Positions 1 to 64,000 of a DNA stretch of 64,000 bases are shown here, in pieces. Below the pieces are notes generated by a model. That model saw nothing but the letters and a program-made list of their open reading frames with translations, did no database searches and was not told the origin of the DNA. Made by a program: the position numbers and the translations under genes. The DNA comes from Rhizobium jaguaris. GTDB taxonomy: Bacteria > Pseudomonadota > Alphaproteobacteria > Rhizobiales > Rhizobiaceae. Location of the stretch: contig NZ_CP032694.1 of assembly GCF_003627755.1 (NCBI RefSeq), positions 487,501 through 551,500 of the forward strand. The letters are read 5' to 3'. Position 1 is the first letter of the stretch. Each line of letters begins with the position of its first letter.

Positions 1-43
1 CCGCCTTGACGAAGGCCCTGCGATCGATCAGCCCGCTCCGCAT
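1..43 (-). CDS. DUF1513 family protein, N-terminal fragment (runs off the window)
   Basis: Only the first 14 codons lie in the window; translation from the ATG at 43 gives MRSGLIDRRAFVKA. The RR-A-F-VKA pattern resembles a twin-arginine export signal. It starts 4 bp after the stop of the imelysin gene on the same strand, so it should be the last gene of this operon. In rhizobia the gene after imelysin-oxidoreductase-imelysin is usually a DUF1513 protein, a putative periplasmic beta-propeller. The identity rests on position plus this start; the body of the gene is outside the window. Confidence 0.55.
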   Translation of the reverse strand, partial: MRSGLIDRRAFVKA

Positions 44-47
44 GCCA

Positions 48-1157
48 TCAATCTCCGTCAGCGAAGGAGAAGCCGGCGGAAAGGCCGATCGCGCCGCCGT
101 AATTATCACTGAATGCGGTGGTGAGGTCGCGGCTGACATTCAGCAGTCTGTCGATCTTGGCGCGCTCGGCATCATTGCCGAGCGCCGCTTCGATATCGGG
201 ATTGATCGTCGGCGCAGTCAGCGTCAGTTCCTTCAGCAGGCCGTCGATCTTGTCGGCAAAGTTGCGCTTGTCGGCCGGCAGAAGGTCGGCCATGCCGGCT
301 TTTTCCCAGAGCGTTTTCAGTCCCTCGATATTGCCGGACAGCGAGGCCCAGGTGTCGCCGGAACGCCAATAGATCGCCATTTTCGGCCGCGCCGCCGCAG
401 CGTCGCCCTTGTAGAAGGTCTCGAGTCGCTGATCCCTGACATTCCCCGCGCCATGCACGAGAACGCCGAGCAGCGCTGTCACCGCTTCCTTGTTGTCCAT
501 GAAGTCGTCGCTGGTTTTGCCGGGGTTCTTCCAGGACTTCTGCACACCGTTCGGATCGTCCCATTCGTCGGCGATGTCCTTGGCCGTGTTTTCGATATTG
601 CCGGCGACAGCCGCGCCATAGCGGCAGCGGAATCCCTCCTTTTCGGTGCTGAGAACACTGGAGCCGTTGCCGTAAAGCACATATTCCAGCGCCGTCAGGC
701 TCATCGAGGCCACGCTCTTGCCGGCGACCGCCTCGACCGTGGTGTCCTGCTCGTCGCCCTTGGCGATCAGCGCCTGCACCTGTCGAAGGCCGACGCCCTT
801 GCGGTCGGGATAGAACAGGATGTGTTCGAAGCGGTTCTTTTCGATGATCGGTCCAGTCTGCACGATCTCGATGCGCGACCAGCTCTTGACCGTGTCACCG
901 AAGGCGGACTGCGCGTTGGCGAGGCTTGCGGCGGAGGGATCGGCGCAGAGCGCTTTCATCGCCGTGGTCAGCTTTGAGGCACTCTCATGCATGGCGCGAT
1001 AACCGGGGCGGATGACCTCGTCGACAGCCTTCTGCAACACCGCCGGCACGGCTGCCTCGTTGAGCCCGGCGCCATTGGCCGTTGCATCCTGGGCGCTGGC
1101 GGGCAATGCCGCGAGGCTGAGGAAAAGGCTGGCCGCGAAAGGTTTCCAATGGCGCAT
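48..1157 (-). CDS. Imelysin family protein (second copy in the operon)
   Basis: 369 aa. Residues 1-22 form a cleavable signal peptide (hydrophobic run, then ASAQ), so the protein is periplasmic. The rest is the helical imelysin/IrpA-like fold found in iron-regulated proteins and in EfeO of the EfeUOB iron system. Its start overlaps the stop of the oxidoreductase upstream (TGATG), indicating translational coupling. The larger imelysin at 2760-4046 is a paralogue with a clearer GxHxxE motif. A role in iron acquisition is inferred from the family and neighbours; no enzymatic activity can be read from the sequence. Confidence 0.85.
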   Translation of the reverse strand: MRHWKPFAASLFLSLAALPASAQDATANGAGLNEAAVPAVLQKAVDEVIRPGYRAMHESASKLTTAMKALCADPSAASLANAQSAFGDTVKSWSRIEIVQTGPIIEKNRFEHILFYPDRKGVGLRQVQALIAKGDEQDTTVEAVAGKSVASMSLTALEYVLYGNGSSVLSTEKEGFRCRYGAAVAGNIENTAKDIADEWDDPNGVQKSWKNPGKTSDDFMDNKEAVTALLGVLVHGAGNVRDQRLETFYKGDAAAARPKMAIYWRSGDTWASLSGNIEGLKTLWEKAGMADLLPADKRNFADKIDGLLKELTLTAPTINPDIEAALGNDAERAKIDRLLNVSRDLTTAFSDNYGGAIGLSAGFSFADGD

Positions 1158-2713
1158 CAGAGGGACTCCAGAAAATTGATGAGGGCTTGCCTGTCGCCCT
1201 GCGGCAGGTTTGCGAATGTATTGCGGGCCTTTTCCGCCTCTCCTCCGTGCCAGAGGATGGCTTCGGTGAGAGTGCGGGCGCGGCCGTCATGCAGGTAGGC
1301 TTGCTGGCCGCTCACCGTTTGCGTCAGGCCTATACCCCAGAGCGGCGGCGTGCGCCAATCGCGGCCGGATGCCACACCGACCTGTTGGCCATCCGACAGC
1401 CCGTCGCCCATGTCATGCAGCAGGAAATCGGAATAGGGCCAAATAAGTTGGAAAGCCTGCGCCGTCGCCTTGCCGTCGCTGCCCTTGAGATCGTCGCGAG
1501 TGACGAATTTCGGCGTATGACAGGCAGCGCAGCCGGATTGATAGAAGATTTCCTTGCCGTGCACCACATCGGGAAAGCTCGCCTTGCGGCGCGCGGGCAC
1601 GGCGAGGTTCTCGGAATAGAAGGTGACGAGATCGAGGATCGGCCCCGGTGCCTCCGTGTCGCCGAGACGCTTCTGCACGCCGGTCGGCATGGCGAGGCAA
1701 CGTGCCTCTTTGACCGTGCAGTCGCCATAGGCGTTCGGCTGGTCGGGCGTGGAGATGCCGATATCGTTGAGGAAGGCGTCGGCGACCTGATCGCGCACGC
1801 TGGCATTCTGCGCCTTCCAGCCGAAGCGACCGAGCGCAAGCTGGCCGGTGCGATGATCACGGACCATCGCGGCGCGGCCGCGAATACCGTCGGCGTCCGT
1901 ATCATCGGGATCGGCATGAGCGAGGATATCGGCATCGGGAATGGCCTCGATCAGGCCGAGGCCGATCATTGGCGGCGCGATGCGCGGCGAAAGCGTGGTC
2001 GTTTGCTCAAACGGCCCGTAGGCGAGATCGGTCACACCATAGTGCGGCTTGCGCAGCGTCACGGTCTCGCCGGCAAGCGGCACCGCTTCCTCGCTATAGC
2101 GGACCGTCACCTTGCCTTCGGCAGCAAGGCCTGGCACGGCGAGATCTTGCAACTGTACGCCATAGGTGGAGTCCGGAAAATTCAACGCGTGAAAATCCCT
2201 GACCGCCCGCTCCTCTTCCGGCGTGACGGGGGGCCGCGCCAAGCGCAACACCATCGAGGTCGCTGCCGCTCCGGCAGTCTCGGGCGGATGGCCGCGGCCG
2301 TCGCGGATATGGCAGCTCTGGCAGGAGCGGGCGTTGAACAGCGGGCCGAGCCCATCGGACGCCTGTGTGGATGAAGGCGCCGAGACCCAAAGCTTGCGAA
2401 AAAGGGCGTTGCCGAGATGAAAATCCTGTCCTTGCTCTTGATTCAGATTGGCGGAGGGCTGGGAGAAGATGTCGCGAGTGATGGGATCGATCGAAGTAGC
2501 AGCACCGCCCTGCATTGCCTCGTAAGGCTCGGCTTTGGAAAAATCCGCAGTGGGACGAGTGACGTCCCGAACTCTCTTCAGGGTGTCGGCGGAAAGATCG
2601 GTGCGGACGGTCGGGAAATTCAGCGCATCGGCTGCCGCCAGCGTTACGGCAAAAACCACAAAGCCCCCTGCGAGGGCTGGCAAGATTGCGCGGCTAACCG
2701 GAATGCTGATCAT
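1157..2713 (-). CDS. Di-heme c-type cytochrome oxidoreductase (thiol-oxidoreductase-like)
   Basis: 518 aa, taking the ATG at 2713. A longer frame to 2830 would overlap the 3' end of the preceding gene, whereas MISIPVSRAILPAL begins a clean membrane/signal segment. Two heme c motifs are visible: CQSCH, followed by a GRG stretch, and CAACH near the C-terminus. This is the arrangement of the di-heme oxidoreductase family related to cytochrome c peroxidases. It sits between two imelysin genes, an order common in proteobacterial iron-regulated operons, so periplasmic iron redox handling is a reasonable inference. The substrate is unknown. Confidence 0.88.
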   Translation of the reverse strand: MISIPVSRAILPALAGGFVVFAVTLAAADALNFPTVRTDLSADTLKRVRDVTRPTADFSKAEPYEAMQGGAATSIDPITRDIFSQPSANLNQEQGQDFHLGNALFRKLWVSAPSSTQASDGLGPLFNARSCQSCHIRDGRGHPPETAGAAATSMVLRLARPPVTPEEERAVRDFHALNFPDSTYGVQLQDLAVPGLAAEGKVTVRYSEEAVPLAGETVTLRKPHYGVTDLAYGPFEQTTTLSPRIAPPMIGLGLIEAIPDADILAHADPDDTDADGIRGRAAMVRDHRTGQLALGRFGWKAQNASVRDQVADAFLNDIGISTPDQPNAYGDCTVKEARCLAMPTGVQKRLGDTEAPGPILDLVTFYSENLAVPARRKASFPDVVHGKEIFYQSGCAACHTPKFVTRDDLKGSDGKATAQAFQLIWPYSDFLLHDMGDGLSDGQQVGVASGRDWRTPPLWGIGLTQTVSGQQAYLHDGRARTLTEAILWHGGEAEKARNTFANLPQGDRQALINFLESL

Positions 2714-2759
2714 CTGGATCAGGGCGGCGGTATCGTCGGATGCCGCCGCCCTCCTTTTG

Positions 2760-4046
2760 TTATTTCTTGAAGACGGCGTTAGGATTATCGAGGCTGTCCG
2801 AGCCCTCAAGCTTGATTGTGCCGAGATCAAGGGCCGCGATGACGCGCTGGATGCTCTTCGTCTGGTCGAGCAGGCCGTCGATTGCCTTCTGGACGGTGGC
2901 GTTGCCTTCCTTGTTGCCCTCGCCGATCATCTGATCGTATTTCTCGACGGTCTCGCCGCGATGCACCAGCGCCTTCATGGCTGCAAGCGTGGTATCGAGC
3001 TTGCCCTCCATTTCCTTGTCGAGCGCCGGATCCTTGGCCTTGACCAGATCGTGCAGCGACGGGCCCTTCATCTTCGTGCCGTCGGCGCGCGTATAGCTGC
3101 CGGTATAGGCCGCAGCGATGCCGACGGCGTCGCCATTGTGCTCGTTATAAGTATTGTCAGAGAAGCAATCCTGCTCTTCTTCCGGATCGTGCAGCAGCAG
3201 GCCGAGCTTCATGCGCTCGCCGGCGAGTTCGCCGTAGGAGAGCGAGCCCATGCCGGTCAGGATGGCGGCGAGGCCGGCTTTGGGATCGGCTTCGATATGC
3301 TTGGTGGCTTCGCCTTCCGGCGCCCACTTGTCAGCCATGTCCTTGAGGTCGGCAACGAGCAGGGTCGAGGCCGATTTCAGATATTCGGCGCGGCGGTCGC
3401 AATTGCCGTGCGTGCAGTTCTTCAGGTCGTAATCTGTGGCGGGACGTGCGCCGGCGCCCGGGCCGGTGCCGTGCAGGTCCTGGCCCCAGAGCAAGAATTC
3501 GATGGCATGGTAGCCGGTCGCGACATTGGCGTCGACGCCGCCGGCCTGGTGCAGCGTGCCGGAGAGGAATTCCGGGGTCAGATGCGAAGCGTCGACATCC
3601 TTGCCGTTGATCTTGATCGTCTTGTTGGCGATGACATTCGCGACATAAAGCGAATTCTCGTCGCTCTCAGTGCCGTAGGAGGCGTCCACGTAATCGATCA
3701 GGCCTTCGTCCAGCGGCCAGGAATTCACCCTGCCTTCCCAGTCGTCGACAATCGGATTGCCGAAGCGATAGACTTCCGTCTGCGCATAGGGAACACGCGC
3801 CTTGATCCATGCGGCCTGGGCAGCCTTCAGCGTCTTGTCGCTGGGATCGGCAAGCAATGCGTCGATCGCCTTGTCCAGTGCCTGCGCCGTGGTCAGCGCA
3901 TCCTGATACTTGGCATGGCCCACTTCGGCGTAGTGCTTGATGATGGCGGCCGGCTCGGGCACGGCTGCAAGCGCCGGAAGGGTGGACATGGCGGTCGAGG
4001 CGACGGCCAGCGCCAGGGCGGCGCCAAAATTGACTTTCAGTTTCAT
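2760..4046 (-). CDS. Imelysin family protein (IrpA-like), first gene of the operon
   Basis: 428 aa with a signal peptide (residues 1-27, ending ALA). The GYHAIEFLLWGQD stretch contains the GxHxxE signature of imelysins, which is thought to bind a metal. It is the first gene of a minus-strand operon continuing through the di-heme protein, a second imelysin and a DUF1513 protein. An Irr-type palindrome lies 86 bp upstream of its start, which fits iron-dependent control. Likely a periplasmic iron-uptake component; the original annotation of imelysin as a peptidase is doubtful for this family. Confidence 0.88.
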   Translation of the reverse strand: MKLKVNFGAALALAVASTAMSTLPALAAVPEPAAIIKHYAEVGHAKYQDALTTAQALDKAIDALLADPSDKTLKAAQAAWIKARVPYAQTEVYRFGNPIVDDWEGRVNSWPLDEGLIDYVDASYGTESDENSLYVANVIANKTIKINGKDVDASHLTPEFLSGTLHQAGGVDANVATGYHAIEFLLWGQDLHGTGPGAGARPATDYDLKNCTHGNCDRRAEYLKSASTLLVADLKDMADKWAPEGEATKHIEADPKAGLAAILTGMGSLSYGELAGERMKLGLLLHDPEEEQDCFSDNTYNEHNGDAVGIAAAYTGSYTRADGTKMKGPSLHDLVKAKDPALDKEMEGKLDTTLAAMKALVHRGETVEKYDQMIGEGNKEGNATVQKAIDGLLDQTKSIQRVIAALDLGTIKLEGSDSLDNPNAVFKK

Positions 4047-4131
4047 GATCCTCTCCTGTGACAGCGGGCGCCGTCCGAAACTTGGTAATTTGTGTCATGT
4101 ATTAAAAACAAACTGGTGTCAAACACTCTAG

Positions 4132-4148
4132 TTTGGAATGATTTTAAG
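4132..4148. promoter_or_regulatory. Putative Irr box (ICE-like) upstream of the imelysin operon
   Basis: TTTGGAATGATTTTAAG matches the rhizobial Irr/ICE palindrome (TTTAGAA-N3-TTCTAAA) at 12 of 14 defined positions. It lies between the divergent imelysin operon and the HPP gene. Irr is the heme-responsive iron regulator of Rhizobiales, so control of the imelysin operon by it is plausible. The match was made by eye and was not scored against a matrix. Confidence 0.45.
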
Positions 4149-4260
4149 GCAGGAAATTATCTGGTCCGGCGTCAGCAATGGAATGGATTTGCTTGAAAAA
4201 GCGGCAGATGCAGGCCAAAAAGCGGGCACATTGATTTCAATTGAGTCTTCAAGAACTTCC

Positions 4261-4764
4261 ATGCGTCGCCATTTCAAGCATTTCATTCATCGCCATGAAC
4301 CGAAAAGCCATTGGCACGGACATCTGAAGTCCGGAGCTGGTGCCGTTACGGGCCTGGTTGCCGTCGGCGCTTTGACGATCGCAACCGGCATTCCGCTGCT
4401 GATAGCACCCTTCGGCGCAACGGCTGTGCTGATTTTCGGCCAGCCCAAGAGCCCTCTGGCACAGCCCGCCAATGTGCTCGGCGGCTATCTGCTGGCAGCA
4501 CTGGTCGGCAGTCTCGCCATGGCGCTGCTTCCGGGGCTGTGGTGGGCGGCAGCCATCGCCGTCGGCCTCGCCATCGCCGGCATGCTGATGCTGAGGGTGA
4601 CGCATCCGCCCGCGGGCGCCGTGCCCTTGGTGGCCCTCGGCTCGCATCTGTCGGCTTTAACACTCTTTATGGTGGTCGGTTTCGGCGGCCTGCTGCTGAT
4701 CGCCATCGCCGTGTTGCATCATCTCATTCCGCCGAAGCAGCAATATCCGCTGCGGGCGGAGTGA
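4261..4764 (+). CDS. HPP family membrane protein
   Basis: 167 aa from the ATG at 4261. An upstream in-frame start at 4138 overlaps the putative Irr box and adds an uncharacteristic leader; an ATG at 4180 is also possible. The His-rich N-terminus is followed by about four transmembrane helices and the family signature RVTHPPAGAVPL near residue 115. HPP proteins are small inner-membrane proteins, some linked to nitrite transport in plastids and cyanobacteria; the role here is unknown. Divergent from the iron operon; the start choice is uncertain. Confidence 0.75.
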   Translation: MRRHFKHFIHRHEPKSHWHGHLKSGAGAVTGLVAVGALTIATGIPLLIAPFGATAVLIFGQPKSPLAQPANVLGGYLLAALVGSLAMALLPGLWWAAAIAVGLAIAGMLMLRVTHPPAGAVPLVALGSHLSALTLFMVVGFGGLLLIAIAVLHHLIPPKQQYPLRAE

Positions 4765-4770
4765 GCCTTC

Positions 4771-6060
4771 CTACCCCTTCCGCTGCAGTCGGCAGAAGAA
4801 GAAGCCGTCGGTATCGGTCGAAGCCGGCGTCAGCGTGATGGTCTTGCCGTCAGAAGAGTGCGGCTTCGGCGCGTCGCTGCCGAATAAATTCTCCCAGGAA
4901 CTCAGCGCCTCGACCACTTCGAAGTCGGGATTGTTGGCCGCGAAGCGGTTGACCTGCATTTCATTTTCTTTCGGCAGGACCGAGCAGGTGACATAGAGCA
5001 GCATGCCACCGGGGCGGACGAATTCGCCAGCCTGCGCCAGCGCCTCTTGCTGCTGGCTGGTGCGCTCGTCGAGGTTCTTCTGTGTCAGTCGCCATTTTGT
5101 ATCGGGGCGGCGGCGCCAGGTGCCCGTGCCGGTGCAGGGGGCGTCCACCAGTACCTTGTCGAATTTGGCGCGCAGCGGGAGCAGACCGCTCCTTTCGTCG
5201 TGAACCTGAACATTGCGGGTGCCAGCGCGCTTCAACCGCTCAATGATCGGCGCCAACCGCCGGCGATCGGAATCATAGGCATGGACTTGGCCCTTGTTGT
5301 GCATCGCCGCCGACATGGCGAGCGTCTTGCCGCCGCCGCCGGCGCAATAGTCGAGTACCTGGTCGCCCTCTTCGGGCAGAACGAGATCGGCAACGATCTG
5401 CGACCCCTCGTCCTGTATTTCGAACCAACCCTTCTGGAAGGAAAGTTCGGCGGTGACATTCGGCAGGCGCGATGCCCCTTCGCCGGCGGGGATGCGGATA
5501 CCGTAACGGGCAATCTTCGAGGCATGGGCTCCCGCGCGTTCCAGCGCCTTCACCGCCTTGTCGCGGCTGGCTTTCAGCACGTTGGCGCGCAGATCGAGCG
5601 TCGGCCGTTCGGCCAATGCCCGCGCCTCGGCCAGCCAGCCGTCGCCGAATGCCTGCTGGAAGGAATGCTCGACCCATTCCGGAATATCGCCCTGGATATG
5701 GAGAGGCGCGTCCTCGATCCTGCGGGAGGCAAAGGCTGCCAGCGCTTCGGCGCTTGGCGGCTCGGGCGCGAATTTGTCGCCGTCGAGTTCGGCGGCCAGC
5801 GCCTCCGGGCTCAGGCCCCATTGGCGAAAGAGCACGGCATGGGCAAGCGCGGAGGGGCTGTCGTCGCCCATCAGCCAGGCATGCGACAGTCGCATGCGCA
5901 GAGCGTCATAGACGATGTTACCTATTGCGGCGCGATCGCCGGAGCCGGCGAAGCGATGGGCCAGTCCCCAATCCTTGAGGGCGTCGGCCACCGGTCGCTT
6001 GCGCGCTTCGATATCGGCAAGAACTTCGATCGCACCCTGCAGCCGGCCGCCCAGACGCAT
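4771..6060 (-). CDS. RsmB/NOP family class I SAM-dependent RNA methyltransferase
   Basis: 429 aa. A NusB-like helical N-terminus is followed by a Rossmann methyltransferase domain with a SAM-binding loop DYCAGGGGKT at 237-246. It has the two cysteines of RNA m5C methyltransferases: Cys309 in DAPCTGTG and Cys359 in VTCS. It probably makes 5-methylcytosine in rRNA; whether it equals E. coli RsmB (C967) cannot be settled from sequence alone. It is convergent with the HPP gene, with a 6 bp gap. Confidence 0.9.
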   Translation of the reverse strand: MRLGGRLQGAIEVLADIEARKRPVADALKDWGLAHRFAGSGDRAAIGNIVYDALRMRLSHAWLMGDDSPSALAHAVLFRQWGLSPEALAAELDGDKFAPEPPSAEALAAFASRRIEDAPLHIQGDIPEWVEHSFQQAFGDGWLAEARALAERPTLDLRANVLKASRDKAVKALERAGAHASKIARYGIRIPAGEGASRLPNVTAELSFQKGWFEIQDEGSQIVADLVLPEEGDQVLDYCAGGGGKTLAMSAAMHNKGQVHAYDSDRRRLAPIIERLKRAGTRNVQVHDERSGLLPLRAKFDKVLVDAPCTGTGTWRRRPDTKWRLTQKNLDERTSQQQEALAQAGEFVRPGGMLLYVTCSVLPKENEMQVNRFAANNPDFEVVEALSSWENLFGSDAPKPHSSDGKTITLTPASTDTDGFFFCRLQRKG

Positions 6061-6277
6061 TCACTATTCTCCTGCTTGCGCACGGCTCCGAAATCACATG
6101 GGATTGCCGGAAAAAGCACATGCGCCCACCAAAGTGTCACTGACACCTCATCAATCCGCACGAAATAAGCACGTGGCGGCAGATTATTGAGACGTCTCAA
6201 CCGCGTGGTAGCCGCGATTGACGGAGAGAGCAAGCGTCACGCCAAAACGCCGGGATCGTTCCCGACGAATCTGTTGG

Positions 6278-6646
6278 TCACTTTGAGGCGACGACCTCGT
6301 AACAAACGTTCGCCGTGCCGGAGGCAACCATGCCGATATCCTGTGCTGCAGCTCGAGAGAGATCCAGCACGCGCCCTCGAATGAAGGGCCCGCGATCGTT
6401 GACGCGAACGACGACGCTGCGGCCGTTATGTTTGTTGGTTACCCTCAGACGCGTGCCGAAGGCAAGTGAGCGGTGGGCGGCAGTAAAGGTACCCGAGCTC
6501 ATACGTTCCCCGGAAGCAGTCTTGGAATGTCCCCCGTACCATGATGCACCCCCGCATCCCGTTGCTGCAAATGCATCCGTGGAAAGGGTAGCAAAAGCGG
6601 CGGATATAGTTGCGATGATTGCAATAGAACGATTGATTTTCTTCAA
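6278..6646 (-). CDS. RlpA-like septal ring lytic transglycosylase family protein
   Basis: 122 aa. Residues 1-28 are a signal peptide (ending AFAA). The remainder is a single double-psi beta-barrel with the RlpA signatures ASWYGG, T-A-SGE and RVNDRGPF, then GRVLDLSRAAA. It lacks a C-terminal SPOR domain and is short for RlpA, so it is a minimal secreted DPBB protein likely acting on peptidoglycan. Cys31 and Cys116 could pair. Preceded by a long A+T-rich upstream region. Confidence 0.85.
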   Translation of the reverse strand: MKKINRSIAIIATISAAFATLSTDAFAATGCGGASWYGGHSKTASGERMSSGTFTAAHRSLAFGTRLRVTNKHNGRSVVVRVNDRGPFIRGRVLDLSRAAAQDIGMVASGTANVCYEVVASK

Positions 6647-7042
6647 ACCGATTTTCCCTCAAACAATTGAACTTGCGCCTTGTGAGCGGCGGGGGGCTTA
6701 AATCGGGCGAAAAATGGCAAAAAGGTGCCTGGTATTATCACGGAGTGTTACATCCTGTAACATTCGTGATTTGAAGCGAATTATATTACCAATAGCTAAA
6801 ATTAAGGCTTGGTGGAAAAAACCCAATGAAATCAGCTAAAAACCGAACGAATTTTCCCAAACTCTGATTGCAACGCAATAGATCACGAAATTTGAAAAAA
6901 TAATTTTCCGACTTCGCCTTATTTGCTGCCGCATTTGTGCAATTTCAGAGACCATTAACCATAAATATGGAGAAAATTGAACTAGCCAAAATGGGTTAGT
7001 AGGAATTTTCGTGCGATTCCTTAGGGCCGTTCTTGCTTTCGC
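6647..7042. other. A+T-rich intergenic region upstream of the RlpA-like gene
   Basis: About 400 bp without a convincing gene on either strand, clearly richer in A+T than its surroundings. It contains the perfect palindrome at 6746-6762 and should hold the promoter of the RlpA-like gene. No RNA gene was recognised. Confidence 0.6.
6746..6762. promoter_or_regulatory. Perfect inverted repeat TGTTACA-TCC-TGTAACA, candidate operator
   Basis: Two 7 bp arms separated by 3 bp, read directly from the sequence, lying 100 bp upstream of the start of the RlpA-like gene. The spacing and perfect symmetry suit a dimeric transcription factor site; there is no following T-run, so it is not a terminator. The cognate regulator is unknown. 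Confidence 0.4.
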
Positions 7043-7915
7043 TTAGCCCCGCCAGCGCCCCGAGGACCACAGTTCGGCGAGGGACATGCGGTATTCCGGA
7101 TAGCGGAATGGAAAGCCGAGCGCGCGCAGTTTTGCGTTCGAAACACGCTTGTTCTCACCATAGAACGAACGCGCCATGGGCGTCAGCTCCGCCGTTTCGA
7201 AGGGCTGTTCCGGCGGCGGCTCGACTCCCATCAAGCGGGCTGCTTCGACGATGACGTCCTGTGGCGGAGCGGGCTCGTTGTCGGTGATATTATATATGCC
7301 ACCCAGGCGGCGATCGGAGAGGAACTTGGCGCAGGCACCGATATCTTCAACGCGGATGCGGTTGAACACCTGGTTCGCCTTGATCAGCCGCCGCGCAGTG
7401 CCCTTTTCCAGATTGCAGAAGGCATTGCGGCCGGGACCGTAGATGCCGGCAAGTCTGAGTACGGAAACCGGGATGCCAAGCCTGATACCGACGCGATGCC
7501 AGCCGTCCTCCGCTTCGACCCGTTCGACGGAACGGTCGGCGACCGGATGTAAGGGTGTTTCCTCGTTGATCCATGCGCCTCTGTGGTCGCCGTAAACGCC
7601 GACGGTGGAAAGATAGCAAATCCATTCGAGCTTCGGCATGAATGCGCGGATATTCAGATGTGCCAGCCGCAGCAGTGGATCACCTACCTTGCCGGGCGCG
7701 ATAGACTGGATGAGATGCGTTGCGGATGTCATCGCCTCGCTGAGCGCCGGATAGAGCGTCTCGCCGTCGAAGACGAAAGCCTCGATGCCCTCCTTGGCGA
7801 GGAGATCGGTCTTGTCTGCCGAACGGGTCGTGCCGGTGATCCGAATACCGGGGCCGGCGAAAGCCTTGGCGATGGCCGTTCCGGAATAGCCGCAGCCGAA
7901 AATCATCACATGCAT
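7043..7915 (-). CDS. SDR family NAD(P)-dependent oxidoreductase (extended, YeeZ-like)
   Basis: 290 aa from the ATG at 7915, which overlaps the queG stop (TGATG). The upstream ATG at 7939 would run into queG. The N-terminal [16 protein letters not shown] is the glycine-rich nucleotide-binding motif of extended short-chain dehydrogenases. It resembles YeeZ-type epimerase-like proteins of unknown substrate. Translational coupling to queG suggests co-expression. Confidence 0.82.
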   Translation of the reverse strand: MHVMIFGCGYSGTAIAKAFAGPGIRITGTTRSADKTDLLAKEGIEAFVFDGETLYPALSEAMTSATHLIQSIAPGKVGDPLLRLAHLNIRAFMPKLEWICYLSTVGVYGDHRGAWINEETPLHPVADRSVERVEAEDGWHRVGIRLGIPVSVLRLAGIYGPGRNAFCNLEKGTARRLIKANQVFNRIRVEDIGACAKFLSDRRLGGIYNITDNEPAPPQDVIVEAARLMGVEPPPEQPFETAELTPMARSFYGENKRVSNAKLRALGFPFRYPEYRMSLAELWSSGRWRG

Positions 7916-9072
7916 CACGCAACTCCTGCCATCGTCCATTCCGCGCGGACATCCGCGTCCGGCTCGTCACCTCTTTCTGCAGCAAAACTGCGGAACTCGC
8001 CAGCCGTCATCAACCGCGACAATGCCCAGACGGCCATGCCACGCACCGCAGGCGAGGGATCGCCCGCCAGAGTACGGCATGTCGCGATCAACCCGCGCTC
8101 CCCAGAATTGCCGGCGGCGATCAGCACATTGCGAACGAAACGATCGCGGCCGATGCGCTTGACCGGCGAGCCGCTGAAGAAAGTACGAAAGGCGGCATCG
8201 TCAAGTGTCAGCAGAAAGCTGATCGATGGCTCCTTGAGGTCGTTGCGGGCGGCCAACTTCATCTCGGATGCAGCGCTGGCGAATTTGTTCCAGGGGCAGG
8301 CGGCGAGACAGTCATCGCAGCCATAGATTCGATTGCCGATCAGCGGGCGGAGCCACGGATCGATGGGTCCCTTATGCTCGATGGTGAGATAGGAGATGCA
8401 GCGGCGAGCATCGAGTTGGTACGGCGCCGGGAAAGCGGCCGTCGGGCAGGCGTCGAGGCAGGCGCGGCAAGACCCGCAGCGGTCGATCTCGGCTTCATCC
8501 GGATCAAGATCGGCTGTCGTAAACATCGAGCCGAGAAACAGCCAGGAGCCATGCGTGCGACTGACGAGATTTGTGTGTTTGCCTTGCCAGCCCAGCCCCG
8601 CTGCGGCGGCCAGCGGCTTTTCCATGACAGGTGCCGTGTCGACAAAGACCTTGACGTCTTCCTGCGACCGCGCGGCAAAGCGAGTGGCGATCTCCTTCAG
8701 CCGGCCCTTGATGACGTCGTGGTAGTCGCGATTTCGGGCATAAACGGAAATGGCACCTTTATCGGGCTTCTCCAGAATGCCGCGCGGGTCTTCCTCGGGG
8801 CCGTAGTTGAGACCGAAGACGGCGATGGAACGCACATCGTTCCAGAGCACATGTGGATTGCCCCGGCGTTCGCGCGTCTCTTCCATCCACGCCATGGTGC
8901 CGTGGAAGCCTCGCTCAAGGAATTGATCGAGCCTGATCCCTGCTTCGGGAATAGCGTCCGGCCGTGTGATCCGGCAGAGATCGAAACCCTGCGCCCTCGC
9001 TTCGTCGCGAAGAAAAGCGGTCAGCGTGTGCCGTCGTTTGCCTTCTTTTTCTGCTGCACGGTTTTCGGGCAT
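7915..9072 (-). CDS. queG: Epoxyqueuosine reductase QueG
   Basis: 385 aa cytosolic cobalamin and [4Fe-4S] enzyme that reduces epoxyqueuosine in tRNA to queuosine, the last step of Q synthesis. The cobalamin domain carries [10 protein letters not shown], with the likely catalytic Asp145. Two ferredoxin-type clusters follow, [12 protein letters not shown] (199-210) and [13 protein letters not shown] (from about 252). A C-terminal HEAT-like helical segment includes [12 protein letters not shown]. It lies between the FzlA-like gene (12 bp gap) and the SDR gene (TGATG overlap), so the three probably form one transcript. Confidence 0.95.
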
Positions 9073-9084
9073 ATCGAGCCCTCG

Positions 9085-9777
9085 TCAGAAATCCAGATCG
9101 GCATAGTGCGATACAGGCGTGATGCCGCGCACGCGTTCCGCCAGGATTGGCCGGAAAGACGGGCGTGACTTCAGCCGTTGATACCACTCCTTCGCAACAG
9201 GCGATTCCATCCAGTCGATCTCGCCGAGATAATCGAGAACGGAAATCGAGGCGGCGGCAGCAAGATCCGCATAGCTCAGCCGGTCGCCGGCGAGCCATTG
9301 GCGGGAGCCTGCGAGCCATGAGAGATACTTCATGTGCTGGCGGATATTGCCCCGGGCCATGCGCATCACCTTGGAGTCAGGGGCACCGCCGCCCTGATCC
9401 GCCGTCATTTGCAATTTATACACCCGTTCGCGCACCAAAGGCCGCGTCACGTCCTGCTCCATCTTCTGCATGAACCATTCCGTCAGCCGGCGGATCTCGG
9501 CGCGCTGGAAGGGGTCTTCGGCCAGAAGCCGGCGGTCTCGCTTGAGGACGCCATGTGTCTCGTCCAGATATTCGGAAATGACGGTCGCGCCGCAGAGCGC
9601 CCGCATGCTGTCGTCGACGTAGACTGGCAGGGTGCCGGCCGGATTGAGCGCCAAAAAGTCACGTCGCTTTTCCCATGTCTGTTCCTCGATCAGCTCCGTC
9701 TGATAACCGTATTCGGTCAGGATCAGACGGACGAACCGTGAGGGAGATGACATGGAATGATGATACAGCGTCGGCAT
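9085..9777 (-). CDS. fzlA: GST-fold protein, probably the FtsZ-binding division protein FzlA
   Basis: 230 aa with a thioredoxin-like N-terminal domain (LYHHSMSSPSRFVRL, NPAGTLPVYVDD) and a helical GST C-terminal domain. The protein ends HYADLDF. In alphaproteobacteria the GST-like protein with this start pattern and an acidic-aromatic C-terminal tail is FzlA, which binds FtsZ filaments and signals to the septal peptidoglycan synthase. It lacks an obvious catalytic Ser/Cys in the usual GST place, in keeping with a structural role. The FzlA assignment is recognition from family knowledge; a plain glutathione transferase is the alternative. Confidence 0.65.
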   Translation of the reverse strand: MPTLYHHSMSSPSRFVRLILTEYGYQTELIEEQTWEKRRDFLALNPAGTLPVYVDDSMRALCGATVISEYLDETHGVLKRDRRLLAEDPFQRAEIRRLTEWFMQKMEQDVTRPLVRERVYKLQMTADQGGGAPDSKVMRMARGNIRQHMKYLSWLAGSRQWLAGDRLSYADLAAAASISVLDYLGEIDWMESPVAKEWYQRLKSRPSFRPILAERVRGITPVSHYADLDF

Positions 9778-9928
9778 TGATACTCAGGCTTTTGCGATTG
9801 ATGCTTATGGAAGTCTCGGGTCCAGCTTTTTGCGGCCCTGTCATACGTCATCGGTTGAAGCTATAGGAGTTTGGCCTAGCTAATACAAGCGAATCGGACC
9901 ACCCCCGCCGTCTGACAAAGGACACAAT

Positions 9929-10729
9929 ATGGCTGAACAAATTATTATCGCTCTCTTTTTAGGCCTCGTGGAAGGCCTCACGGAGTTCATTCCCGTATCC
10001 TCCACGGGTCACTTGATATTGATCGGACATTTCCTCGGTTTTGATGAAGCTGCCACTTTCGACGTTCTGATCCAGCTCGGCGCAATCCTCGCCATCTTGC
10101 TTGTCTATTTCAACCGCCTCGTTCAAATCGCAAAGGCGCTGCCGGTCAGCGTCAAGGCCCGCCACTTCGTATTGGCAGTCCTTTTCGGCTTCTTGCCGGC
10201 TGCCGTCATCGGAGCGATCGCACATGATTTCATCAAGACGGTGCTGTTCGATTCGCCGAAGGTTGTCTGCATCTCGCTGATTCTCGGCGGCATCGTCCTG
10301 CTCGTCATCGACAAAATCCCGTTCAAGCCCAAATATACCAGTGCCTACGAATTTTCCTGGCCAATGGCGATCAAGATCGGCTTCTTCCAGTGTCTGGCAA
10401 TGATCCCCGGCACGTCGCGTTCCGGCTCGACCATCGTCGGCGCCCTGCTTCTCGGTGCCGACAAGCGTTCAGCGGCCGAATTTTCCTTCTTCCTTGCCAT
10501 GCCGACCATGGCTGGCGCCTTTGCGCTTGATTTGTGGAAAAGCCGTCATGACCTCAACATGGACCAGGGCCTGCTGATCGTTATCGGCTTCGTCACCGCT
10601 TTCATATCGGCGCTGTTCGTGGTCCGGGCGCTGCTCGACTTCGTCTCGCGTCGTGGCTACGCCCCCTTCGCCTGGTGGCGCATCGTCATCGGCGTTCTCG
10701 GCCTGATCGGGCTTTACACGATCGGCTGA
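9929..10729 (+). CDS. uppP: Undecaprenyl-diphosphate phosphatase UppP (BacA)
   Basis: 266 aa polytopic inner-membrane enzyme that dephosphorylates undecaprenyl pyrophosphate to recycle the lipid carrier for peptidoglycan and polysaccharide synthesis. Both signature motifs are present: [15 protein letters not shown] at 15-29 (ExxxE plus Ser/His) and PGTSRSGST near residue 160. Full length for the family. A stem-loop terminator follows the stop by about 36 bp. Confidence 0.96.
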
Positions 10730-10765
10730 AGCGGATGCTCTAAAGTCGCAATCTTGGGGAAAACG

Positions 10766-10792
10766 AAGGCCGGTGAAAACCGGCCTTTTTCA
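10766..10792 (+). terminator. Rho-independent terminator of uppP
   Basis: Perfect 9 bp stem AAGGCCGGT / ACCGGCCTT with a GAAA loop, followed by a T-run. Located just after uppP; it may serve the opposing small gene at 10800 as well. Confidence 0.9.
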
Positions 10793-10799
10793 TGCTTTA

Positions 10800-10964
10800 T
10801 CAGTTTGAAGATGAAGGCTCGATGGAGCCTGTGGTGCAGGGGTCGACGCCATACGTCGGCGTGCATTCGCCCTTGACCGAGGCGATGCTGCCGCGGGCAA
10901 CGAAAGAGCCAGCGAGTATCACCAGTGCCGCGCACGCAAACAAAAGCGCGATAGACTTGCCCAT
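10800..10964 (-). CDS. Small exported or membrane-anchored hypothetical protein
   Basis: 54 aa from the ATG at 10964, preceded by a good ribosome site (GGAAAGG, 9 nt spacing). A longer frame to 11000 lacks one. Residues 4-22 form a hydrophobic segment acting as signal or anchor. The short mature part has a CTPTYGVDPCTTGS motif whose two cysteines could form a disulfide. I know no function. Similar tiny proteins are common in rhizobia, which with the ribosome site argues that it is real. Confidence 0.6.
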   Translation of the reverse strand: MGKSIALLFACAALVILAGSFVARGSIASVKGECTPTYGVDPCTTGSIEPSSSN

Positions 10965-11196
10965 CGAAAAATGCCTTTCCGCAGAAGTGAAGCGCGCCAC
11001 AAATTGGCCCTGTGCCGGACCCGGCGACGCGCGGTTGTGTTAGTCAGTGAAGTGACTAATAGCAATAAATGTTCATGTTAAATTTGACGTTAATGCTACT
11101 ATTTTCAGAGTGCGTCTTTTCGGCAACGCTAAGCTGTGGACCAAGGTGGGAAGGAGCCGCTTGGAGAGCCGGAAGCGCGGCTTGAGGAAATGAAAA

Positions 11197-11222
11197 CGCC
11201 GCCTGGACGGAACCTGACGGCG
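11197..11222 (-). terminator. Stem-loop terminator of the NDUFA9-like gene
   Basis: CGCCG/CGGCG arms around a 16 nt loop, followed on the minus strand by TTTTCATTT. It lies 26 bp past the stop of the gene at 11248. Confidence 0.5.
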
Positions 11223-11247
11223 CTTCAATTTTCGAATCGGCGATGTG

Positions 11248-12228
11248 TCAGGCGGCCTTGCCGGAACCCGTGAACTGGCCTTGCGGGCGATAGCGCACCA
11301 GATAGGACGGCAGTACCGAGATGAGCAGGGTCGGCAACACGCCGATGCCCTTCAGCGTGCGGCCTTCCGCCTCCGCTTCCTTGGAAACGACATTGTCGCT
11401 CTTCAGCAGGCGAACCTGGTCAGGCGTGATCGGCGGGGTGACGAGCGGTATGGCCGAAGCGATGCCGCCGATGAAGGAAGCAAGGCCGAACGGCAGCGAA
11501 ACCAGCGACTTCTTCCGGTTGATGACGGAAAGCGTCGTTTCGAGACATTGGCGGAAAGAAAGCACCTCCGGACCGCCGAGCTCGTAGGTCGTGCCGGCCT
11601 TCAGCTTACCGTCGACGCTTCGGGCGACTGCCTCGGCGACATCCTCGACATAAACCGGCTGGAACTTTGTCTGGCCGCCGCCGATCAGCGGCAGGAAAGG
11701 CGCAGTGCGCGCCATATCGGCGAACTTGTTGAAGAAACCGTCTTCCGGACCGAAGACGATCGACGGGCGCAGGATCACGGCATCCGGCTTGATCGACAGG
11801 ATCGCGGCTTCGGCGCGGGCCTTGGTGCGGGCGTAGGTTGAAGGCGAATTGGCGTTGGCACCGATGGCGGAAATATGCGTCAGCGAAGCGCCAACGCCGC
11901 GTGCGGCTTCCGCGATGGCCTTGGCGCCGAATTCCTGCACGGCATCGAATGTATTACGGCCGCTTTCGGTGAGAATGCCGACGCAATTGACGACATGCTG
12001 CGCACCTTCGACGGCGCGATCGATGGAGTTGCGGTAGCGCAGGTTCGCCTGGACGGTCGAGATCTGGCCGAGATTCCCCTGCGGCTGCAGAAAACCGGCG
12101 AGATCGGGACGGCGTACGGCGACACGGATGCGGTAGCCGCGCTTGGCGAGAACGCGGACGACATGCCGCCCGATGAAGCCCGATCCCCCGAACACGGTGA
12201 CGAGCGGCGGAAGGTTGGACAGGGTCAT
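11248..12228 (-). CDS. Complex I NDUFA9-family NAD(P)-binding protein
   Basis: 326 aa atypical short-chain dehydrogenase. The N-terminal VTVFGGSGFIGRHVVR binds the dinucleotide. ISAIGANANSPSTYARTKARAE holds the weak Tyr-x3-Lys equivalent, and RPSIVFGPEDGFFN is typical of the family. Mitochondrial NDUFA9 is an accessory subunit of respiratory complex I and binds NADPH; in alphaproteobacteria the homologues are annotated by similarity and their link to complex I is not certain. It is the last gene before a terminator-like hairpin. Confidence 0.85.
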   Translation of the reverse strand: MTLSNLPPLVTVFGGSGFIGRHVVRVLAKRGYRIRVAVRRPDLAGFLQPQGNLGQISTVQANLRYRNSIDRAVEGAQHVVNCVGILTESGRNTFDAVQEFGAKAIAEAARGVGASLTHISAIGANANSPSTYARTKARAEAAILSIKPDAVILRPSIVFGPEDGFFNKFADMARTAPFLPLIGGGQTKFQPVYVEDVAEAVARSVDGKLKAGTTYELGGPEVLSFRQCLETTLSVINRKKSLVSLPFGLASFIGGIASAIPLVTPPITPDQVRLLKSDNVVSKEAEAEGRTLKGIGVLPTLLISVLPSYLVRYRPQGQFTGSGKAA

Positions 12229-12339
12229 GGCAGTTTCCTCGAAAGGCTTAGATAGGGCTGATCTGGTTTCGTCTTAACCGATCCGGAGGCCGAGGTGAAG
12301 TGCCATCGCGCCGCATGTTCTGGCTGCTTTTTAAAAGCC

Positions 12340-12627
12340 TTAGGCGCCTTCTACGACGACCATTTCGGCATCCGCCACTTCCTGACGGATTTTAGCAGCA
12401 ATCTGGTATTCTGGCGAATTATAGCAATCGACGGCATGCTGCAGCGACGGGAATTCGATGACGACGTTGCGGCCGCGCGCCTGGCCTTCCAGCGGCGTGA
12501 AAGCGCCGCCGCGGGCGAGGAAAATCGCGCCGTATCTCTCGAATGCCGGCTTGGCGGCGGCAACATAATCCTTGTAACGCTCGGGATCACGAACATCCAC
12601 GCGTGCGATCCAGTATCCCTTTGCCAT
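12340..12627 (-). CDS. DUF1330 domain-containing protein
   Basis: 95 aa ferredoxin-like (dimeric alpha-beta barrel) protein. MAKGYWIARVDVRDPERYKDY and the later ARGRNVVIEFPSLQHAVD are the conserved DUF1330 stretches. Small cytosolic proteins of this family have no firmly established reaction. It lies directly downstream of pyrF on the same strand with a 25 bp gap, so co-transcription is likely. Confidence 0.9.
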   Translation of the reverse strand: MAKGYWIARVDVRDPERYKDYVAAAKPAFERYGAIFLARGGAFTPLEGQARGRNVVIEFPSLQHAVDCYNSPEYQIAAKIRQEVADAEMVVVEGA

Positions 12628-12652
12628 GTCCGGTCTCCGTTCTTTTAGGAAT

Positions 12653-13345
12653 TTAGAGCGCGGCGTCCATCTCCGCCAGGATAGCGCGGGCCGCTTCCTT
12701 CGGATCGGGCGCTTTGACGATGGGCCGGGCGACGACGAGATGGCTCGACCCGGCCTTGACGGCCTCAGTCGGCGTCATCACGCGCTTCTGGTCACCTTTG
12801 TCGCCGCCGGCCGGGCGAATGCCGGGGGTCACCAGTGCCATGTCGGGGCCGATGATTTTGCGCACGGCAGCGGATTCCTCGGCTGAGCATACGATACCGC
12901 CCATGCCCGCGAGGAGCGCCTGTTCGGCGCGGCGCAGCACCAGCGTATGCGGGTCATATTCGTATCCGGCGGCGATCAGGTCCTGCTCGTCCATCGACGT
13001 CAGCACGGTGACGCCGAGCAGGCAGAGACCGGAACCTTTGGCTGCTGCGACGGCGGCCTGCATCGCCTTCGGATAGGCATGCAGCGTCAGCATCGACATG
13101 CCCATCTTGACGATGTTCTCGACGCCGGAAGCGACTGTATTGTCGATATCGAGCAGCTTCATGTCGAGGAAGATCTTCTTGCCGTCGGTGGCCAGATCGC
13201 GAGCAAATTCCAGGCCGCCTGCAAAGGCGAGCTGATAGCCGATCTTGTAGTAGAGAATATCGTCGCCGAGCGCCGTGACGACCTTTTCGGCCTCCTGAAG
13301 GTTTGGAACATCCAGTCCAACGATCAAGCGGTCGCGTGCGGTCAT
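12653..13345 (-). CDS. pyrF: Orotidine-5'-phosphate decarboxylase
   Basis: 230 aa TIM-barrel enzyme converting OMP to UMP, the last step of de novo pyrimidine synthesis. DMKLLDID at 61-68 holds the catalytic Asp-Lys-Asp array (Lys63, Asp66), and [16 protein letters not shown] is the phosphate-binding loop. The ATG at 13345 gives [13 protein letters not shown], the normal family start; an extended frame to 13435 would overlap the upstream gene, which ends 1 bp before this start. Confidence 0.97.
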
Positions 13346-13346
13346 C

Positions 13347-13934
13347 TCAAGTCCATCCCTGCCAATCTTCCATAGGCGTCCAGTCGCATGAGACGGCGCG
13401 CTTCGCAAGATCGAAACAGAAAAGATTGCCGCCACCCGGTGGCTGATCGCCCTGCCGCGCGATCGGCTTTCCCTCGACGTGGCATTTCAGCAGTGTCCCG
13501 ACACCGCCATGGCCGACAAAGGCGACCGGCGCTTGCTCCCCAAGACGTGAAAGAACGGCCTCGACGTGAGAGACTATTCGCGCCTGCGCGTCGATAGCGC
13601 GCTCCCAGCCTTTGAAGCTTTCATGCGGGTGGGCAAAGAACCAGTCTGCCGCCTTCTCGAATTCGGGCGGAGCCAAAAATCCCGTGGCGCTGCGGTCGTT
13701 CTCATGCATGGCTTCGATGATCTCGACCTTCGCGCCGCTCGCCGTCGCCAGGATCTCGGCGGTCTCGATCGCCTTGCGCTCGCCGCTGGAAACGATCAGG
13801 CCAAGCGTGTTCGCCCAAGGACGGGCTGCCGCAAGCGTCGCCCGTGCGGCGCCGATATCAGACAACCCCCAATCCGGAACCGGGATGGCGGGATCGATGC
13901 GCACCTGCGGATGCGTGATATAGAGAGCGAACAT
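13347..13934 (-). CDS. Histidine phosphatase superfamily protein with altered RHG motif
   Basis: 195 aa. The second half of the fold is recognisable: [14 protein letters not shown] corresponds to the S-x-x-x-RAxxTA motif, and [10 protein letters not shown] carries the second active-site histidine. The N-terminal catalytic RHG motif is replaced by YITHPQ, so Arg and Gly are lost while the His remains. Activity may be reduced or changed. One base separates it from pyrF and 14 bp from the pmtA-like gene, pointing to an operon. Confidence 0.75.
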
Positions 13935-13948
13935 GATCCGTCTCTATC

Positions 13949-14542
13949 TCAGCCGCGGCGATAAATCCAGAGTTGCGCCGGTGGGATGTTGCGGACGATA
14001 AAGTCGAAATGCTGAATATGATAGCGGTCCGGCCGGGCGATGATCGGCGACACGGGGCCGTAGGATATCTGCACGACGGGCCGGCCGCGCGGCATGCGGT
14101 CCAGCAGGCTTTCAAGCAAAGCGACGCGCGCCTTCATCGGGAAATTCAGTAGCGGAATGCCGGAGACGACGGAATCGAACGTCTGGCCGCGCAATACTCC
14201 AAGCGTCTTATCGAGATCGAAGGCGTCGCCATTGATGAAATGCACGCCGGGATAGAGACGGAGGAGGTGATTGTAGAAATCGGTGGAATATTCGATGGCA
14301 ACGAGGTTTTCCGGTTCGACGCCACGCGCCAGAATCGCCTTGGTGATCGCGCCGGTTCCGGGGCCAAGCTCCAGCACCGGCAGGCCGGAATGGGTATTGA
14401 CGACGCTTGCCATCTTGCGGGCGGTGATCGAGGATGTCGGAACGATCGAACCAACCGTTTTCGGGCCTTGCATCATGCCTTTGAAGAAACGGATTTCTTC
14501 GTCGAATTTCTTGCCTAACCGTTCCTTGAGACGCAGCGCCAT
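13949..14542 (-). CDS. pmtA: PmtA-type phospholipid N-methyltransferase
   Basis: 197 aa SAM-dependent methyltransferase of the Sinorhizobium PmtA type, which methylates phosphatidylethanolamine to phosphatidylcholine. The start MALRLKERLGKKFDEEIRFF and the SAM motif VLELGPGTGAITKAIL are characteristic. The ATG at 14542 follows GGGGGAG at good spacing, while the longer frame begins with GTG inside that site. The family is membrane-associated without transmembrane helices. A related plain rRNA or lipid methyltransferase cannot be fully excluded. Confidence 0.82.
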   Translation of the reverse strand: MALRLKERLGKKFDEEIRFFKGMMQGPKTVGSIVPTSSITARKMASVVNTHSGLPVLELGPGTGAITKAILARGVEPENLVAIEYSTDFYNHLLRLYPGVHFINGDAFDLDKTLGVLRGQTFDSVVSGIPLLNFPMKARVALLESLLDRMPRGRPVVQISYGPVSPIIARPDRYHIQHFDFIVRNIPPAQLWIYRRG

Positions 14543-14655
14543 GCTCTCCCCCACCGATTCGTATAGTAGCGACTTACATATCTCTTATATCTTATCTTGC
14601 AATGCCATGACGCAATAACAAGAGAAAATGTCGCAATCCACACAGGCCAAAATAA

Positions 14656-14696
14656 AAGCGCCCTCTTTCGCTCATAAGAACGCATGAAGGGCGCTT
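14656..14696 (-). terminator. Rho-independent terminator of dnaN
   Basis: Nine-bp arms AAGCGCCCT/AGGGCGCTT around a 23 nt loop, followed on the minus strand by TTTATTTT. It begins 8 bp past the dnaN stop. Confidence 0.8.
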
Positions 14697-14704
14697 CGGT
14701 TTCG

Positions 14705-15823
14705 TTAGACGCGCATCGGCATCAGGACGTAGAGGGCATCATCGCCGGCGGTGTCGCGGATCAGCGTTGGCGACCCGGCGTCGGCAAGTAGGAAGATCGC
14801 CGCATCGCCGGACAGTTGCGCGGTGATGTCGAGCAGATATTTGGCGTTGAAGCCGATTTCCATCGCGTCCATGTCGTAGCCGACGGCAACTTCTTCCGTA
14901 GCACTTCCGGAGTCCGGATTGTTGACCGTCAGCAGGAGTTGGCCGTCTGAGAGCGCCAGCTTCACGGCGCGACCGCGTTCGGATGAAATGGTCGAGACGC
15001 GATCGACAGCCTGGGCGAAGGTCTGGCAATCGACCCGCATTTCCTTGTCGTTGCTGGTCGGGATGACACGCTGATAATCAGGGAAGGTGCCGTCGATCAG
15101 CTTCGAGGTCATGACAATGGAGCCGATCGTCAGACGGATCTTCGCATCAGACACTTCGACAGTGACGATGACATCGGGGCTGTCGACCAGCTTCTGCAAT
15201 TCGCCGACCGTTTTGCGGGGGATGATGATGCCCGGCATGCCTTCGGAGCCCGAAGGGGCATCGACGTCGGCGCGGGCGAGACGGTGACCGTCTGTGGCCA
15301 CGGCCCTCAACTTCAGCTCGCCCTTGCTTTCAATCGTGTGGAAGAAGATGCCGTTCAAATAATAACGAGTCTCTTCGGTGGAAATCGCAAACTGCGTCCG
15401 GTCAATCAGCATCTTCAGGTCCGCTGCCTTCAGTTTGAAGGAATGGCTGAAGCTGCCGGCGGTGAGGTCCGGAAAATCGGATTCCGGCAGGCATTGAAGC
15501 GAGAATTTCGAGCGGCCCGAGGCAACCGTCATCGAGCTGCCGTCAGGATTGGTGGCGAGAAGCACTTCGGAACCGTCCGGAAGCTTGCGCACGATGTCGT
15601 AGAGCAGATGCGCAGGCACGGTGGTGGCGCCGGTCTGCTCGACCTTGGCGGGCGTCGCCTCGGTGATTTCGAGATCGAGGTCGGTCGCTTTCATGTCGAG
15701 GCTGGCACCCTCGGCTTTCAGCAATACGTTGGACAGGATCGGGATCGTGTTGCGACGCTCGACCACGCGATGCACGTGGTTCAACGATTTCAGGAGGTTC
15801 GACCGCTCAATTGTAATACGCAT
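14705..15823 (-). CDS. dnaN: DNA polymerase III beta subunit (sliding clamp)
   Basis: 372 aa, the usual clamp length, made of three similar domains. It begins MRITIERSNLLKSLNHVHRVVERR at the ATG 15823; the frame extends to 15862 but MRITIERS is the family start. The C-terminus YVLMPMRV is the conserved clamp ending. It forms the dimeric ring that tethers polymerase III to DNA. A terminator follows, and a 246 bp divergent promoter region separates it from rsmI. Confidence 0.97.
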   Translation of the reverse strand: MRITIERSNLLKSLNHVHRVVERRNTIPILSNVLLKAEGASLDMKATDLDLEITEATPAKVEQTGATTVPAHLLYDIVRKLPDGSEVLLATNPDGSSMTVASGRSKFSLQCLPESDFPDLTAGSFSHSFKLKAADLKMLIDRTQFAISTEETRYYLNGIFFHTIESKGELKLRAVATDGHRLARADVDAPSGSEGMPGIIIPRKTVGELQKLVDSPDVIVTVEVSDAKIRLTIGSIVMTSKLIDGTFPDYQRVIPTSNDKEMRVDCQTFAQAVDRVSTISSERGRAVKLALSDGQLLLTVNNPDSGSATEEVAVGYDMDAMEIGFNAKYLLDITAQLSGDAAIFLLADAGSPTLIRDTAGDDALYVLMPMRV

Positions 15824-16069
15824 GATGCTACCGCTTTCGACCGTTACTGCCCGGGCGGCCACAGGCGCCCGAAGGATGCTTTTCGGACTAGGCCCGAGAT
15901 TGGACGGGCAAAATGACAGAACTCAGCATGCGAATGCAAGAGGCATCGGGGTTTGCTGCACGTCATTTCGGTATTTGCCCGACAATGCTCACAGGATTTG
16001 CACCGCTCTTGCCGTCAGGTCATACCTCGCCCATAAAGGCGATGATTCCGAGGCGAGTTCAAGGTCGGC

Positions 16070-16978
16070 ATGAGCGACGAAAACACAAGCGGCGGAGCGC
16101 GCAGCTTCCGCCTTCATAATACCACAGTTCCCGCGCGGCCGCTTGAGCCGGCGCTTTATCTCGTCGCGACACCGATCGGCAATCTTGGTGATATCACGCT
16201 GCGGGCGCTGGAGACGCTGGCCGGCGCCGATGTTCTCGCCTGCGAGGATACGCGCGTCACCCGCGTGCTGCTCGACCGTTACGGCATCCAGAACAGGCCC
16301 TTTGCCTATCATGAGCACAATGCCGACGAGGCAGGGCCGCGGCTGCTCCAGGCGCTGGAAGCCGGCCGCTCGGTTGCCTTGGTGTCCGATGCCGGCACGC
16401 CGCTGGTCTCCGATCCTGGCTATCGCCTGGCGCAGCAGGCGATCGAGGCGGGTTACCGTGTCGTGCCGATCCCGGGGGCGTCCGCACCGCTTGCCGCGCT
16501 GGTCGGCTCTGGCCTGCCCAACGACGCCTTTTTCTTCGCCGGCTTCCTGCCTGCCAAGGACAAGGGCCGCCGTGACCGGCTCGCTGAACTTGCCGCCGTT
16601 CCCGCGACCTTGATTTTCTTTGAATCACCCCATCGCATCGCCGCGACGCTGGCCGCCGCCGCCGATGTGCTTGGCGGCGAGCGCAAGGCGGCCGTCTGCC
16701 GCGAACTCACCAAGACCTTCGAGGAATTCCGTCGCGGCACGCTCACCGAACTCGCCGTATTCTATGAGGCCGTCGAGCATGTGAAGGGCGAGATCGTGCT
16801 GCTCGTCGGTCCGCCGGCGGAAACTATCGCAGCGGAAGCTGACGTCGAGGCCATTCTTAGCGAGCTCGTGCGGACCATGCCAGCCGCCAAAGCCGCAGGG
16901 GAGGCGGCACGCTTGACCGGCCTGCCGCGCAAGGATCTCTATCAGCGCCTGCTCGACCTGAAGGAGCGGCATGACTGA
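16070..16978 (+). CDS. rsmI: 16S rRNA (cytidine-1402-2'-O)-methyltransferase RsmI
   Basis: 302 aa tetrapyrrole-methylase-fold enzyme that 2'-O-methylates C1402 of 16S rRNA. The motifs YLVATPIGNLGDITLRAL, ACEDTRVTR, VSDAGTPLVSDPGYRL and PIPGASAPLAAL are all present in order. Its end overlaps the start of yraN by 8 bp, so the two are translated together. Confidence 0.96.
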   Translation: MSDENTSGGARSFRLHNTTVPARPLEPALYLVATPIGNLGDITLRALETLAGADVLACEDTRVTRVLLDRYGIQNRPFAYHEHNADEAGPRLLQALEAGRSVALVSDAGTPLVSDPGYRLAQQAIEAGYRVVPIPGASAPLAALVGSGLPNDAFFFAGFLPAKDKGRRDRLAELAAVPATLIFFESPHRIAATLAAAADVLGGERKAAVCRELTKTFEEFRRGTLTELAVFYEAVEHVKGEIVLLVGPPAETIAAEADVEAILSELVRTMPAAKAAGEAARLTGLPRKDLYQRLLDLKERHD

Positions 16979-17339
16979 GACCAACGAAAGGTCGAAGCGG
17001 CAGAAGGCCTGGCGGCGCGGCCACATCTCTGAATATGCTGCAGCGGTTTTCTTGTTCTTCAAGGGCTACCGCATCCTCGCCATCCGTCACCGCACAAAGC
17101 TCGGCGAAATCGACATCATAGCCCGCAAAGGCGATCTCGCCGTCTTCGTCGAGGTCAAAGCCAGGCGCGGCGAGCAGGAGGCGATCGATGCCGTCTCCTT
17201 TTCCGCGCAAAAGCGCATTCGTGCTGCCAGCGATCTCTGGCTTGCAAGGCAACCGAATTTCGCCCGTCTGTCGCAACGCTACGATATCGTCGCCATCCTG
17301 CCCGGCCGCTGGCCCCGGCATTTTCCGGACGCTTTTTGA
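16971..17339 (+). CDS. YraN family (UPF0102) nuclease-fold protein
   Basis: 122 aa. The Holliday-junction-resolvase-like core is clear: GEIDIIARKGDLAVFVEVKAR gives the D-x(n)-E-x-K active-site pattern. Family members are putative endonucleases of unsettled function. It overlaps rsmI, the usual partner. In many rhizobia gshB follows directly; here two extra genes intervene. Confidence 0.93.
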   Translation: MTETNERSKRQKAWRRGHISEYAAAVFLFFKGYRILAIRHRTKLGEIDIIARKGDLAVFVEVKARRGEQEAIDAVSFSAQKRIRAASDLWLARQPNFARLSQRYDIVAILPGRWPRHFPDAF

Positions 17340-17441
17340 GTCTGATCATCATGGCAACGTCATAAAACGCGCCTATTGCCGGATAACCGCGCTTACGCCG
17401 CTTCCAGGCACGCGCTTTATCCCACCTCGACAGGCTTCACG

Positions 17442-18437
17442 ATGATCCGCAGCACCGTCTCCGCCTTCGCCGTTCCCTCGCATGAGGAACGCAAGGGCTT
17501 CATTTCGTTGGAAAAAAACCCTGACATTCACGCCGCAACGCTGGCTTCTCTTGCCTGCATGAACACGGTGCGCATCGGTGGCGCGACCGGCGAGGTTCAG
17601 TTGCTCGCCTTCCCCTTCACCGTGGCTGCATGGAACCTGGAGCGCTGCCTTTTCCCCGTCGAATCCGCCGCCAAACTGAAGTCGACTGGCGCCCCGCTGA
17701 TCCTGCTTTCCGAGATGGACGAGGGCATGGCGCGCACCGGGCAAAACGACCCGACCGCCATCGTCGCGGGCGAACTCGGTATGAACTATGCCTACGGCGT
17801 CGAATTCCTCGAGCTCAGTCTGGGCTCCGAGATCGAGCGTTCCTTCTGCAAGCAGGATTTCAACGAGAAGGGTTTTCATGGCAACGCCCTGATGGCTTCG
17901 GTCGCGCTGAAGGATGTCTTCCTGTTCCGCCTGCCGGGCGAGGCCGTCTGGTTCAAAGACAGCAATGAGCAGCCGCGCGTCGGCGAGCGCTGCGCCATCG
18001 GCGTCATCGTCGAAACCGAAGAGGGGCCTTTCGTCGCCGTTTCCGTGCATCTCGAAAGTATCGCCAACGGCATCTACCGCGAACGTCAGACAGCAGCCTT
18101 GATCGACGCTGTCGAAGCTTATGCGCCCGGTCTGCCGATCCTGATCGGCGGCGATCTCAACACCGGCAATCACAGCGGCGGCGATTTCGAGACGGATACG
18201 CTTTTCGCCATGGCGGCGGCCCGCGGCTTCGAGCGCCACGGCGGCCCGCTCGGTCAGATGAGCACGCGCCCCAGCCTGATCACACGTTTTCCCGAGCGGG
18301 CCATGAAGCTCGACTGGTTCTTGAGCCGTGGCCTGAAGATCGGCGAAAGCCATCTGATCTCCTCGCTCAACGAAGAAGGCAAACCGCTCTCCGATCATGA
18401 CATGATCGTCTGCACCATCGAGGGTTTTGCGTCCTGA
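17442..18437 (+). CDS. Endonuclease/exonuclease/phosphatase (EEP) family protein
   Basis: 331 aa from the ATG at 17442. The four EEP active-site stretches are in order: AAWNLERC (Asn), LLSEMDEG (Glu), VSVHLE (His) and GGDLNTG (Asp/Asn), then LDWFL and SDHDM at the end. No signal peptide is seen, so a cytosolic phosphodiesterase acting on nucleic acid, phospholipid or phosphoinositide-like substrates is possible; the substrate cannot be deduced. It stands between yraN and gshB. Confidence 0.85.
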   Translation: MIRSTVSAFAVPSHEERKGFISLEKNPDIHAATLASLACMNTVRIGGATGEVQLLAFPFTVAAWNLERCLFPVESAAKLKSTGAPLILLSEMDEGMARTGQNDPTAIVAGELGMNYAYGVEFLELSLGSEIERSFCKQDFNEKGFHGNALMASVALKDVFLFRLPGEAVWFKDSNEQPRVGERCAIGVIVETEEGPFVAVSVHLESIANGIYRERQTAALIDAVEAYAPGLPILIGGDLNTGNHSGGDFETDTLFAMAAARGFERHGGPLGQMSTRPSLITRFPERAMKLDWFLSRGLKIGESHLISSLNEEGKPLSDHDMIVCTIEGFAS

Positions 18438-18534
18438 TTCTTGCAACCGTTAAAATGCGCGGCATTTTCTGAACCTTGCCGTTACCCCTTTCGTGCCATC
18501 AAGATGCAAACACAGGTGGCATCGGGGGATTGCT

Positions 18535-19038
18535 ATGGTCTGGAAGTTGATGTTTGCGAGTGTGGCGGGCTTCGCAGCGCGCGTTGCACCGGTTGCTGTG
18601 GCGTCGCCGCCGGCAAGGAATTTCGTGGCGGGCGCTGCCGGCGATATGGAATTGAAGCCATCGCCGATCGAACCGTCCTGGATCATTGCCGGGGCGCCTT
18701 CCGCCCGCCTGGCAGAGCATTCGCGCGGGCAGGACGATGCGGCGCTGACGGCGGTGTGGGATTGCACGGCCGGCGAGTTCCGCTGGCATTTCGGCTGGGA
18801 TGAAACCGTCATGATCCTCGAAGGCGAAGTGCATATTACCACGGAAGACGGCATCGAACGCGTGCTCGGCGCCGGTGACGTCGCCTATTTTGCCGGTGGC
18901 ACATGGGCCACATGGCGCATCGATTGCTATGTGAGGAAGGTTGCCTTCTGCCGCAAACCGTTCCCGAAGCCGCTGACCATGGCCTATCGCCTGCGTGACT
19001 TCGTAAGACAGGGCGGCGCACAGGGCATCGCTGCCTGA
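18535..19038 (+). CDS. Cupin domain-containing protein
   Basis: 167 aa from the ATG at 18535, which has GGGGGAT upstream. A hydrophobic N-terminal segment (residues 2-25) may be a signal or anchor. The small C-terminal cupin barrel contains WDCTAGEFRWHFGWDETVMI and the G-E-V...GAGDVAYFAGGT motifs, matching the enamine/anthranilate-type or EutQ-like (S)-ureidoglycine cupin class. Function unknown. Confidence 0.8.
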   Translation: MVWKLMFASVAGFAARVAPVAVASPPARNFVAGAAGDMELKPSPIEPSWIIAGAPSARLAEHSRGQDDAALTAVWDCTAGEFRWHFGWDETVMILEGEVHITTEDGIERVLGAGDVAYFAGGTWATWRIDCYVRKVAFCRKPFPKPLTMAYRLRDFVRQGGAQGIAA

Positions 19039-19136
19039 TTTGCGCCAACCCGCACTTTCCTGAAGCGCTTGAATAGCCGTTGCGTTTGAAGGCCGGGCGA
19101 CCTAAATCTGTCGGCGAATTCGAGCGAGGGCAGACT

Positions 19137-20084
19137 ATGGCTGGTATCAAGAACGTTGCGGTCCAGATGGACCACGTGAAGAGCATCAACATTGCAGGCG
19201 ATTCGACCTTCGCCATGAGCCTGGAGGCCCAGAACCGCGGCTATAAGCTCTTCCACTACACGCCCGAGCGTCTGAGCATGCGCGACGGCAAGATCTATGC
19301 TTCGGTCGAGCCGATGATCCTGCGCGACGTCAAGGGTGATCACTTCGAGCTCGGCGAGTCGGAACGTGTCGATCTTTCGACCATGGACGTGGTGCTGCTC
19401 CGCCAGGACCCGCCTTTCGACATGGCCTATATCACCTCGACGCACCTGCTCGAGCGCATTCATCCGAAGACGCTGGTCGTCAACGACCCGGCCTGGGTGC
19501 GCAATTCACCGGAAAAGATCTTCGTCACCGAATTCGCCGACCTCATGCCGAAGACGCTGATCACGCGCGATGGCGGCGAAATCCGCCGTTTCCGCGAAGA
19601 GATGGGCGACATCATCCTGAAGCCGCTTTACGGCAATGGCGGTGCCGGCGTGTTTCATTCGACCCGCGACGACCGCAATCTCTCTTCGCTGCTCGAAATG
19701 TTCGGCCAGATGTTCCGCGAGCCCTTCATTGCCCAGCAATATCTCCCCGATGTGCGCAAGGGCGATAAGCGCATCATTCTGGTGGACGGCGAAGCCGTCG
19801 GCGCGATCAACCGTGTGCCGGCCGAACACGATGCGCGTTCGAACATGCATGTCGGCGGCCGTGCGGAAGCGACCGAACTGACGCCGCGCGAAAGAGAAAT
19901 CTGCGACCGCATCGGCCCGGCGCTGAAGGCGCGGGGCTTCCTGCTCGTCGGCATCGACGTCATCGGCGACTACATGACCGAGATCAACGTCACCTCGCCG
20001 ACTGGCCTGCGCGAAGTCAGGCGGTTCGGCGGTGCCGATATCGCCAGCTTGCTGTGGGATGCGATCGAAGCGAAGCGCGCTTGA
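19137..20084 (+). CDS. gshB: Glutathione synthetase
   Basis: 315 aa ATP-grasp enzyme joining gamma-glutamylcysteine and glycine. [19 protein letters not shown] is the rhizobial start, preceded by GAGCGAGGG. The ATP-grasp features include [35 protein letters not shown] and the metal-binding end [13 protein letters not shown]. It is the last chromosomal gene before the mobile element, whose left target repeat begins 213 bp past its stop. Confidence 0.96.
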
Positions 20085-20297
20085 AGTTGGGTGCCTTGTA
20101 AGCTGCACAACGCCGGTTCGCCTATCGCCGCAGGGCGAGCCATATCGCAATGTCCATCCGGCGGCAGGTCAGGATCACTGACGACTGTCCGGTAGAGCTG
20201 TCGTTCGAAATAACGATCGGCACGAGACCGAAATGCGGTGTTGCGCCCGCCTGTAAAAATCGTTCCTTCGTTCTTTTATTGTTCTTGTTTCATTCCG

Positions 20298-20311
20298 TAA
20301 TTTCTGCCAAC
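20298..20311 (+). repeat. Left copy of the 14 bp target-site duplication (TAATTTCTGCCAAC)
   Basis: TAATTTCTGCCAAC, identical to 41066-41079 and in the same orientation. It abuts the first G of the left terminal inverted repeat exactly. The bases immediately outside differ (G on the left, A on the right), so the duplication is 14 bp. Confidence 0.93.
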
Positions 20312-20336
20312 GGGGTAAGGAGATACAAATAAAAAA
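20312..20336 (+). repeat. Left terminal inverted repeat of the casposon-like element
   Basis: Begins GGGGTAAGGAGATAC, then A, then AATAAAAAA. The right end read inward is the same except G at position 16. Similarity continues for a few bases (GCCA) after a one-base A-tract difference. Confidence 0.92.
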
Positions 20337-20967
20337 AGCCACTCGTGAGCGGGATCACATACGCTGGATCTCACGCAACTAAAAAGAGCATCGCTGAGAA
20401 GAGCGAAGAATGGCTCAATTCTCCATCGGCAAACATCCAAGTGATTCAACGCCTCCGTGTCCGCAAAGTGCGGTGTACGAAGAGGTGACTGCCATTTCGT
20501 ACACACGATGGCTTGCGGTCACCAGTAGCACGAAGCGACGGCTCGGCTCCGTTGACCGTGCCGCTGTCCGAAAGGAACACGCGGCAGAATGTGGTGTACG
20601 AAGATGACGATAGAGGCTTACAGATAGCGAAACGCGTACCCATGCCGGCCGCCGCTGCGGTATACCCTTGCGGACACTGGCCCGTACCCCGTCTCTGCAT
20701 CATCCGCCAGATCGTACAGCCGCGCCATACGAGCTTAGACGCTGCGGGGCATAATGTGTTGCAAGAACGGAGGCCGACATCCATGGGGGAAACGCCTGCG
20801 CGAGGCGACTTAGATACGCCCTCGTTAAAGTATTCAGTTTTCGCGATCCGAGTATCGTGGAAATCCCCCAAGCGAGTAGAGAGTCTACATCGCAACCGCT
20901 TGCCGAATCAAACCAATGCGTGTGTATTCGCCTTGCCCAACAATGAATGCCGCAAGTAAGAGAAATC
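20337..20967. other. Left subterminal region without a convincing gene
   Basis: About 630 bp between the left end and the NACHT start. Open frames here are overlapping and have no family resemblance or ribosome sites. It contains three copies of GTGTACGA: 20473-20480, 20594-20601 and an inverted copy at 20497-20504. Two of these lie within a shared 12-mer GGTGTACGAAGA. These could be regulator or integrase sites, or the promoter zone of the NACHT gene. Confidence 0.5.
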
Positions 20968-23900
20968 ATGCCGACGTCCGGTCCCCGCCTCCCTGCCCTT
21001 CCGACCCTTAGTGAAATCCTTCCCGATGGAACGGAAGGAGGAAAGGAATTCGGCCGAATTATTGATCTTCTTCTGTTCAACGAATGGCGAGGTGAAGGAA
21101 ACAAGTTTCAACCACTGGACGATTCCGCTGGAGACTTTCGCGGACTAGATAGTTATCGCTATGGCCGTCGCGGCAACAAAATAACGGGCTACCAGTACAA
21201 ATTTTATAGGTCTCCACTGAGCAGTCAGCACAGAAGCCTTATAGCAGCCGCGATCGAGCAGGCAGCTGAGAATTCCGAGAGTAAAATTTCGACGTATGTT
21301 CTTGTAACACCTGATGACCTGACGAACTCTGGAAAGCGAAAAGAAGGCGGCGATATCGCTTGGTTCGAAGCTCTGCGGGAAAAGTATCGATCCCGATTTG
21401 AGATCGAGCATATTGGCCATACAAAAATTATCGCAATGTTTTTAAGGGCTAGGCATCTTTGCCTTTTCTATTACCCATCTCTGGTTCCTCTCGGAGATGC
21501 GAGAAGAAAGACAATCCAGGAAGTCAGAGTACAATATGACGAGAACATGCGACGTAGATTCGGTCGCATCGAATTTGTAGGGATGTCCGTCTACAAAGAA
21601 GAAGCCTCTCGTCGGGTACCGTTGGAAAATATCTACATACCCTTATCCCTCGTGACTGAAGCTTCACCTGAGGAAAATGACGACACGCCCCGCATTGAGC
21701 CGGTTTCATTGATTGCTCCTGGCAAGAAATCGATTGTGCTTGGCGATCCCGGCTCCGGAAAATCCACACTTGTTTCATTTCTCGCATTAGTCGGCATCAC
21801 TCCCGCACTTCAAAAACGGTGCGCAGGAGCAGCGGACGATCGCCTTCCAATTGTCGTAACCCTGAGACGGTATGCTGACGAAATAAAGACGCGGAAGAAC
21901 TTGTCCCTCATAGATTATATCGTCGAAAGCGTTCAAGCGGACTTCAATATAGGTGCAGCGGACAAGAATTTTTTCGAAGCTTACATTGAAAGTGGGCGGG
22001 CAATAATTTTCTTCGACGGGCTCGATGAGCTTCCCGGCCCGCAGTTCAAGGGGTTAATGCGGCGAAGAATCGATTCCTTTTGCACCAGCTACCCTATAAA
22101 TACCGCAATAGTGACTTCGCGTATTGTCGGCTACGAGGCAGACGTTCGTTTCGACGCACCATATCGCCACTTTCGGGTTGCAAAACTTCGCTTGACCGAA
22201 ATTGAAGAATTTGTATCAGATTGGTACGGGGAGCGGATAAAAGAGGAAGTAGAACGCAGCAGAAATATCGCGGATCTTGTCAAGGTAATTAACAATCCGG
22301 ACAACGACGCGATAAGAGATCTTTCTAAAAACCCTCTACTACTAACAATTGTTACTCTTGTTCACAGGATAGACGCGGTTCTACCTGATCAAAGAGTTGT
22401 TCTATATCAAAAATGCACAGAAACTCTCCTCAACACTTGGAATAAAGCGAAAAAGCAGGATGACGAGCCGATAAAAGGCCGTATCGAACAACGTAATCGG
22501 TTAAGGGTTGAGGCGATTGCCTACTGGATGCATAGGAATAGCCTCCAGGCGAAAGGTCGAGCGGTTGCGCCGCACAGCGAGATAGTCAAGTTCCTTACGG
22601 AGCATATCGAAAGCAAAGAAAAGAAGCGCGACAAAGACGAACCGTCTGAAGATCAGGCGGAAGAGTTTTTTACTTTTGTGAGATCATCAGCAGGGCTGAT
22701 GATCGAAGCAGGTGATGGCCTCTACAGCTTTATCCATCTAACATTTCAAGAATACCTTTCAGCTACATATCTCACAACCTACGGCGAGGTCGGCGGAGCA
22801 CTTTCTATTTGGAATGAGCTGAACGGTGATCTGGAGAACCCTCGATGGCGAGAGGTTGTTCGCTTGCTGGTCGCTAGTCTTAAATCGGCCGCAGCCCAAG
22901 CGTTCTTTGTCGAGAAACTATGTGAAGCCAATCTCCAGAATCCTTCCCGTGATTGCACGCTGCTGCTGGTTGGGCTTTTACGGGATGGCATCGAACCAGC
23001 AGAGGAAAAGGCTGAACAGATTTGTCTTCAAGTATTTGACATACTTATGAAGACGGAGTCGCCTGATGATATTCGAACGATAAATACTGCGGTTAGATCT
23101 TGGACTCTCAAGGAGCATTCGAACCTTGAAACTGCCAAGTCCGTCTTCAAGCGAATATTCCACGACGCCTCACCGATAGACAAGCTAACGCTAGCCTTGA
23201 TTAACCAGAGCGCAGAGCTTGGGCCTCTCGATACAGAACTTCGCGCCGCCCTAGATTATGGCAGCCACAGATTCGTCGAACCCCTTCTATTTGGGCCAGA
23301 AGGTACTAAGCCTGCTTCCCCGATTTGGGGCGAGATGTATCTCAAACAGACGCTTGATGCATTTCAAGATCCTGACTCGAACGCGGCGTCGGCCATAGGC
23401 CTGGGAATATCAATCTTGCTCGACCCCACTGAGGTAGCGGAAAGGCTACTAAGCCGTAGTCTAAGCCTTCTAAGCAGCATTGGACGAGGCCCACATCGCG
23501 ACTACACAATGAATCTGGTCGCACTGGCTGGGGAGACAAACCTTCACCCATCACTTCGAGAGGCCCTAGCGTATTGCATCAACCCCACAAATGGATACGA
23601 AGAGCGCGTCGAACGAGGGCAACTGATTGAAGAGTTCTTCCACCGTTGGCTAAGTCACGTTCCGCAATTGAAACGTCGCGGCGACGAAAATACCCTGAGT
23701 GAAGCCGTACGACAGCGATTGCGCTTTTTCTACAGGAAGCCAGGAAGCAGAGCTGCGCTCCCCGGAACGCCCCAAACTGGCAAGCCCAGGCGAACACGCG
23801 AAATGGCGTTGATACGACGCTCGTTGAAGACGGTAAACCTTGATGCTGGGATTTATACACGCATGATCTTGGCATCCGACGTGATGCGGGAAAATATTGT

Positions 23901-24402
23901 CCCATCATTTGTCAAAGAAATGAACCTAACACCACCAGGCCATTGGGAAGAAACTCTGAGGGCGACACTAAGTGCGCTGGTTCCGCAGGCTATTGGTCGG
24001 TATTTCGACTACGAGGAGTGGCGATCCCTTACAGCGCGCTTGTCTACAAATCTTGCAACAGAAGATGATTTTAACTGGGCTTGTTGGTTAATATTGGTGG
24101 ATGTATGGGTCCGAGCAAATCGCGCTGCGTCAACTGACGCCCCTACCGGACTGGAAGATCTTATCAGCGTCTCCAGAGAATGCCGCCACGATCCTCTCCA
24201 GTTTGCTCTAGCATTTAGGGATATGTACATGGGTAACGAGGCAGCGCTCGGTAGAGCCGTGGAGCTTTGTGAAGCACAGGATTCCTACGCGTATAAAATG
24301 CTAGTATCTGCCGGCTGGCCAGACTGGTTTACTGATGAAACCTCCCTCTTCGAAAGAGGATCGGTCAAATCTCGAAAGAAGACTGGGCGTCGAAATCCAT
24401 AA
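20968..24402 (+). CDS. NACHT-type STAND NTPase with N-terminal PD-(D/E)XK-like nuclease domain (probable anti-phage bNACHT)
   Basis: 1144 aa from the ATG at 20968, which has AAGTAAGAG in front; an ATG at 20947 has no ribosome site. The first 110 residues look like a restriction-endonuclease fold: KEFGRIID, then DFRGLDSY, then GYQYKFYR, giving an E...D...Q-x-K pattern. The central NACHT ATPase has Walker A GDPGSGKST (about 259-267), Walker B IIFFDGLDE (about 346-354) and NPLLLTIVTL. FIHLTFQEYLSA near residue 588 is the hallmark after the winged-helix region. The remaining ~550 residues are helical and likely form the sensor. Bacterial NACHT proteins defend against phage by sensing infection and activating the attached effector; here that would be DNA cleavage. 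Defence function is inferred. Confidence 0.85.
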   Translation: MPTSGPRLPALPTLSEILPDGTEGGKEFGRIIDLLLFNEWRGEGNKFQPLDDSAGDFRGLDSYRYGRRGNKITGYQYKFYRSPLSSQHRSLIAAAIEQAAENSESKISTYVLVTPDDLTNSGKRKEGGDIAWFEALREKYRSRFEIEHIGHTKIIAMFLRARHLCLFYYPSLVPLGDARRKTIQEVRVQYDENMRRRFGRIEFVGMSVYKEEASRRVPLENIYIPLSLVTEASPEENDDTPRIEPVSLIAPGKKSIVLGDPGSGKSTLVSFLALVGITPALQKRCAGAADDRLPIVVTLRRYADEIKTRKNLSLIDYIVESVQADFNIGAADKNFFEAYIESGRAIIFFDGLDELPGPQFKGLMRRRIDSFCTSYPINTAIVTSRIVGYEADVRFDAPYRHFRVAKLRLTEIEEFVSDWYGERIKEEVERSRNIADLVKVINNPDNDAIRDLSKNPLLLTIVTLVHRIDAVLPDQRVVLYQKCTETLLNTWNKAKKQDDEPIKGRIEQRNRLRVEAIAYWMHRNSLQAKGRAVAPHSEIVKFLTEHIESKEKKRDKDEPSEDQAEEFFTFVRSSAGLMIEAGDGLYSFIHLTFQEYLSATYLTTYGEVGGALSIWNELNGDLENPRWREVVRLLVASLKSAAAQAFFVEKLCEANLQNPSRDCTLLLVGLLRDGIEPAEEKAEQICLQVFDILMKTESPDDIRTINTAVRSWTLKEHSNLETAKSVFKRIFHDASPIDKLTLALINQSAELGPLDTELRAALDYGSHRFVEPLLFGPEGTKPASPIWGEMYLKQTLDAFQDPDSNAASAIGLGISILLDPTEVAERLLSRSLSLLSSIGRGPHRDYTMNLVALAGETNLHPSLREALAYCINPTNGYEERVERGQLIEEFFHRWLSHVPQLKRRGDENTLSEAVRQRLRFFYRKPGSRAALPGTPQTGKPRRTREMALIRRSLKTVNLDAGIYTRMILASDVMRENIVPSFVKEMNLTPPGHWEETLRATLSALVPQAIGRYFDYEEWRSLTARLSTNLATEDDFNWACWLILVDVWVRANRAASTDAPTGLEDLISVSRECRHDPLQFALAFRDMYMGNEAALGRAVELCEAQDSYAYKMLVSAGWPDWFTDETSLFERGSVKSRKKTGRRNP

Positions 24403-25079
24403 TCGTGAGACAACGATCCTGAGTTGAGTTGGTTGTCTTGTCTCAACTTTGATGGCAAGTTCATGCATTTCGCGTAATGTGGGAGTAAAAACCAGCTCGT
24501 TCTACTCAAAGCATGCAGGATGTCGTCGGACTTGAACGACACGATGCTGCCCGCCAGTGATCGGGTCCATGGAAAGCGGTCGTAGAGTAGCTTCGCCTAT
24601 TCCGTGCAACGCAGAGCCCACAACAGACATGATGTTACCTCAGTTGCTGGAACGAGTGGTTTCTGAAGCTCTGGCGTTGTGGGATCTCCTGCGCATGCCA
24701 CCTCAGGAAAAGTTTAGTGTTCGCTATTCTGTAAGCCTTGATGAACCTGCCCACATATTGCAGCATCTGCCGTCAGTGAGACAGCAGTGTTTCACTGCCA
24801 GGTCGAACAGCCCTCGATAACATACGCCTTCGATCTCAGGGAACGCTTCCGATAGGCCGCACGGTAACAAACATGCCGTCTATTCGCATCAAGGTTATTG
24901 CGGGCTGGCCTCTTTCAACCGTCCCGTGCGACCGCTTGCCGTTCTTGAATGCGCTGCCATCTTGTGCAAGAAAAGGCACAAAAGGGAGACATCGTGTCCC
25001 CTAGCTATCCTTGAAGACCAGGTTTCTAAGGCTTTTAAGCGATGGTGGGCGCTCCCTCCGGACCGACCATCACCATCAA
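24403..25079. other. Intergenic region between the NACHT gene and cas1
   Basis: About 680 bp between the convergent NACHT and cas1 genes. I see no gene with family resemblance, no CRISPR-type repeats and no clear terminator. It may hold a decayed gene. Confidence 0.5.
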
Positions 25080-26198
25080 TCAAAAATGGATCTTTTCTTC
25101 GATCGGCTCGCGCGGCATCCCGCACACAACAAGCGCCACATATCGAGCCAATTGCGGGTTTAGCAGAACAGTCCCATCATTTCCGATGGTAAAATCGTCA
25201 CCTGAAAACACGTTGCTGCGAACAAAATGGAAGATTTGGTAATCGATCTGTGCCCGTTCCAGTTCGATCAAATCGAGCAAAAATGAATTTCGATTGGGCT
25301 GGCTCTCATGCAAAATGCCGATCGTCGGATCAAATCCTTCTGAAATCGCCTGAATTAACAACTCGCTCTCTGCAACCTGATATGCATAGTTCAATAGCGC
25401 GTTTATGGGGTGATGAGCACGCCGATTCCCGTTGATCACAAGAGGCGAATTTCGCTGTTCGAACGCCTTCCAATGATCCGGAATGAATTGCCGGCTTTTT
25501 CCCTTCCAAGCCGTTGTCACGCCGCGCCACGCTCTAAAATAGGCGGCGGCGCAATTTGCTTCTAACATGCGCAAACCGGGAACCGACGCCGGGGGCGCAT
25601 GGGAAAGGGAATTTAGACAAATCGCCAGAAAATCATTTGCAGCCTGCCAAGCTTCATTTTGGAAATTCATATTTTGCAGGGTTAACAACGAATATTCCAA
25701 TTTCCGGGCTATTAGCGCGATGCAGAATTGAAGCCGTCTTTCCCGGCTATCATGGGTTTCCCGCTGCCAAAGAACATTTTCTAATTTTGCTGAATAGCCA
25801 GCAGTTGTCGTCGAGCTAATAATCTCGCCTTGCCAATTTAGATGAACAAGGTCGATATTTTGCTCCTTCAACCACGACAGCACGTGAAAGGAAATTGAGC
25901 CCGAACAATCGAGAAAAATGAACCGCGACGGCAGCGATAAGTCACCCGGAAAAAACCGTATGATCTCCTGCTTCTGCGGATAATGGGTGAAGCCGTTTTT
26001 CACTAAAAGGGTGTTGCGCTCGATGCGCAAAGACACGCCGTGGCCGGAAAGAATAAGTGGCTGCTCAGTCCGACGCCTTGACGGTCTAAATTTTTTCAAT
26101 TTCTGAGCCTGCTTCAACCATACATCAGAACGCGGTTGCCATTCATCTGGGGGCTGTTTCTCTACCTGCTCTGGCAAGTTTTTCTTCGGGTTCCTCAT
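25080..26198 (-). CDS. cas1: Solo Cas1 integrase (candidate casposase)
   Basis: 372 aa. The N-terminal beta domain (about 45-135) contains LSGHGVSLRIERNTLLVKNG and FLDCSGSISFHVLSWLKEQN. The C-terminal helical catalytic domain keeps the Cas1 metal-binding residues: Glu213 in GLRMLEANCAA, His297 in PTIGILHES and Asp309 in SFLLDLIELE. HPINALLNYAYQVAESELL and SEGFDP are further family signatures. Residues 1-45 are a basic, low-complexity extension. There is no Cas2 neighbour and no CRISPR array; the gene lies inside an element with inverted ends and a 14 bp target duplication. It probably integrates the element by the Cas1 strand-transfer reaction. Its ATG overlaps the stop of a small upstream frame (ATGA) and lacks a good ribosome site. 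Confidence 0.88.
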   Translation of the reverse strand: MRNPKKNLPEQVEKQPPDEWQPRSDVWLKQAQKLKKFRPSRRRTEQPLILSGHGVSLRIERNTLLVKNGFTHYPQKQEIIRFFPGDLSLPSRFIFLDCSGSISFHVLSWLKEQNIDLVHLNWQGEIISSTTTAGYSAKLENVLWQRETHDSRERRLQFCIALIARKLEYSLLTLQNMNFQNEAWQAANDFLAICLNSLSHAPPASVPGLRMLEANCAAAYFRAWRGVTTAWKGKSRQFIPDHWKAFEQRNSPLVINGNRRAHHPINALLNYAYQVAESELLIQAISEGFDPTIGILHESQPNRNSFLLDLIELERAQIDYQIFHFVRSNVFSGDDFTIGNDGTVLLNPQLARYVALVVCGMPREPIEEKIHF

Positions 26199-26422
26199 TT
26201 CAATAAGCTACCACAACGCCTGGGTATTTTGAATCCCGGGCCTGAAATAAACATTTGAAAATAATATATTTTTCTCCCCATCCCAACGTATTTTTTAACC
26301 ATTTTCAAGCCGAACTCATTGGCACTGAACCCATCGATATGGGACATTGCTTGGGGGCGTTTTCGCGGTTTATATGAGTTGCCCGTTTCCGGAAGAATTT
26401 GAATCGCCTTCCGTATTTTCAT
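26195..26422 (-). CDS. Possible small basic protein translationally coupled to cas1
   Basis: 75 aa (MKIRKAIQIL... to ...RRCGSLLK), rich in Lys/Arg, no recognised family. It ends with the ATGA overlap that starts cas1; since cas1 has no clear ribosome site, coupling would explain its translation. Against it: the frame has no ribosome site itself, and its ATG shares a CATG with the divergent gene at 26421, so both being real is awkward. The span is A+T-rich and could instead be the cas1 promoter. Confidence 0.35.
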   Translation of the reverse strand: MKIRKAIQILPETGNSYKPRKRPQAMSHIDGFSANEFGLKMVKKYVGMGRKIYYFQMFISGPGFKIPRRCGSLLK

Positions 26423-26711
26423 GGCTGTGGTCGACAAGAAAATGAGCGCCAAAGATGATTGGCTTAATGGCGAGCCGATAGAGTCCGCTTGGTGGACTGT
26501 ACTGTCCCCGCGACAGAAGCAATCCTATCGGCGTACCCACTCGGACTCCAGCCACCTTGCCCAACAACGTCTGGCTTTCTTGACCATTTGCGATTTGATA
26601 GTCGAGGGCGTTGTAATTGCTACCGGCAAATTGGTGAAATCAGACGGAAAACCCAGCAATGAGATAGCCTACGTGGGGTCAAAATATTTCAAAAATATCG
26701 AATTATTCTGA
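26421..26711 (+). pseudogene. Unknown cargo gene, 3' end cut by IS3
   Basis: 96-codon frame (an internal ATG at 26442 begins MSAKDDWLNGEPIESAWWTV). Its stop codon TGA is the first three bases of the IS3 inverted repeat at 26709, so the natural C-terminus is missing. No known domain is recognised. Divergent from the cas1 side of the element. Confidence 0.5.
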
Positions 26712-26771
26712 CGTGCCACTGCGAATTTCCTCCAGAATGGATTAGAGTCCGGCCCATTAAAGGACGGACGC

Positions 26772-27038
26772 ATGAAGAAGCAGCGATTTACGGAAGAGCA
26801 GATTATTGCGGTGTTGAAGGAGCAGGAAGCTGGCGCGAAGGCGGCCGACCTTTGCCGCAAGCACGGAATTTCAGAAGCAACGTTTTACAACTGGAAAGCC
26901 AAATATGGCGGCATGGAGGTCTCCGAGGCGAAGCGGCTGAAGGCGCTTGAGGATGAGAACGCCAGGCTGAAGAAGCTGCTCGCCGAACAGATGCTTGATG
27001 CGGCCGCACTCCGCGAGCTTCTCCAAAAAAAATGGTAG
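26772..27038 (+). CDS. IS3 transposase OrfA (helix-turn-helix)
   Basis: 88 aa. [20 protein letters not shown] and [20 protein letters not shown] form the IS3 OrfA DNA-binding helix-turn-helix, followed by a leucine-zipper-like [15 protein letters not shown]. It ends in an A8 run at 27025-27032 that could promote the -1 frameshift making the OrfAB transposase. Confidence 0.95.
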
Positions 27039-27961
27039 GGCCTGCCGCCAAGCGTGAAGCCGTCACGCACCTGAAGACCGTCATGGGGCTTTCGGAACGG
27101 CGGGCCTGCCAGATCATATCTGCCGATCGCAAGACGATCCGTTACCAGTCGAACCGACCGCCGGAGACCGAGTTGCGAGCGAAGCTGCGCGAGTTGGCTA
27201 ATGAGCGGCGGCGTTTCGGCTACCGTCGACTGTTCGTCCTGCTTCGGCGGGAGGGAGAGCCGTCCGGCGTCAATCGCATCTATCGGCTGTATCGCGAGGA
27301 AGGGCTTTCAGTACGAAAGCGGAAGGCCCGACGCCGTGCCGTCGGCACGCGTGCTCCGATCCTGGTCGAAGCGAAGGCCAATGCCCGCTGGTCGCTGGAT
27401 TTCGTCCACGACCAGTTTGCCTGCGGACGGAGGTTTCGCGTGCTCAACATCGTCGATGATGTGACGCGTGAATGCCTGGCAGCAATTCCGGACACCTCAA
27501 TCTCCGGCCGCCGTGTCGCACGCGAGCTGACGACGCTGATCGAACGACGTGGCAAGCCCGGAATGATTGTCTCCGATAACGGCACCGAACTCACCTCGAA
27601 TGCCATTCTTGCCTGGTCGAAGGATCACAAGGTCGAGTGGCATTACATCGCGCCGGGAAAGCCCATGCAAAACGGCTATGTCGAGAGCTTCAACGGGCGA
27701 ATGCGTGACGAACTGCTCAACGAAAGCCTGTTCTTCGGCCTCGATCATGCCCGAAGCGCCATCGCTGAATGGGCCGCCGATTATAATCATTTCCGGCCGC
27801 ACTCATCGCTCGGATATCAGACCCCGGCAAGCTATGCCGGGTCCATCGCCGCAACCGGCTCCAACGCTGCGCAAGATGAAAGCTTCGCGCTTCCGCCGGT
27901 TGCTCACACCGCGCCACTTGGCGTATTCAAAACCGCCGGGGCTCTAATCGCCGCTGGATGA
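27032..27961 (+). CDS. IS3 transposase OrfB (DDE integrase core)
   Basis: 309 aa. DDE catalytic domain with WSLDFVHD (first Asp), [18 protein letters not shown] (second Asp) and [14 protein letters not shown] (Glu), plus the C-terminal [15 protein letters not shown] motif. The frame overlaps orfA by 7 bp, and the functional transposase is probably the frameshifted fusion. Full length and apparently intact. Confidence 0.95.
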
Positions 27962-27965
27962 AAGT

Positions 27966-28181
27966 TCAGTGGCACGTCAGCCTCACACCGCCTTTGGGCT
28001 TGTCGAGATCCGGAATTGCGACATTATCGGCCTTTCGTGCAGCGTCTCTCTCCCGCTGTCTCCGTTGCATTTCCGCATTTGTGTAGGGCGTAGCACCGTG
28101 TTCGCGTTTTTCTCGTTTTCGTATTTCCCCCGCCGAAGCTGGAATGATTTTCAGCGATTTACGAATTGCTTCTAGGTCCAT
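27966..28181 (-). pseudogene. Unknown cargo gene, 3' end cut by IS3
   Basis: Begins MDLEAIRKSLKIIPASAG at the ATG 28181 with a strong ribosome site GGGGAG at 7-8 nt. The frame runs into the IS3 right end at 27980, and its last residues and stop come from the IS. The visible part is highly charged (IRKREKREHGA, MQRRQRERDAAR) and ends with DLDKPKGGVR. Not a recognised family. IS21 sits 64 bp upstream of its start. Confidence 0.5.
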
Positions 28182-28886
28182 GTATATCTCCCCTGTGCGT
28201 GCAGTGCTGCGCAGAACGTTTACTTTTGGCGAAGGTGTATTTGAGTGCAAATTCCGAGGCAATCCGCCCCCTGATTCCGAAATGATGTCGCCCCCCAATT
28301 CCGAGAATTAGTCGCCCCCTTGTTCCGAGATGATGCCGCCCCCTACGGAGGGATGTGGCAAGGGTGTTCTGCCGGTGTGAAGTTCCTTCCGTCAATGATG
28401 ACAAGGAAGGAACGGGATGCCTGCGGAGAGACTGGAGATGCGGCGTGTCCGCGAGATACTGAGATATCGGTCCGAGCAAGGGCTGGGCCACAAATCGATT
28501 GCGGTTCGGGTCGGAGCAGCAGCCTCGACGGTGCGCGAGACGCTGCGACGGGCGGCGGCTGCGGGGCTTTCGTGGCCGTTGGATGATGACGTGAGTGATG
28601 CCGTCCTGGAGGCGGCGCTCTACCGTGCGGCTGGGACGAAGACGGGTCATCGTCGCGCACCGGAGCCTGACTGGGTGCAAGTCCATCGCGAGCTCAAGCG
28701 CAAGCACGTGACGCTGCAAATTCTCTGGGACGAATACATAAGCCGTTATCCCGATGGTTACCGCTACAGCCGATATTGTGACCTCTATCGCGGCTGGGCG
28801 TTGAAGCTGCCGGTGACGATGCGGCAGGATCATATGGCGGGCGACAAATTGTTCGTCGACTACGCCGGTGACCTTGCCCCCAAGTT

Positions 28887-29816
28887 TTATCCAGTTTTGA
28901 GTTCGCTCCAGTGGTTTTGGGTTGCTGTATTCGGGGCGGTAGCGGCGGGTTGCGGTGCGGAGCCATTTCGGCTGCGCAGCACCGCATCACGTCGCGGGTT
29001 GATGGTCTGAGCGAACTCGGCAGGTGTCCTCCAGCCGAGTCCAGAGTGCGGGCGGTTATCGTTATAATCGCTGCGCCAGTTTGAAAGCGCTGAACGAGCA
29101 TGGGTCAGTGACGAGAACAGTGTTTCGTTCAGGAACTCGTCTCGCAGCCGTCCATTGAAGCTTTCGATGAAGGCGTTCTGGATCGGCTTGCCTGGCGCGA
29201 TATAGTGCCAATCTATCTTCGTCTTGTCCGTCCATTGCAGGATCGCATTGCTTGTGAACTCGCTGCCGTTATCACTGACGATCATCTTCGGCTTGCCACG
29301 CCCCTCGATGATCCGGTCCAGCTCACGAGCAACACGCAGGCCGGAAAGCGATGTATCGGCGATGAGACCCAGGCATTCTCTGGTGCAATCATCGACGACC
29401 GTCAGAACCCGGAACCTGCGACCATCGGTGAGTTGATCCGACACGAAGTCCAGCGACCAACGTTCATTGGCGGTTACTGGTATCAGCATCGGTGCTCGTG
29501 TGCCGATCGCTCGCTTGCGGCCACCACGCTTGCGCACGGTCAACTTCTCCTCCCGATAGAGCCGGAAGAGCTTCTTGTGGTTCACAAGGTGCCCCTCGCG
29601 TCTGAGCAGCACATGAATGCGTCGATAGCCGAAGCGGCGGCGTTCATGCGCCAACGCCTTCATCCGCTCGCGAAGGCCCTGGTCGTCGATGCGGCTGCTT
29701 TCGTAACGAACTGTCATCCGGCAAACGCCGATGGCTTTACACGCCCGCCGTTCACTCATCCGATGGTGATCCATCAGATGCGCGACAGCGTTCCGCTTTG
29801 CTGCGGGCGTCACCAC
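28887..29816 (-). CDS. IS3 transposase OrfB (second IS)
   Basis: 309 aa DDE domain: [32 protein letters not shown] and [13 protein letters not shown], ending with [19 protein letters not shown]. The GTG at 29816 overlaps orfA by 7 bp; a frameshift fusion with OrfA is expected. Appears intact. Confidence 0.95.
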
Positions 29817-30076
29817 TTCTTTCCCAAAAGGTCTTTCAACGCGGCATTGTCGAGCATCGCGTCCGCCAGAAGCCGCTTCAGCTTCGTGTTCTCGTCCTCC
29901 AGCGTCTTCAGCCGCTTGGCCTCAGACACCTCCATCCCGCCGAATCTGGCCTTCCATTTATAGATGCTGGCATCGCTGACGCCGTGCTTGCGGCAAAGCT
30001 CCGATACTGGCGTGCCCGCCTCGTGCTCCTTCAGAATGCCGATAATCTGTTCGTCAGTAAAACGGTTGCGTTTCAT
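29810..30076 (-). CDS. IS3 transposase OrfA (second IS)
   Basis: 88 aa helix-turn-helix protein: [20 protein letters not shown], then [19 protein letters not shown] and a coiled-coil tail. It is clearly homologous to the OrfA at 26772 but distinct, as are the IS ends. Confidence 0.95.
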
Positions 30077-31255
30077 TCCCTGGTCCTCTCAATGGGCCAG
30101 AGCTTACTTCAAAATGGATTATTTCAACGGGGCAAGGTCACCGGCGACACGGTCACTGTTGTCGTTGATCGGCTGTCGGGCAAAACACGGCAGGCCCATT
30201 TATTTGTCGCTGTCCTGGGGGCATCCAGTCTTTCGTTCGCGCAGGCGCGCTGGACCGAGACGCTTCCGGACTGGGTCGAATGCCATGTTCAGGCGCTGGA
30301 GTTCTTCGGCGGTGCGCCGGCGTTGCTGGTTCCCGACAATGCCAAGGTGGCGATCATCAAGGCGTGCCACTTCGATCCCCAGGTCAACCGGACGTATTGC
30401 GCGATGGCAGCGCATTATGGCAGCGCCGTCCTGCCGACGAGGCCGAGACGCCCCCGCGACAAGGCGAAAGTCGAGGCTGCGGTTCGTATCGTCGAGCGTT
30501 GGCTGCTGGGCCGCCTCCGCCATCGCACCTTCTACAGTCTGGCCGAAGTCAATGCGGCGATTGCCGACTTGCTATATGATTTGAACGACAGGCGTGTCCT
30601 TCGCCGGGTTGGCGTCACGCGCCGCCAATTGTTCGAAGAGCTCGACCGGCCCGCTTTAAGGCCATTGCCCGTTGAACGCTATGTCTTTGCGGAATGGCGT
30701 ATCCGGCGTGCTGGATTGGATTACCACGTCGAGATCGAGCGGCATTATTACTCCGTTCCCTATCGCTTTGCTCGCGAGCAAGTCGAGGCGCGCATCACCG
30801 CCAATACGATCGAGATATTCCACAAAGGCGAGCGAATAGCCGCTCATCGCCGCTCCAGCGGTAACGGCAAGCACACCACAATCCCCGATCACATGCCCTC
30901 GGCCCACCGCCGCTTTGCCGACTGGACGATCGAACGCATTCAACGCGAGGCCTCTTCCATCGGGCCGGAGGTTGCATTGCTGTGTGAGAAGATCCTCGCC
31001 GACAGGCCGCACCCGGAGCAGGGCTTTCGAGCCTGCATGGGAATTATCCGCCTGAACAAAAGCTTTGGCCGCGACAGAGTGAACGCTGCTTGCAGCCGTG
31101 CGCTTGAGATCGGGGCCCGGACCTACGGTTCGGTGCGCTCCATCCTCGACAATCATCTCGATCGAGCCGCCTCCACCAATGGACCACCTTCGCATGAGCC
31201 TATCCAACACGAAAACATCCGTGGACCTCGCTATTACCACTAAGGAGAACAAAGA

Positions 31256-31993
31256 ATGCTTGCCCATCCAACACTCGACAAACTCAATTCCATGGGCCTG
31301 GCCGGCATGGCAAAGGCCTTCGGGGAGCTCGTCACCAACGGCGAAGCCGAACATCTCTCGCATGCCGAGTGGCTAGGACTGCTGCTCGAACGGGAGTGGA
31401 GTTCCCGCTACGATCGTAAGCTTGCCGCACGCCTCAGGTTTGCCAAGCTTCGCCACCAGGCCACCCCGGAAGATGTCGACTACCGCAGCGAGCGCGGCCT
31501 TGATCGCGCGCTCTTCATGAAGCTGCTCGGCGGCGACTGGATCAACGCTCATGACAATCTGGCCATTTGCGGACCCTCGGGTGTCGGAAAAAGCTGGTTA
31601 GCCTGCGCTCTCGGCCACAAGGCTTGCCGTGACGATCGTTCCGTTCTCTATCAGCGTGTCCCACGACTGTTTGCTCAGCTCGCACTTGCTCGCGGCGACG
31701 GCAGGTATGCTCGGCTGCAACGTACCCTGGGCCATGTTCAAGTCCTGATCCTCGACGACTGGGGTCTCGAACCGCTCAACGAACAGGCCCGGCACGACCT
31801 CCTCGAAATCCTGGAAGATCGCTACGGCCGCAGATCAACCATCATTACCAGCCAACTTCCGGTGTCGGCATGGCACGACGTCATAGGAAACCCGACTTAT
31901 GCTGATGCCATCCTGGATCGCCTCGTTCACAACGCCCATCGCATCGAATTGAGCGGCGATAGCCTACGCCGAAACCTGCCCCGAAAAGCTTGA
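31256..31993 (+). CDS. istB: IS21 helper ATPase IstB
   Basis: 245 aa AAA+ ATPase of the DnaC/IstB type that assists IstA. Walker A GPSGVGKSW near residue 105 and Walker B VLILDDWGLE near 162 are present, followed by RRSTIITSQLPVSAWH. It starts 12 bp after istA. Intact, although its partner is broken. Confidence 0.95.
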   Translation: MLAHPTLDKLNSMGLAGMAKAFGELVTNGEAEHLSHAEWLGLLLEREWSSRYDRKLAARLRFAKLRHQATPEDVDYRSERGLDRALFMKLLGGDWINAHDNLAICGPSGVGKSWLACALGHKACRDDRSVLYQRVPRLFAQLALARGDGRYARLQRTLGHVQVLILDDWGLEPLNEQARHDLLEILEDRYGRRSTIITSQLPVSAWHDVIGNPTYADAILDRLVHNAHRIELSGDSLRRNLPRKA

Positions 31994-32181
31994 CACCCCG
32001 CCTAAATGGACTGACAACAATCATCGCCTGCAGACCCCACTAAACAGGGGGCGAGATCATCCCGGAATCAAGGGGCGCAATCATCTCGGAACAAAGGGGC
32101 GGCTTCATCGGAATCGGCATTTGAGGAAGTTATTAAGCGCCGGCCGCTTGGTATTTCGGGCGGAAACGCAACCGCAATACC

Positions 32182-32757
32182 TCAGTAATTTTCAATTGTT
32201 CCATCGGAAAACGCGACACGCTCTATTTGTACGTTCGCTATTGCTCTGCCGGTCGATACAGGGCCGATTAGTGCATCGAAATCATTCGAATTTACAGGGT
32301 TCTTTTCCCAAAAATAGTATTTTGGACTTTGAATGATTTTTCCGGCCGGAATTATTATATCCAAGTCTTTCTTCGCTACTATGATGTCCTGACCGAAAGC
32401 GTTGGTTATTCGGAGATTGAAGGTTAGCGCCACAACCTCCTTGTTCGAAAAGTTTGCAAATGTCGGGGTAAATCGAACGCGAGCGAAGGTTGTGAAGCCT
32501 TCGTTGTCGACCGCAAACCTACCCAAGGAGAAAGTAACCGGTTGGGATGGCTTGAGTGGCTGCTCAGCCGCGCTAGCAGCAGCCTCGTGGGCGCTGCTTG
32601 GCGGCACTTCAATAGAATCAAAGCAGGTAAGGCGCCGCATTGGATCACGCTCCGACCTACATGCTTCGAAATTACTCAGATAGTCGGCTTGAGCGACCGA
32701 AGTCCACAAACTGGAAAATGTCAGCGCTAGGCCAAGGCAAATAGCTCTTTTCATCAT
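32182..32757 (-). CDS. Hypothetical exported protein (cargo)
   Basis: 191 aa with a signal peptide (residues 1-24, ending AQA). The early mature region has YLSNFEACRSERDPMRRLTCFD. This C-x(n)-RL-x-CFD pattern occurs in several periplasmic protein families and probably forms a disulfide. The C-terminal ~120 residues are beta-rich (VRFTPTFANFSN, LTFNLRITNAFGQDI), suggesting an immunoglobulin-like domain. No function is known. Before the IS21 insertion it lay just upstream of the truncated gene at 28181. Confidence 0.6.
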   Translation of the reverse strand: MMKRAICLGLALTFSSLWTSVAQADYLSNFEACRSERDPMRRLTCFDSIEVPPSSAHEAAASAAEQPLKPSQPVTFSLGRFAVDNEGFTTFARVRFTPTFANFSNKEVVALTFNLRITNAFGQDIIVAKKDLDIIIPAGKIIQSPKYYFWEKNPVNSNDFDALIGPVSTGRAIANVQIERVAFSDGTIENY

Positions 32758-32880
32758 GCGGAAATTGTAACCTTCAAAAGTCGAGCGGCCCTATTCAGTA
32801 TAGGCATATTTATAACCGTATACGGGTAAAAATAAACCTATTAATGGCGAAAAATGCATCATGTGACGTAGACGGTCAGT

Positions 32881-33117
32881 ATGATTACGTCACGTCAAAT
32901 ACGGGCCGCGAGAGCGCTCCTTGGTTGGTCCCAGCAGGAGCTGGCAGACAAAGCTATCGTGTCACTGAATGCGGTGGTGCGCATCGAGACAGGAAAAGTG
33001 GACCCGCGAATAAGCACGCTCAATGCGATTGAAACTGCGCTTCGCAAGGCGGGTGTCGAATTTCTGGCTGCTGGCACGAAAGGCGAAGGCGTTCGATTAA
33101 ACACGGCTGATGGTTGA
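32881..33117 (+). CDS. XRE family helix-turn-helix regulator
   Basis: 78 aa single-domain protein: MITSRQIRAARALLGWSQQELADKA, then VSLNAVVRIETGK, the classic Xre/Cro helix-turn-helix, with a short C-terminal tail. It could regulate cargo genes of the element. Divergent from the exported protein at 32757. Confidence 0.8.
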   Translation: MITSRQIRAARALLGWSQQELADKAIVSLNAVVRIETGKVDPRISTLNAIETALRKAGVEFLAAGTKGEGVRLNTADG

Positions 33118-33223
33118 TGTGAGTGATTTCGAGCCGCAGGGCGGTCAGCGAAGATGAACCTGGTTACAATCCAGGTATTAATCCGCGCTCCCACGCTTAG
33201 CCGGCACTTATTCTGCTGGAATT

Positions 33224-34042
33224 CTAACTGGTCGGTCGGAGTGCCCTAAGCAATTGGGAGGCGATCGCGAAATAAGACGTGTAAAAGAGGTCCGCGGAAT
33301 CATACGGATTTGGGTGGGCTTGTATTGCTTCAACCATTCCTTCTTGGCTCTGGATGATCGCCGGAATAATATTTTGTCGATCTGCGGCGAGAACGATACC
33401 TGCTTTTTGAAGGAACTTGTCGGCTTCAGTTTTAAATTTGGTGCGCTGCTCGGGCGTGACTTTCGGGAAAAACTGTAGATAGAACATGAGGTGCACCGAC
33501 TTTTTCAATGAATCGCGAAGCGGACTGTCGGCTGGCGTCCAATAGAACGTCGCCAAGTTCCTAACGAAGTCATCATTATATTCGGGGGGCAGATTTGCGA
33601 TTGCCTGCTTGCGCGTCTTGTCATTCAAGACCTTGGCTAGCAGCTCTCCTAGAGAGTCGCCGCCTTTGATTGTGGTAGAAAGGGTGGCGTTTTGCGGAGA
33701 CCAAAATTTAGCTTCGTCAAATGATATGTGAATATCGAGCAACCCGGCTAACCACGGCGTCCAGATCTTCTCCAGTTCTTCGTCAAAATCTTTTCTGATT
33801 TTGCGACCTAATTTAAGAAGATTTTCAAGATCTTCTATCAGGGAAGCGACACGGGGGATATTGAACTTCTCGAACTCATTGTAGCGGACAAGATATGCTT
33901 TGTGACGCTCCAATGACCGTGAAAAGATATAGCCGGCCAGGGCGACAATGAGCGCAAGCAGACCTTTATCCAATAGCGTATTGATGATCGGGACTTGTTG
34001 GCTCGCCGTTAAGGCATCCCACCACTGCCAAAATCCGCCCAT
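33224..34042 (-). CDS. Hypothetical membrane-anchored protein (cargo)
   Basis: 272 aa. One N-terminal transmembrane helix (about 23-44, LLDKGLLALIVALAGYIFS) is followed by a charged, mostly helical cytoplasmic domain with a coiled-coil-like segment (ASLIEDLENLLKLGRKIRKDFDEELEKI). No family is recognised. Composition is A+T-richer than the chromosome, as in the rest of the element. Confidence 0.6.
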   Translation of the reverse strand: MGGFWQWWDALTASQQVPIINTLLDKGLLALIVALAGYIFSRSLERHKAYLVRYNEFEKFNIPRVASLIEDLENLLKLGRKIRKDFDEELEKIWTPWLAGLLDIHISFDEAKFWSPQNATLSTTIKGGDSLGELLAKVLNDKTRKQAIANLPPEYNDDFVRNLATFYWTPADSPLRDSLKKSVHLMFYLQFFPKVTPEQRTKFKTEADKFLQKAGIVLAADRQNIIPAIIQSQEGMVEAIQAHPNPYDSADLFYTSYFAIASQLLRALRPTS

Positions 34043-34273
34043 GTGCTACCCCGAAAAATCGTATCAAACGACAACCACCAGGATAACACAGAGCCAGTCC
34101 AGGAAAACAGTAAGCGGCATCCTAATTGGAGTTGATCGCAATAATTCTAGGATAGATCTCCCTGAAACCGACCAGAAACTTGACAATCGCCGCAATTCGC
34201 GCAAAATTTACTTCCAATGCGGTCATCAATATTCCGGCGTTATCTCCTAACATCTTCACCTCGGGGGCAAGCA

Positions 34274-35188
34274 ATGACCAATTGTGACGCAGTGCTTCGC
34301 CAAAATGTCGAATCGTACAATGCAAATTTCTCAATATGGATGTCTTACATCAGCAGTCTTGAGAGGGACGTTACTCAAAACAAGTCATCCGCGCTGGGCA
34401 TTTCGTATGCGGGTGTAGGGCTTAACTACTCCGATGCGAAGTCGATGTCTGAGTTTGTTAGTCAACATCAAAATTACCAACTTAGTCAACAACAGAGCGA
34501 ATCCCTGCTGCGTTCGACACTATCACCAGATAGCGTACGAGCGTACATCGCCTGTATAAACAAGGACGATCCTGTAAGTATCCTGTTGCCAGATTCAGCT
34601 GTAACCGACGCTGTATTTCAGTTTAAGATTACTTGGAATCCCAATTATCGTGGGGTAAAACCTAGCGAAATGAAGGTTACGGTTACAGGCGGAACAATCG
34701 ACGGTCAAAATGAAAAGAAAATTAAATTAATTCCGCCTCAGGACAGCCCAATATTCGTCCTTGAGCGAGATAAAGGTGGATATGTGCCACTATATATCAG
34801 CGCTTACATCGATGGTCAGGCCAGTGATATTGTGTCGTTGCCTTCATTCCCAGATTTTATTGTGAAGATTCTGGCGCGGAATTCACAGGCGATTGACAGC
34901 ATACGAGACGGGCAGCACGGGACTTCCTTAGTTCAGGGCAAACTTTGCATACAGCCTACCGATGGAAACTCGAGGTTACTGCCTAATACGTTAGCTTGGG
35001 TCGGTAGCTCAGTTGGCGACCCAAATAGAGCGAGAGCCGATGTCACGACTCACGCAGCAGAGAATAGCTCCACTTTAGTCTGCGGACACTGGTGGAATAG
35101 CTCCGGGGCAAACGAGGAGTCTAATCGACTTACAGGTTACTTCGTTGTGCAAGAAGTGTATACAGACCCAGTGCAAAAACCAGCATAG
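34274..35188 (+). CDS. Hypothetical protein (cargo), unrecognised
   Basis: 304 aa from the ATG at 34274, preceded by CGGGGGC; an upstream frame start at 34217 seems less likely. The N-terminal third is helical (VESYNANFSIWMSYISSLE) and ends in a short Cys-containing motif AYIACINKD. The C-terminal two thirds look like beta-sandwich segments (FQFKITWNPNYRGVKPSEMK, LYISAYIDG). No signal peptide is evident. Function unknown. Confidence 0.55.
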   Translation: MTNCDAVLRQNVESYNANFSIWMSYISSLERDVTQNKSSALGISYAGVGLNYSDAKSMSEFVSQHQNYQLSQQQSESLLRSTLSPDSVRAYIACINKDDPVSILLPDSAVTDAVFQFKITWNPNYRGVKPSEMKVTVTGGTIDGQNEKKIKLIPPQDSPIFVLERDKGGYVPLYISAYIDGQASDIVSLPSFPDFIVKILARNSQAIDSIRDGQHGTSLVQGKLCIQPTDGNSRLLPNTLAWVGSSVGDPNRARADVTTHAAENSSTLVCGHWWNSSGANEESNRLTGYFVVQEVYTDPVQKPA

Positions 35189-35519
35189 TCTTGTGCAGGT
35201 AAGGCTTTGGCAGCGAATTTGCCAAAAATTTTTGCCTTGTCTACAAATCGCGCATCGGCGTCGTTGGTTCAGTTTAGGAAGAGTTTAAGCACTCGGTACT
35301 GCCGTCGCCATTTGTGCTTCCAATAAAGTCTTCCATACTAGGCCTTTTGCCAGACGCTTGAAATTTTCAGCTGAATGAAGGACGCGAGAAGGTTCTAAAC
35401 GGCGAAGAGCGTCAGAGCGACTCGATGTCGCGCCCCGGAAGGTTCGTCTTTCCGTAACCCACCGCTCGAGGTGTGCCTTCAGGGAGGCGGGCGACATCAT
35501 CTCAACACAAGGCAGTGCC
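35189..35519. other. Intergenic region in the element, no clear gene
   Basis: About 330 bp. A 78-codon minus frame (35285-35521) overlaps the start of the next gene and has no ribosome site or family resemblance, so I do not call it. Confidence 0.4.
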
Positions 35520-35816
35520 ATGACAACTACTCATGTTCTTGAAATCCTTCTTATCATAGCAGGGATAGTAGGTATCTTTGGCTGGATGAATGCGCATGCA
35601 CTGCGTATACAAAAGCAAGCGCTGCGAGCGTCGCTGGACGAAGTACAGTCAGAGTCAACCACCATACGAGCGGAACTGGCGGAGTCCCAGGCTTTGACGG
35701 CGGTCCTCGAGGCTAAGCCTAAGGGAATTGGCGTGGACTCAACGATAGCTCTGAAGTGAGCGCAATGAATGGCCCACGGCTTTTGTGATTGACTAAAATA
35801 GGTTTCTGGCTCTCGG

Positions 35817-36380
35817 TCAGAACTTCTGCTTTGCCCGCTTCGGCATAAAATAGGTTCGGATATTGACGAGTGCTTCGGCGACGGCAGCAGCATCCTGGTG
35901 GGTCGCTTTCCGTTTTATCTCGCCGAGCTTGCGGAGTGGCGCGATGATATCCCCAGTGACGGCATGACCTCGAAGGACAGGCCGCCACAGCTTCGGCGCA
36001 TACCCTGTTCCCAGCAAAAAGCAGAGGTCCCAATCAAATGGATCAAGGGTCTGATCATCGATCTGGGTGAACCTTGGCCGGTGGTCTTTCGGTCTCTCGG
36101 AAAGGCTTGCAGATATCCGATTATACTCTGCAACGATCGTCTGCACGGCCCGATGTTCGGTTGTTTCCATCGGCAGGTTTAGGGCATCCGGGCCGGTCAG
36201 TTCCGGGATCCATTGCCGTGGGTCGATGAACTTCGGGCCGATGATGAGGGCCGTAAGATAACCATCGAGACTGCTCATTGACCAGATAGGCGATGGCGGA
36301 CGACGTCTCCTGATAAAGGCTTCGAACGCTTCGTCATCGAGCTTCGGTCGCGGCGTCATCTCCTGGCTGTTCTGTGTCAT
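35817..36380 (-). CDS. UPF0149 (YgfB/YecA-like) family protein, IS66 passenger
   Basis: 187 aa from the ATG at 36380, which overlaps the tnpC stop (ATGA). LDDEAFEAFIRRRRPPSPIWSMSSLDGYLTAL and PRQWIPELTG, then FDWDLCFLLGTGYAPK, match the UPF0149/YecA family. The SEC-C metal-binding tail seen in some members is absent. It is inside the IS ends and coupled to the transposase, so it travels with the IS; its job is unknown. Confidence 0.82.
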   Translation of the reverse strand: MTQNSQEMTPRPKLDDEAFEAFIRRRRPPSPIWSMSSLDGYLTALIIGPKFIDPRQWIPELTGPDALNLPMETTEHRAVQTIVAEYNRISASLSERPKDHRPRFTQIDDQTLDPFDWDLCFLLGTGYAPKLWRPVLRGHAVTGDIIAPLRKLGEIKRKATHQDAAAVAEALVNIRTYFMPKRAKQKF

Positions 36381-37984
36381 GCCGCTTGTCGCTCCTGCTG
36401 TGTCATCGCTTCGCGCTCCGCCTTCCAGGCCCAAGGCAAAAGGCTCTCCATCTCGTTGGCTTTCACTTTGCCGGAGATGATGCGCTCCAGCACATCGGCA
36501 AGCCAGACGTCGGGGTCCACGCCGTTAAGCTTTGCCGTGTTCACGAGCGATGCCAGGACCGCGAAGGTCTTGCCACCCCGCTCGTTGCCCACGAATAATG
36601 AGTTCTTTCTCGTCAAGGCCACGGATTTCATTGAACGCTCGACGACATTGGAGTCCACCTCGATCCGGCCATCCTCCAGGAAGGCTGTCAGTCCGCTCCA
36701 GTGGTTGAGCATGTAAGTGACTGCCTTGCCAAGTGCCGATTTCGACGACACCTCGTCGCTCAGTTCGGTGAGATGGACCTTCAGTTCTCTCATGATGGGA
36801 GCTGCCTCACGACGCCTGCCGCTAAGCCGGGTATCTTCATCTTCCCCTCGTAGTTTTGCTTCGATGCGATAGATTTCGGCAATCCTGGCAAGGATCGACA
36901 AGGCCTCCGAAGAGCCGGTCAGTTTGACGACATCAACGAACTTTCGCCGTGCATGGGCGAGGCAGAAGGCCAGCCGCATGGGGGCAACGTTGCTCTTGCC
37001 GCGTCGTTTGACCATGGTTTTATAGGCTTGGTATCCATCAACCTGAAGCACGCCGGCAAACGACGACAGTTGCCCCTCAACCTCGCGAGCGCTGCGGCTT
37101 TCGGCAAAAGTATAGGCCACCGCCGGTGGCGCCGGACCATTCCAGGGGCGGTCGTCAACTGCTTGCGCCCATAACTGGCAAAGCTTGGTTCGTTTGCGCC
37201 CCGGATCGAGGCGCGGAAGTGGCGTCTCGTCACAGAACACCCTTGGCTGCGAGCGGATGAAGGCGGTGAGTGCATCATAGAGAAGTTCGAGCCACCAGGC
37301 GACCCGCGTCACCCAGGCACCGAGTGTGCCGCGATCGATGATGACGCCGCAGGAGGCCAGCATCTGGGCCTGGCGATTGAGCGGGAGATGCCAGGCAAAC
37401 TTCGAAACAGCGACATGCGCGGCAAACGCCGTGGTCACCATGCCACCGTCCATCACGCGCGCTGGTGCCGGCGCCTGCACAACAACGTTTTCGCAAGCCC
37501 GGCATGCATAGCGCGGCCGGATCGTCCGTTTCACCCTGACAACCGCAGGCACGATGTCGAGCGCCTCGCTGACATCAGCGCCGATGCAATGAAGTTCGAA
37601 CGAACAGCAGGGACAAGTCTTGCTCTCCGGCTCGATGACCTCGTCATAACGCGGAAGGTGTTTGGGCAAGCGGCCGATATTGCGGGCTGGCGATCTCCGT
37701 GCCTGCGTTTTGTCGTCATCGACTGGCGCGACATCGTCATTGGCAGCAACGGGAATGTCGCTTAGATCGCCAAGATCGAGCATTGCCTGCGTCGGATCGA
37801 GCACCGTCATCTTCTCCGATTTCGTCCCGAAGAGTTGGCGCTCAAGGAAGGCCACGCGCGCCTTGAGGTCGGCATTCTCTTCGTTGAGCGAGAGAATGAT
37901 CCGGGTCAATTGCGCAGCATCCTGGGGCAAGGGATCGGGTCGAAGCGGCATGACAGACCCTACCATATGAGCCTGAATCTTCAA
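36377..37984 (-). CDS. tnpC: IS66 transposase TnpC
   Basis: 535 aa. Coiled-coil N-terminus (NEENADLKARVAFLERQLFG), a zinc-binding segment CPCCSFELHCIG with CRACE, and the DDE domain with RVFCDETPLP (Asp), LQVDGYQAYK (Asp) and EVDSNVVERSMK (Glu). Ends with the IS66 C-terminal segment LLPWAWK. Apparently intact. Confidence 0.96.
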   Translation of the reverse strand: MKIQAHMVGSVMPLRPDPLPQDAAQLTRIILSLNEENADLKARVAFLERQLFGTKSEKMTVLDPTQAMLDLGDLSDIPVAANDDVAPVDDDKTQARRSPARNIGRLPKHLPRYDEVIEPESKTCPCCSFELHCIGADVSEALDIVPAVVRVKRTIRPRYACRACENVVVQAPAPARVMDGGMVTTAFAAHVAVSKFAWHLPLNRQAQMLASCGVIIDRGTLGAWVTRVAWWLELLYDALTAFIRSQPRVFCDETPLPRLDPGRKRTKLCQLWAQAVDDRPWNGPAPPAVAYTFAESRSAREVEGQLSSFAGVLQVDGYQAYKTMVKRRGKSNVAPMRLAFCLAHARRKFVDVVKLTGSSEALSILARIAEIYRIEAKLRGEDEDTRLSGRRREAAPIMRELKVHLTELSDEVSSKSALGKAVTYMLNHWSGLTAFLEDGRIEVDSNVVERSMKSVALTRKNSLFVGNERGGKTFAVLASLVNTAKLNGVDPDVWLADVLERIISGKVKANEMESLLPWAWKAEREAMTQQERQAA

Positions 37985-37999
37985 GCAAAACCAATAGGA

Positions 38000-38356
38000 T
38001 CAGCCTGCTTTTGAGGGCCTTCTCACCGCGTTTCGTTTGACCCGCGTCCAGTCAATGCCGGCCAGCAAAAGCGAGAACTCCTGGGCACTCATCTGCATCG
38101 CGCCATCGCAGATCGGCGGCCAAACGAACTTTCCGCTTTCCAACCACTTTGTTGCCAGGATCATGCCTGATCCGTCCCAGTAAATGCAGCGAAGGCGATC
38201 GAGGCGCTTGGCGCGGAATACAAACACGTCGCCACAATAGGGATCGGCCGCAAGCGCTGACGCCACCAAGGCCACAAGCCCATTCATCCCGCGCCGGAAG
38301 TCGACAGGTTGCGTCGCAACCATGATCTTCGCGCCATTTGGCGAAACTCCGATCAC
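38000..38356 (-). CDS. tnpB: IS66 accessory protein TnpB
   Basis: 118 aa. IMVATQPVDFRRGMNGLVAL, GDVFVFRAKRLDRLR and LLLAGIDWTRVK are the IS66 TnpB signatures. It overlaps tnpA by 4 bp and precedes tnpC by 15 bp. It is required together with TnpA for IS66 transposition in characterised elements. Confidence 0.96.
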   Translation of the reverse strand: MIGVSPNGAKIMVATQPVDFRRGMNGLVALVASALAADPYCGDVFVFRAKRLDRLRCIYWDGSGMILATKWLESGKFVWPPICDGAMQMSAQEFSLLLAGIDWTRVKRNAVRRPSKAG

Positions 38357-38823
38357 CGGCGCCCTCGCAACGCCGCTACCATCGCCTGCGCCAGTTCAGG
38401 CGCCACCGAGCCGATGACCGTCATGCGTGCGCCCGCAATCTCGATCTCAATTCGGCCAGCGAGAACCTCCGGGGCATTCGATGGCGAGCCTTCGTGTCGT
38501 GCGCCATCCCCAACCACTGTCACCGGCACGAACACGGCAGGTGGCAAACTGGTCTTTGCCGACCGTTGAGAGGTTAGTCCGGCTTCCCGTCGCCACACAT
38601 TCAGCAAGCCGCGATTGACGCCCCAGCGCCTCGCAACAGCCGAAATGTTCACTTCAGGTTCTGCGCTCTCCGCGAGAATCCGCGCCTTCTCCTCGTCAGT
38701 CCAATTCCGCCGCTGCCGCCGACCGGTGATCATCTCGATCCGCCGATACTTTCCCTCATGCCTGGCTTCATGCATGCCTTCATCCATGACTTCAAGCATG
38801 GCATCAGCGCGATCTCCAACCAT
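38353..38823 (-). CDS. tnpA: IS66 accessory protein TnpA (helix-turn-helix)
   Basis: 156 aa if started at 38823. RRNWTDEEKARILAESAEP and VARRWGVNRGLLNVWRREAG form the helix-turn-helix. A start at the internal MITGRRQRR (about residue 31) is possible. Ends LAQAMVAALRGRR, overlapping tnpB. Confidence 0.92.
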   Translation of the reverse strand: MVGDRADAMLEVMDEGMHEARHEGKYRRIEMITGRRQRRNWTDEEKARILAESAEPEVNISAVARRWGVNRGLLNVWRREAGLTSQRSAKTSLPPAVFVPVTVVGDGARHEGSPSNAPEVLAGRIEIEIAGARMTVIGSVAPELAQAMVAALRGRR

Positions 38824-39501
38824 CCCGGTCCACTCCTATCAATGATAGAGCTTATCTCGCGGCCTCATTCACAAAAGAAAAGGTGGGCTGTTCGTCGCGC
38901 TCACGCTCTGAAAATCTACCTTCCAGAACTGCGGCGAGCGATGGAGGATCAAATCAACGCACTAAATACAGCCAAAGATATCTCCAAGGAATTTGATAAT
39001 ATCGCATTAGCAGAAATTTCTAAATCAAGATATATCCCTAGACTCGAGCGCTTTGGGCGGTACCATAGTACCCTTATCAATTTAGATGCAAAAATATCAG
39101 AGATAATATCAATATTAAACGACGATCGATTATACCTAGAAAAGTTGATTGACCTATTAGATACAGGACGCCTTAACGCTAGTATGGGATACTTAGAGAT
39201 TGAGGCCATGGAATCTGTGGAGAAGTCATTTAGCCGTGAAGATCAGGACCGGATCTATGAGAATGTCCTTTTGCGGTCTCAAAAGGCTGAAGTCGAATTT
39301 GGTCGAAAGTTCAAAGATGCAATGGAGACGGCTGCTGAACGTCTTCGCGCAGCAGAACCTAGGAATCCGAGAGTTTTGAAAGCAGCTCAGAAGCCTGAGA
39401 AAGGCTAGAGAGCCGCGGGCTCTGATGTGCGAGACTGCCACGAGTCGTCACTGCGGCTGCCTTTGAAGGTCGCGGCACCCCCCTAGATCGAAACCCTCGC
39501 T

Positions 39502-39524
39502 CGCCCAAGGAAGCATCCTGGGCG
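39502..39524 (+). terminator. Stem-loop terminator after the split cargo gene
   Basis: CGCCCAAGGA / TCCTGGGCG with one bulge and an AGCA loop, followed by a moderately T-rich run (GTTTCGCGTTT). It lies about 95 bp past the stop at 39408. Confidence 0.5.
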
Positions 39525-39566
39525 GTTTCGCGTTTGCAGGTTGTGTCCAGCTTTCACTTTCGCCAA

Positions 39567-39839
39567 TCACACGGAAACACATTTCTTCGGCAAATCCACA
39601 CTAACGAAATCCTTGGTAATCCGGCCAGATACGCAAGCGTAATTAGGCGGCTCAAGTGTTCCGATACAACGCAAAGCAAACCCACTTCCAAGATCGATAT
39701 CCTGTTCTACATCTTTCTTTGTCTTGAAATGCTGGCTCTTGCTCAAACTCAATCCCAATTCGTTCACGTCCACCTGGATGTCGCCTTCGATCCAATCTCC
39801 ATCAACTGTAACGTTTTGAAGCGTTATTTCAGTTCCCAT
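39567..39839 (-). CDS. Small hypothetical protein (cargo)
   Basis: 90 aa starting MGTEITLQNVTVDGDWIEGD after a strong ribosome site (GGAGAGGAG). It looks like an all-beta domain, with alternating hydrophobic strands and three cysteines in the second half (ALRCIGTL, YACVSG, KKCVSV). No signal peptide, no family recognised. Confidence 0.6.
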   Translation of the reverse strand: MGTEITLQNVTVDGDWIEGDIQVDVNELGLSLSKSQHFKTKKDVEQDIDLGSGFALRCIGTLEPPNYACVSGRITKDFVSVDLPKKCVSV

Positions 39840-40235
39840 AGCGAGCTCCTCTCCACGATGTGGTTTGATCAGTCTGCGAATTGGCCTCGATTTCGAACCA
39901 AGACAATCATTTCAGTCCTCATCTTTGAGGCCCTTCTCTCTCCGGAACACTTCATTGAGCACGGATAGATAATCTACCAGTAATTCGCCGTTGGAATGCG
40001 CCCTCTCCACTTCCGACCCCTCTTGCCGCGGGGAATCTGCCAGAGTTCCGTCCGAAGGCCTCGGATAAGGAGAAGCGAGGCGCCATCGGCTGGAGAACAA
40101 CAGAAGACCAAAATCCTACGCTCAACCAGCGCAAGCGATTGCACCAAGGCGCGGAGAACACAGAAGCTCACAGCGACGCATCAGAATCTTCCCCCCGCGC
40201 CTGTCGTTCGACGCGGCAGTCGCGGGGGCAATTGA
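39840..40235. other. Region with only a possible gene remnant
   Basis: About 400 bp. A 62-codon minus frame at 39912-40100 ends in a charged helical stretch (VDYLSVLNEVFRREKGLKDED) that could be the tail of a decayed gene. It has no ribosome site and no family resemblance. Confidence 0.35.
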
Positions 40236-40616
40236 TCAATCTAAAAATTGTACTGCCACCTGTAGCTGAGCCTTCACCACATCCCTAAACCGCTGGTAGG
40301 CGCCATAGCTCGCAGGATCCGTCCCATGCGCGCCAATAGGACAACTTCCTGCCAAACTGCTGATTAATGTGTCCCATTGACTCAGACCAGAATCGATCTG
40401 TTGTTTGGCATCCGGTATCCGACCTTGTGCCAAGGCCACTCTTGCGTTGTCGAACGCTTTTATCGCCGCGTTACCGGGCTGCTGCCTCGATTGCCAGTCC
40501 AATGGGGGGCCTCCGTTCTTACCGAATCCGCAACCCTGGCTCATTGACCCCATTTGATCTTGGAAATGAGGGATTGCGTCATCCAGGATCGCATTTACTT
40601 TGTCGACGGCATTCAT
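40236..40616 (-). CDS. Small hypothetical protein (cargo)
   Basis: 126 aa starting MNAVDKVNAILDDAIPHFQD after GGAGAGGAG, 7 nt from the ATG. Largely helical, with FDNARVALAQGRIPDAKQQI and YGAYQRFRDVVKAQLQ. The ribosome site closely matches that of the gene at 39839. No family recognised; cytosolic by appearance. Confidence 0.6.
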   Translation of the reverse strand: MNAVDKVNAILDDAIPHFQDQMGSMSQGCGFGKNGGPPLDWQSRQQPGNAAIKAFDNARVALAQGRIPDAKQQIDSGLSQWDTLISSLAGSCPIGAHGTDPASYGAYQRFRDVVKAQLQVAVQFLD

Positions 40617-41040
40617 TGGTAGTCTCCTCTCCTTTGGCTACACTAATGATATGTATAGGCGTCGCGGCCATTCGCGTCGCCGAATGCAACGTTGACGGAA
40701 AAAGAACTCCACGAAGGATCAAGATCGACGAGTGTGACGAGTTAGTGCTTTGGGAGCGTGCGATATACAAGCCATCGAGGCCCCCATGCCTTGACTTCCT
40801 CATAGACAACCCCAAGCGATGACTCAAAATTGAGGGTCTTTCTGAGGATAATCGCCGACTATAGCGGAAGTACGGTCCACAGTCTAGAGTTGATTTAGCG
40901 ATCACGAGGCGCGTGTTCACCCAACTCTGAAGCAACCAAACATGAATAGAGTTGATGGCGGGCTGCCATGAGATGACCATCCGCTTGCAGCCGCGCGCAT
41001 CAGGGAACATCTCGAGATCGACGGAGCTTTCCAGCTTGGC
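40617..41040. other. Right subterminal region of the element, no firm gene
   Basis: About 420 bp. A 58-codon plus frame at 40646-40822 and a minus frame at 40579-41010 exist. Neither has a ribosome site or recognisable family; the minus frame may preserve a gene fragment near the right end. Confidence 0.35.
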
Positions 41041-41065
41041 TTTTTTATTCGTATCTCCTTACCCC
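41041..41065 (-). repeat. Right terminal inverted repeat of the casposon-like element
   Basis: Read on the minus strand it begins GGGGTAAGGAGATAC then GAATAAAAAA, differing from the left end at one of 25 positions. It abuts the right 14 bp target copy. Confidence 0.92.
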
Positions 41066-41079
41066 TAATTTCTGCCAAC
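41066..41079 (+). repeat. Right copy of the 14 bp target-site duplication
   Basis: TAATTTCTGCCAAC, identical to 20298-20311. The comM start lies 62 bp downstream, so the insertion is in the comM upstream region. Confidence 0.93.
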
Positions 41080-41141
41080 ATGCAACCCATAGTCTGTTGT
41101 GGAAAATTGATAGCGGTAAACGGGTTAAAAGAGGGCTGGGG

Positions 41142-42674
41142 ATGGTGGCGCGCGTCAGCACGGTGGCGTTTCAGGGCATTGAGGGCGTTCCCGTCGAGGT
41201 TCAGGTGATGATCTCCCCCGGCAAGGTACTGATGCATATTGTCGGCCTGCCGGACAAGGCGGTGGCCGAAAGCCGCGAACGGGTGCAGGCAGCCCTTCAT
41301 GCCTCCGGCCTGTCGCTGCCGCCGAAGAAGGTAACGGTCAATCTCGCACCTGCGGACCTGCCCAAGGAGGGCAGCCATTTCGATCTTGCGATCGCGCTCG
41401 GGCTGATGGCGGCGCTGGGCGCGATTCCGGCCGATGCGCTTGCGGCCTATAGCGTCATCGGCGAGCTCAACCTCGATGGCACGATTGCGCCGGTCGCCGG
41501 TGCGCTGCCGGCCGCGATCGCCGCCAATGCGATCGGCAAGGGCCTGATATGCCCGGCCGAAAGCGGTCCCGAGGCCGCCTGGGCCGGCGCAGAGATCGAT
41601 ATTCTCGCCCCGCGCAGCCTGATCGCACTCGCCAATCATTTCCGCGGCACCCAGGTGCTGTCGCGGCCCGAACCGGCGATCCGCGCCAATGCCGCCAATT
41701 TCCCCGACCTCGCTGACATCAAGGGGCAGGAGAGCGCCAAACGGGCACTGGAAGTGGCGGCGGCTGGGGGGCATAATTTGCTTTTCGTCGGTCCGCCAGG
41801 GTCCGGCAAGTCGATGCTGGCTTCGCGCCTGCCGTCCATTCTACCGCCGTTGTCGACGGCGGAGCTGCTGGAAGTGTCGATGATCCATTCCGTTGCCGGT
41901 CAGCTTTCGGGCGGAAAGCTCTCAGATCGCCGGCCCTATCGCACGCCGCATCATTCCGCCACCATGGCGGCGCTGGTCGGCGGCGGCTTGCGCGCCAGAC
42001 CGGGTGAGGTTTCGCTGGCGCATCATGGCGTTCTGTTTCTGGACGAGCTTCCGGAGTTTTCGCCGCAGGCACTGGACGCGCTACGCCAGCCCTTGGAGTC
42101 GGGCGAATGCGTCATCGCCAGGGCCAATCATCGCGTTTCCTATCCGGCCAGCATCCAGCTCGTCGCTGCGATGAATCCCTGCCGTTGCGGCATGGCCGGC
42201 GAGCCGCGCCACACCTGCGCCCGCGGCCCGCGTTGCATGACGGATTATCAGGGCCGCATTTCCGGACCGCTGCTGGACCGTATCGATATCCGCCTCGACG
42301 TGCCTGCCGTCTCCGCGGCCGATCTGATCCGTCCGACGACGGCCGAGAAGAGCGCCGATGTCGCCCTTCGTGTCGCCCGCGCTCGAGAGCGGCAGCGCGA
42401 ACGCTTCGAGGCTGCCGGGATGAAGGGGATTTCCACTAACGCCCGCTGCTCGACATCGATGATCGAAACGATCGCCGAGCCGGACGCGGCCGGCCTGCAA
42501 TTGCTGCGCGATGCAGCGGAGAAGATGAAGTTTTCCGCCCGCGGCTATCATCGCGTCCTGAAAGTGGCGCGCACGCTCGCCGATCTCGACGACAAGCAAA
42601 CGGTCGGGCGCATCCATCTGGCGGAGGCCATTTCCTACCGCATTGCCGGCGAACGGCTGACTGCGGCGGCGTGA
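41142..42674 (+). CDS. comM: ComM/YifB family Mg-chelatase-like AAA+ ATPase
   Basis: 510 aa from the ATG at 41142 (MVARVSTVAFQGIEGV, the family start); the frame extends to 41097. An N-terminal Lon-protease-like substrate domain is followed by the AAA+ domain with Walker A VGPPGSGKSML, Walker B GVLFLDELPEF and sensor AMNPCRCG. ComM is a hexameric branch-migration helicase used in natural transformation and recombination. The gene normally follows gshB in rhizobia; here they are separated by the mobile element. Confidence 0.94.
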   Translation: MVARVSTVAFQGIEGVPVEVQVMISPGKVLMHIVGLPDKAVAESRERVQAALHASGLSLPPKKVTVNLAPADLPKEGSHFDLAIALGLMAALGAIPADALAAYSVIGELNLDGTIAPVAGALPAAIAANAIGKGLICPAESGPEAAWAGAEIDILAPRSLIALANHFRGTQVLSRPEPAIRANAANFPDLADIKGQESAKRALEVAAAGGHNLLFVGPPGSGKSMLASRLPSILPPLSTAELLEVSMIHSVAGQLSGGKLSDRRPYRTPHHSATMAALVGGGLRARPGEVSLAHHGVLFLDELPEFSPQALDALRQPLESGECVIARANHRVSYPASIQLVAAMNPCRCGMAGEPRHTCARGPRCMTDYQGRISGPLLDRIDIRLDVPAVSAADLIRPTTAEKSADVALRVARARERQRERFEAAGMKGISTNARCSTSMIETIAEPDAAGLQLLRDAAEKMKFSARGYHRVLKVARTLADLDDKQTVGRIHLAEAISYRIAGERLTAAA

Positions 42675-42845
42675 ACCCAAGCTGGGGCTGATGGTGTCGA
42701 GTAGCGAGACGCAGTTTGCGTGCGGGCGACCGAATGCGCTAGGAAAGCTTCAATTGTCGTTCGAACCGAATAGCGCCGCCGCATGAATACAGACCTGTCC
42801 TTTGATCCTGGCACCGGCGCGATTTGCATCGGCGATACCACTCTC

Positions 42846-44367
42846 ATGTTCGCCCTTACAAGATGCAGGAATAGAAAAATCGTCGCCCTGTCGTCAGGGC
42901 GTTTCGTTTGGTGTGGATGCATCCTGGGGAAAGCAGGAAGCACGGTCATATAACGACGGTTGATCATGCTCTGATGCGCGGGTTGGTTACCGCCGGACCT
43001 GATGCGTCGCGGAGCTTCCTCTGTCTAGTTCGCAGCGTCGGAATGTAACCGGCTGATAGTGGAATCGAGGGTTCTCCTGCCGTGACCGTGCCCCCAGCCT
43101 TGCCCAGGCGCATATGGCTTTTTGACTCTTCTGTCCTCCTTGTTGAGTTCAGGATTGAGCTATACTCAACGCGGTGAGACCTGGCATGCAATCGCCCAGA
43201 CGAATCCGGATAATTCGCGAGCGATCGCCGTGGTTACGGTCGTTGCCGGCTTTCCGGCCTTCGTGAGCTTGCGATAGCGGCCGCACAGCCGCTCCTGCGC
43301 CTTCCATGCCGTGTCGCGGATCGCTTTTGGGAGCTGCTCCTGGCGGATCAACTGATCACGGCTGATCTTTGCGGGAAACCGATAACTCCAAGCGGCTTCA
43401 ATCAGCATTCGACGCGCCGTTGTATTGCCTGCTTTTGTAATGCCGCCCTGCCGCCGAGTTCCACCGCTTGAATGCTCCGATGGTACCAGCCCGAGATAGG
43501 CCATTAATTGGCGCGGGTTTGTGAAGCGGCTGAGATCGCCCAATTCGGCAATCATCGTAGCGGCCGTCACCAGAGCCATGCCGCGCAGTGATTGCAGCGC
43601 GACGACCACCGGAGCCAATGACCAGTCACTCAACATGGTCTCGATCTGCTTCGTCAGCCGATCCCGCCGCTCAGTTGCCGCCTCGATTGTGGCGATGTGA
43701 TCCTGGAGAACGATTTGGTGGATTGGCTGTTCAAAGCAAAGACCGGCCAACCAACGGCGGTGCATCTGCGTCCAGGCCGGCCGGCTGTAGTGAAAGCCAT
43801 GACGAAGCAGAAATCCGCTGAGCTGCTGGCGCGCTTGCCGCAAGCTGCGCACAGCGGCAAGCCGTGCCCGAACCAGATCACGCATCGCCTCATGGGCTGT
43901 ATCTGGTATCCAAACAGCGCTCAGTTCTCCAGCGCGATGAAGTCTTGCCAGATTGTTGGCATCCCGACGGTCTGTCTTGATGCGATCGCCTGGTTTGTGC
44001 GGGATCAAAGAAGGGGCGACGACCACGCAATCATGACCTGCGGCAGACAGTTGCCGCTGAATGCCGTAGCCGCAAGGTCCCGCTTCGTAGCAAAACTTCA
44101 ATGTCCGACCCGGCTGCGAAAGCTTGGCCAGCATGCGGGTCAAGGCCGTTGGCGTATTGACGATCTGGCCAAACGCGCGCGCGTCACCGCGCCCACCGCC
44201 GTCAGCGAGCGCCACCGCGATCGTCTCTTTGTGAACATCCAATCCGACATATGTGATAGTCTCGTCCATGGCCCGTCTCCTATGCATGAGGCTCTACGAG
44301 GGCATCGCTCTCGCAACCCTCGATACCTGCATATTGTGAGACGGGTCACCCGGTCCCAGGCGAACAT
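42846..44367 (-). mobile_element. IS110 family (IS1111-like) insertion sequence
   Basis: Encodes an IS110-type transposase. Short inverted repeats ATGTTCGCC (42846-42854) and GGCGAACAT (44359-44367) lie at or just inside the ends, as in the IS1111 subgroup; true ends may be a few bases further out. No direct duplication was seen, as usual for this family. The stretch 42855-43165 past the transposase is non-coding and holds a strong hairpin CGCCCTG-TCGT-CAGGGCG at 42884-42901. Confidence 0.8.
43166..44269 (-). CDS. IS110 family transposase
   Basis: 367 aa from MDETITYVGLDVHKETIAVAL. The N-terminal DEDD (RuvC-like) domain has GLDVHKE, FCYEAGPCGYG and KTDRRDANNLARL. The C-terminal transposase_20 domain has LQSLRGMALVTAATMIAELG and LMAYLGLVPSEHSSGG, with the serine implicated in IS110 catalysis nearby (SGGTRRQGGITKAGN). 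Full length, likely functional. Confidence 0.96.
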   Translation of the reverse strand: MDETITYVGLDVHKETIAVALADGGGRGDARAFGQIVNTPTALTRMLAKLSQPGRTLKFCYEAGPCGYGIQRQLSAAGHDCVVVAPSLIPHKPGDRIKTDRRDANNLARLHRAGELSAVWIPDTAHEAMRDLVRARLAAVRSLRQARQQLSGFLLRHGFHYSRPAWTQMHRRWLAGLCFEQPIHQIVLQDHIATIEAATERRDRLTKQIETMLSDWSLAPVVVALQSLRGMALVTAATMIAELGDLSRFTNPRQLMAYLGLVPSEHSSGGTRRQGGITKAGNTTARRMLIEAAWSYRFPAKISRDQLIRQEQLPKAIRDTAWKAQERLCGRYRKLTKAGKPATTVTTAIARELSGFVWAIACQVSPR

Positions 44368-44784
44368 TTAGTCTAGCCTGAAAGCATTTCAGGAGAAATC
44401 GACCGTCCAGGCGCTGGTGTCGCCATGGGTTGGTGGGTCGCGCGATCTAAAGAATGGCTACGAGTGGCTACAGCTTCGCGGCCTTGCCTTCGGAAAGCAT
44501 CCGGCTGGCCTTTCTCTCTGTTTTCATCATGGGAAGCTGATTAGTTCAGATTGGGGCGTTTCGTTGCCGGGTGCACCAATGGAGGGTGGCTGGCCAACGC
44601 AGCAAGCCATCGATCAGGAGATTGCATTCGTACGGCGGATTTTGACGGCGTTGTTTCAGACGGAGCTAACAACAGGTGCACTCGAGTTCAGTTGGGGTAC
44701 TGTATGGAGCAAGTTCGATCCCAAGGGGTTCTTGGCAAGCCATGGCATAAGATACCGCCAGCTGTGAGGCTCGGTTGGCAAAAG

Positions 44785-44808
44785 AAAAGGGGCGCCCGTG
44801 CCCCTTTT
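44785..44808. terminator. Bidirectional terminator between the split gene and cysK
   Basis: Perfect 9 bp stem AAAAGGGGC / GCCCCTTTT with a 6 nt loop and T-rich tracts on both strands. It lies just past the cysK stop on the minus strand. Confidence 0.85.
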
Positions 44809-44833
44809 CCGTAGTCGTTGCCTGATCTTAAGC

Positions 44834-45802
<969 letters not shown>

Positions 45803-45937
45803 GGGTAGCTCTCCCTTTATTGGAATTGTAGAGGCACAATAGGGTCAAACGTCAGCGGAAACCAGGATGCGATCACTCTGCCGATCCTATCCCTTGGGAA
45901 AAGAATCTCCCGCGAGACTTTCCCGGGAAAGCTTTTT

Positions 45938-46555
45938 TCAGGCCGCGCGGGTGGCGATGAAGGCGGCCGTGCCGGCGAGAATGCTGGCGGCGGTCCGGTT
46001 CAAAATCTGCAGCGCTTTCGGTCGCTTAAGGAAGGTCCGGGCGCGGGAAGCGAGCAGCATATAGGGAACCAGGACCACCAGAAGCACCAGGAAGGTCACC
46101 GCGAGCAGCATGGCATATTCGCGAAGCCCGATGCTGCGGATATCGATCAGCGTCGGAACCAGAGCCACGTAGAACAGCATGGTCTTCGGGTTGCCAAGCG
46201 TTACCAGCAGACCGGACAGGAAGGACATGCCGACGCTGGTCGATTTCTTCGCCGCGACATTGGTGGTGAGCAGCCCGGCGGTCCAGAGCTTCCAGGCGAT
46301 ATAGGCAAGATAGAGCGCACCGGCGATCTTGATGACGATGAAGACCTCGGTGAAGGTCTGTGCTACGAAGGCGAGGCCGAGAATGACCGCCGTCAGGTAG
46401 ATCGTGTCGCCGAGTACAAGGCCGAGGCCCATGAAAAAGGTCTCGCGGAAGCCTGAACCAAGCGCGCGGGCAACGATCGCGGTGATGCCCGGACCCGGAA
46501 TTGCCGCTGCGATGAAGAGAGCGCCGCTATAGGCGAGCAGGACTGCAAGCGTCAT
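45938..46555 (-). CDS. LysE family amino acid/metabolite exporter
   Basis: 205 aa from the ATG at 46555, with GGAGGAA 6 nt upstream. Six-helix LysE/RhtB topology with the family motif AAAIPGPGITAIVARALGSG near residue 15 and SGLLVTLGNPKTMLFY in the middle. An inner-membrane exporter of amino acids or related small molecules. Separated from cysK by 135 bp on the same strand. Confidence 0.9.
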   Translation of the reverse strand: MTLAVLLAYSGALFIAAAIPGPGITAIVARALGSGFRETFFMGLGLVLGDTIYLTAVILGLAFVAQTFTEVFIVIKIAGALYLAYIAWKLWTAGLLTTNVAAKKSTSVGMSFLSGLLVTLGNPKTMLFYVALVPTLIDIRSIGLREYAMLLAVTFLVLLVVLVPYMLLASRARTFLKRPKALQILNRTAASILAGTAAFIATRAA

Positions 46556-46685
46556 GGTGCGTTCCTCCAGCAACAGATGCTTGCTCTATCGTACCACTCC
46601 TGTGTTTTCAAGCGATTGCGCAAACGACAGGAACATACTACCAAAGGGTTAACAGGCCGTCGAAACTGTGTTGCATAAGGCTCCC

Positions 46686-47243
46686 ATGTCGTCCGCATTG
46701 CTCCTGATCGACCTTCAGAATGCCATTTTGACCGGCCTCGGTTCGCCGGAGCGCCAGCCGGCGATCGACGCTGCCCTTGAAGGCGTCGTGGCCAGGCTTG
46801 CGGCGCTGAAACGCGAAGCCCGCGCCGCCGGCATTCCTTCCTTCATCGTGCAGCATGACGGCCAGGCGACGCATCGCCTGGCAAAGCGCGGCGAAGGCTG
46901 GCAGTTGCGCCGCGAAATCGCGCCGGAGGCCGGCGATGTCGTGGTTCACAAGACCAGTTGCGATTCCTTCTTCGAGACCGATCTCGAGGCGCGCCTGCGT
47001 GCACGGGAGATCACGCATCTCATTATCGGCGGCTGCATGACGCAATTCTGCGTCGACACCACCGCACGCCGTGCGGTCTCGCTTGGCTTCGATGTGACCC
47101 TGCTTTCGGATGGTCATACCACTGCCGATATGGGCAAGCTGACATTCGACGCGATCATCGCTCATCACAACATGGTGCTCGACGGCTTCGACGCCGGCCC
47201 GCATGACATCAAGCTTGCCTCGACAATCCAAATTTCCTTCTGA
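46686..47243 (+). CDS. Isochorismatase-like cysteine hydrolase
   Basis: 185 aa. The catalytic triad of the family is visible: Asp9 in LLLIDLQNA, Lys89 in VVVHKTSCDSF and Cys122 in GGCMTQFCVDTT. Members hydrolyse amides such as nicotinamide, N-carbamoyl compounds or isochorismate; the substrate here is unknown. The downstream LysE-type gene 23 bp away is likely co-transcribed and might export the product. Confidence 0.9.
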   Translation: MSSALLLIDLQNAILTGLGSPERQPAIDAALEGVVARLAALKREARAAGIPSFIVQHDGQATHRLAKRGEGWQLRREIAPEAGDVVVHKTSCDSFFETDLEARLRAREITHLIIGGCMTQFCVDTTARRAVSLGFDVTLLSDGHTTADMGKLTFDAIIAHHNMVLDGFDAGPHDIKLASTIQISF

Positions 47244-47266
47244 CTTCATTCCCCGCCGGAGACTCC

Positions 47267-47899
47267 ATGCCGCATCTCACCAGTATGATCACCTTTGCCT
47301 TGATCTGTCTCGGCATGGTGCTGACACCCGGGCCGAACATGATTTATCTGGTGTCGCGTTCGATTTCGCAGGGGCCGGCGGCCGGGCTGATTTCGCTCGG
47401 CGGCGTGGTGCTCGGCTTTGTCTTCTACATGCTTTCAGCCGCACTCGGCATCACGGCCTTCCTGTTCGCCGTGCCCTTTGCCTATGACGCGCTGCGTCTT
47501 GCCGGTGCGGCCTATCTCGCCTGGCTGGCCTGGAATGCTTTGAGGCCAGGCGGCCGTTCGGCCTTCCAGGTCCGCGATCTCCCAAAGGACGGGCCTCGCA
47601 AACTCTTCGTCATGGGCCTGGTCACCAGTCTGCTGAATCCTAAGGTCGCGGTCCTCTACCTCTCGCTGCTGCCGCAGTTCATCGATCCCGCGGCCGGCAG
47701 CGTTTTCAGCCAATCCGTCATTTTCGGCTTTACCCACATCGCCGTCAGCCTGACTTTCAACGCGATCTTCGCGCTGACGGCCGGCTCCGTCGCGCTGTTC
47801 TTTTCAAGCCGCCCGTCCTTCATGCTGGTGCAGCGCTGGCTGATGGGCACCGTATTGGCCGGGCTCGCAATGCGCATGGCCTTCGAGGCACAGCGGTAG
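47267..47899 (+). CDS. LysE family exporter (second copy)
   Basis: 210 aa polytopic protein: MVLTPGPNMIYLVSRSISQG is the LysE start motif and GLVTSLLNPKVAVLYLSLL the central one. Distinct from the exporter at 46555. It follows the hydrolase gene on the same strand. Confidence 0.9.
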   Translation: MPHLTSMITFALICLGMVLTPGPNMIYLVSRSISQGPAAGLISLGGVVLGFVFYMLSAALGITAFLFAVPFAYDALRLAGAAYLAWLAWNALRPGGRSAFQVRDLPKDGPRKLFVMGLVTSLLNPKVAVLYLSLLPQFIDPAAGSVFSQSVIFGFTHIAVSLTFNAIFALTAGSVALFFSSRPSFMLVQRWLMGTVLAGLAMRMAFEAQR

Positions 47900-47999
47900 C
47901 AATTCCAGGAACAGTGCTCAGCGGCTTTTCGTCCGGAACTGCGAAAGACAAAAGGATAGAGCGGTTCTGAGCTTCCGTGAAAAGCTGAACCGCTTGAGA

Positions 48000-48302
48000 T
48001 CAGAACACCGGTCGCATGAAGCTGCGCTCATAGCTGACAATGCAACGGGTCTCCTCGGCATAGGCAAACGCAGCGCGGCATTCAGCGTCCTTGGCCATCG
48101 CCTGCCGGTAAGCCTCATAGGCGGCGAGGCTTGGGAAGCTGAAAAGCGCTAGCGCGATGTTGTTGGCGCCCTCATGCGGCAGGAAATAGCCGTGATGCGT
48201 GCCGCCGAGCCGATTGACAAGCGGAATCCAGAGCTTTGCGTAATGTTCGAATTCCGCGAGTTTATAGGGATCGATCGTATAGCGGAGATAGCAGGTGATC
48301 AT
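48000..48302 (-). CDS. NIPSNAP family protein
   Basis: 100 aa dimeric alpha-beta barrel protein: MITCYLRYTIDPYKLAEFEHYAK, then HHGYFLPHEGANNIALALF. Small cytosolic protein of unknown reaction. Its ATG overlaps the stop of the EamA transporter (4 bp), so the two are co-translated. Confidence 0.9.
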   Translation of the reverse strand: MITCYLRYTIDPYKLAEFEHYAKLWIPLVNRLGGTHHGYFLPHEGANNIALALFSFPSLAAYEAYRQAMAKDAECRAAFAYAEETRCIVSYERSFMRPVF

Positions 48303-49213
48303 TCGGCGGCTTCCTTTGAAAGACGATCGCTTCTAGGACGCGGCAAGGCGATCGTCCAGCCGAGGTTCATGCCTGCCGCCGCAACCAAGATGATCGCCGC
48401 ACCGATGATCTGCGCAATGCCGAGCACATGGCCGAACGCGAAGCGATCGACCACGATGGCGGCGATCGGATAGATGAAGGACAGCGCCCCGGTCAGATGC
48501 GTCGGCAGCTTCTGGATGGCGCCATAGAGCAGCACATACATCAAGCCGGTGTGGACAATGCCCATCGTCGCCAAAATCGACCATCCGCCTGCGTCCTGCG
48601 GCAAGGCGGAAAAATCGGCGAAAGGCAGGAGCATCAGAATGCCGGTCGAGACCTGGATCAATGCAATCAAATGCGGCGGCGTTCCCTTCAGCCATTTAGC
48701 CGCGAGAGCGGCGAGGGCATAGAAGAAGGCGGCGCCGAGCGAGAGCAGGATGCCGATGGCATAGCTGCCGACACCCGCTGTCTCCGCGGGCTTGCCCTCA
48801 ACGATGACGGCCATGCCGGCAAAGGCGAGGCCCAACCAGAAAAGTTTGGTGAGCGTGATCTTTTCGCCGAGAAACAGCGCGCCGAGCCCGAGCAGCATGA
48901 AGGGCTGGGTGTTGTAGACCGTCGTCGCAATCGAGATGGAGGCATGCGAATAGGCGGCGAAAAGCAGTAGCCAGTTGAGGACGATGGCGACACCGCCAGC
49001 GACGGCGATCGCAAAGGTCCGGAGGGTGAGAATGCCGGGGCGCAACAGCCCCATGGCCGCGCAGATGGCAAGAAGCGTAAGCGCCCCAAACACGCAACGC
49101 CAGAAGACGACGCTCGTGACAGCCTGGCCCGACATCAGCACGAACCAGCCGATCGTCCCCGAAATCAGCATCGCCGCTGTCATTTCCGCTGAACCGCGTC
49201 TTATCTCATTCAT
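48299..49213 (-). CDS. DMT superfamily (EamA) transporter
   Basis: 304 aa from MNEIRRGSAEMTAAMLISGT at 49213. The long frame to 49501 runs across the divergent promoter and the start of the Lrp gene, so it is rejected. Ten predicted transmembrane helices in two EamA repeats (GLGALFLGEKITLTKLFWLG, GALSFIYPIAAIVVDRFAFG). Likely exports amino acids or metabolites, probably under the divergent Lrp-type regulator. Confidence 0.9.
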   Translation of the reverse strand: MNEIRRGSAEMTAAMLISGTIGWFVLMSGQAVTSVVFWRCVFGALTLLAICAAMGLLRPGILTLRTFAIAVAGGVAIVLNWLLLFAAYSHASISIATTVYNTQPFMLLGLGALFLGEKITLTKLFWLGLAFAGMAVIVEGKPAETAGVGSYAIGILLSLGAAFFYALAALAAKWLKGTPPHLIALIQVSTGILMLLPFADFSALPQDAGGWSILATMGIVHTGLMYVLLYGAIQKLPTHLTGALSFIYPIAAIVVDRFAFGHVLGIAQIIGAAIILVAAAGMNLGWTIALPRPRSDRLSKEAAE

Positions 49214-49322
49214 TTCAGGGCTCTCCGTTTTCCAGAGCCTGATAATATTGCGGCGAGCGAGCAGATGATATAATCTGGATAAGGGGTTATGACTATGTTG
49301 CCTAATTATGTGAGGCGAGAAT

Positions 49323-49787
49323 ATGAGTGTACCTAACGCCGCTGCGGAACTCGACCTAATCGACCAGCGCATGCTCGAGGCCTTGGCGCGCAATGCGCGG
49401 ATTTCGCTGAAGGAATTGGCCGAAGTGGCCGGCCTGTCGTCGCCGAGCGCCGCCGAGCGGCTGCGCCGGCTAGAGGAGCGTGGCGTCATTGCGGCGTTCA
49501 CCGTGGATATCGCGCCGGAAGCGGTCGGTTATTCCCTGCAGGCGATTGTCCGCGTCCGGCCGCTGCCCGGTCAATTGCACGTAGTGGAGCGCATCATCCA
49601 GGAAACACCGGAATTCATCGAGTGCGACAAGGTCACCGGCGACGATTGTTTTATCGGCCGGCTGGTGGTGCGCTCGATGGGTGAACTTGATGGCATCCTG
49701 GACAAGATCGCTGAGCGCGCTGAGACGAACACGTCGATGATCAAGGCGACGCCGGTCAAACGGCGACTGCCGCCCCTTTCCCGTTAA
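49323..49787 (+). CDS. Lrp/AsnC family transcriptional regulator
   Basis: 154 aa. N-terminal winged helix (LDLIDQRMLEALARNARISLKELAE...SSPSAAERLRRLEERGVI) followed by the ligand-binding RAM domain (CDKVTGDDCFIGRLVV). Divergent from the EamA transporter, 109 bp apart, so it most likely controls that gene in response to an amino acid. Convergent 4 bp overlap with the GNAT gene. Confidence 0.93.
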   Translation: MSVPNAAAELDLIDQRMLEALARNARISLKELAEVAGLSSPSAAERLRRLEERGVIAAFTVDIAPEAVGYSLQAIVRVRPLPGQLHVVERIIQETPEFIECDKVTGDDCFIGRLVVRSMGELDGILDKIAERAETNTSMIKATPVKRRLPPLSR

Positions 49788-50677
49788 AATTCCGCCATCG
49801 GCGATAACATGACCGGACCATCGATGTTGTCGGCAGCGTCGCCGCGCATCATCAGCCAGGTGTAGCCTTGATAGAGCGCGGGCGTGCCGTCCCAGTCCAG
49901 CCGATCCGGCGGGAAGCAAACCTCCATCCGTTCGGCGCGAAGGTCGAGCGCAGATGAGATCGCCGCCAAAGATGGAATGGCGGGACCGGCCACATCGAGA
50001 AGCCGAAGGGTGCCACCGTCGAACTTCCAGGCAACAACGGTCGTATCCGCGACCAAACTCAGGCGGATGTCGGGATCGAAGCAAGCATTCAGATGAAACA
50101 TTTCCATTTGCCCGGCGACGGCGAAGCGTCCGGAAACGGGAGCACGATCTTGCAGCAGCGTCTTCAACAGGCGCATATCGCCGGGATCCTGCAAGGATAG
50201 GCGCCTTGCGGGTGGAAGCGGTCCAGCCGTTTCCGGCGGCGGCCCAACGAAGACGTGTTGCTGGAAAGCCCGGAAGCCATAGCGCTCGTAAAGAGCAGGC
50301 TTGTCCGTCAGCAGGATGTCGAGCTCGAAACCCTCGGCCTTCGTCCTTGCAAAGGCACGCTGCATGAGGTCGCGATAAAGCCCTCGCCCACGCCATTCAG
50401 GCCGCACGGCGCCGGACTGATAGCCCGCTGCTCTAACCACCCGGCCGTTGATGATCAGCGGCATGGAAAAGGCGCTGAAATTTGCGACGCACCGGCCCGT
50501 CTCATCGAAATAGCCAAAAGGCATGCTGGTCGGGTCGGGGCCGCAGAATTGGTCCTGCAGGCTGATGTCGATGGAAAAGGTGTCCTGAAGCAGGTCTACA
50601 AGGGCTGACCAGGGCGAAGGATCGTTAAAATAATCCTGGCGCAGGATCAGGCCTTCGCTATCAGTCGTGTTCGACAT
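49784..50677 (-). CDS. GNAT family N-acetyltransferase
   Basis: 297 aa. The N-terminal GNAT domain holds YQSGAVRPEWRGRGLYRDLMQRAF, the acetyl-CoA loop (R/Q-x-x-G-x-G/A), and ALYERYGFRAFQQ. A second, diverged C-terminal half extends it to about twice the usual domain. Substrate unknown. Its ATG overlaps the dut stop (TGATG), so it is translated with dut. Confidence 0.88.
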   Translation of the reverse strand: MSNTTDSEGLILRQDYFNDPSPWSALVDLLQDTFSIDISLQDQFCGPDPTSMPFGYFDETGRCVANFSAFSMPLIINGRVVRAAGYQSGAVRPEWRGRGLYRDLMQRAFARTKAEGFELDILLTDKPALYERYGFRAFQQHVFVGPPPETAGPLPPARRLSLQDPGDMRLLKTLLQDRAPVSGRFAVAGQMEMFHLNACFDPDIRLSLVADTTVVAWKFDGGTLRLLDVAGPAIPSLAAISSALDLRAERMEVCFPPDRLDWDGTPALYQGYTWLMMRGDAADNIDGPVMLSPMAEF

Positions 50678-51147
50678 TACACGCCGGTCGAACCGAAGCC
50701 GCCGGCGCCGCGCGCCGTTTCGCTAACCTGAGCAATTTCCACAACACGTGCCTGCGTAACCGGCGCGATCACCATCTGAGCGATGCGCATGCCGCGCGTG
50801 ATGTCGAACGGCTCGTCGCCGAGATTGATCAGCAGCACCTTCACTTCGCCGCGATAGTCGCTATCAATCGTGCCGGGCGTGTTGAGGCAGGTTATGCCGT
50901 GCTTGAAGGCGAGGCCGGACCGGGGGCGGATCTGGGCCTCGAAACCCTCGGGAATCTCGAGGATGAAGCCGGTCGGCACCAGCGCCCGTTTGCCGGGCGC
51001 GATCGCGAGCGTCGCCCCTTCCTCGACGGCCGCGCGCAGGTCCATGCCGGCGGCGCCCTTGGTCTCGTAGGCGGGCAGATCGAGGCCTTGGCCGTGGGCG
51101 AGGCGAATGAGGTTCAGCGTCGGGCGCGTATCGGTGTGAATGGTCAT
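50677..51147 (-). CDS. dut: dUTP diphosphatase
   Basis: 156 aa trimeric dUTPase that hydrolyses dUTP to dUMP. All five motifs are seen: [41 protein letters not shown] and the C-terminal [10 protein letters not shown] that closes the active site. Full length. Confidence 0.97.
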
Positions 51148-51239
51148 GCGGCATTAGTTTGTGCTGGAATCGCTGAGGTCAATTGCAATCCGGGCTTTGA
51201 GTCGCTAGATACAGCCGCAATTCACAGGATTTCACAAGC

Positions 51240-52823
51240 ATGGCCGAAAGTCTCGCCGAGGCGGTCTCCCGCCGCCGCACATTTGCTATTATCGCCCACC
51301 CGGACGCGGGCAAGACGACGCTCACCGAAAAGCTGCTGCTGTTCGGCGGCGCTATTCAGCTTGCCGGTGAGGTCAAGGCGAAGAAAGATCGCATGCAGAC
51401 GCGCTCCGACTGGATGAAGATCGAGCGCGAGCGCGGCATCTCGGTCGTGACCTCGGTCATGACCTTCGAATATGACGGCAACGTCTTCAACATTCTCGAT
51501 ACGCCTGGTCACGAGGACTTCGCCGACGACACCTATCGCACGCTGACGGCGGTCGACGCTGCCGTTATGGTCATCGACGCCGCCAAGGGCATCGAGCCAC
51601 GGACGTTGAAGCTGTTCGAGGTCTGCCGCATGCGCGACATTCCGATCATCACCTTCATCAACAAGATGGACCGCGAAAGCCGCGACCCCTTCGAGATTCT
51701 CGATGAGGTCGAGGAGAAGCTGGCGCTGGACACGGCTCCGGTCACCTGGCCGGTCGGCCGCTCCAAGACTTTCTGCGGCTCCTATCATCTGGCCGCCAAT
51801 ACGGTCCGCGGCTCCGATACCGAGGTGGAGGCGACCCTGGTCAATGGCCCGCAGGCCGTCGCCCACCGGCTGCCAGAAAACGAGCGGCAAGCCTTTGTCG
51901 ACGAAACGGAACTGGCGATCGAAGCTTGCCGTCCGTTCGACAGGGAATCCTTCCTCGAAGGCCACATGACGCCGGTTTTCTTCGGCTCGGCTCTTCGCAA
52001 TTTCGGTGTTCGCGATCTCATCAATGCGCTCGGTGACTTCGCGCCGCCGCCGCGCGATCAGGTCGCCGATATCCGGACCGTGCAGGCGACCGACGACAAG
52101 ATGACGGCCTTCGTCTTCAAGATCCAGGCCAACATGGACCCGAACCATCGCGACCGCATCGCCTTCGCGCGCATCTGCTCCGGCAAGCTCGAGCGCGGCA
52201 TGAAGGCGCGGCTATCGCGCACCGGCAAGCAGCTTGGCCTGACCGCGCCGCAATTCTTCTTCGCCTCGCAGCGCCAGCTCGCGGACACGGCCTATGCCGG
52301 CGATGTCGTTGGCATTCCCAATCACGGCACGCTCAGGATCGGCGATACGCTGACGGAAGGCGAGTCTCTCGTCTTCCAAGGTGTGCCGAACTTCTCGCCG
52401 GAAATCCTGCGCCGCGTCCGCCTCGAAGACGCGATGAAGGCAAAGAAGCTGAAGGAAGCGCTGCAGCAGATGGCGGAGGAGGGCGTCGTGCAGCTCTTCT
52501 CGCCGGAAGACGGCTCGCCGGCCATCGTCGGCGTTGTCGGTGCGTTGCAGCTCGACGTGTTGAAGGAGCGGTTGATGGCCGAATATGGCCTGCCGGTCTC
52601 CTTCGAAATGTCGCGCTTCTCCGTCTGCCGCTGGATCTCCGCCGACCAGACGATCGACCTAGACAAGTTCGTCACCGCACGCCGCGGCGACATCGCCCGT
52701 GACCTCGACGGCGATCCGGTCTTCCTCGCCCAGGACGGGTTTTCGCTGCGCTACGAGGCAGAACGTTATCCGGCTATCAAGATGGTCGCCATCAAGGAAT
52801 ATCACGCCGTCAAGGCGGCGTGA
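51240..52823 (+). CDS. prfC: Peptide chain release factor 3
   Basis: 527 aa translational GTPase that removes RF1/RF2 from the ribosome. G motifs: AHPDAGKTTLTEKLL (P loop), ERGISVVTSVM, DTPGHEDF and FINKMDRE. The RF3-specific C-terminal part is complete. A hairpin ATCACGCC/GGCGTGAT spans the stop codon (52801-52824) but lacks a T-run. Confidence 0.97.
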   Translation: MAESLAEAVSRRRTFAIIAHPDAGKTTLTEKLLLFGGAIQLAGEVKAKKDRMQTRSDWMKIERERGISVVTSVMTFEYDGNVFNILDTPGHEDFADDTYRTLTAVDAAVMVIDAAKGIEPRTLKLFEVCRMRDIPIITFINKMDRESRDPFEILDEVEEKLALDTAPVTWPVGRSKTFCGSYHLAANTVRGSDTEVEATLVNGPQAVAHRLPENERQAFVDETELAIEACRPFDRESFLEGHMTPVFFGSALRNFGVRDLINALGDFAPPPRDQVADIRTVQATDDKMTAFVFKIQANMDPNHRDRIAFARICSGKLERGMKARLSRTGKQLGLTAPQFFFASQRQLADTAYAGDVVGIPNHGTLRIGDTLTEGESLVFQGVPNFSPEILRRVRLEDAMKAKKLKEALQQMAEEGVVQLFSPEDGSPAIVGVVGALQLDVLKERLMAEYGLPVSFEMSRFSVCRWISADQTIDLDKFVTARRGDIARDLDGDPVFLAQDGFSLRYEAERYPAIKMVAIKEYHAVKAA

Positions 52824-52892
52824 TATTTAGTATGGTGCCCAGCCTTCCGTTGTCTCTGGTTTTCCGGATGACAGCTCAGACGTCGGACACGG

Positions 52893-53786
52893 TCAATCAT
52901 TGTCGAACATAAGGGACCGGTGCGCTGCCGTGCCGGCAAGGGCTCCATCGCCCACTGAGAGTGCCACGGAACCGACAGCTCTTGCCGCATCGCCGCAAGC
53001 GAACACACCCTTGGCGGCCGTTTGTTTGACGGCGTCGGTGCTGATGAAACGACCGAGCGGCCCTTCCTCGAATGTGCAGCCGAGCTGCTCCGCCCATGGT
53101 GCCGGCACCGAGGTCTGGGTCAAGGTGAAGAGGCCGTCCATCGCGATGACCCTGCCGTCGTCCAATACCACATCGGCGCACTCGCCGCGGATCTCCCGAA
53201 CCGGCACGGTCTCGACCGTCACGCCGCGTGCGCGCAATTGGGATGACTGATCGGCATCGGGGACGAAGGCGCCGTTCGTGAAGAGCGTTGTTGTGCCCCA
53301 GTCGGGAAGCATCAGGGCGTGATGCATGGAGAGCTCCGAGGACGCGATCACACCGATGCGCCCTTGATCGAGTTCGTAGCCGTGACAATAGGGGCAGTGG
53401 AAGACCGATTTTCCCCAACGCTCCTGCAGTCCGGGAATGGCCGGCAGTCGGTCGATGACACCCATGGCCAGGATCAGGCGCTTGCTCTTCAACAACTCTC
53501 CGGCGCCGACCGCGACGGAAAATCCGCCTTCGATCCGCTTGGCGGTTTGCGCCTTGGCGTTCAACCAATGGACGGTCGGATAGCGCTCCAGCTGCGCACG
53601 CGCCTCGGTGGCGATCAGACCGGGATCGCGACCATCCTGGCCGAGGAAGCCGTGCGAGCTTGCGGCAAACCGATTGCGCCGCTGGCCCGCATCGACCAAC
53701 AAAATATTCCGTCTGGCGCGAGCGAGTTGCAGGCCCGCGGACATGCCGGCATAGCTGCCGCCGATGATGATGACATCGAAGTACAT
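52893..53786 (-). CDS. NAD(P)/FAD-dependent oxidoreductase (thioredoxin-reductase-like)
   Basis: 297 aa. FAD-binding VIIIGGSYAGMSAGLQLARA at the start, the redox pair CPYCHGYE near residue 135, and the second FAD motif GVFACGDAAR near the end. This is the low-molecular-weight thioredoxin reductase fold, but such proteins often act with other partners. The divergent Rrf2-type gene suggests redox or iron-sulfur control. Confidence 0.87.
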   Translation of the reverse strand: MYFDVIIIGGSYAGMSAGLQLARARRNILLVDAGQRRNRFAASSHGFLGQDGRDPGLIATEARAQLERYPTVHWLNAKAQTAKRIEGGFSVAVGAGELLKSKRLILAMGVIDRLPAIPGLQERWGKSVFHCPYCHGYELDQGRIGVIASSELSMHHALMLPDWGTTTLFTNGAFVPDADQSSQLRARGVTVETVPVREIRGECADVVLDDGRVIAMDGLFTLTQTSVPAPWAEQLGCTFEEGPLGRFISTDAVKQTAAKGVFACGDAARAVGSVALSVGDGALAGTAAHRSLMFDND

Positions 53787-53885
53787 GGAAATCACCTTTC
53801 ATGCTCAGTTCGCCGTATCGCCGGCAAGGGCAGGATCCGATATCACGATACTTTTAATGTTACATGAGTGCTGCCGTCAACAGTT

Positions 53886-53906
53886 ACGCAACTTCTATTG
53901 TTGCGT
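53886..53906. promoter_or_regulatory. Inverted repeat ACGCAAC-N7-GTTGCGT, candidate operator
   Basis: Perfect 7 bp arms separated by 7 bp in the divergent promoter region between the FAD oxidoreductase and the Rrf2-type regulator. A likely binding site for the regulator; no following T-run. Confidence 0.4.
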
Positions 53907-53958
53907 GAGCAGGTTTTTGGTAAATCTGGATGCGACACGGAGACGATCGGAACCGCGC

Positions 53959-54417
53959 ATGAGACACGACACCCGCCTATCCCGCATGCTGCATGTGCTG
54001 ATCCACATGGATCGTCACGAAGGTGCTGCGACCTCCGAAACCATTGCGGCGATGCTGGGCACGAATGCCGTCGTGGTGCGCCGAACCATGGCCGGGCTCC
54101 GGGATCAAGGTTATGTCCGCTCCGAAAAGGGGCACGGCGGCGGTTGGGTATTGGCGCGCCCGCTACGGAAGATAACGCTGCTGGACATCCACAAAGCATT
54201 GGGCGCGCCGCAGCTCTTCTCGATTGGTCTTGCGGGCGATAATCCGAACTGCGTCATCGAACAGGCAGTAAACGCTTCCCTTGCCGAGGCGATGAGCGAG
54301 GGAGAAGCGATCCTGCTGGCAAAGTTCGCAAAGGTCACGTTGGCGGCACTTGCCGAGCAGTCGTCGGAGCGCTGGGCACAGGCCTCGAATTGCGCTGCGG
54401 CGATGGAAGATTTCTAG
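53959..54417 (+). CDS. Rrf2 family transcriptional regulator
   Basis: 152 aa from MRHDTRLSRMLHVLIHMDRH at 53959; the longer frame crosses the promoter. Winged helix with SETIAAMLGTNAVVVRRTMAGL and GYVRSEKGHGGGWVLARP (the Rrf2 wing). A cluster-binding trio of cysteines is not present: only two cysteines remain (NPNCVIEQ and SNCAAAM). Probably represses itself and the divergent oxidoreductase. Confidence 0.88.
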   Translation: MRHDTRLSRMLHVLIHMDRHEGAATSETIAAMLGTNAVVVRRTMAGLRDQGYVRSEKGHGGGWVLARPLRKITLLDIHKALGAPQLFSIGLAGDNPNCVIEQAVNASLAEAMSEGEAILLAKFAKVTLAALAEQSSERWAQASNCAAAMEDF

Positions 54418-54521
54418 CGCTCTCGATATCATCAAATCGTGTATCCGTGATATTCCATAGAATATAGCGCTATGCCATAGTGCCGCCACCCGGTTCCCTT
54501 CATCACGGCTGGCGATATGTC

Positions 54522-55547
54522 ATGGCGAAATTTCTAGCGGCCTTAGCGTTCATTTTCATCAGCCTTCTGCCCACGACCGTCGAAGCACGGCTGATCACTG
54601 ATGCGGCCGGGCGCAAGGTCGATATCCCCGATACGATCAACCGCGTTCTGGTTGCCGGCCCACCCGCCGCCGTTCTCGTTTATACGCTGGCGCCCGATAA
54701 GCTTGCCGGCTGGGTAAGCGCGCCCAGTGACGCGGCAAAAGCCTATCTTGCGCCCTCGGTCCGCAACCTGCCGACCATAGGCCGGCTCACCGGCAAGGGC
54801 GGGACGATCAGCATGCAGGCGATAGCGGCTGCGAAACCAGATATCATTATCGATGTCGGCACGGTCGATCCCACCTATAGTGCGTTGGCCGACAAGGTGC
54901 AGGGCGAGACCAAGATACCCTATGTGCTGATCGACGGCAGTTTTGCGCGCACCGGCGATACCCTGCGCGAAGTTGGGGATATCCTCAGCGTAACTGGTCG
55001 GGCCAAGATGCTGGCCGATTATGCCGACGCCACGATCAAGGACCTCGACGGCAAACTGGCGACCTTGCCCGATGCTCAGCGGCTACGGGTCTATTATGGC
55101 CGCGGCGCAAACGGTTTGGAGACAGGGCTGGCGGGTTCGATCAATCTTGAAATCCTCGATGCAGCCGGTGCCGTCAATGTCGCGGCCGCCGCCGGCAAGG
55201 GCGGGCTGACACAAATGACGCCACAGCAGATCGTGGCATGGAATCCGGATATGATTCTCGCCGAGGACGGCAAATTCGCCGCCGCCGTCAAAAGCGATCC
55301 GCAATGGGCCGGCGTCAAGGCAGTCAAGGACGGCAAGCTGTTCGTGCCGCCGTCGCTGCCCTTCGGCTGGTTCGATTCACCGCCCGGCGTCAATAGGCTG
55401 ATCGGCATACGTTGGCTGGAGACGTTGCTCTATCCGCAGCTTTTCAAGAACGATCTCTCCGCCGATGCCAGAGGATTTTATAAGCTGTTCTATCAGGTGG
55501 ATTTGACGGATGATCAGGTGGCGGCGCTTCTGAAAAGCGCCGAATGA
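54522..55547 (+). CDS. ABC transporter substrate-binding protein (iron-chelate/molybdate BtuF-FecB type)
   Basis: 341 aa from MAKFLAALAFIFISLLPTTV at 54522, with a signal peptide ending VEA. Class III periplasmic binding fold typical of siderophore, cobalamin and some molybdate (MolA-like) binding proteins: AAKPDIIIDVG, MTPQQIVAWNPDMILAED and GWFDSPPGVNRLIGIRWLE. No permease or ATPase gene is adjacent. The neighbouring Mop protein hints at molybdate or tungstate, but iron-chelate binding is equally possible. Confidence 0.82.
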   Translation: MAKFLAALAFIFISLLPTTVEARLITDAAGRKVDIPDTINRVLVAGPPAAVLVYTLAPDKLAGWVSAPSDAAKAYLAPSVRNLPTIGRLTGKGGTISMQAIAAAKPDIIIDVGTVDPTYSALADKVQGETKIPYVLIDGSFARTGDTLREVGDILSVTGRAKMLADYADATIKDLDGKLATLPDAQRLRVYYGRGANGLETGLAGSINLEILDAAGAVNVAAAAGKGGLTQMTPQQIVAWNPDMILAEDGKFAAAVKSDPQWAGVKAVKDGKLFVPPSLPFGWFDSPPGVNRLIGIRWLETLLYPQLFKNDLSADARGFYKLFYQVDLTDDQVAALLKSAE

Positions 55548-55579
55548 TCGCGTTGCGCATTTGCTCGAAAGGAAAAATC

Positions 55580-56104
55580 ATGGTCCGCGAAAACGAGATT
55601 CGAGAAAATGAAGTGGCGATCGAACCGCCGGTGCCGGCCGATGCCGGTCTTGTCTTCATCGGCCGCATCTCCACGCCGTGGACCTCCCGGATGGAGACGC
55701 CGCGCCAGGGACGCCATGACGGGCCGCTTTGCCGCATCGAGATTTTCGAACCCTGGGTGCCGGCGCTCAAGGGCGTAGAGAGTTTTGAGCGGCTGGAGAT
55801 CCTTTATTGGCTGGACCGCTCGCGCCGAGATCTCGTTTTGCAAAGCCCGGGAAGCAACGGCAAGGTGCACGGCACATTTTCGCTGCGCTCGCCGGTGCGG
55901 CCAAACCCGATCGGCACGTCTGTCGTGACGCTGGAGGCAGTCGAAGGCGCGGTCCTGCTCGTACGGGGTCTCGATTGCCTCGACGGCACTCCGCTCCTCG
56001 ACCTCAAGCCCGATCGCAGTCTTTTCAAACCGATCGCGCCGCCGCAGCCCGGCGATTTCCAGACCGGCGACGACAGAACGGCACATTACTGCCAGAAGGC
56101 GTGA
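55580..56104 (+). CDS. TrmO/TsaA family tRNA N6-threonylcarbamoyladenosine methyltransferase
   Basis: 174 aa from MVRENEIRENEVAIEP at 55580, with GAAAGGAAAA upstream. Beta-barrel SAM enzyme of the TsaA/TrmO type: FIGRISTPWTSRMETPRQGRH is cut here at GRISTPWTSR, with HGTFSLRSPVRPNPIGTSVV and LDLKPDR later. TrmO methylates t6A37 of tRNA-Thr in E. coli. It is nested behind a transporter binding-protein gene, an arrangement seen in metal-related loci, so the substrate may differ. Confidence 0.82.
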   Translation: MVRENEIRENEVAIEPPVPADAGLVFIGRISTPWTSRMETPRQGRHDGPLCRIEIFEPWVPALKGVESFERLEILYWLDRSRRDLVLQSPGSNGKVHGTFSLRSPVRPNPIGTSVVTLEAVEGAVLLVRGLDCLDGTPLLDLKPDRSLFKPIAPPQPGDFQTGDDRTAHYCQKA

Positions 56105-56182
56105 AGCATGATCCCGAACCGAAGGACCGCGCAGCGAAAAATGTGAAGCGGTTTTCGGACAAGATCATGCTCACTTTGGGTG

Positions 56183-56392
56183 TCAGTCGACAGCGACCAT
56201 GACATCGGACGCCTTGATGACGGCATAGGCGTCAGCGCCGACCGTCAACCCGAGTTCATCGACCGCCTCGTTAGTGATCGACGAAGTGACGATCGAGCCA
56301 TTGCCGATATCGATGCGGACATGCGCCGTCGTGGCACCCTTGGTGACCTCGACGACTTTGCCCTTGAGACGGTTGCGTGCGCTGATTTTCAT
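56183..56392 (-). CDS. Mop (molbindin) TOBE-domain molybdate-binding protein
   Basis: 69 aa single Mop domain: MKISARNRLKGKVVEVTKGATTAHV, then VTSSITNEAVDELGLTVG and AVIKASDVMVAVD. Such proteins oligomerise and store molybdate or tungstate in the cytosol. Convergent with the TrmO gene. Confidence 0.93.
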   Translation of the reverse strand: MKISARNRLKGKVVEVTKGATTAHVRIDIGNGSIVTSSITNEAVDELGLTVGADAYAVIKASDVMVAVD

Positions 56393-56454
56393 GGATGTTT
56401 CTCCGATATGTCGGCGCGACTATATCGCGGTCGGAAAATCTCGCCACAAAAACC

Positions 56455-57969
56455 TTATTCGCCGCGTGGAAAACGCTGGTTCTCCTCCAATACGTTCAGA
56501 TCCATGTGGTTGCGCATATAGCGCTCGGATGCCTTCTGCAGCGGCTGGTAATCCCAGGGATAATAGGCGCCGTTGCGCAGCGCCGCATAGACCACCCATC
56601 GCCGCGCCTGGCTTTCGCGCACGGCGGCGTCGAAGGCCACGAGATTCCAGCGCTGCCTCGCCTGCGCAGTCAGCCGCGCCAGGATTTCCGCGTATGCGGG
56701 GTCGTCGGCAAGATTGGTAAGCTCCTTGGGATCGGCATCGAGATCGAAGAGGAGAGGCGGGTCCTTGTCGCAGAGCATCAGCTTGTAGCGGCTGTCGCAC
56801 AGGCCGACGAGCGGCGCTTCCGACCCTTCAGCGGCGTATTCCATGGGTACCGGGCCGCGGCTCCCCGTGCCCTGGACGAGGGGAGCCAGGTCCTCTCCAT
56901 CGGTCCATTGTTTCAGTGAGGCGATATCGAGCCCGGCAAGGCCGGCAAGCGTCGGCGTCACGTCCAGCGTCGATACCGGCTGATCGATGCGTCGGGCATT
57001 CCAGCCGGGCGCAGCAATCATCAGCGGCACGCGGGCCGAGCCTTCGAAGAAATTCATCTTGAACCACAGGCCACGTTCGCCAAGCATATCGCCATGGTCG
57101 GAGACGAAAAGCACAATGGTGTTGTCGGCCATGCGGCCACGCTCCAGGGCATCGAGAATTTCGCCGATCTTTTCATCGACATAGGAAATATTGGCGAAAT
57201 AGCCACGCCGCGCCCGGCGCACCTGTTCGGGCGTGATGTCGAAGGCGGCATGATCGCTCGCCTTCATTAGGCGCTGCGAATGCGGGTCCTGTCTTTCGAA
57301 GGGGACTTCCGCGACGTCCGGGTCGAGCGCCGGGCAATCCTCGTAGAGATCCCAGAAGCGGCGGCGGGCGACGTAGGGGTCGTGCGGATGGGTGAAGCTG
57401 ACGGTCAGGCACCACGGCCGTTCATCATGGCCCCGCGATAGGTCGAGCAGCTTGCGGGTCGCGTGATAGGCGACCTCGTCGTCATACTCCATCTGGTTGG
57501 TGATCTCGGCGATACCGGCGCCGGTCACCGAGCCGAGATTATGATACCACCAGTCGATGCGCTCGCCCGGCTTTGTATAGTCCGGCGTCCAGCCGAAATC
57601 GGCGGGGTAGATATCGGTGGTCAGCCGCTCCTCGAACCCATGCATCTGGTCCGGCCCGACGAAATGCATCTTGCCGGAGAGCGCCGTCTGGTACCCTGCC
57701 GCCCGCAGATGATGCGCAAAGGTTGGGATATCGGAGGCAAATTCCGCGGCATTGTCATAGACGCGGGTGCGGCTCGGCAACTGCCCGGACATGAAGGAGG
57801 CCCGCGCCGGTGCGCAGAGCGGGCTCGCCGTATAGCTGTTGGCGAAGCGTACGGAGCGTTTCGCCAGTGCCTTCAGCACGGGTGCGTGCAGAAAATCGGC
57901 TGGGCCGTCGGGAAACAATGTCCCGTTCAACTGATCGACCATGAGAATAAGGATATTCGGGCGCGCCAT
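56455..57969 (-). CDS. betC: Choline-sulfatase
   Basis: 504 aa from MARPNILILMVDQ at 57969. Sulfatase with the formylglycine motif CAPAR at 52-56 (Cys52 converted to formylglycine), Asp12 in the metal site and LSGKMHFVG (Lys/His of the active site). Hydrolyses choline-O-sulfate to choline for glycine betaine synthesis. Located 19 bp after choX on the same strand. Confidence 0.95.
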   Translation of the reverse strand: MARPNILILMVDQLNGTLFPDGPADFLHAPVLKALAKRSVRFANSYTASPLCAPARASFMSGQLPSRTRVYDNAAEFASDIPTFAHHLRAAGYQTALSGKMHFVGPDQMHGFEERLTTDIYPADFGWTPDYTKPGERIDWWYHNLGSVTGAGIAEITNQMEYDDEVAYHATRKLLDLSRGHDERPWCLTVSFTHPHDPYVARRRFWDLYEDCPALDPDVAEVPFERQDPHSQRLMKASDHAAFDITPEQVRRARRGYFANISYVDEKIGEILDALERGRMADNTIVLFVSDHGDMLGERGLWFKMNFFEGSARVPLMIAAPGWNARRIDQPVSTLDVTPTLAGLAGLDIASLKQWTDGEDLAPLVQGTGSRGPVPMEYAAEGSEAPLVGLCDSRYKLMLCDKDPPLLFDLDADPKELTNLADDPAYAEILARLTAQARQRWNLVAFDAAVRESQARRWVVYAALRNGAYYPWDYQPLQKASERYMRNHMDLNVLEENQRFPRGE

Positions 57970-57988
57970 GTTGGATGTCCTCGATGGA

Positions 57989-58936
57989 TTAAAGACCGAC
58001 CGCGGCCTTGACGGCATCGATGCCCGGCTTGCCGTCGATCGTCGTCACGCCGGCGAGCCAGGGTGTCAAGGCTTCCGGATGTGCCTTCAGCCAAGCAGTG
58101 GCCGCCGTCTTCGCATCCTCGCCGCCGAGAATCGAGCCCATCAGCGAGTTCTCCATGCCGATGTTGAAGGTCAGGTTGTGAAACAGTTTCGCGGCGTTCG
58201 GGCAGGCGGCCGACCAGCCGGTGCGCGCCAGCGTGTAGACTTCCGCGCCGCCGTAATCCGGGCCAAAATAGGCGTCGCCGCCGGCGAGATAGGCAATCTG
58301 AAAGCGCTCGTTCATCGGATGCGGCGCCCAGGCGAGGAAGACGATCGCCTGCTTGCCTTTGCCGGCGCGCTCGACCTGTGACAGCATCGCCTGCTCGCTC
58401 GATTCCACCAGCTCCCATCCCTTCAGGCCGAAATCGTTCGCATCGATCATCTTCTGGATATTGCCATTGGCCGGCGCGCCGGGTTCGATGCCGTAGATCT
58501 TGTGATCGAAATCATCGGCATGCTTCTGCAGGTCGGCGAAGTCCTTGACGCCCTTGTCGGCAACATAGGCCGGCACGGCGAGGGTGAATTTCGCGCCCTG
58601 AAGGTTGCGGTTCAGCACTTCGATGGCTTTGGCCTTGTTGAGGTCGTCGACGAAGGCTTTCTGCGCCGGCATCCAGTTGCCGAGGAAGACGTCGATTTCG
58701 CCTGTTTTCATCGATTGATAGCCGATCGGCACCGAGAGCGTCTTGATGTCAGGGTCGTAGCCGAGCGCGGTGAGCAGCACGCCCGTCACGCCATTGGTCG
58801 AGGTGATGTCGGTCCAGCCCGGATCGGACAGATGAATGGTGCGGCAGGAATCACCATCCGCTTTTGCAGCGCCGGCGAAGGATAATGCGGAAAGGAGCGC
58901 GCCGACGGCAAGTCGGCCCATGACAGAAATTCGCAT
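57989..58936 (-). CDS. choX: Choline ABC transporter substrate-binding protein
   Basis: 315 aa. Signal peptide ending AKA, then the ProX/ChoX fold: SDPGWTDITSTNGVTGVLL, DVFLGNWMPAQ and IVFLAWAPHPMNERF, whose Trp and Tyr residues build the aromatic box for the choline trimethylammonium. The partner choW and choV genes are not in this locus. With betC and the LysR gene it forms a choline-sulfate utilisation unit. Confidence 0.93.
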   Translation of the reverse strand: MRISVMGRLAVGALLSALSFAGAAKADGDSCRTIHLSDPGWTDITSTNGVTGVLLTALGYDPDIKTLSVPIGYQSMKTGEIDVFLGNWMPAQKAFVDDLNKAKAIEVLNRNLQGAKFTLAVPAYVADKGVKDFADLQKHADDFDHKIYGIEPGAPANGNIQKMIDANDFGLKGWELVESSEQAMLSQVERAGKGKQAIVFLAWAPHPMNERFQIAYLAGGDAYFGPDYGGAEVYTLARTGWSAACPNAAKLFHNLTFNIGMENSLMGSILGGEDAKTAATAWLKAHPEALTPWLAGVTTIDGKPGIDAVKAAVGL

Positions 58937-59035
58937 AATGACAGTTCCCTCTTAATATTTGCTGTTTTTATTGAACATCAGTAGCATTCAGCCTGTGAAG
59001 CAGGCTTTTTTCAATGGAGGCCAAAAGGAAATTCT

Positions 59036-59938
59036 ATGGCTGAGCGGTCTGTCGACCTCGGATGGCTGCGAATATTTGTCGAGGTGGGCCGCTCGGGCAG
59101 CCTGTCGTCCGCGGCGGCGAGCCTCGGGCTGACCCAGCCGGCGGTCAGCTATCAGATCCGCCGGATCGAGGAGCAGGTGGGCGTCGCCCTTTTTTACCGC
59201 CAGCATCGCGGTGTCGAGCTATCCCCGGAAGGCCGCCGGCTGTTCGAGATCATGGAGAAGACGGTCGGCGGCGTCGATTCCTTGGTGCGCAGCTTCCGTG
59301 CCGAGGCGGAACGTCCGGCGGTGCGGCTCAGGACCGACTATGCCTTTTCGGCGCTCTGGCTGATCCCGCGCATGCACCGCTTTCGCCTGCTTCATCCGGA
59401 ATTGGATATCCAGATCGTCGCCACGCAGCGACAGGACCGCGGCCATTCGGAACGCGGTGATGTCGCCGTCGTCTTCGGCGCCAGAGAGGAGTTCGGGCCG
59501 GAAGCGGCGCTGCTATTGCCTGAGAAAGTGGCACCGATCTGCGCGCAAGGCTTCGTCGACAAATATGGTCCTTTCAGCGATCCAAGCCGCTTTGCGCGGG
59601 CGACGCTCGTGCATCTGGATTCGGAAACGCCGTCCCCCTGGTTCGATTGGAAGAGCTATTTCGCTGAGTTTGGCATCAGCCGGGACACCTATGCCGGCCA
59701 TGGCGATCTGCGGTTCAACACCTATTCGCTGGTCGTTCAGGCGGCGATCGGGGAGCAGGGGCTGGCGCTCGGCTGGATGGGGCTGGTGGATTCGCTGCTT
59801 GCCGGGCGCATGCTGGTGACCGCCGGCCCGGTGCTGAGTGCGCCGAACCGCGGTTACTGGCTTCTGCCGCCGAAGTCGCAGAGCGTGCATGCCGAATGGC
59901 TGACGGAATGGCTGGTGAAAGAAGCGGCGGCGATGTAG
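59036..59938 (+). CDS. LysR family regulator of choline-sulfate utilisation
   Basis: 300 aa. N-terminal winged helix (DLGWLRIFVEVGRSGSLSSA, GLTQPAVSYQIRRIEEQVG) and a LysR substrate-binding domain. It is divergent from choX with a 99 bp promoter region, the usual place for the choline-sulfate LysR activator, so it probably controls choX-betC. Confidence 0.92.
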   Translation: MAERSVDLGWLRIFVEVGRSGSLSSAAASLGLTQPAVSYQIRRIEEQVGVALFYRQHRGVELSPEGRRLFEIMEKTVGGVDSLVRSFRAEAERPAVRLRTDYAFSALWLIPRMHRFRLLHPELDIQIVATQRQDRGHSERGDVAVVFGAREEFGPEAALLLPEKVAPICAQGFVDKYGPFSDPSRFARATLVHLDSETPSPWFDWKSYFAEFGISRDTYAGHGDLRFNTYSLVVQAAIGEQGLALGWMGLVDSLLAGRMLVTAGPVLSAPNRGYWLLPPKSQSVHAEWLTEWLVKEAAAM

Positions 59939-59948
59939 CCGGTATTCG

Positions 59949-61325
59949 TCACTCCGCCCTCAAGTCGGTCAGGAAGTTCTCGCACCAGCGCGAAACATCG
60001 TTTTCCAGCAGATGGTCCATCATGCCGCGCCAGCGCTCGCGCCGTTCTTCCAGCGGCATATTGATCCCGCGCGCCAGCGCGTTTGCCGTGCCGTCGACGT
60101 CGTAGGGATTGACCAGCAACGCACCTTTCAGTTCCCGTGCCGCACCGGCGAAACGCGAGAGCACCAGCACGCCGGGATCGTCCGGGTCCTGCGCCGCTAC
60201 GTATTCCTTGGCGACGAGGTTCATGCCGTCGCGTAGCGGCGTTACCAGACCGACTTTCGCCAGCCGGTAGAGTCCAGCCAGCACCGGGCGGCTTATCGAG
60301 CGGTTGATATAGCGGATCGGCACCCAATCGACCGTGCCGATCGCGCCGTTGACCCGGCCCGCCTGCTCGGCGACGGCATGTTGCATCGCCTCGTATTCCG
60401 GCACCTCCGAGCGCGATTTTGGCGTGATCTGCAGATAGGTGACGCGGCGCTGATGGGCCGGATTGTTGGTGATGAAGCGTTCGAACGCATCGATGCGTTG
60501 CGTGATCCCCTTGGAATAATCGAGCCGGTCGACGCCGATGATCAGGTCGCGGCCCTCGACGCTCTGCCGCGCCTTGCGCACCATGCTGTGGGCCGCGGCC
60601 TTGCGGGCAAACTCGGCAAAGGCCGCGGTCTCGATGCCGATCGAGTAGGCGCCGCCGCGGAAGTTGTGGCCGTGCGCGCTGAAATGGCCGGGACTGTTCT
60701 CGACGCCCATGCCCTCGCGCTTCAGGCAACCCGCGAAATTTTCGAGATCGTATTTGGTCTGGAAACCGAGCAGATCATAGGAAGAGAGGCCGCGCATGAT
60801 CTCTTCATGCACCGGCATGGTGAAGAGGACGTCGGCCGGCGGCCAGGGAATATGCAGGAAGAAACCGATGCGGTTCTTCAGACCCATTTGCCTGAGCTCC
60901 GCCGCCAGCGGAATGAGATGATAGTCGTGCACCCAGATGATGTCGTCGGGCTCGACCAGCGGCGCCAGCCGGTGGGCGAAGAAGCGATTGACGCGGAAAT
61001 AGCTGGCCATCTCCTTGCGGCCATACTCGGCTAGGTCCAGCCGGTAATGGCAGATCGGCCAAAGCACGCGGTTGGCGAAGCCCTGGTAATATTCTTCGAC
61101 GTCGGTCTGGGTGAGATCGGTCAGTGCGTAGGTGATGTTGCCGTCTTCGGTCAACACCAGCGGTTCGGGCTCGATGTCACCGCTCGATTTGCCGGACCAG
61201 CCCATCCAGACGCCGCCACGCTCTGCAAGGGCAGCCTGCAACGCCACGGCAAGCCCGCCCGCCGCCGCCGCCCCTTGGTTATCGGGGACGGAAACACGGT
61301 TGGAAACAATGATGAGACGACTCAC
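59949..61325 (-). CDS. otsA: Alpha,alpha-trehalose-phosphate synthase (UDP-forming)
   Basis: 458 aa starting at GTG 61325 ([18 protein letters not shown]), with AAGGAGC 7 nt upstream; the frame continues upstream to 61655 without meaning. GT20 fold with [37 protein letters not shown] and [16 protein letters not shown]. Makes trehalose-6-phosphate, which OtsB dephosphorylates; an osmotic and drought protectant in rhizobia. Confidence 0.95.
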
Positions 61326-61378
61326 GGAATGCTCCTTTCGAGAGGGCCGCGGCGGTGGGCCGAAATGACCAAAAATGA

Positions 61379-62173
61379 TTATTTGGCGAGCGCTGCGAGT
61401 ATCTCTCTTAAACGCGCGGGCGAGGGAATGGATGCACGCGCCAGCGTCTTGCCGCTGGGCGTGCCGATGCGCACGGATTGACCGCCGAGGCGGTTCGCGA
61501 CGGCGAACATGGTCTCGTCGGTGACGTCGTCGCCGATCGCTAGCGGCCGACGTCCGGCGAACGGCGCCTCGCTGAGAAAGGCTTCGACGGCATGACCCTT
61601 GCTGGCATGCGCCGGGCAGATTTCCACCACGAGCTTGCCATGCTGCAGGATCCAATCCGGACCGGCCTCTTGCAGATACCGCTGCATCGCTTCGGCAACG
61701 TCGGCTTCGCGCTCCGGTGCCAGCCGGTAGTGAACCGCGACCGCGGCTCCCTTGTCTTCGACGAGAACGCCGGGCCAGGCTTTGGCCTCCTCAGCGATCA
61801 CTCGCTTCATCTCCTGGAAGGCGGGCGGGATCAGCGCGCGCCGCAATCGCCCCGCCGCATCGCGTCGTTCGGCACCGTGCAGGCCGGCGACCGGGAAGTG
61901 GAACGGAGCAAACAGAGGGTCGACAAAGGCAACCGCCCGGCCGGTCACCAGCGCCAGCGCGCCACCGAGCTGGCGAGAGAGCGCCTGAAGCGCGAAGGGC
62001 AGGGACGGAGGCACCGCAATTGCCTCCGGTGTCTCGGCGAGATCGAGCAGCGTCCCGTCGATATCGAGGAACAGTGCCCATTCCTGAGGATACAATGAGA
62101 GTGCGGTGAGCGCCGGCTCATTCGGCGGCGCTGGTTCGGCTTCACCCTGTTCGGGCTGTTCCTTGTAAGTCAT
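61379..62173 (-). CDS. otsB: Trehalose-6-phosphate phosphatase
   Basis: 264 aa HAD-superfamily enzyme. LFLDIDGTLLDLAETPEAI is motif I with the nucleophile Asp, VAGLHGAERRD is family-specific, and LAIGDDVTDETMF is motif IV. It precedes otsA by 53 bp on the same strand, forming the otsBA operon. Confidence 0.95.
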   Translation of the reverse strand: MTYKEQPEQGEAEPAPPNEPALTALSLYPQEWALFLDIDGTLLDLAETPEAIAVPPSLPFALQALSRQLGGALALVTGRAVAFVDPLFAPFHFPVAGLHGAERRDAAGRLRRALIPPAFQEMKRVIAEEAKAWPGVLVEDKGAAVAVHYRLAPEREADVAEAMQRYLQEAGPDWILQHGKLVVEICPAHASKGHAVEAFLSEAPFAGRRPLAIGDDVTDETMFAVANRLGGQSVRIGTPSGKTLARASIPSPARLREILAALAK

Positions 62174-62287
62174 GGGGGGTAGCTATGGCACGCTTTTCGT
62201 TCGGCAAGAGAAAAACGATCACAACAAAGTTTATTCCGGGCACAACAACCCGAACTATCGCAAAATCAGCAACCGATAGATGCAAAA

Positions 62288-62310
62288 AAGGGCCGCCCGA
62301 AGCGACCCTT
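62288..62310 (-). terminator. Rho-independent terminator of a short minus-strand transcript
   Basis: On the minus strand a 9 bp stem (AAGGGTCGC/GCGGCCCTT, one G-U) with a 5 nt loop, followed by a T-run. It closes a short unit upstream of otsB, ending about 115 bp before the otsB start. Confidence 0.85.
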
Positions 62311-62366
62311 CCATGAGTTTTGGCCCGTAACTGGCCTGAAGCGCAAGACGCCTCCGGAAGGCTTGA

Positions 62367-62441
62367 TCAGAGCGAGGGCTGCCTCGCAACGCTCACAACC
62401 ATTTCCATGCCTGTTACGCGGACCGAAATCTCACTAGACAT
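62367..62441 (-). CDS. Candidate 24-residue small protein or leader peptide, or part of a small RNA
   Basis: Begins MSSEISVRVTGM at the ATG 62441 with a strong ribosome site (AAGGAAGGTG, about 5 nt spacing) and ends at a TGA. About 55 bp later a strong terminator (62288-62310) stops transcription. The unit, roughly 200 nt, could be a small mRNA or an sRNA. No function known. Confidence 0.4.
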   Translation of the reverse strand: MSSEISVRVTGMEMVVSVARQPSL

Positions 62442-62805
62442 TGGATCACCTTCCTTTCGTTACGTTGACGATATGCCTAACGTAACTCAAATTTCGTCGA
62501 ATTCAAGAGCCTATACATGAGGGATGCTTCACTCTTCGTGTCGTATTGAAACGCAAAAGTTCGTTCAACTTTTGCGTGAGTTATGCAGCGAGAGGCCCAA
62601 TAGCCGCTTCAAAGCAGGCATGTTCACAGAAGAATAATGCTGCAACGCCAAAATGTGATCGGACGGCGTGTCAAATATCTGTCACCTTCTCGGCTCAATC
62701 CCTGGCAAATTAAGAGTTTATTACCTATTCCGCACGAACAATCGTCCTTGATTTTGACATTCTCCCGCGGGACAGGAAGCGAGCGGGAATTGGAGCGAAA
62801 GACGC

Positions 62806-63621
62806 ATGTGTCGCTGGGCAGCCTATCGTGGAGACCCCCTCTATCTGGAGGAGCTGGTGTCTTCACCCGCCCACTCCCTGATCGAACAATCGCACTGTGC
62901 CACGCGCGCTAAGACCGCGACCAACGGCGACGGATTCGGCATCGCCTGGTATGGCGACCGGCCGGAGCCGGGCCGCTATCGCGATATCCTCCCGGCCTGG
63001 TCCGATTGCAATCTCAAGAGCCTCGCGCGGCAGATCCGCTCGCCGCTCTTTCTGGCCCACGTCCGCGCCGCGACCGGCGGCGGCACGCGTCGCGACAATT
63101 GCCATCCCTTTGTGCATGAGAACTGGTCCTTCCAGCATAATGGCCAGATCTCCAATTTCGACCGCTTGCGCCGCCCGATGGAATCCATGCTCGATGATCG
63201 GTTGTTTCACGCCCGCGGCGGCACGACCGATTCCGAGCTTCTATTCCTGCTGGCACTGCAGTTCGGTCTTGCGGCCAATCCGGTTGCGGCGATCTCGGAG
63301 ACCATCAGCTTCGTCGAGGGCCTATCCGCCCATCTGATCGGTTCGGCGCTGGTGCGCTTCACGGCCGCTTTTTCCGATGGAAAGGCGCTGTATGCGGTGC
63401 GCTACGCCACAGACCGTAAGGCGCCTACGCTTTATGCCTCGCCTGTCGGCATCGGCTATTGCCTTGTATCCGAGCCGCTGAACGACGATGTCGATGCCTG
63501 GACGGAAATTCCGGACGGCAGCAGCGTGTTGATCGACGATATGGGCGTCCACATCACGCCCTTCCAGCCGGAAAAGCGCGCATCTGCCGAGCCGCAGACA
63601 TCTGCCGCTATTCCTGCTTGA
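62806..63621 (+). CDS. Class II glutamine amidotransferase (YafJ/EgtC-like)
   Basis: 271 aa Ntn-hydrolase. After Met removal the N-terminal Cys2 (MCRWAAYRG) is the nucleophile; NGDGFGIAWYGD, AHVRAATGG and ENWSFQHNGQISNF form the glutaminase pocket. A synthase partner is not adjacent, so the acceptor is unknown. It overlaps the convergent coaBC end by 14 bp. Confidence 0.9.
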   Translation: MCRWAAYRGDPLYLEELVSSPAHSLIEQSHCATRAKTATNGDGFGIAWYGDRPEPGRYRDILPAWSDCNLKSLARQIRSPLFLAHVRAATGGGTRRDNCHPFVHENWSFQHNGQISNFDRLRRPMESMLDDRLFHARGGTTDSELLFLLALQFGLAANPVAAISETISFVEGLSAHLIGSALVRFTAAFSDGKALYAVRYATDRKAPTLYASPVGIGYCLVSEPLNDDVDAWTEIPDGSSVLIDDMGVHITPFQPEKRASAEPQTSAAIPA

Positions 63622-64000
63622 ATTGTTCGGCGATCAAAGCCGCCAGACGCGCCGCCACTTCATCCTTCTCAAGATCCGGCCATTGTTCCACGCCGTCATG
63701 GCGGATGAGTTTCACGCTGTTGCGCATGCCGCCCATGATGCCGGTTGCCGGCGAGACATCATTGGCGACGATCATGTCCGCGCCCTTGCGATCCAGTTTC
63801 GCCCGGGCATTCGCCTCCACATCCTGCGTTTCGGCGGCAAAACCGATGACGAGCTTCGGCCGCTGCGTGTGGTGGCCGACGGTTTTCAGGATGTCGGGAT
63901 TTTCGGTAAGCGCCAGCGTCGGAATGGATTCGCCCGGATGTTTCTTGATTTTCTGATCGGCGGCGGAGGCCACGCGCCAATCAGCAACAGCCGCGACCAT
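63608..64000 (-). CDS. coaBC: Phosphopantothenoylcysteine decarboxylase/phosphopantothenate-cysteine ligase, C-terminal part
   Basis: The last ~130 residues of CoaBC, running off the right edge: MVAAVADWRVASAADQKIKK, LVIGFAAETQD and DMIVANDVSPATGIMGG are ligase (CoaB) motifs. The Met at the edge is internal; the start lies outside the window. The enzyme makes 4'-phosphopantetheine for coenzyme A. Confidence 0.93.
   Translation of the reverse strand: MVAAVADWRVASAADQKIKKHPGESIPTLALTENPDILKTVGHHTQRPKLVIGFAAETQDVEANARAKLDRKGADMIVANDVSPATGIMGGMRNSVKLIRHDGVEQWPDLEKDEVAARLAALIAEQFKQE

What the first reader, a model, noticed from the sequence alone, without database searches (positions are those of the whole stretch)
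20298..41079. A 20.75 kb casposon-like transposon between gshB and comM
The segment has 25 bp terminal inverted repeats (one mismatch) and a perfect 14 bp target duplication, both read directly. No tyrosine or serine integrase or Tn7-type machinery is present, and the nested IS elements each have their own ends. The remaining integrase is a solo Cas1. Inverted ends, a 14-15 bp duplication and a Cas1 homologue define casposons, which are known mostly from archaea and few bacteria and usually carry a family B polymerase. A polymerase-free version in a Rhizobium would be a new branch.
Basis: partly seen in the sequence, partly recalled or inferred. Interest (0 to 1): 0.97.

Follow-up and report, generated by a model that had tools for sequence, protein, structure and literature searches.

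The report
Decayed Cas1 transposon in a rhizobium
This 20.8-kb segment of a Rhizobium-like chromosome is a decayed casposon, a mobile DNA element likely moved by its own Cas1, the enzyme family that CRISPR immunity uses to store memories; it lacks the DNA polymerase that nearly all its examined relatives carry, likely because a deletion next to an insertion sequence removed it, and it matters because its relatives show where these rare elements land, six of them just before the repair gene recA.

Summary
In detail: 25-bp inverted ends (one mismatch), a perfect 14-bp target duplication, an intact solo Cas1, and an unbroken site in 26 other loci of the genus. Of 81 related Cas1 loci, 30 have inverted ends plus a duplication of at least 12 bp around the cas1, against 0 of 241 mismatched pairings. 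Relatives carry a family B polymerase (38 of 39 loci with 9 kb on both sides). The M. mazei casposase is the best PDB match by sequence and fold, and its three catalytic residues are present. So this is a casposon lineage, of the bacterial sort already reported from Henriciella. A primary polymerase-free branch is not supported: what looks like the truncated neighbour gene of cas1 ends at an IS3 copy that lacks the usual 4-bp duplication, where the polymerase operon should be; the polymerase was most likely lost. Around it: a rhizobial lineage with its own end sequence and NACHT cargo; six of six locatable near relatives sit a fixed 5-6 bp from a LexA-type box before recA (the window's element is beside such a box too, but at another distance); and, in passing, a casposon that carries a complete CRISPR-Cas9 system.

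The parts
20298..20311 (+). target duplication, left copy (TAATTTCTGCCAAC)
   Evidence: unbroken site in 26 other loci
20312..20336 (+). left terminal inverted repeat, 25 bp
   Evidence: the left 361 bp are 84% identical to an end in G012
20947..24402 (+). cargo: 1151-aa NACHT ATPase, probable defence protein (function inferred)
   Evidence: PF05729 E=1.9e-7; weak Avs2 match, E=2.6e-4
25080..26198 (-). casposase: solo Cas1, 372 aa, catalytic E213/H297/E312 present
26421..26708 (+). probable truncated, divergent gene next to cas1, resembling the ~227-aa gene at this place in other casposons; cut off by the IS3
   Evidence: weak but collinear and in the expected place: E=0.075 in a search over ten sequences, alignment
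26709..27979 (+). IS3-family element without target duplication; probable scar of the deletion that removed the polymerase operon
   Evidence: ends by matches in 272 plasmid records; 4 of 4 other copies examined have 4-bp duplications, this one has none
27980..28245 (-). fragment of a small gene between IS3 and IS21, no credible relative among the compared elements
28246..32119 (.). IS21-family element (with a nested IS3-family copy), 6-bp duplication TTTGAG
32182..33194 (-). cargo genes (191 and 99 aa) shared with an element in G012 (89% DNA identity over 920 bp)
33224..34042 (-). cargo, 272 aa, no family found
34217..35188 (+). cargo, 323 aa, no family found above cut-off
35756..38904 (-). 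IS66-family element with a UPF0149 passenger gene, 8-bp duplication GCTCTGAA
38758..39408 (+). cargo, 216 aa (called start overlaps the IS66 end), no family found
40236..40616 (-). cargo, 126 aa, weak TPR-like match below cut-off
41041..41065 (-). right terminal inverted repeat, 25 bp
41066..41079 (+). target duplication, right copy
20270..20284 (+). LexA-type box GTTC-N7-GTTC in the gshB-comM gap, 13 bp before the duplication and 27 bp before the element (that this form is the LexA box of Alphaproteobacteria is recalled, not from a call)
   Evidence: found directly before the site in 18 of 29 empty-site loci

Best explanation
The segment is a casposon that was likely inserted between gshB and comM by its own Cas1-type casposase and that likely lost its family B polymerase operon through a deletion at an IS3 copy. 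Mechanism, inferred from the studied archaeal casposases: a Cas1 tetramer joins the two 3' ends of the freed element to positions 14 bp apart on opposite strands of the target, and host repair fills the gaps, giving the 14-bp duplication. Shown here: the ends, the duplication, the empty sites, the catalytic residues in an open frame, and the company that this Cas1 family keeps with such ends. Inferred: that this Cas1 did the joining, that it is still active, that the polymerase was lost rather than never there, and that the NACHT cargo defends the host. With the polymerase gone, copying would rest on the host replisome, so the element is predicted to be Cas1-competent but no longer self-synthesising.
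For: Ends, duplication, empty sites. Related Cas1 genes: 30 of 81 loci with inverted ends plus a duplication of 12 bp or more, 0 of 241 in the control. Tree: 72 rows of this family, window included, split from 27 presumed CRISPR Cas1 and 2 PDB sequences with SH-aLRT 100. PDB: casposase 6opm is the best sequence match (108 bits, next 57) and the top three fold matches (2.5e-16 to 6e-16, next 4.5e-12). Catalytic residues map to E162/H232/E247 of that enzyme (alignment, counted by hand; PMC6977970 passages; window residues). Ends of most relatives begin GGGRTATAG, the M. mazei end reading GGGATATA (from 5'-TATATCCC); the window's begin GGGGTAAGG. The window's ends recur in 4 of 148 genomes of the genus, own included, one of them (G089) with a Cas1 remnant 1 kb inside. 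Loss of polymerase: PolB in 60 of 81 loci and in 38 of 39 with 9 kb on both sides; none found in the window or its genome; IS3 without duplication while 4 of 4 other copies have one; probable truncated neighbour gene ending at that IS3.
Against: No polymerase, HNH-like or 196-aa core gene in the element. G012 and G085 have the ends but no Cas1. The nearest full-length Cas1 relatives (63-68%) are on contigs that I could not open, so whether that subclade has a polymerase is unknown; a polymerase search listed none of their contig lengths among its best 120 of 2874 hits, which is inconclusive. The 148-genome polymerase blank has no positive control of its own in that call. In the tree the M. mazei casposase does not group with the bacterial ones but, on long branches, weakly with A. 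fulgidus CRISPR Cas1. The truncated-gene match is weak (E=0.075). Two of the 81 related loci have CRISPR arrays within their bounds (L040, where it is cargo, and L085).
Confidence: 0.84

Rival explanations
1. A primary polymerase-free casposon branch: the rhizobial lineage never had PolB, and Cas1 plus host replication suffice.
For: No PolB of this kind found in 148 genomes of the genus. Cas1-bearing, PolB-less copies exist elsewhere: L070 (6.3 kb, ends 24/25, duplication 15-17 bp) and L032.
Against: IS3 scar and probable truncated neighbour gene where the operon sits in relatives; PolB in the nearest placed casposons L016, L029, L017 and G211. L070 and L032 look like deletions too (a 129-aa polymerase piece in L070; a truncated neighbour gene in L032).
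Confidence: 0.1
2. Cas1 is only a passenger: an unknown transposase moved the element, and cas1 is a leftover of a CRISPR system.
For: G012 and G085 ends without Cas1; the window's Cas1 lies close to IS elements.
Against: No Cas2 in the genome and no array in the window by a crude test (the rest of the genome was not tested for arrays); the same Cas1 family is flanked by such ends in 30 of 81 loci; the Cas1 resembles the casposase more than CRISPR Cas1; of 16 frames of the element put to Pfam the only recombinases are those of the IS elements.
Confidence: 0.04
3. The element is mobilised in trans by a casposase elsewhere and its own Cas1 is inactive.
For: Cas1-less ends in G012 and G085 would need a source in trans.
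Against: Only one Cas1 found in the genome; its frame is open and the catalytic residues are present.
Confidence: 0.05

Closest known systems
Family 3 (bacterial) casposons, e.g. of Henriciella marina, Nitrosomonas sp. AL212, Streptomyces albulus (Krupovic et al. 2014, PMC4046053; passages and section 7 read)
   Same: Solo Cas1, inverted ends, duplication with published median 15 nt, bacterial hosts; relatives found here include Henriciella and Hyphomonas elements
   Different: No PolB and no HNH gene in the window; ends begin GGGGTAAGG; host is a rhizobium; three IS insertions. That survey looked for cas1 together with polB, so a polB-less element could not have appeared in it
Methanosarcina mazei casposase and casposon (Hickman et al. 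2020, PMC6977970; passages read)
   Same: Best PDB match; same catalytic E/H/E; 14-bp duplication; related end sequence GGGATATA
   Different: 21-22% identity in the fold alignment; archaeal; the element described sits at a tRNA-Leu gene and has polB and HNH
CRISPR-associated Cas1 (types I-C, I-D, II)
   Same: Pfam and the general NCBIfam Cas1 model, above its cut-off
   Different: No Cas2 in the genome, far below the subtype cut-offs, other side of the tree

Membership tests
Casposon | Terminal inverted repeats | tested here: met
   25 bp, 24 matching
Casposon | Target duplication of about 14-15 bp and an empty site elsewhere | tested here: met
   14 bp perfect; unbroken alignment across the junction in 26 of the 29 other loci examined
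Casposon | Solo Cas1 (casposase), not part of CRISPR-Cas | tested here: met
   one Cas1 and no Cas2 found in the genome; tree and PDB
Casposon | Family B DNA polymerase gene ('in all casposons', PMC4046053, whose search demanded it) | tested here: not met
   not found in window or genome; read as secondary loss, so filed as a PolB-deficient derivative, not as an autonomous casposon
Family 2/3 casposons | HNH endonuclease gene | tested here: not met
   the ~125-aa cluster (24 of 32 elements; HNH-like by eye, no Pfam hit) has no match inside the element
Casposon | No tyrosine/serine recombinase or other transposase of its own | tested here: met
   of 16 frames put to Pfam only IS3, IS21 and IS66 enzymes, inside their own ends; short frames not tested
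Casposase | Catalytic E, H, E | tested here: met
   E213, H297, E312
Casposase | DNA integration activity | not testable with these tools
   needs purified protein
Family 3 clade | Cas1 groups with H. marina and Nitrosomonas AL212 casposases | tested here: inconclusive
   on one side of the tree with other Henriciella casposases; the named type sequences were not in the tree
CRISPR-Cas adaptation module | Cas2 and array | tested here: not met
   no Cas2 in the genome; no array in the window; arrays elsewhere in the genome not tested

The most novel reading that the evidence does not exclude
Hyphomicrobiales casposons home on LexA-type operators of repair genes: in six of six relatives with a locatable end, the box before recA begins exactly 5-6 bp from the element, and where both ends are seen the duplication leaves the box whole on the recA side, sparing the gene much as archaeal casposons spare tRNA genes. 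The window's lineage branches from within this group and still landed beside such a box, before comM, then shed its polymerase and lives on as a Cas1-driven carrier of defence cargo.
Probability: 0.22. Interest if true: 0.82.

Novelty: new variant of a known kind. Interest (0 to 1): 0.66.

Why it matters
Casposons are the likely source of the CRISPR memory machinery, and bacterial ones are known in print from few genomes (the 2014 survey listed 19 islands and named four bacterial hosts). The relatives gathered here give some thirty with exact ends, which makes their target choice testable: hairpins, often terminator-like, for about half, and a LexA-type box before recA for a Hyphomicrobiales group. 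The window's element shows what may happen when such an element loses its polymerase but keeps its integrase, and a relative that carries a whole CRISPR-Cas9 system puts ancestor-type and descendant-type Cas1 in one mobile element.

Tried and rejected
Polymerase in the rhizobial subclade: a polymerase search to match contig lengths with those of the 63-68% Cas1 relatives; shared lengths do appear for other groups (15790, 9418, 170949), but none of theirs is among the 120 listed of 2874, so it decides nothing. More copies: left end against plasmids and exact end pattern in viral contigs: none; end pattern in 394 family genomes: only the own genome, with one chance match of the backward control pattern. 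The first genome-contig scan with the single protein found no relative. Plasmid records gave no close relative of the Cas1 (best identities under 60%). Family of G211: 2 of 12 genomes, nothing new. The first tree held rows translated in a wrong frame; rebuilt with frames chosen by HMM, dropping L064, L077, L081 and all matches under 900 bases. The 27 'order' rows are presumed, not individually shown, to be CRISPR Cas1. In one search (33 of 81 loci printed a hit) L032 and L057 (duplication of 9) are chance-like and were not counted; L026 (10-bp duplication, ends 25/25) was kept among the 32 elements used for gene content but is not among the strict 30. The first duplication count for IS3 copies used a wrong end word; redone. 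Repeats in L017 are a plain tandem, not CRISPR.
Full report
WHAT WAS CLAIMED AND WHAT IS THERE. The duplication TAATTTCTGCCAAC lies at 20298-20311 and 41066-41079 and the inverted arms just inside match at 24 of 25 positions. The element is 20,754 bp. gshB is on the left and comM on the right by Pfam. Of the element's length about 8.3 kb is later insertions: an IS3 copy (26709-27979), an IS21 (28246-32119, duplication TTTGAG) with a nested IS3-family copy, and an IS66 (35756-38904, duplication GCTCTGAA), which leaves about 12.4 kb of its own.

EMPTY SITES. A query made of the two joined flanks matched 137 of 148 genomes of the genus (own included), many only over comM. Thirty loci were returned and examined: one is the window's own, and 26 of the other 29 align without a break across the junction. 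The closest, G046, is 94% identical over query positions 181-532 and has TAATTTCTGCCACT where the window has the duplicated TAATTTCTGCCAAC. So the segment is an insertion.

THE CAS1. It is the only Cas1 found in the 8.0-Mb genome, and no Cas2 was found there (7 of 14 control genomes ring). A search of 5.8 billion proteins gave 1155 relatives, 120 listed; the nearest full-length ones besides itself are 63-68% identical and come from sources without a named organism. In the genus only G089 has another trace, a fragment of 26 residues (2 of 148 genomes, own included). In 397 genomes of the order 79 have a match: the own genome, G211 and G258 strongly, G408 in pieces, the other 75 weakly. A profile of 27 relatives matches the M. 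mazei casposase 6opm best among PDB chains (108 bits, next 57), and the AlphaFold model (mean pLDDT 74) has three chains of it on top. Through the alignment the window's E213, H297 and E312 stand where the casposase has E162, H232 and E247 (residue names from passages of PMC6977970; window residues).

ENDS TRAVEL WITH THIS CAS1. A second genome scan returned 80 loci, mostly of Alphaproteobacteria (86 found, best 80 kept), and a scan of viral contigs one more. Asking for an exact duplication of at least 12 bp flanked inside by ends matching at 11 of 15 positions or better, on opposite sides of the cas1, gave 30 of 81 loci; pairing left sides with right sides of other loci gave 0 of 241. Most of their ends begin GGGRTATAG. 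Of 39 loci with at least 9 kb on both sides 28 have such ends (L026 with a 10-bp duplication counted) and 38 have PolB. In a tree of 101 rows the 72 rows of this family, the window among them, are split from 27 presumed CRISPR Cas1 and two PDB sequences with SH-aLRT 100. The window sits with 8 proteins (100), then in a set of 19 with L016, L029, L020 and 7 more proteins (98), then in a set of 22 with G211, L017 and L068 (99). The archaeal casposase did not join the bacterial ones in this tree (long branches), so common descent of all casposases was not tested here. Two of the 81 loci hold CRISPR arrays, L040 and L085; in L040 the array is cargo (below).

RELATED ENDS IN THE GENUS. The window's end sequence, with up to 3 mismatches, is in 4 of 148 genomes: the own, G012 (three ends), G085 and G089 (one each); the backward control pattern matched in none. 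In 394 genomes drawn from the family only the own genome has it, and the backward control matches once. G089's end has a Cas1 remnant 1 kb inside, 79% identical in DNA over 133 bp. One G012 end has, 3.4 kb inside, 920 bp that are 89% identical to window 32180-33099; another is followed by a SIR2-like gene; the third lies beside a type I restriction-modification locus whose M, R and S subunits are 60%, 52% and 30% identical to those in L042. G012 and G085 have no Cas1 in their assemblies, and no second end was found near G085's. These are ends of kindred elements with other cargo; whether complete is unknown.

WHERE DID THE POLYMERASE GO. In 32 delimited elements (window included) one cluster is PolB: 31 of 32 have a member, L070's being only a 129-aa piece and L062's split in two; the window has none. 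A ~196-aa gene is in 29, an HNH-like (by eye) ~125-aa gene in 24 and a ~227-aa gene in 13. The usual order is PolB, HNH-like, 196 aa and 227 aa, divergent from cas1 (L044, L047 and others differ in layout). In the window the frame at 26403-26708, divergent from cas1, is the best of the hits for the 227-aa family (E=0.075 in a search over ten sequences; the two aligned pieces are collinear) and it stops at the IS3. Other copies of this IS, matched in 272 plasmid records, have 4-bp duplications in 4 of 4 cases examined; the window's copy has none. A deletion beside the IS3, taking the operon, explains all three facts. L070 and L032 show that Cas1-bearing casposons elsewhere lose PolB too. No PolB of this kind is found in 148 genomes of the genus; the tool warns that such a blank has no positive control, but tblastn with the same kind of PolB finds it in G211 and G258.

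HOW IT WOULD WORK. By analogy with the studied archaeal casposases, Cas1 would bind the ends, join their 3' hydroxyls to positions 14 bp apart in the target and leave gaps that repair turns into the duplication. All these steps are inferred here. Without PolB the element would depend on host replication; an open Cas1 frame and good ends suggest it could still be integrated.

TARGETS. Reconstructed target sites of 18 of 32 elements lie in the lowest tenth of folding energies of their surroundings, that is, in strong hairpins; several look like plain terminators by eye. The exceptions are telling. L016, L029 and G211 insert inside a GAAC-N7-GAAC box upstream of a gene that is RecA by Pfam in L016 and 81-84% identical to it in the others; L017 and L068 have one end, and G408 a relic with both duplications (13 of 14 alike by eye), at such a box before recA. 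In all six the box begins 5 bp (L068: 6 bp) from the element on the recA side. Five of the six are in the 22-row set around the window; G408 was too broken to place. L020, of the same set, and L076 and L090, too short for the tree, had no end found; G258, of the same order and not placed in the tree, has an end at a hairpin. That this box form is the alphaproteobacterial LexA operator is recalled, not from a call. The window's element lies near GTTCTTTTATTGTTC (20270-20284), found directly before the site in 18 of 29 empty-site loci. Such boxes occur 39 times in 1.37 Mb of the loci, so one within 60 bp is expected at 0.003 per site. But this was noticed afterwards; the box is 27 bp from the end and on the gshB side, so the insertion parts it from comM instead of sparing the pair; and the other five rhizobial ends have no such box nearby (nearest about 0.4 kb). 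It stays a lead for the window and a firm pattern for recA.

WHAT IS KNOWN. Casposons in bacteria, with Henriciella marina among the hosts, date from 2014 (PMC4046053, passages and section 7 read). That paper searched for cas1 together with polB and reports PolB in all; it lists insertions in intergenic sites, at tRNA genes and at aEF-2. Searches of the held open-licence library: casposon with Henriciella (2 papers), rhizobium (1, unrelated by its listing), bacteria and target site duplication (23), Alphaproteobacteria (7), non-autonomous (5), Cas9 and cargo (9), LexA (3), and a three-of-four search with terminator, palindrom and insertion site (12 of 265 listed). In the titles and abstract starts listed I saw no rhizobial casposon, no recA or LexA target and no CRISPR-bearing casposon. 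Besides PMC4046053 and PMC6977970 I read passages only of PMC9939771, PMC11656645 and PMC8987985.

VERDICT. A real insertion and a real casposon lineage, but one that has most likely lost its polymerase rather than a branch that never had one. By the strict definition it fails the PolB feature, so it is filed as a PolB-deficient casposon derivative. The wider family, its landing sites and a CRISPR-Cas9-carrying member are the more surprising results.

Noticed in passing
L192:1054-14327 (record of L040, Hyphomonadaceae bacterium UBA5336): A 13.3-kb casposon with both ends and a hairpin target duplication (CCCCGCTTTCGCGGGG) carries, besides casposase and PolB, a complete type II CRISPR locus: Cas9 (1137 aa, 581 bits to the NCBIfam Cas9 model), type II Cas1, Cas2 and an array of 18 repeats. 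Ancestor-type and CRISPR-type Cas1 in one mobile element; it is a MAG contig, so it should be confirmed in an isolate.
   Followed up: partly
L016, L029, L017, L068, L127+L128 (G211), L131 (G408): Six casposons or relics sit at a GAAC-N7-GAAC box before recA, the box beginning 5-6 bp from the element.
   Followed up: yes
target sites of 32 elements, e.g. L023, L035, L038, L044, L052, L070: 18 of 32 casposon target sites are strong, often terminator-like hairpins that the insertion duplicates.
   Followed up: partly
L070:9189-15456 and L032: Two further Cas1-bearing casposons without a working-length PolB; L070 still has both ends and its duplication.
   Followed up: partly
L012 (G012:C252), L011 (G012:C90), L013 (G012:C2): Three ends of the window's type in one genome with different neighbours: type I restriction-modification beside proB, a SIR2-like gene, and porin plus sulfatase beside rplM/rpsI (porin, sulfatase, proB, rplM, rpsI named by eye).
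   Followed up: partly
window 35756-38904: The IS66 copy carries a UPF0149 (YecA-like) passenger gene whose stretch is matched in 46 rhizobial-type plasmid records and by a PADLOC candidate model.
   Followed up: no
window 43166-44287: An IS110-family transposase gene just beyond comM.
   Followed up: no
L085:13115-13996: A CRISPR-like array (repeat GTGTTCCCCACGCCCGTGGGGATGAACCG) lies about 6 kb from a distant casposase-like Cas1 in Nitrosomonas sp. Nm166; whether it is inside the element was not checked.
   Followed up: no
L096: A contig of the viral collection (IMG/VR) encodes a 39% relative of this Cas1, perhaps a casposon contig taken for a virus.
   Followed up: no
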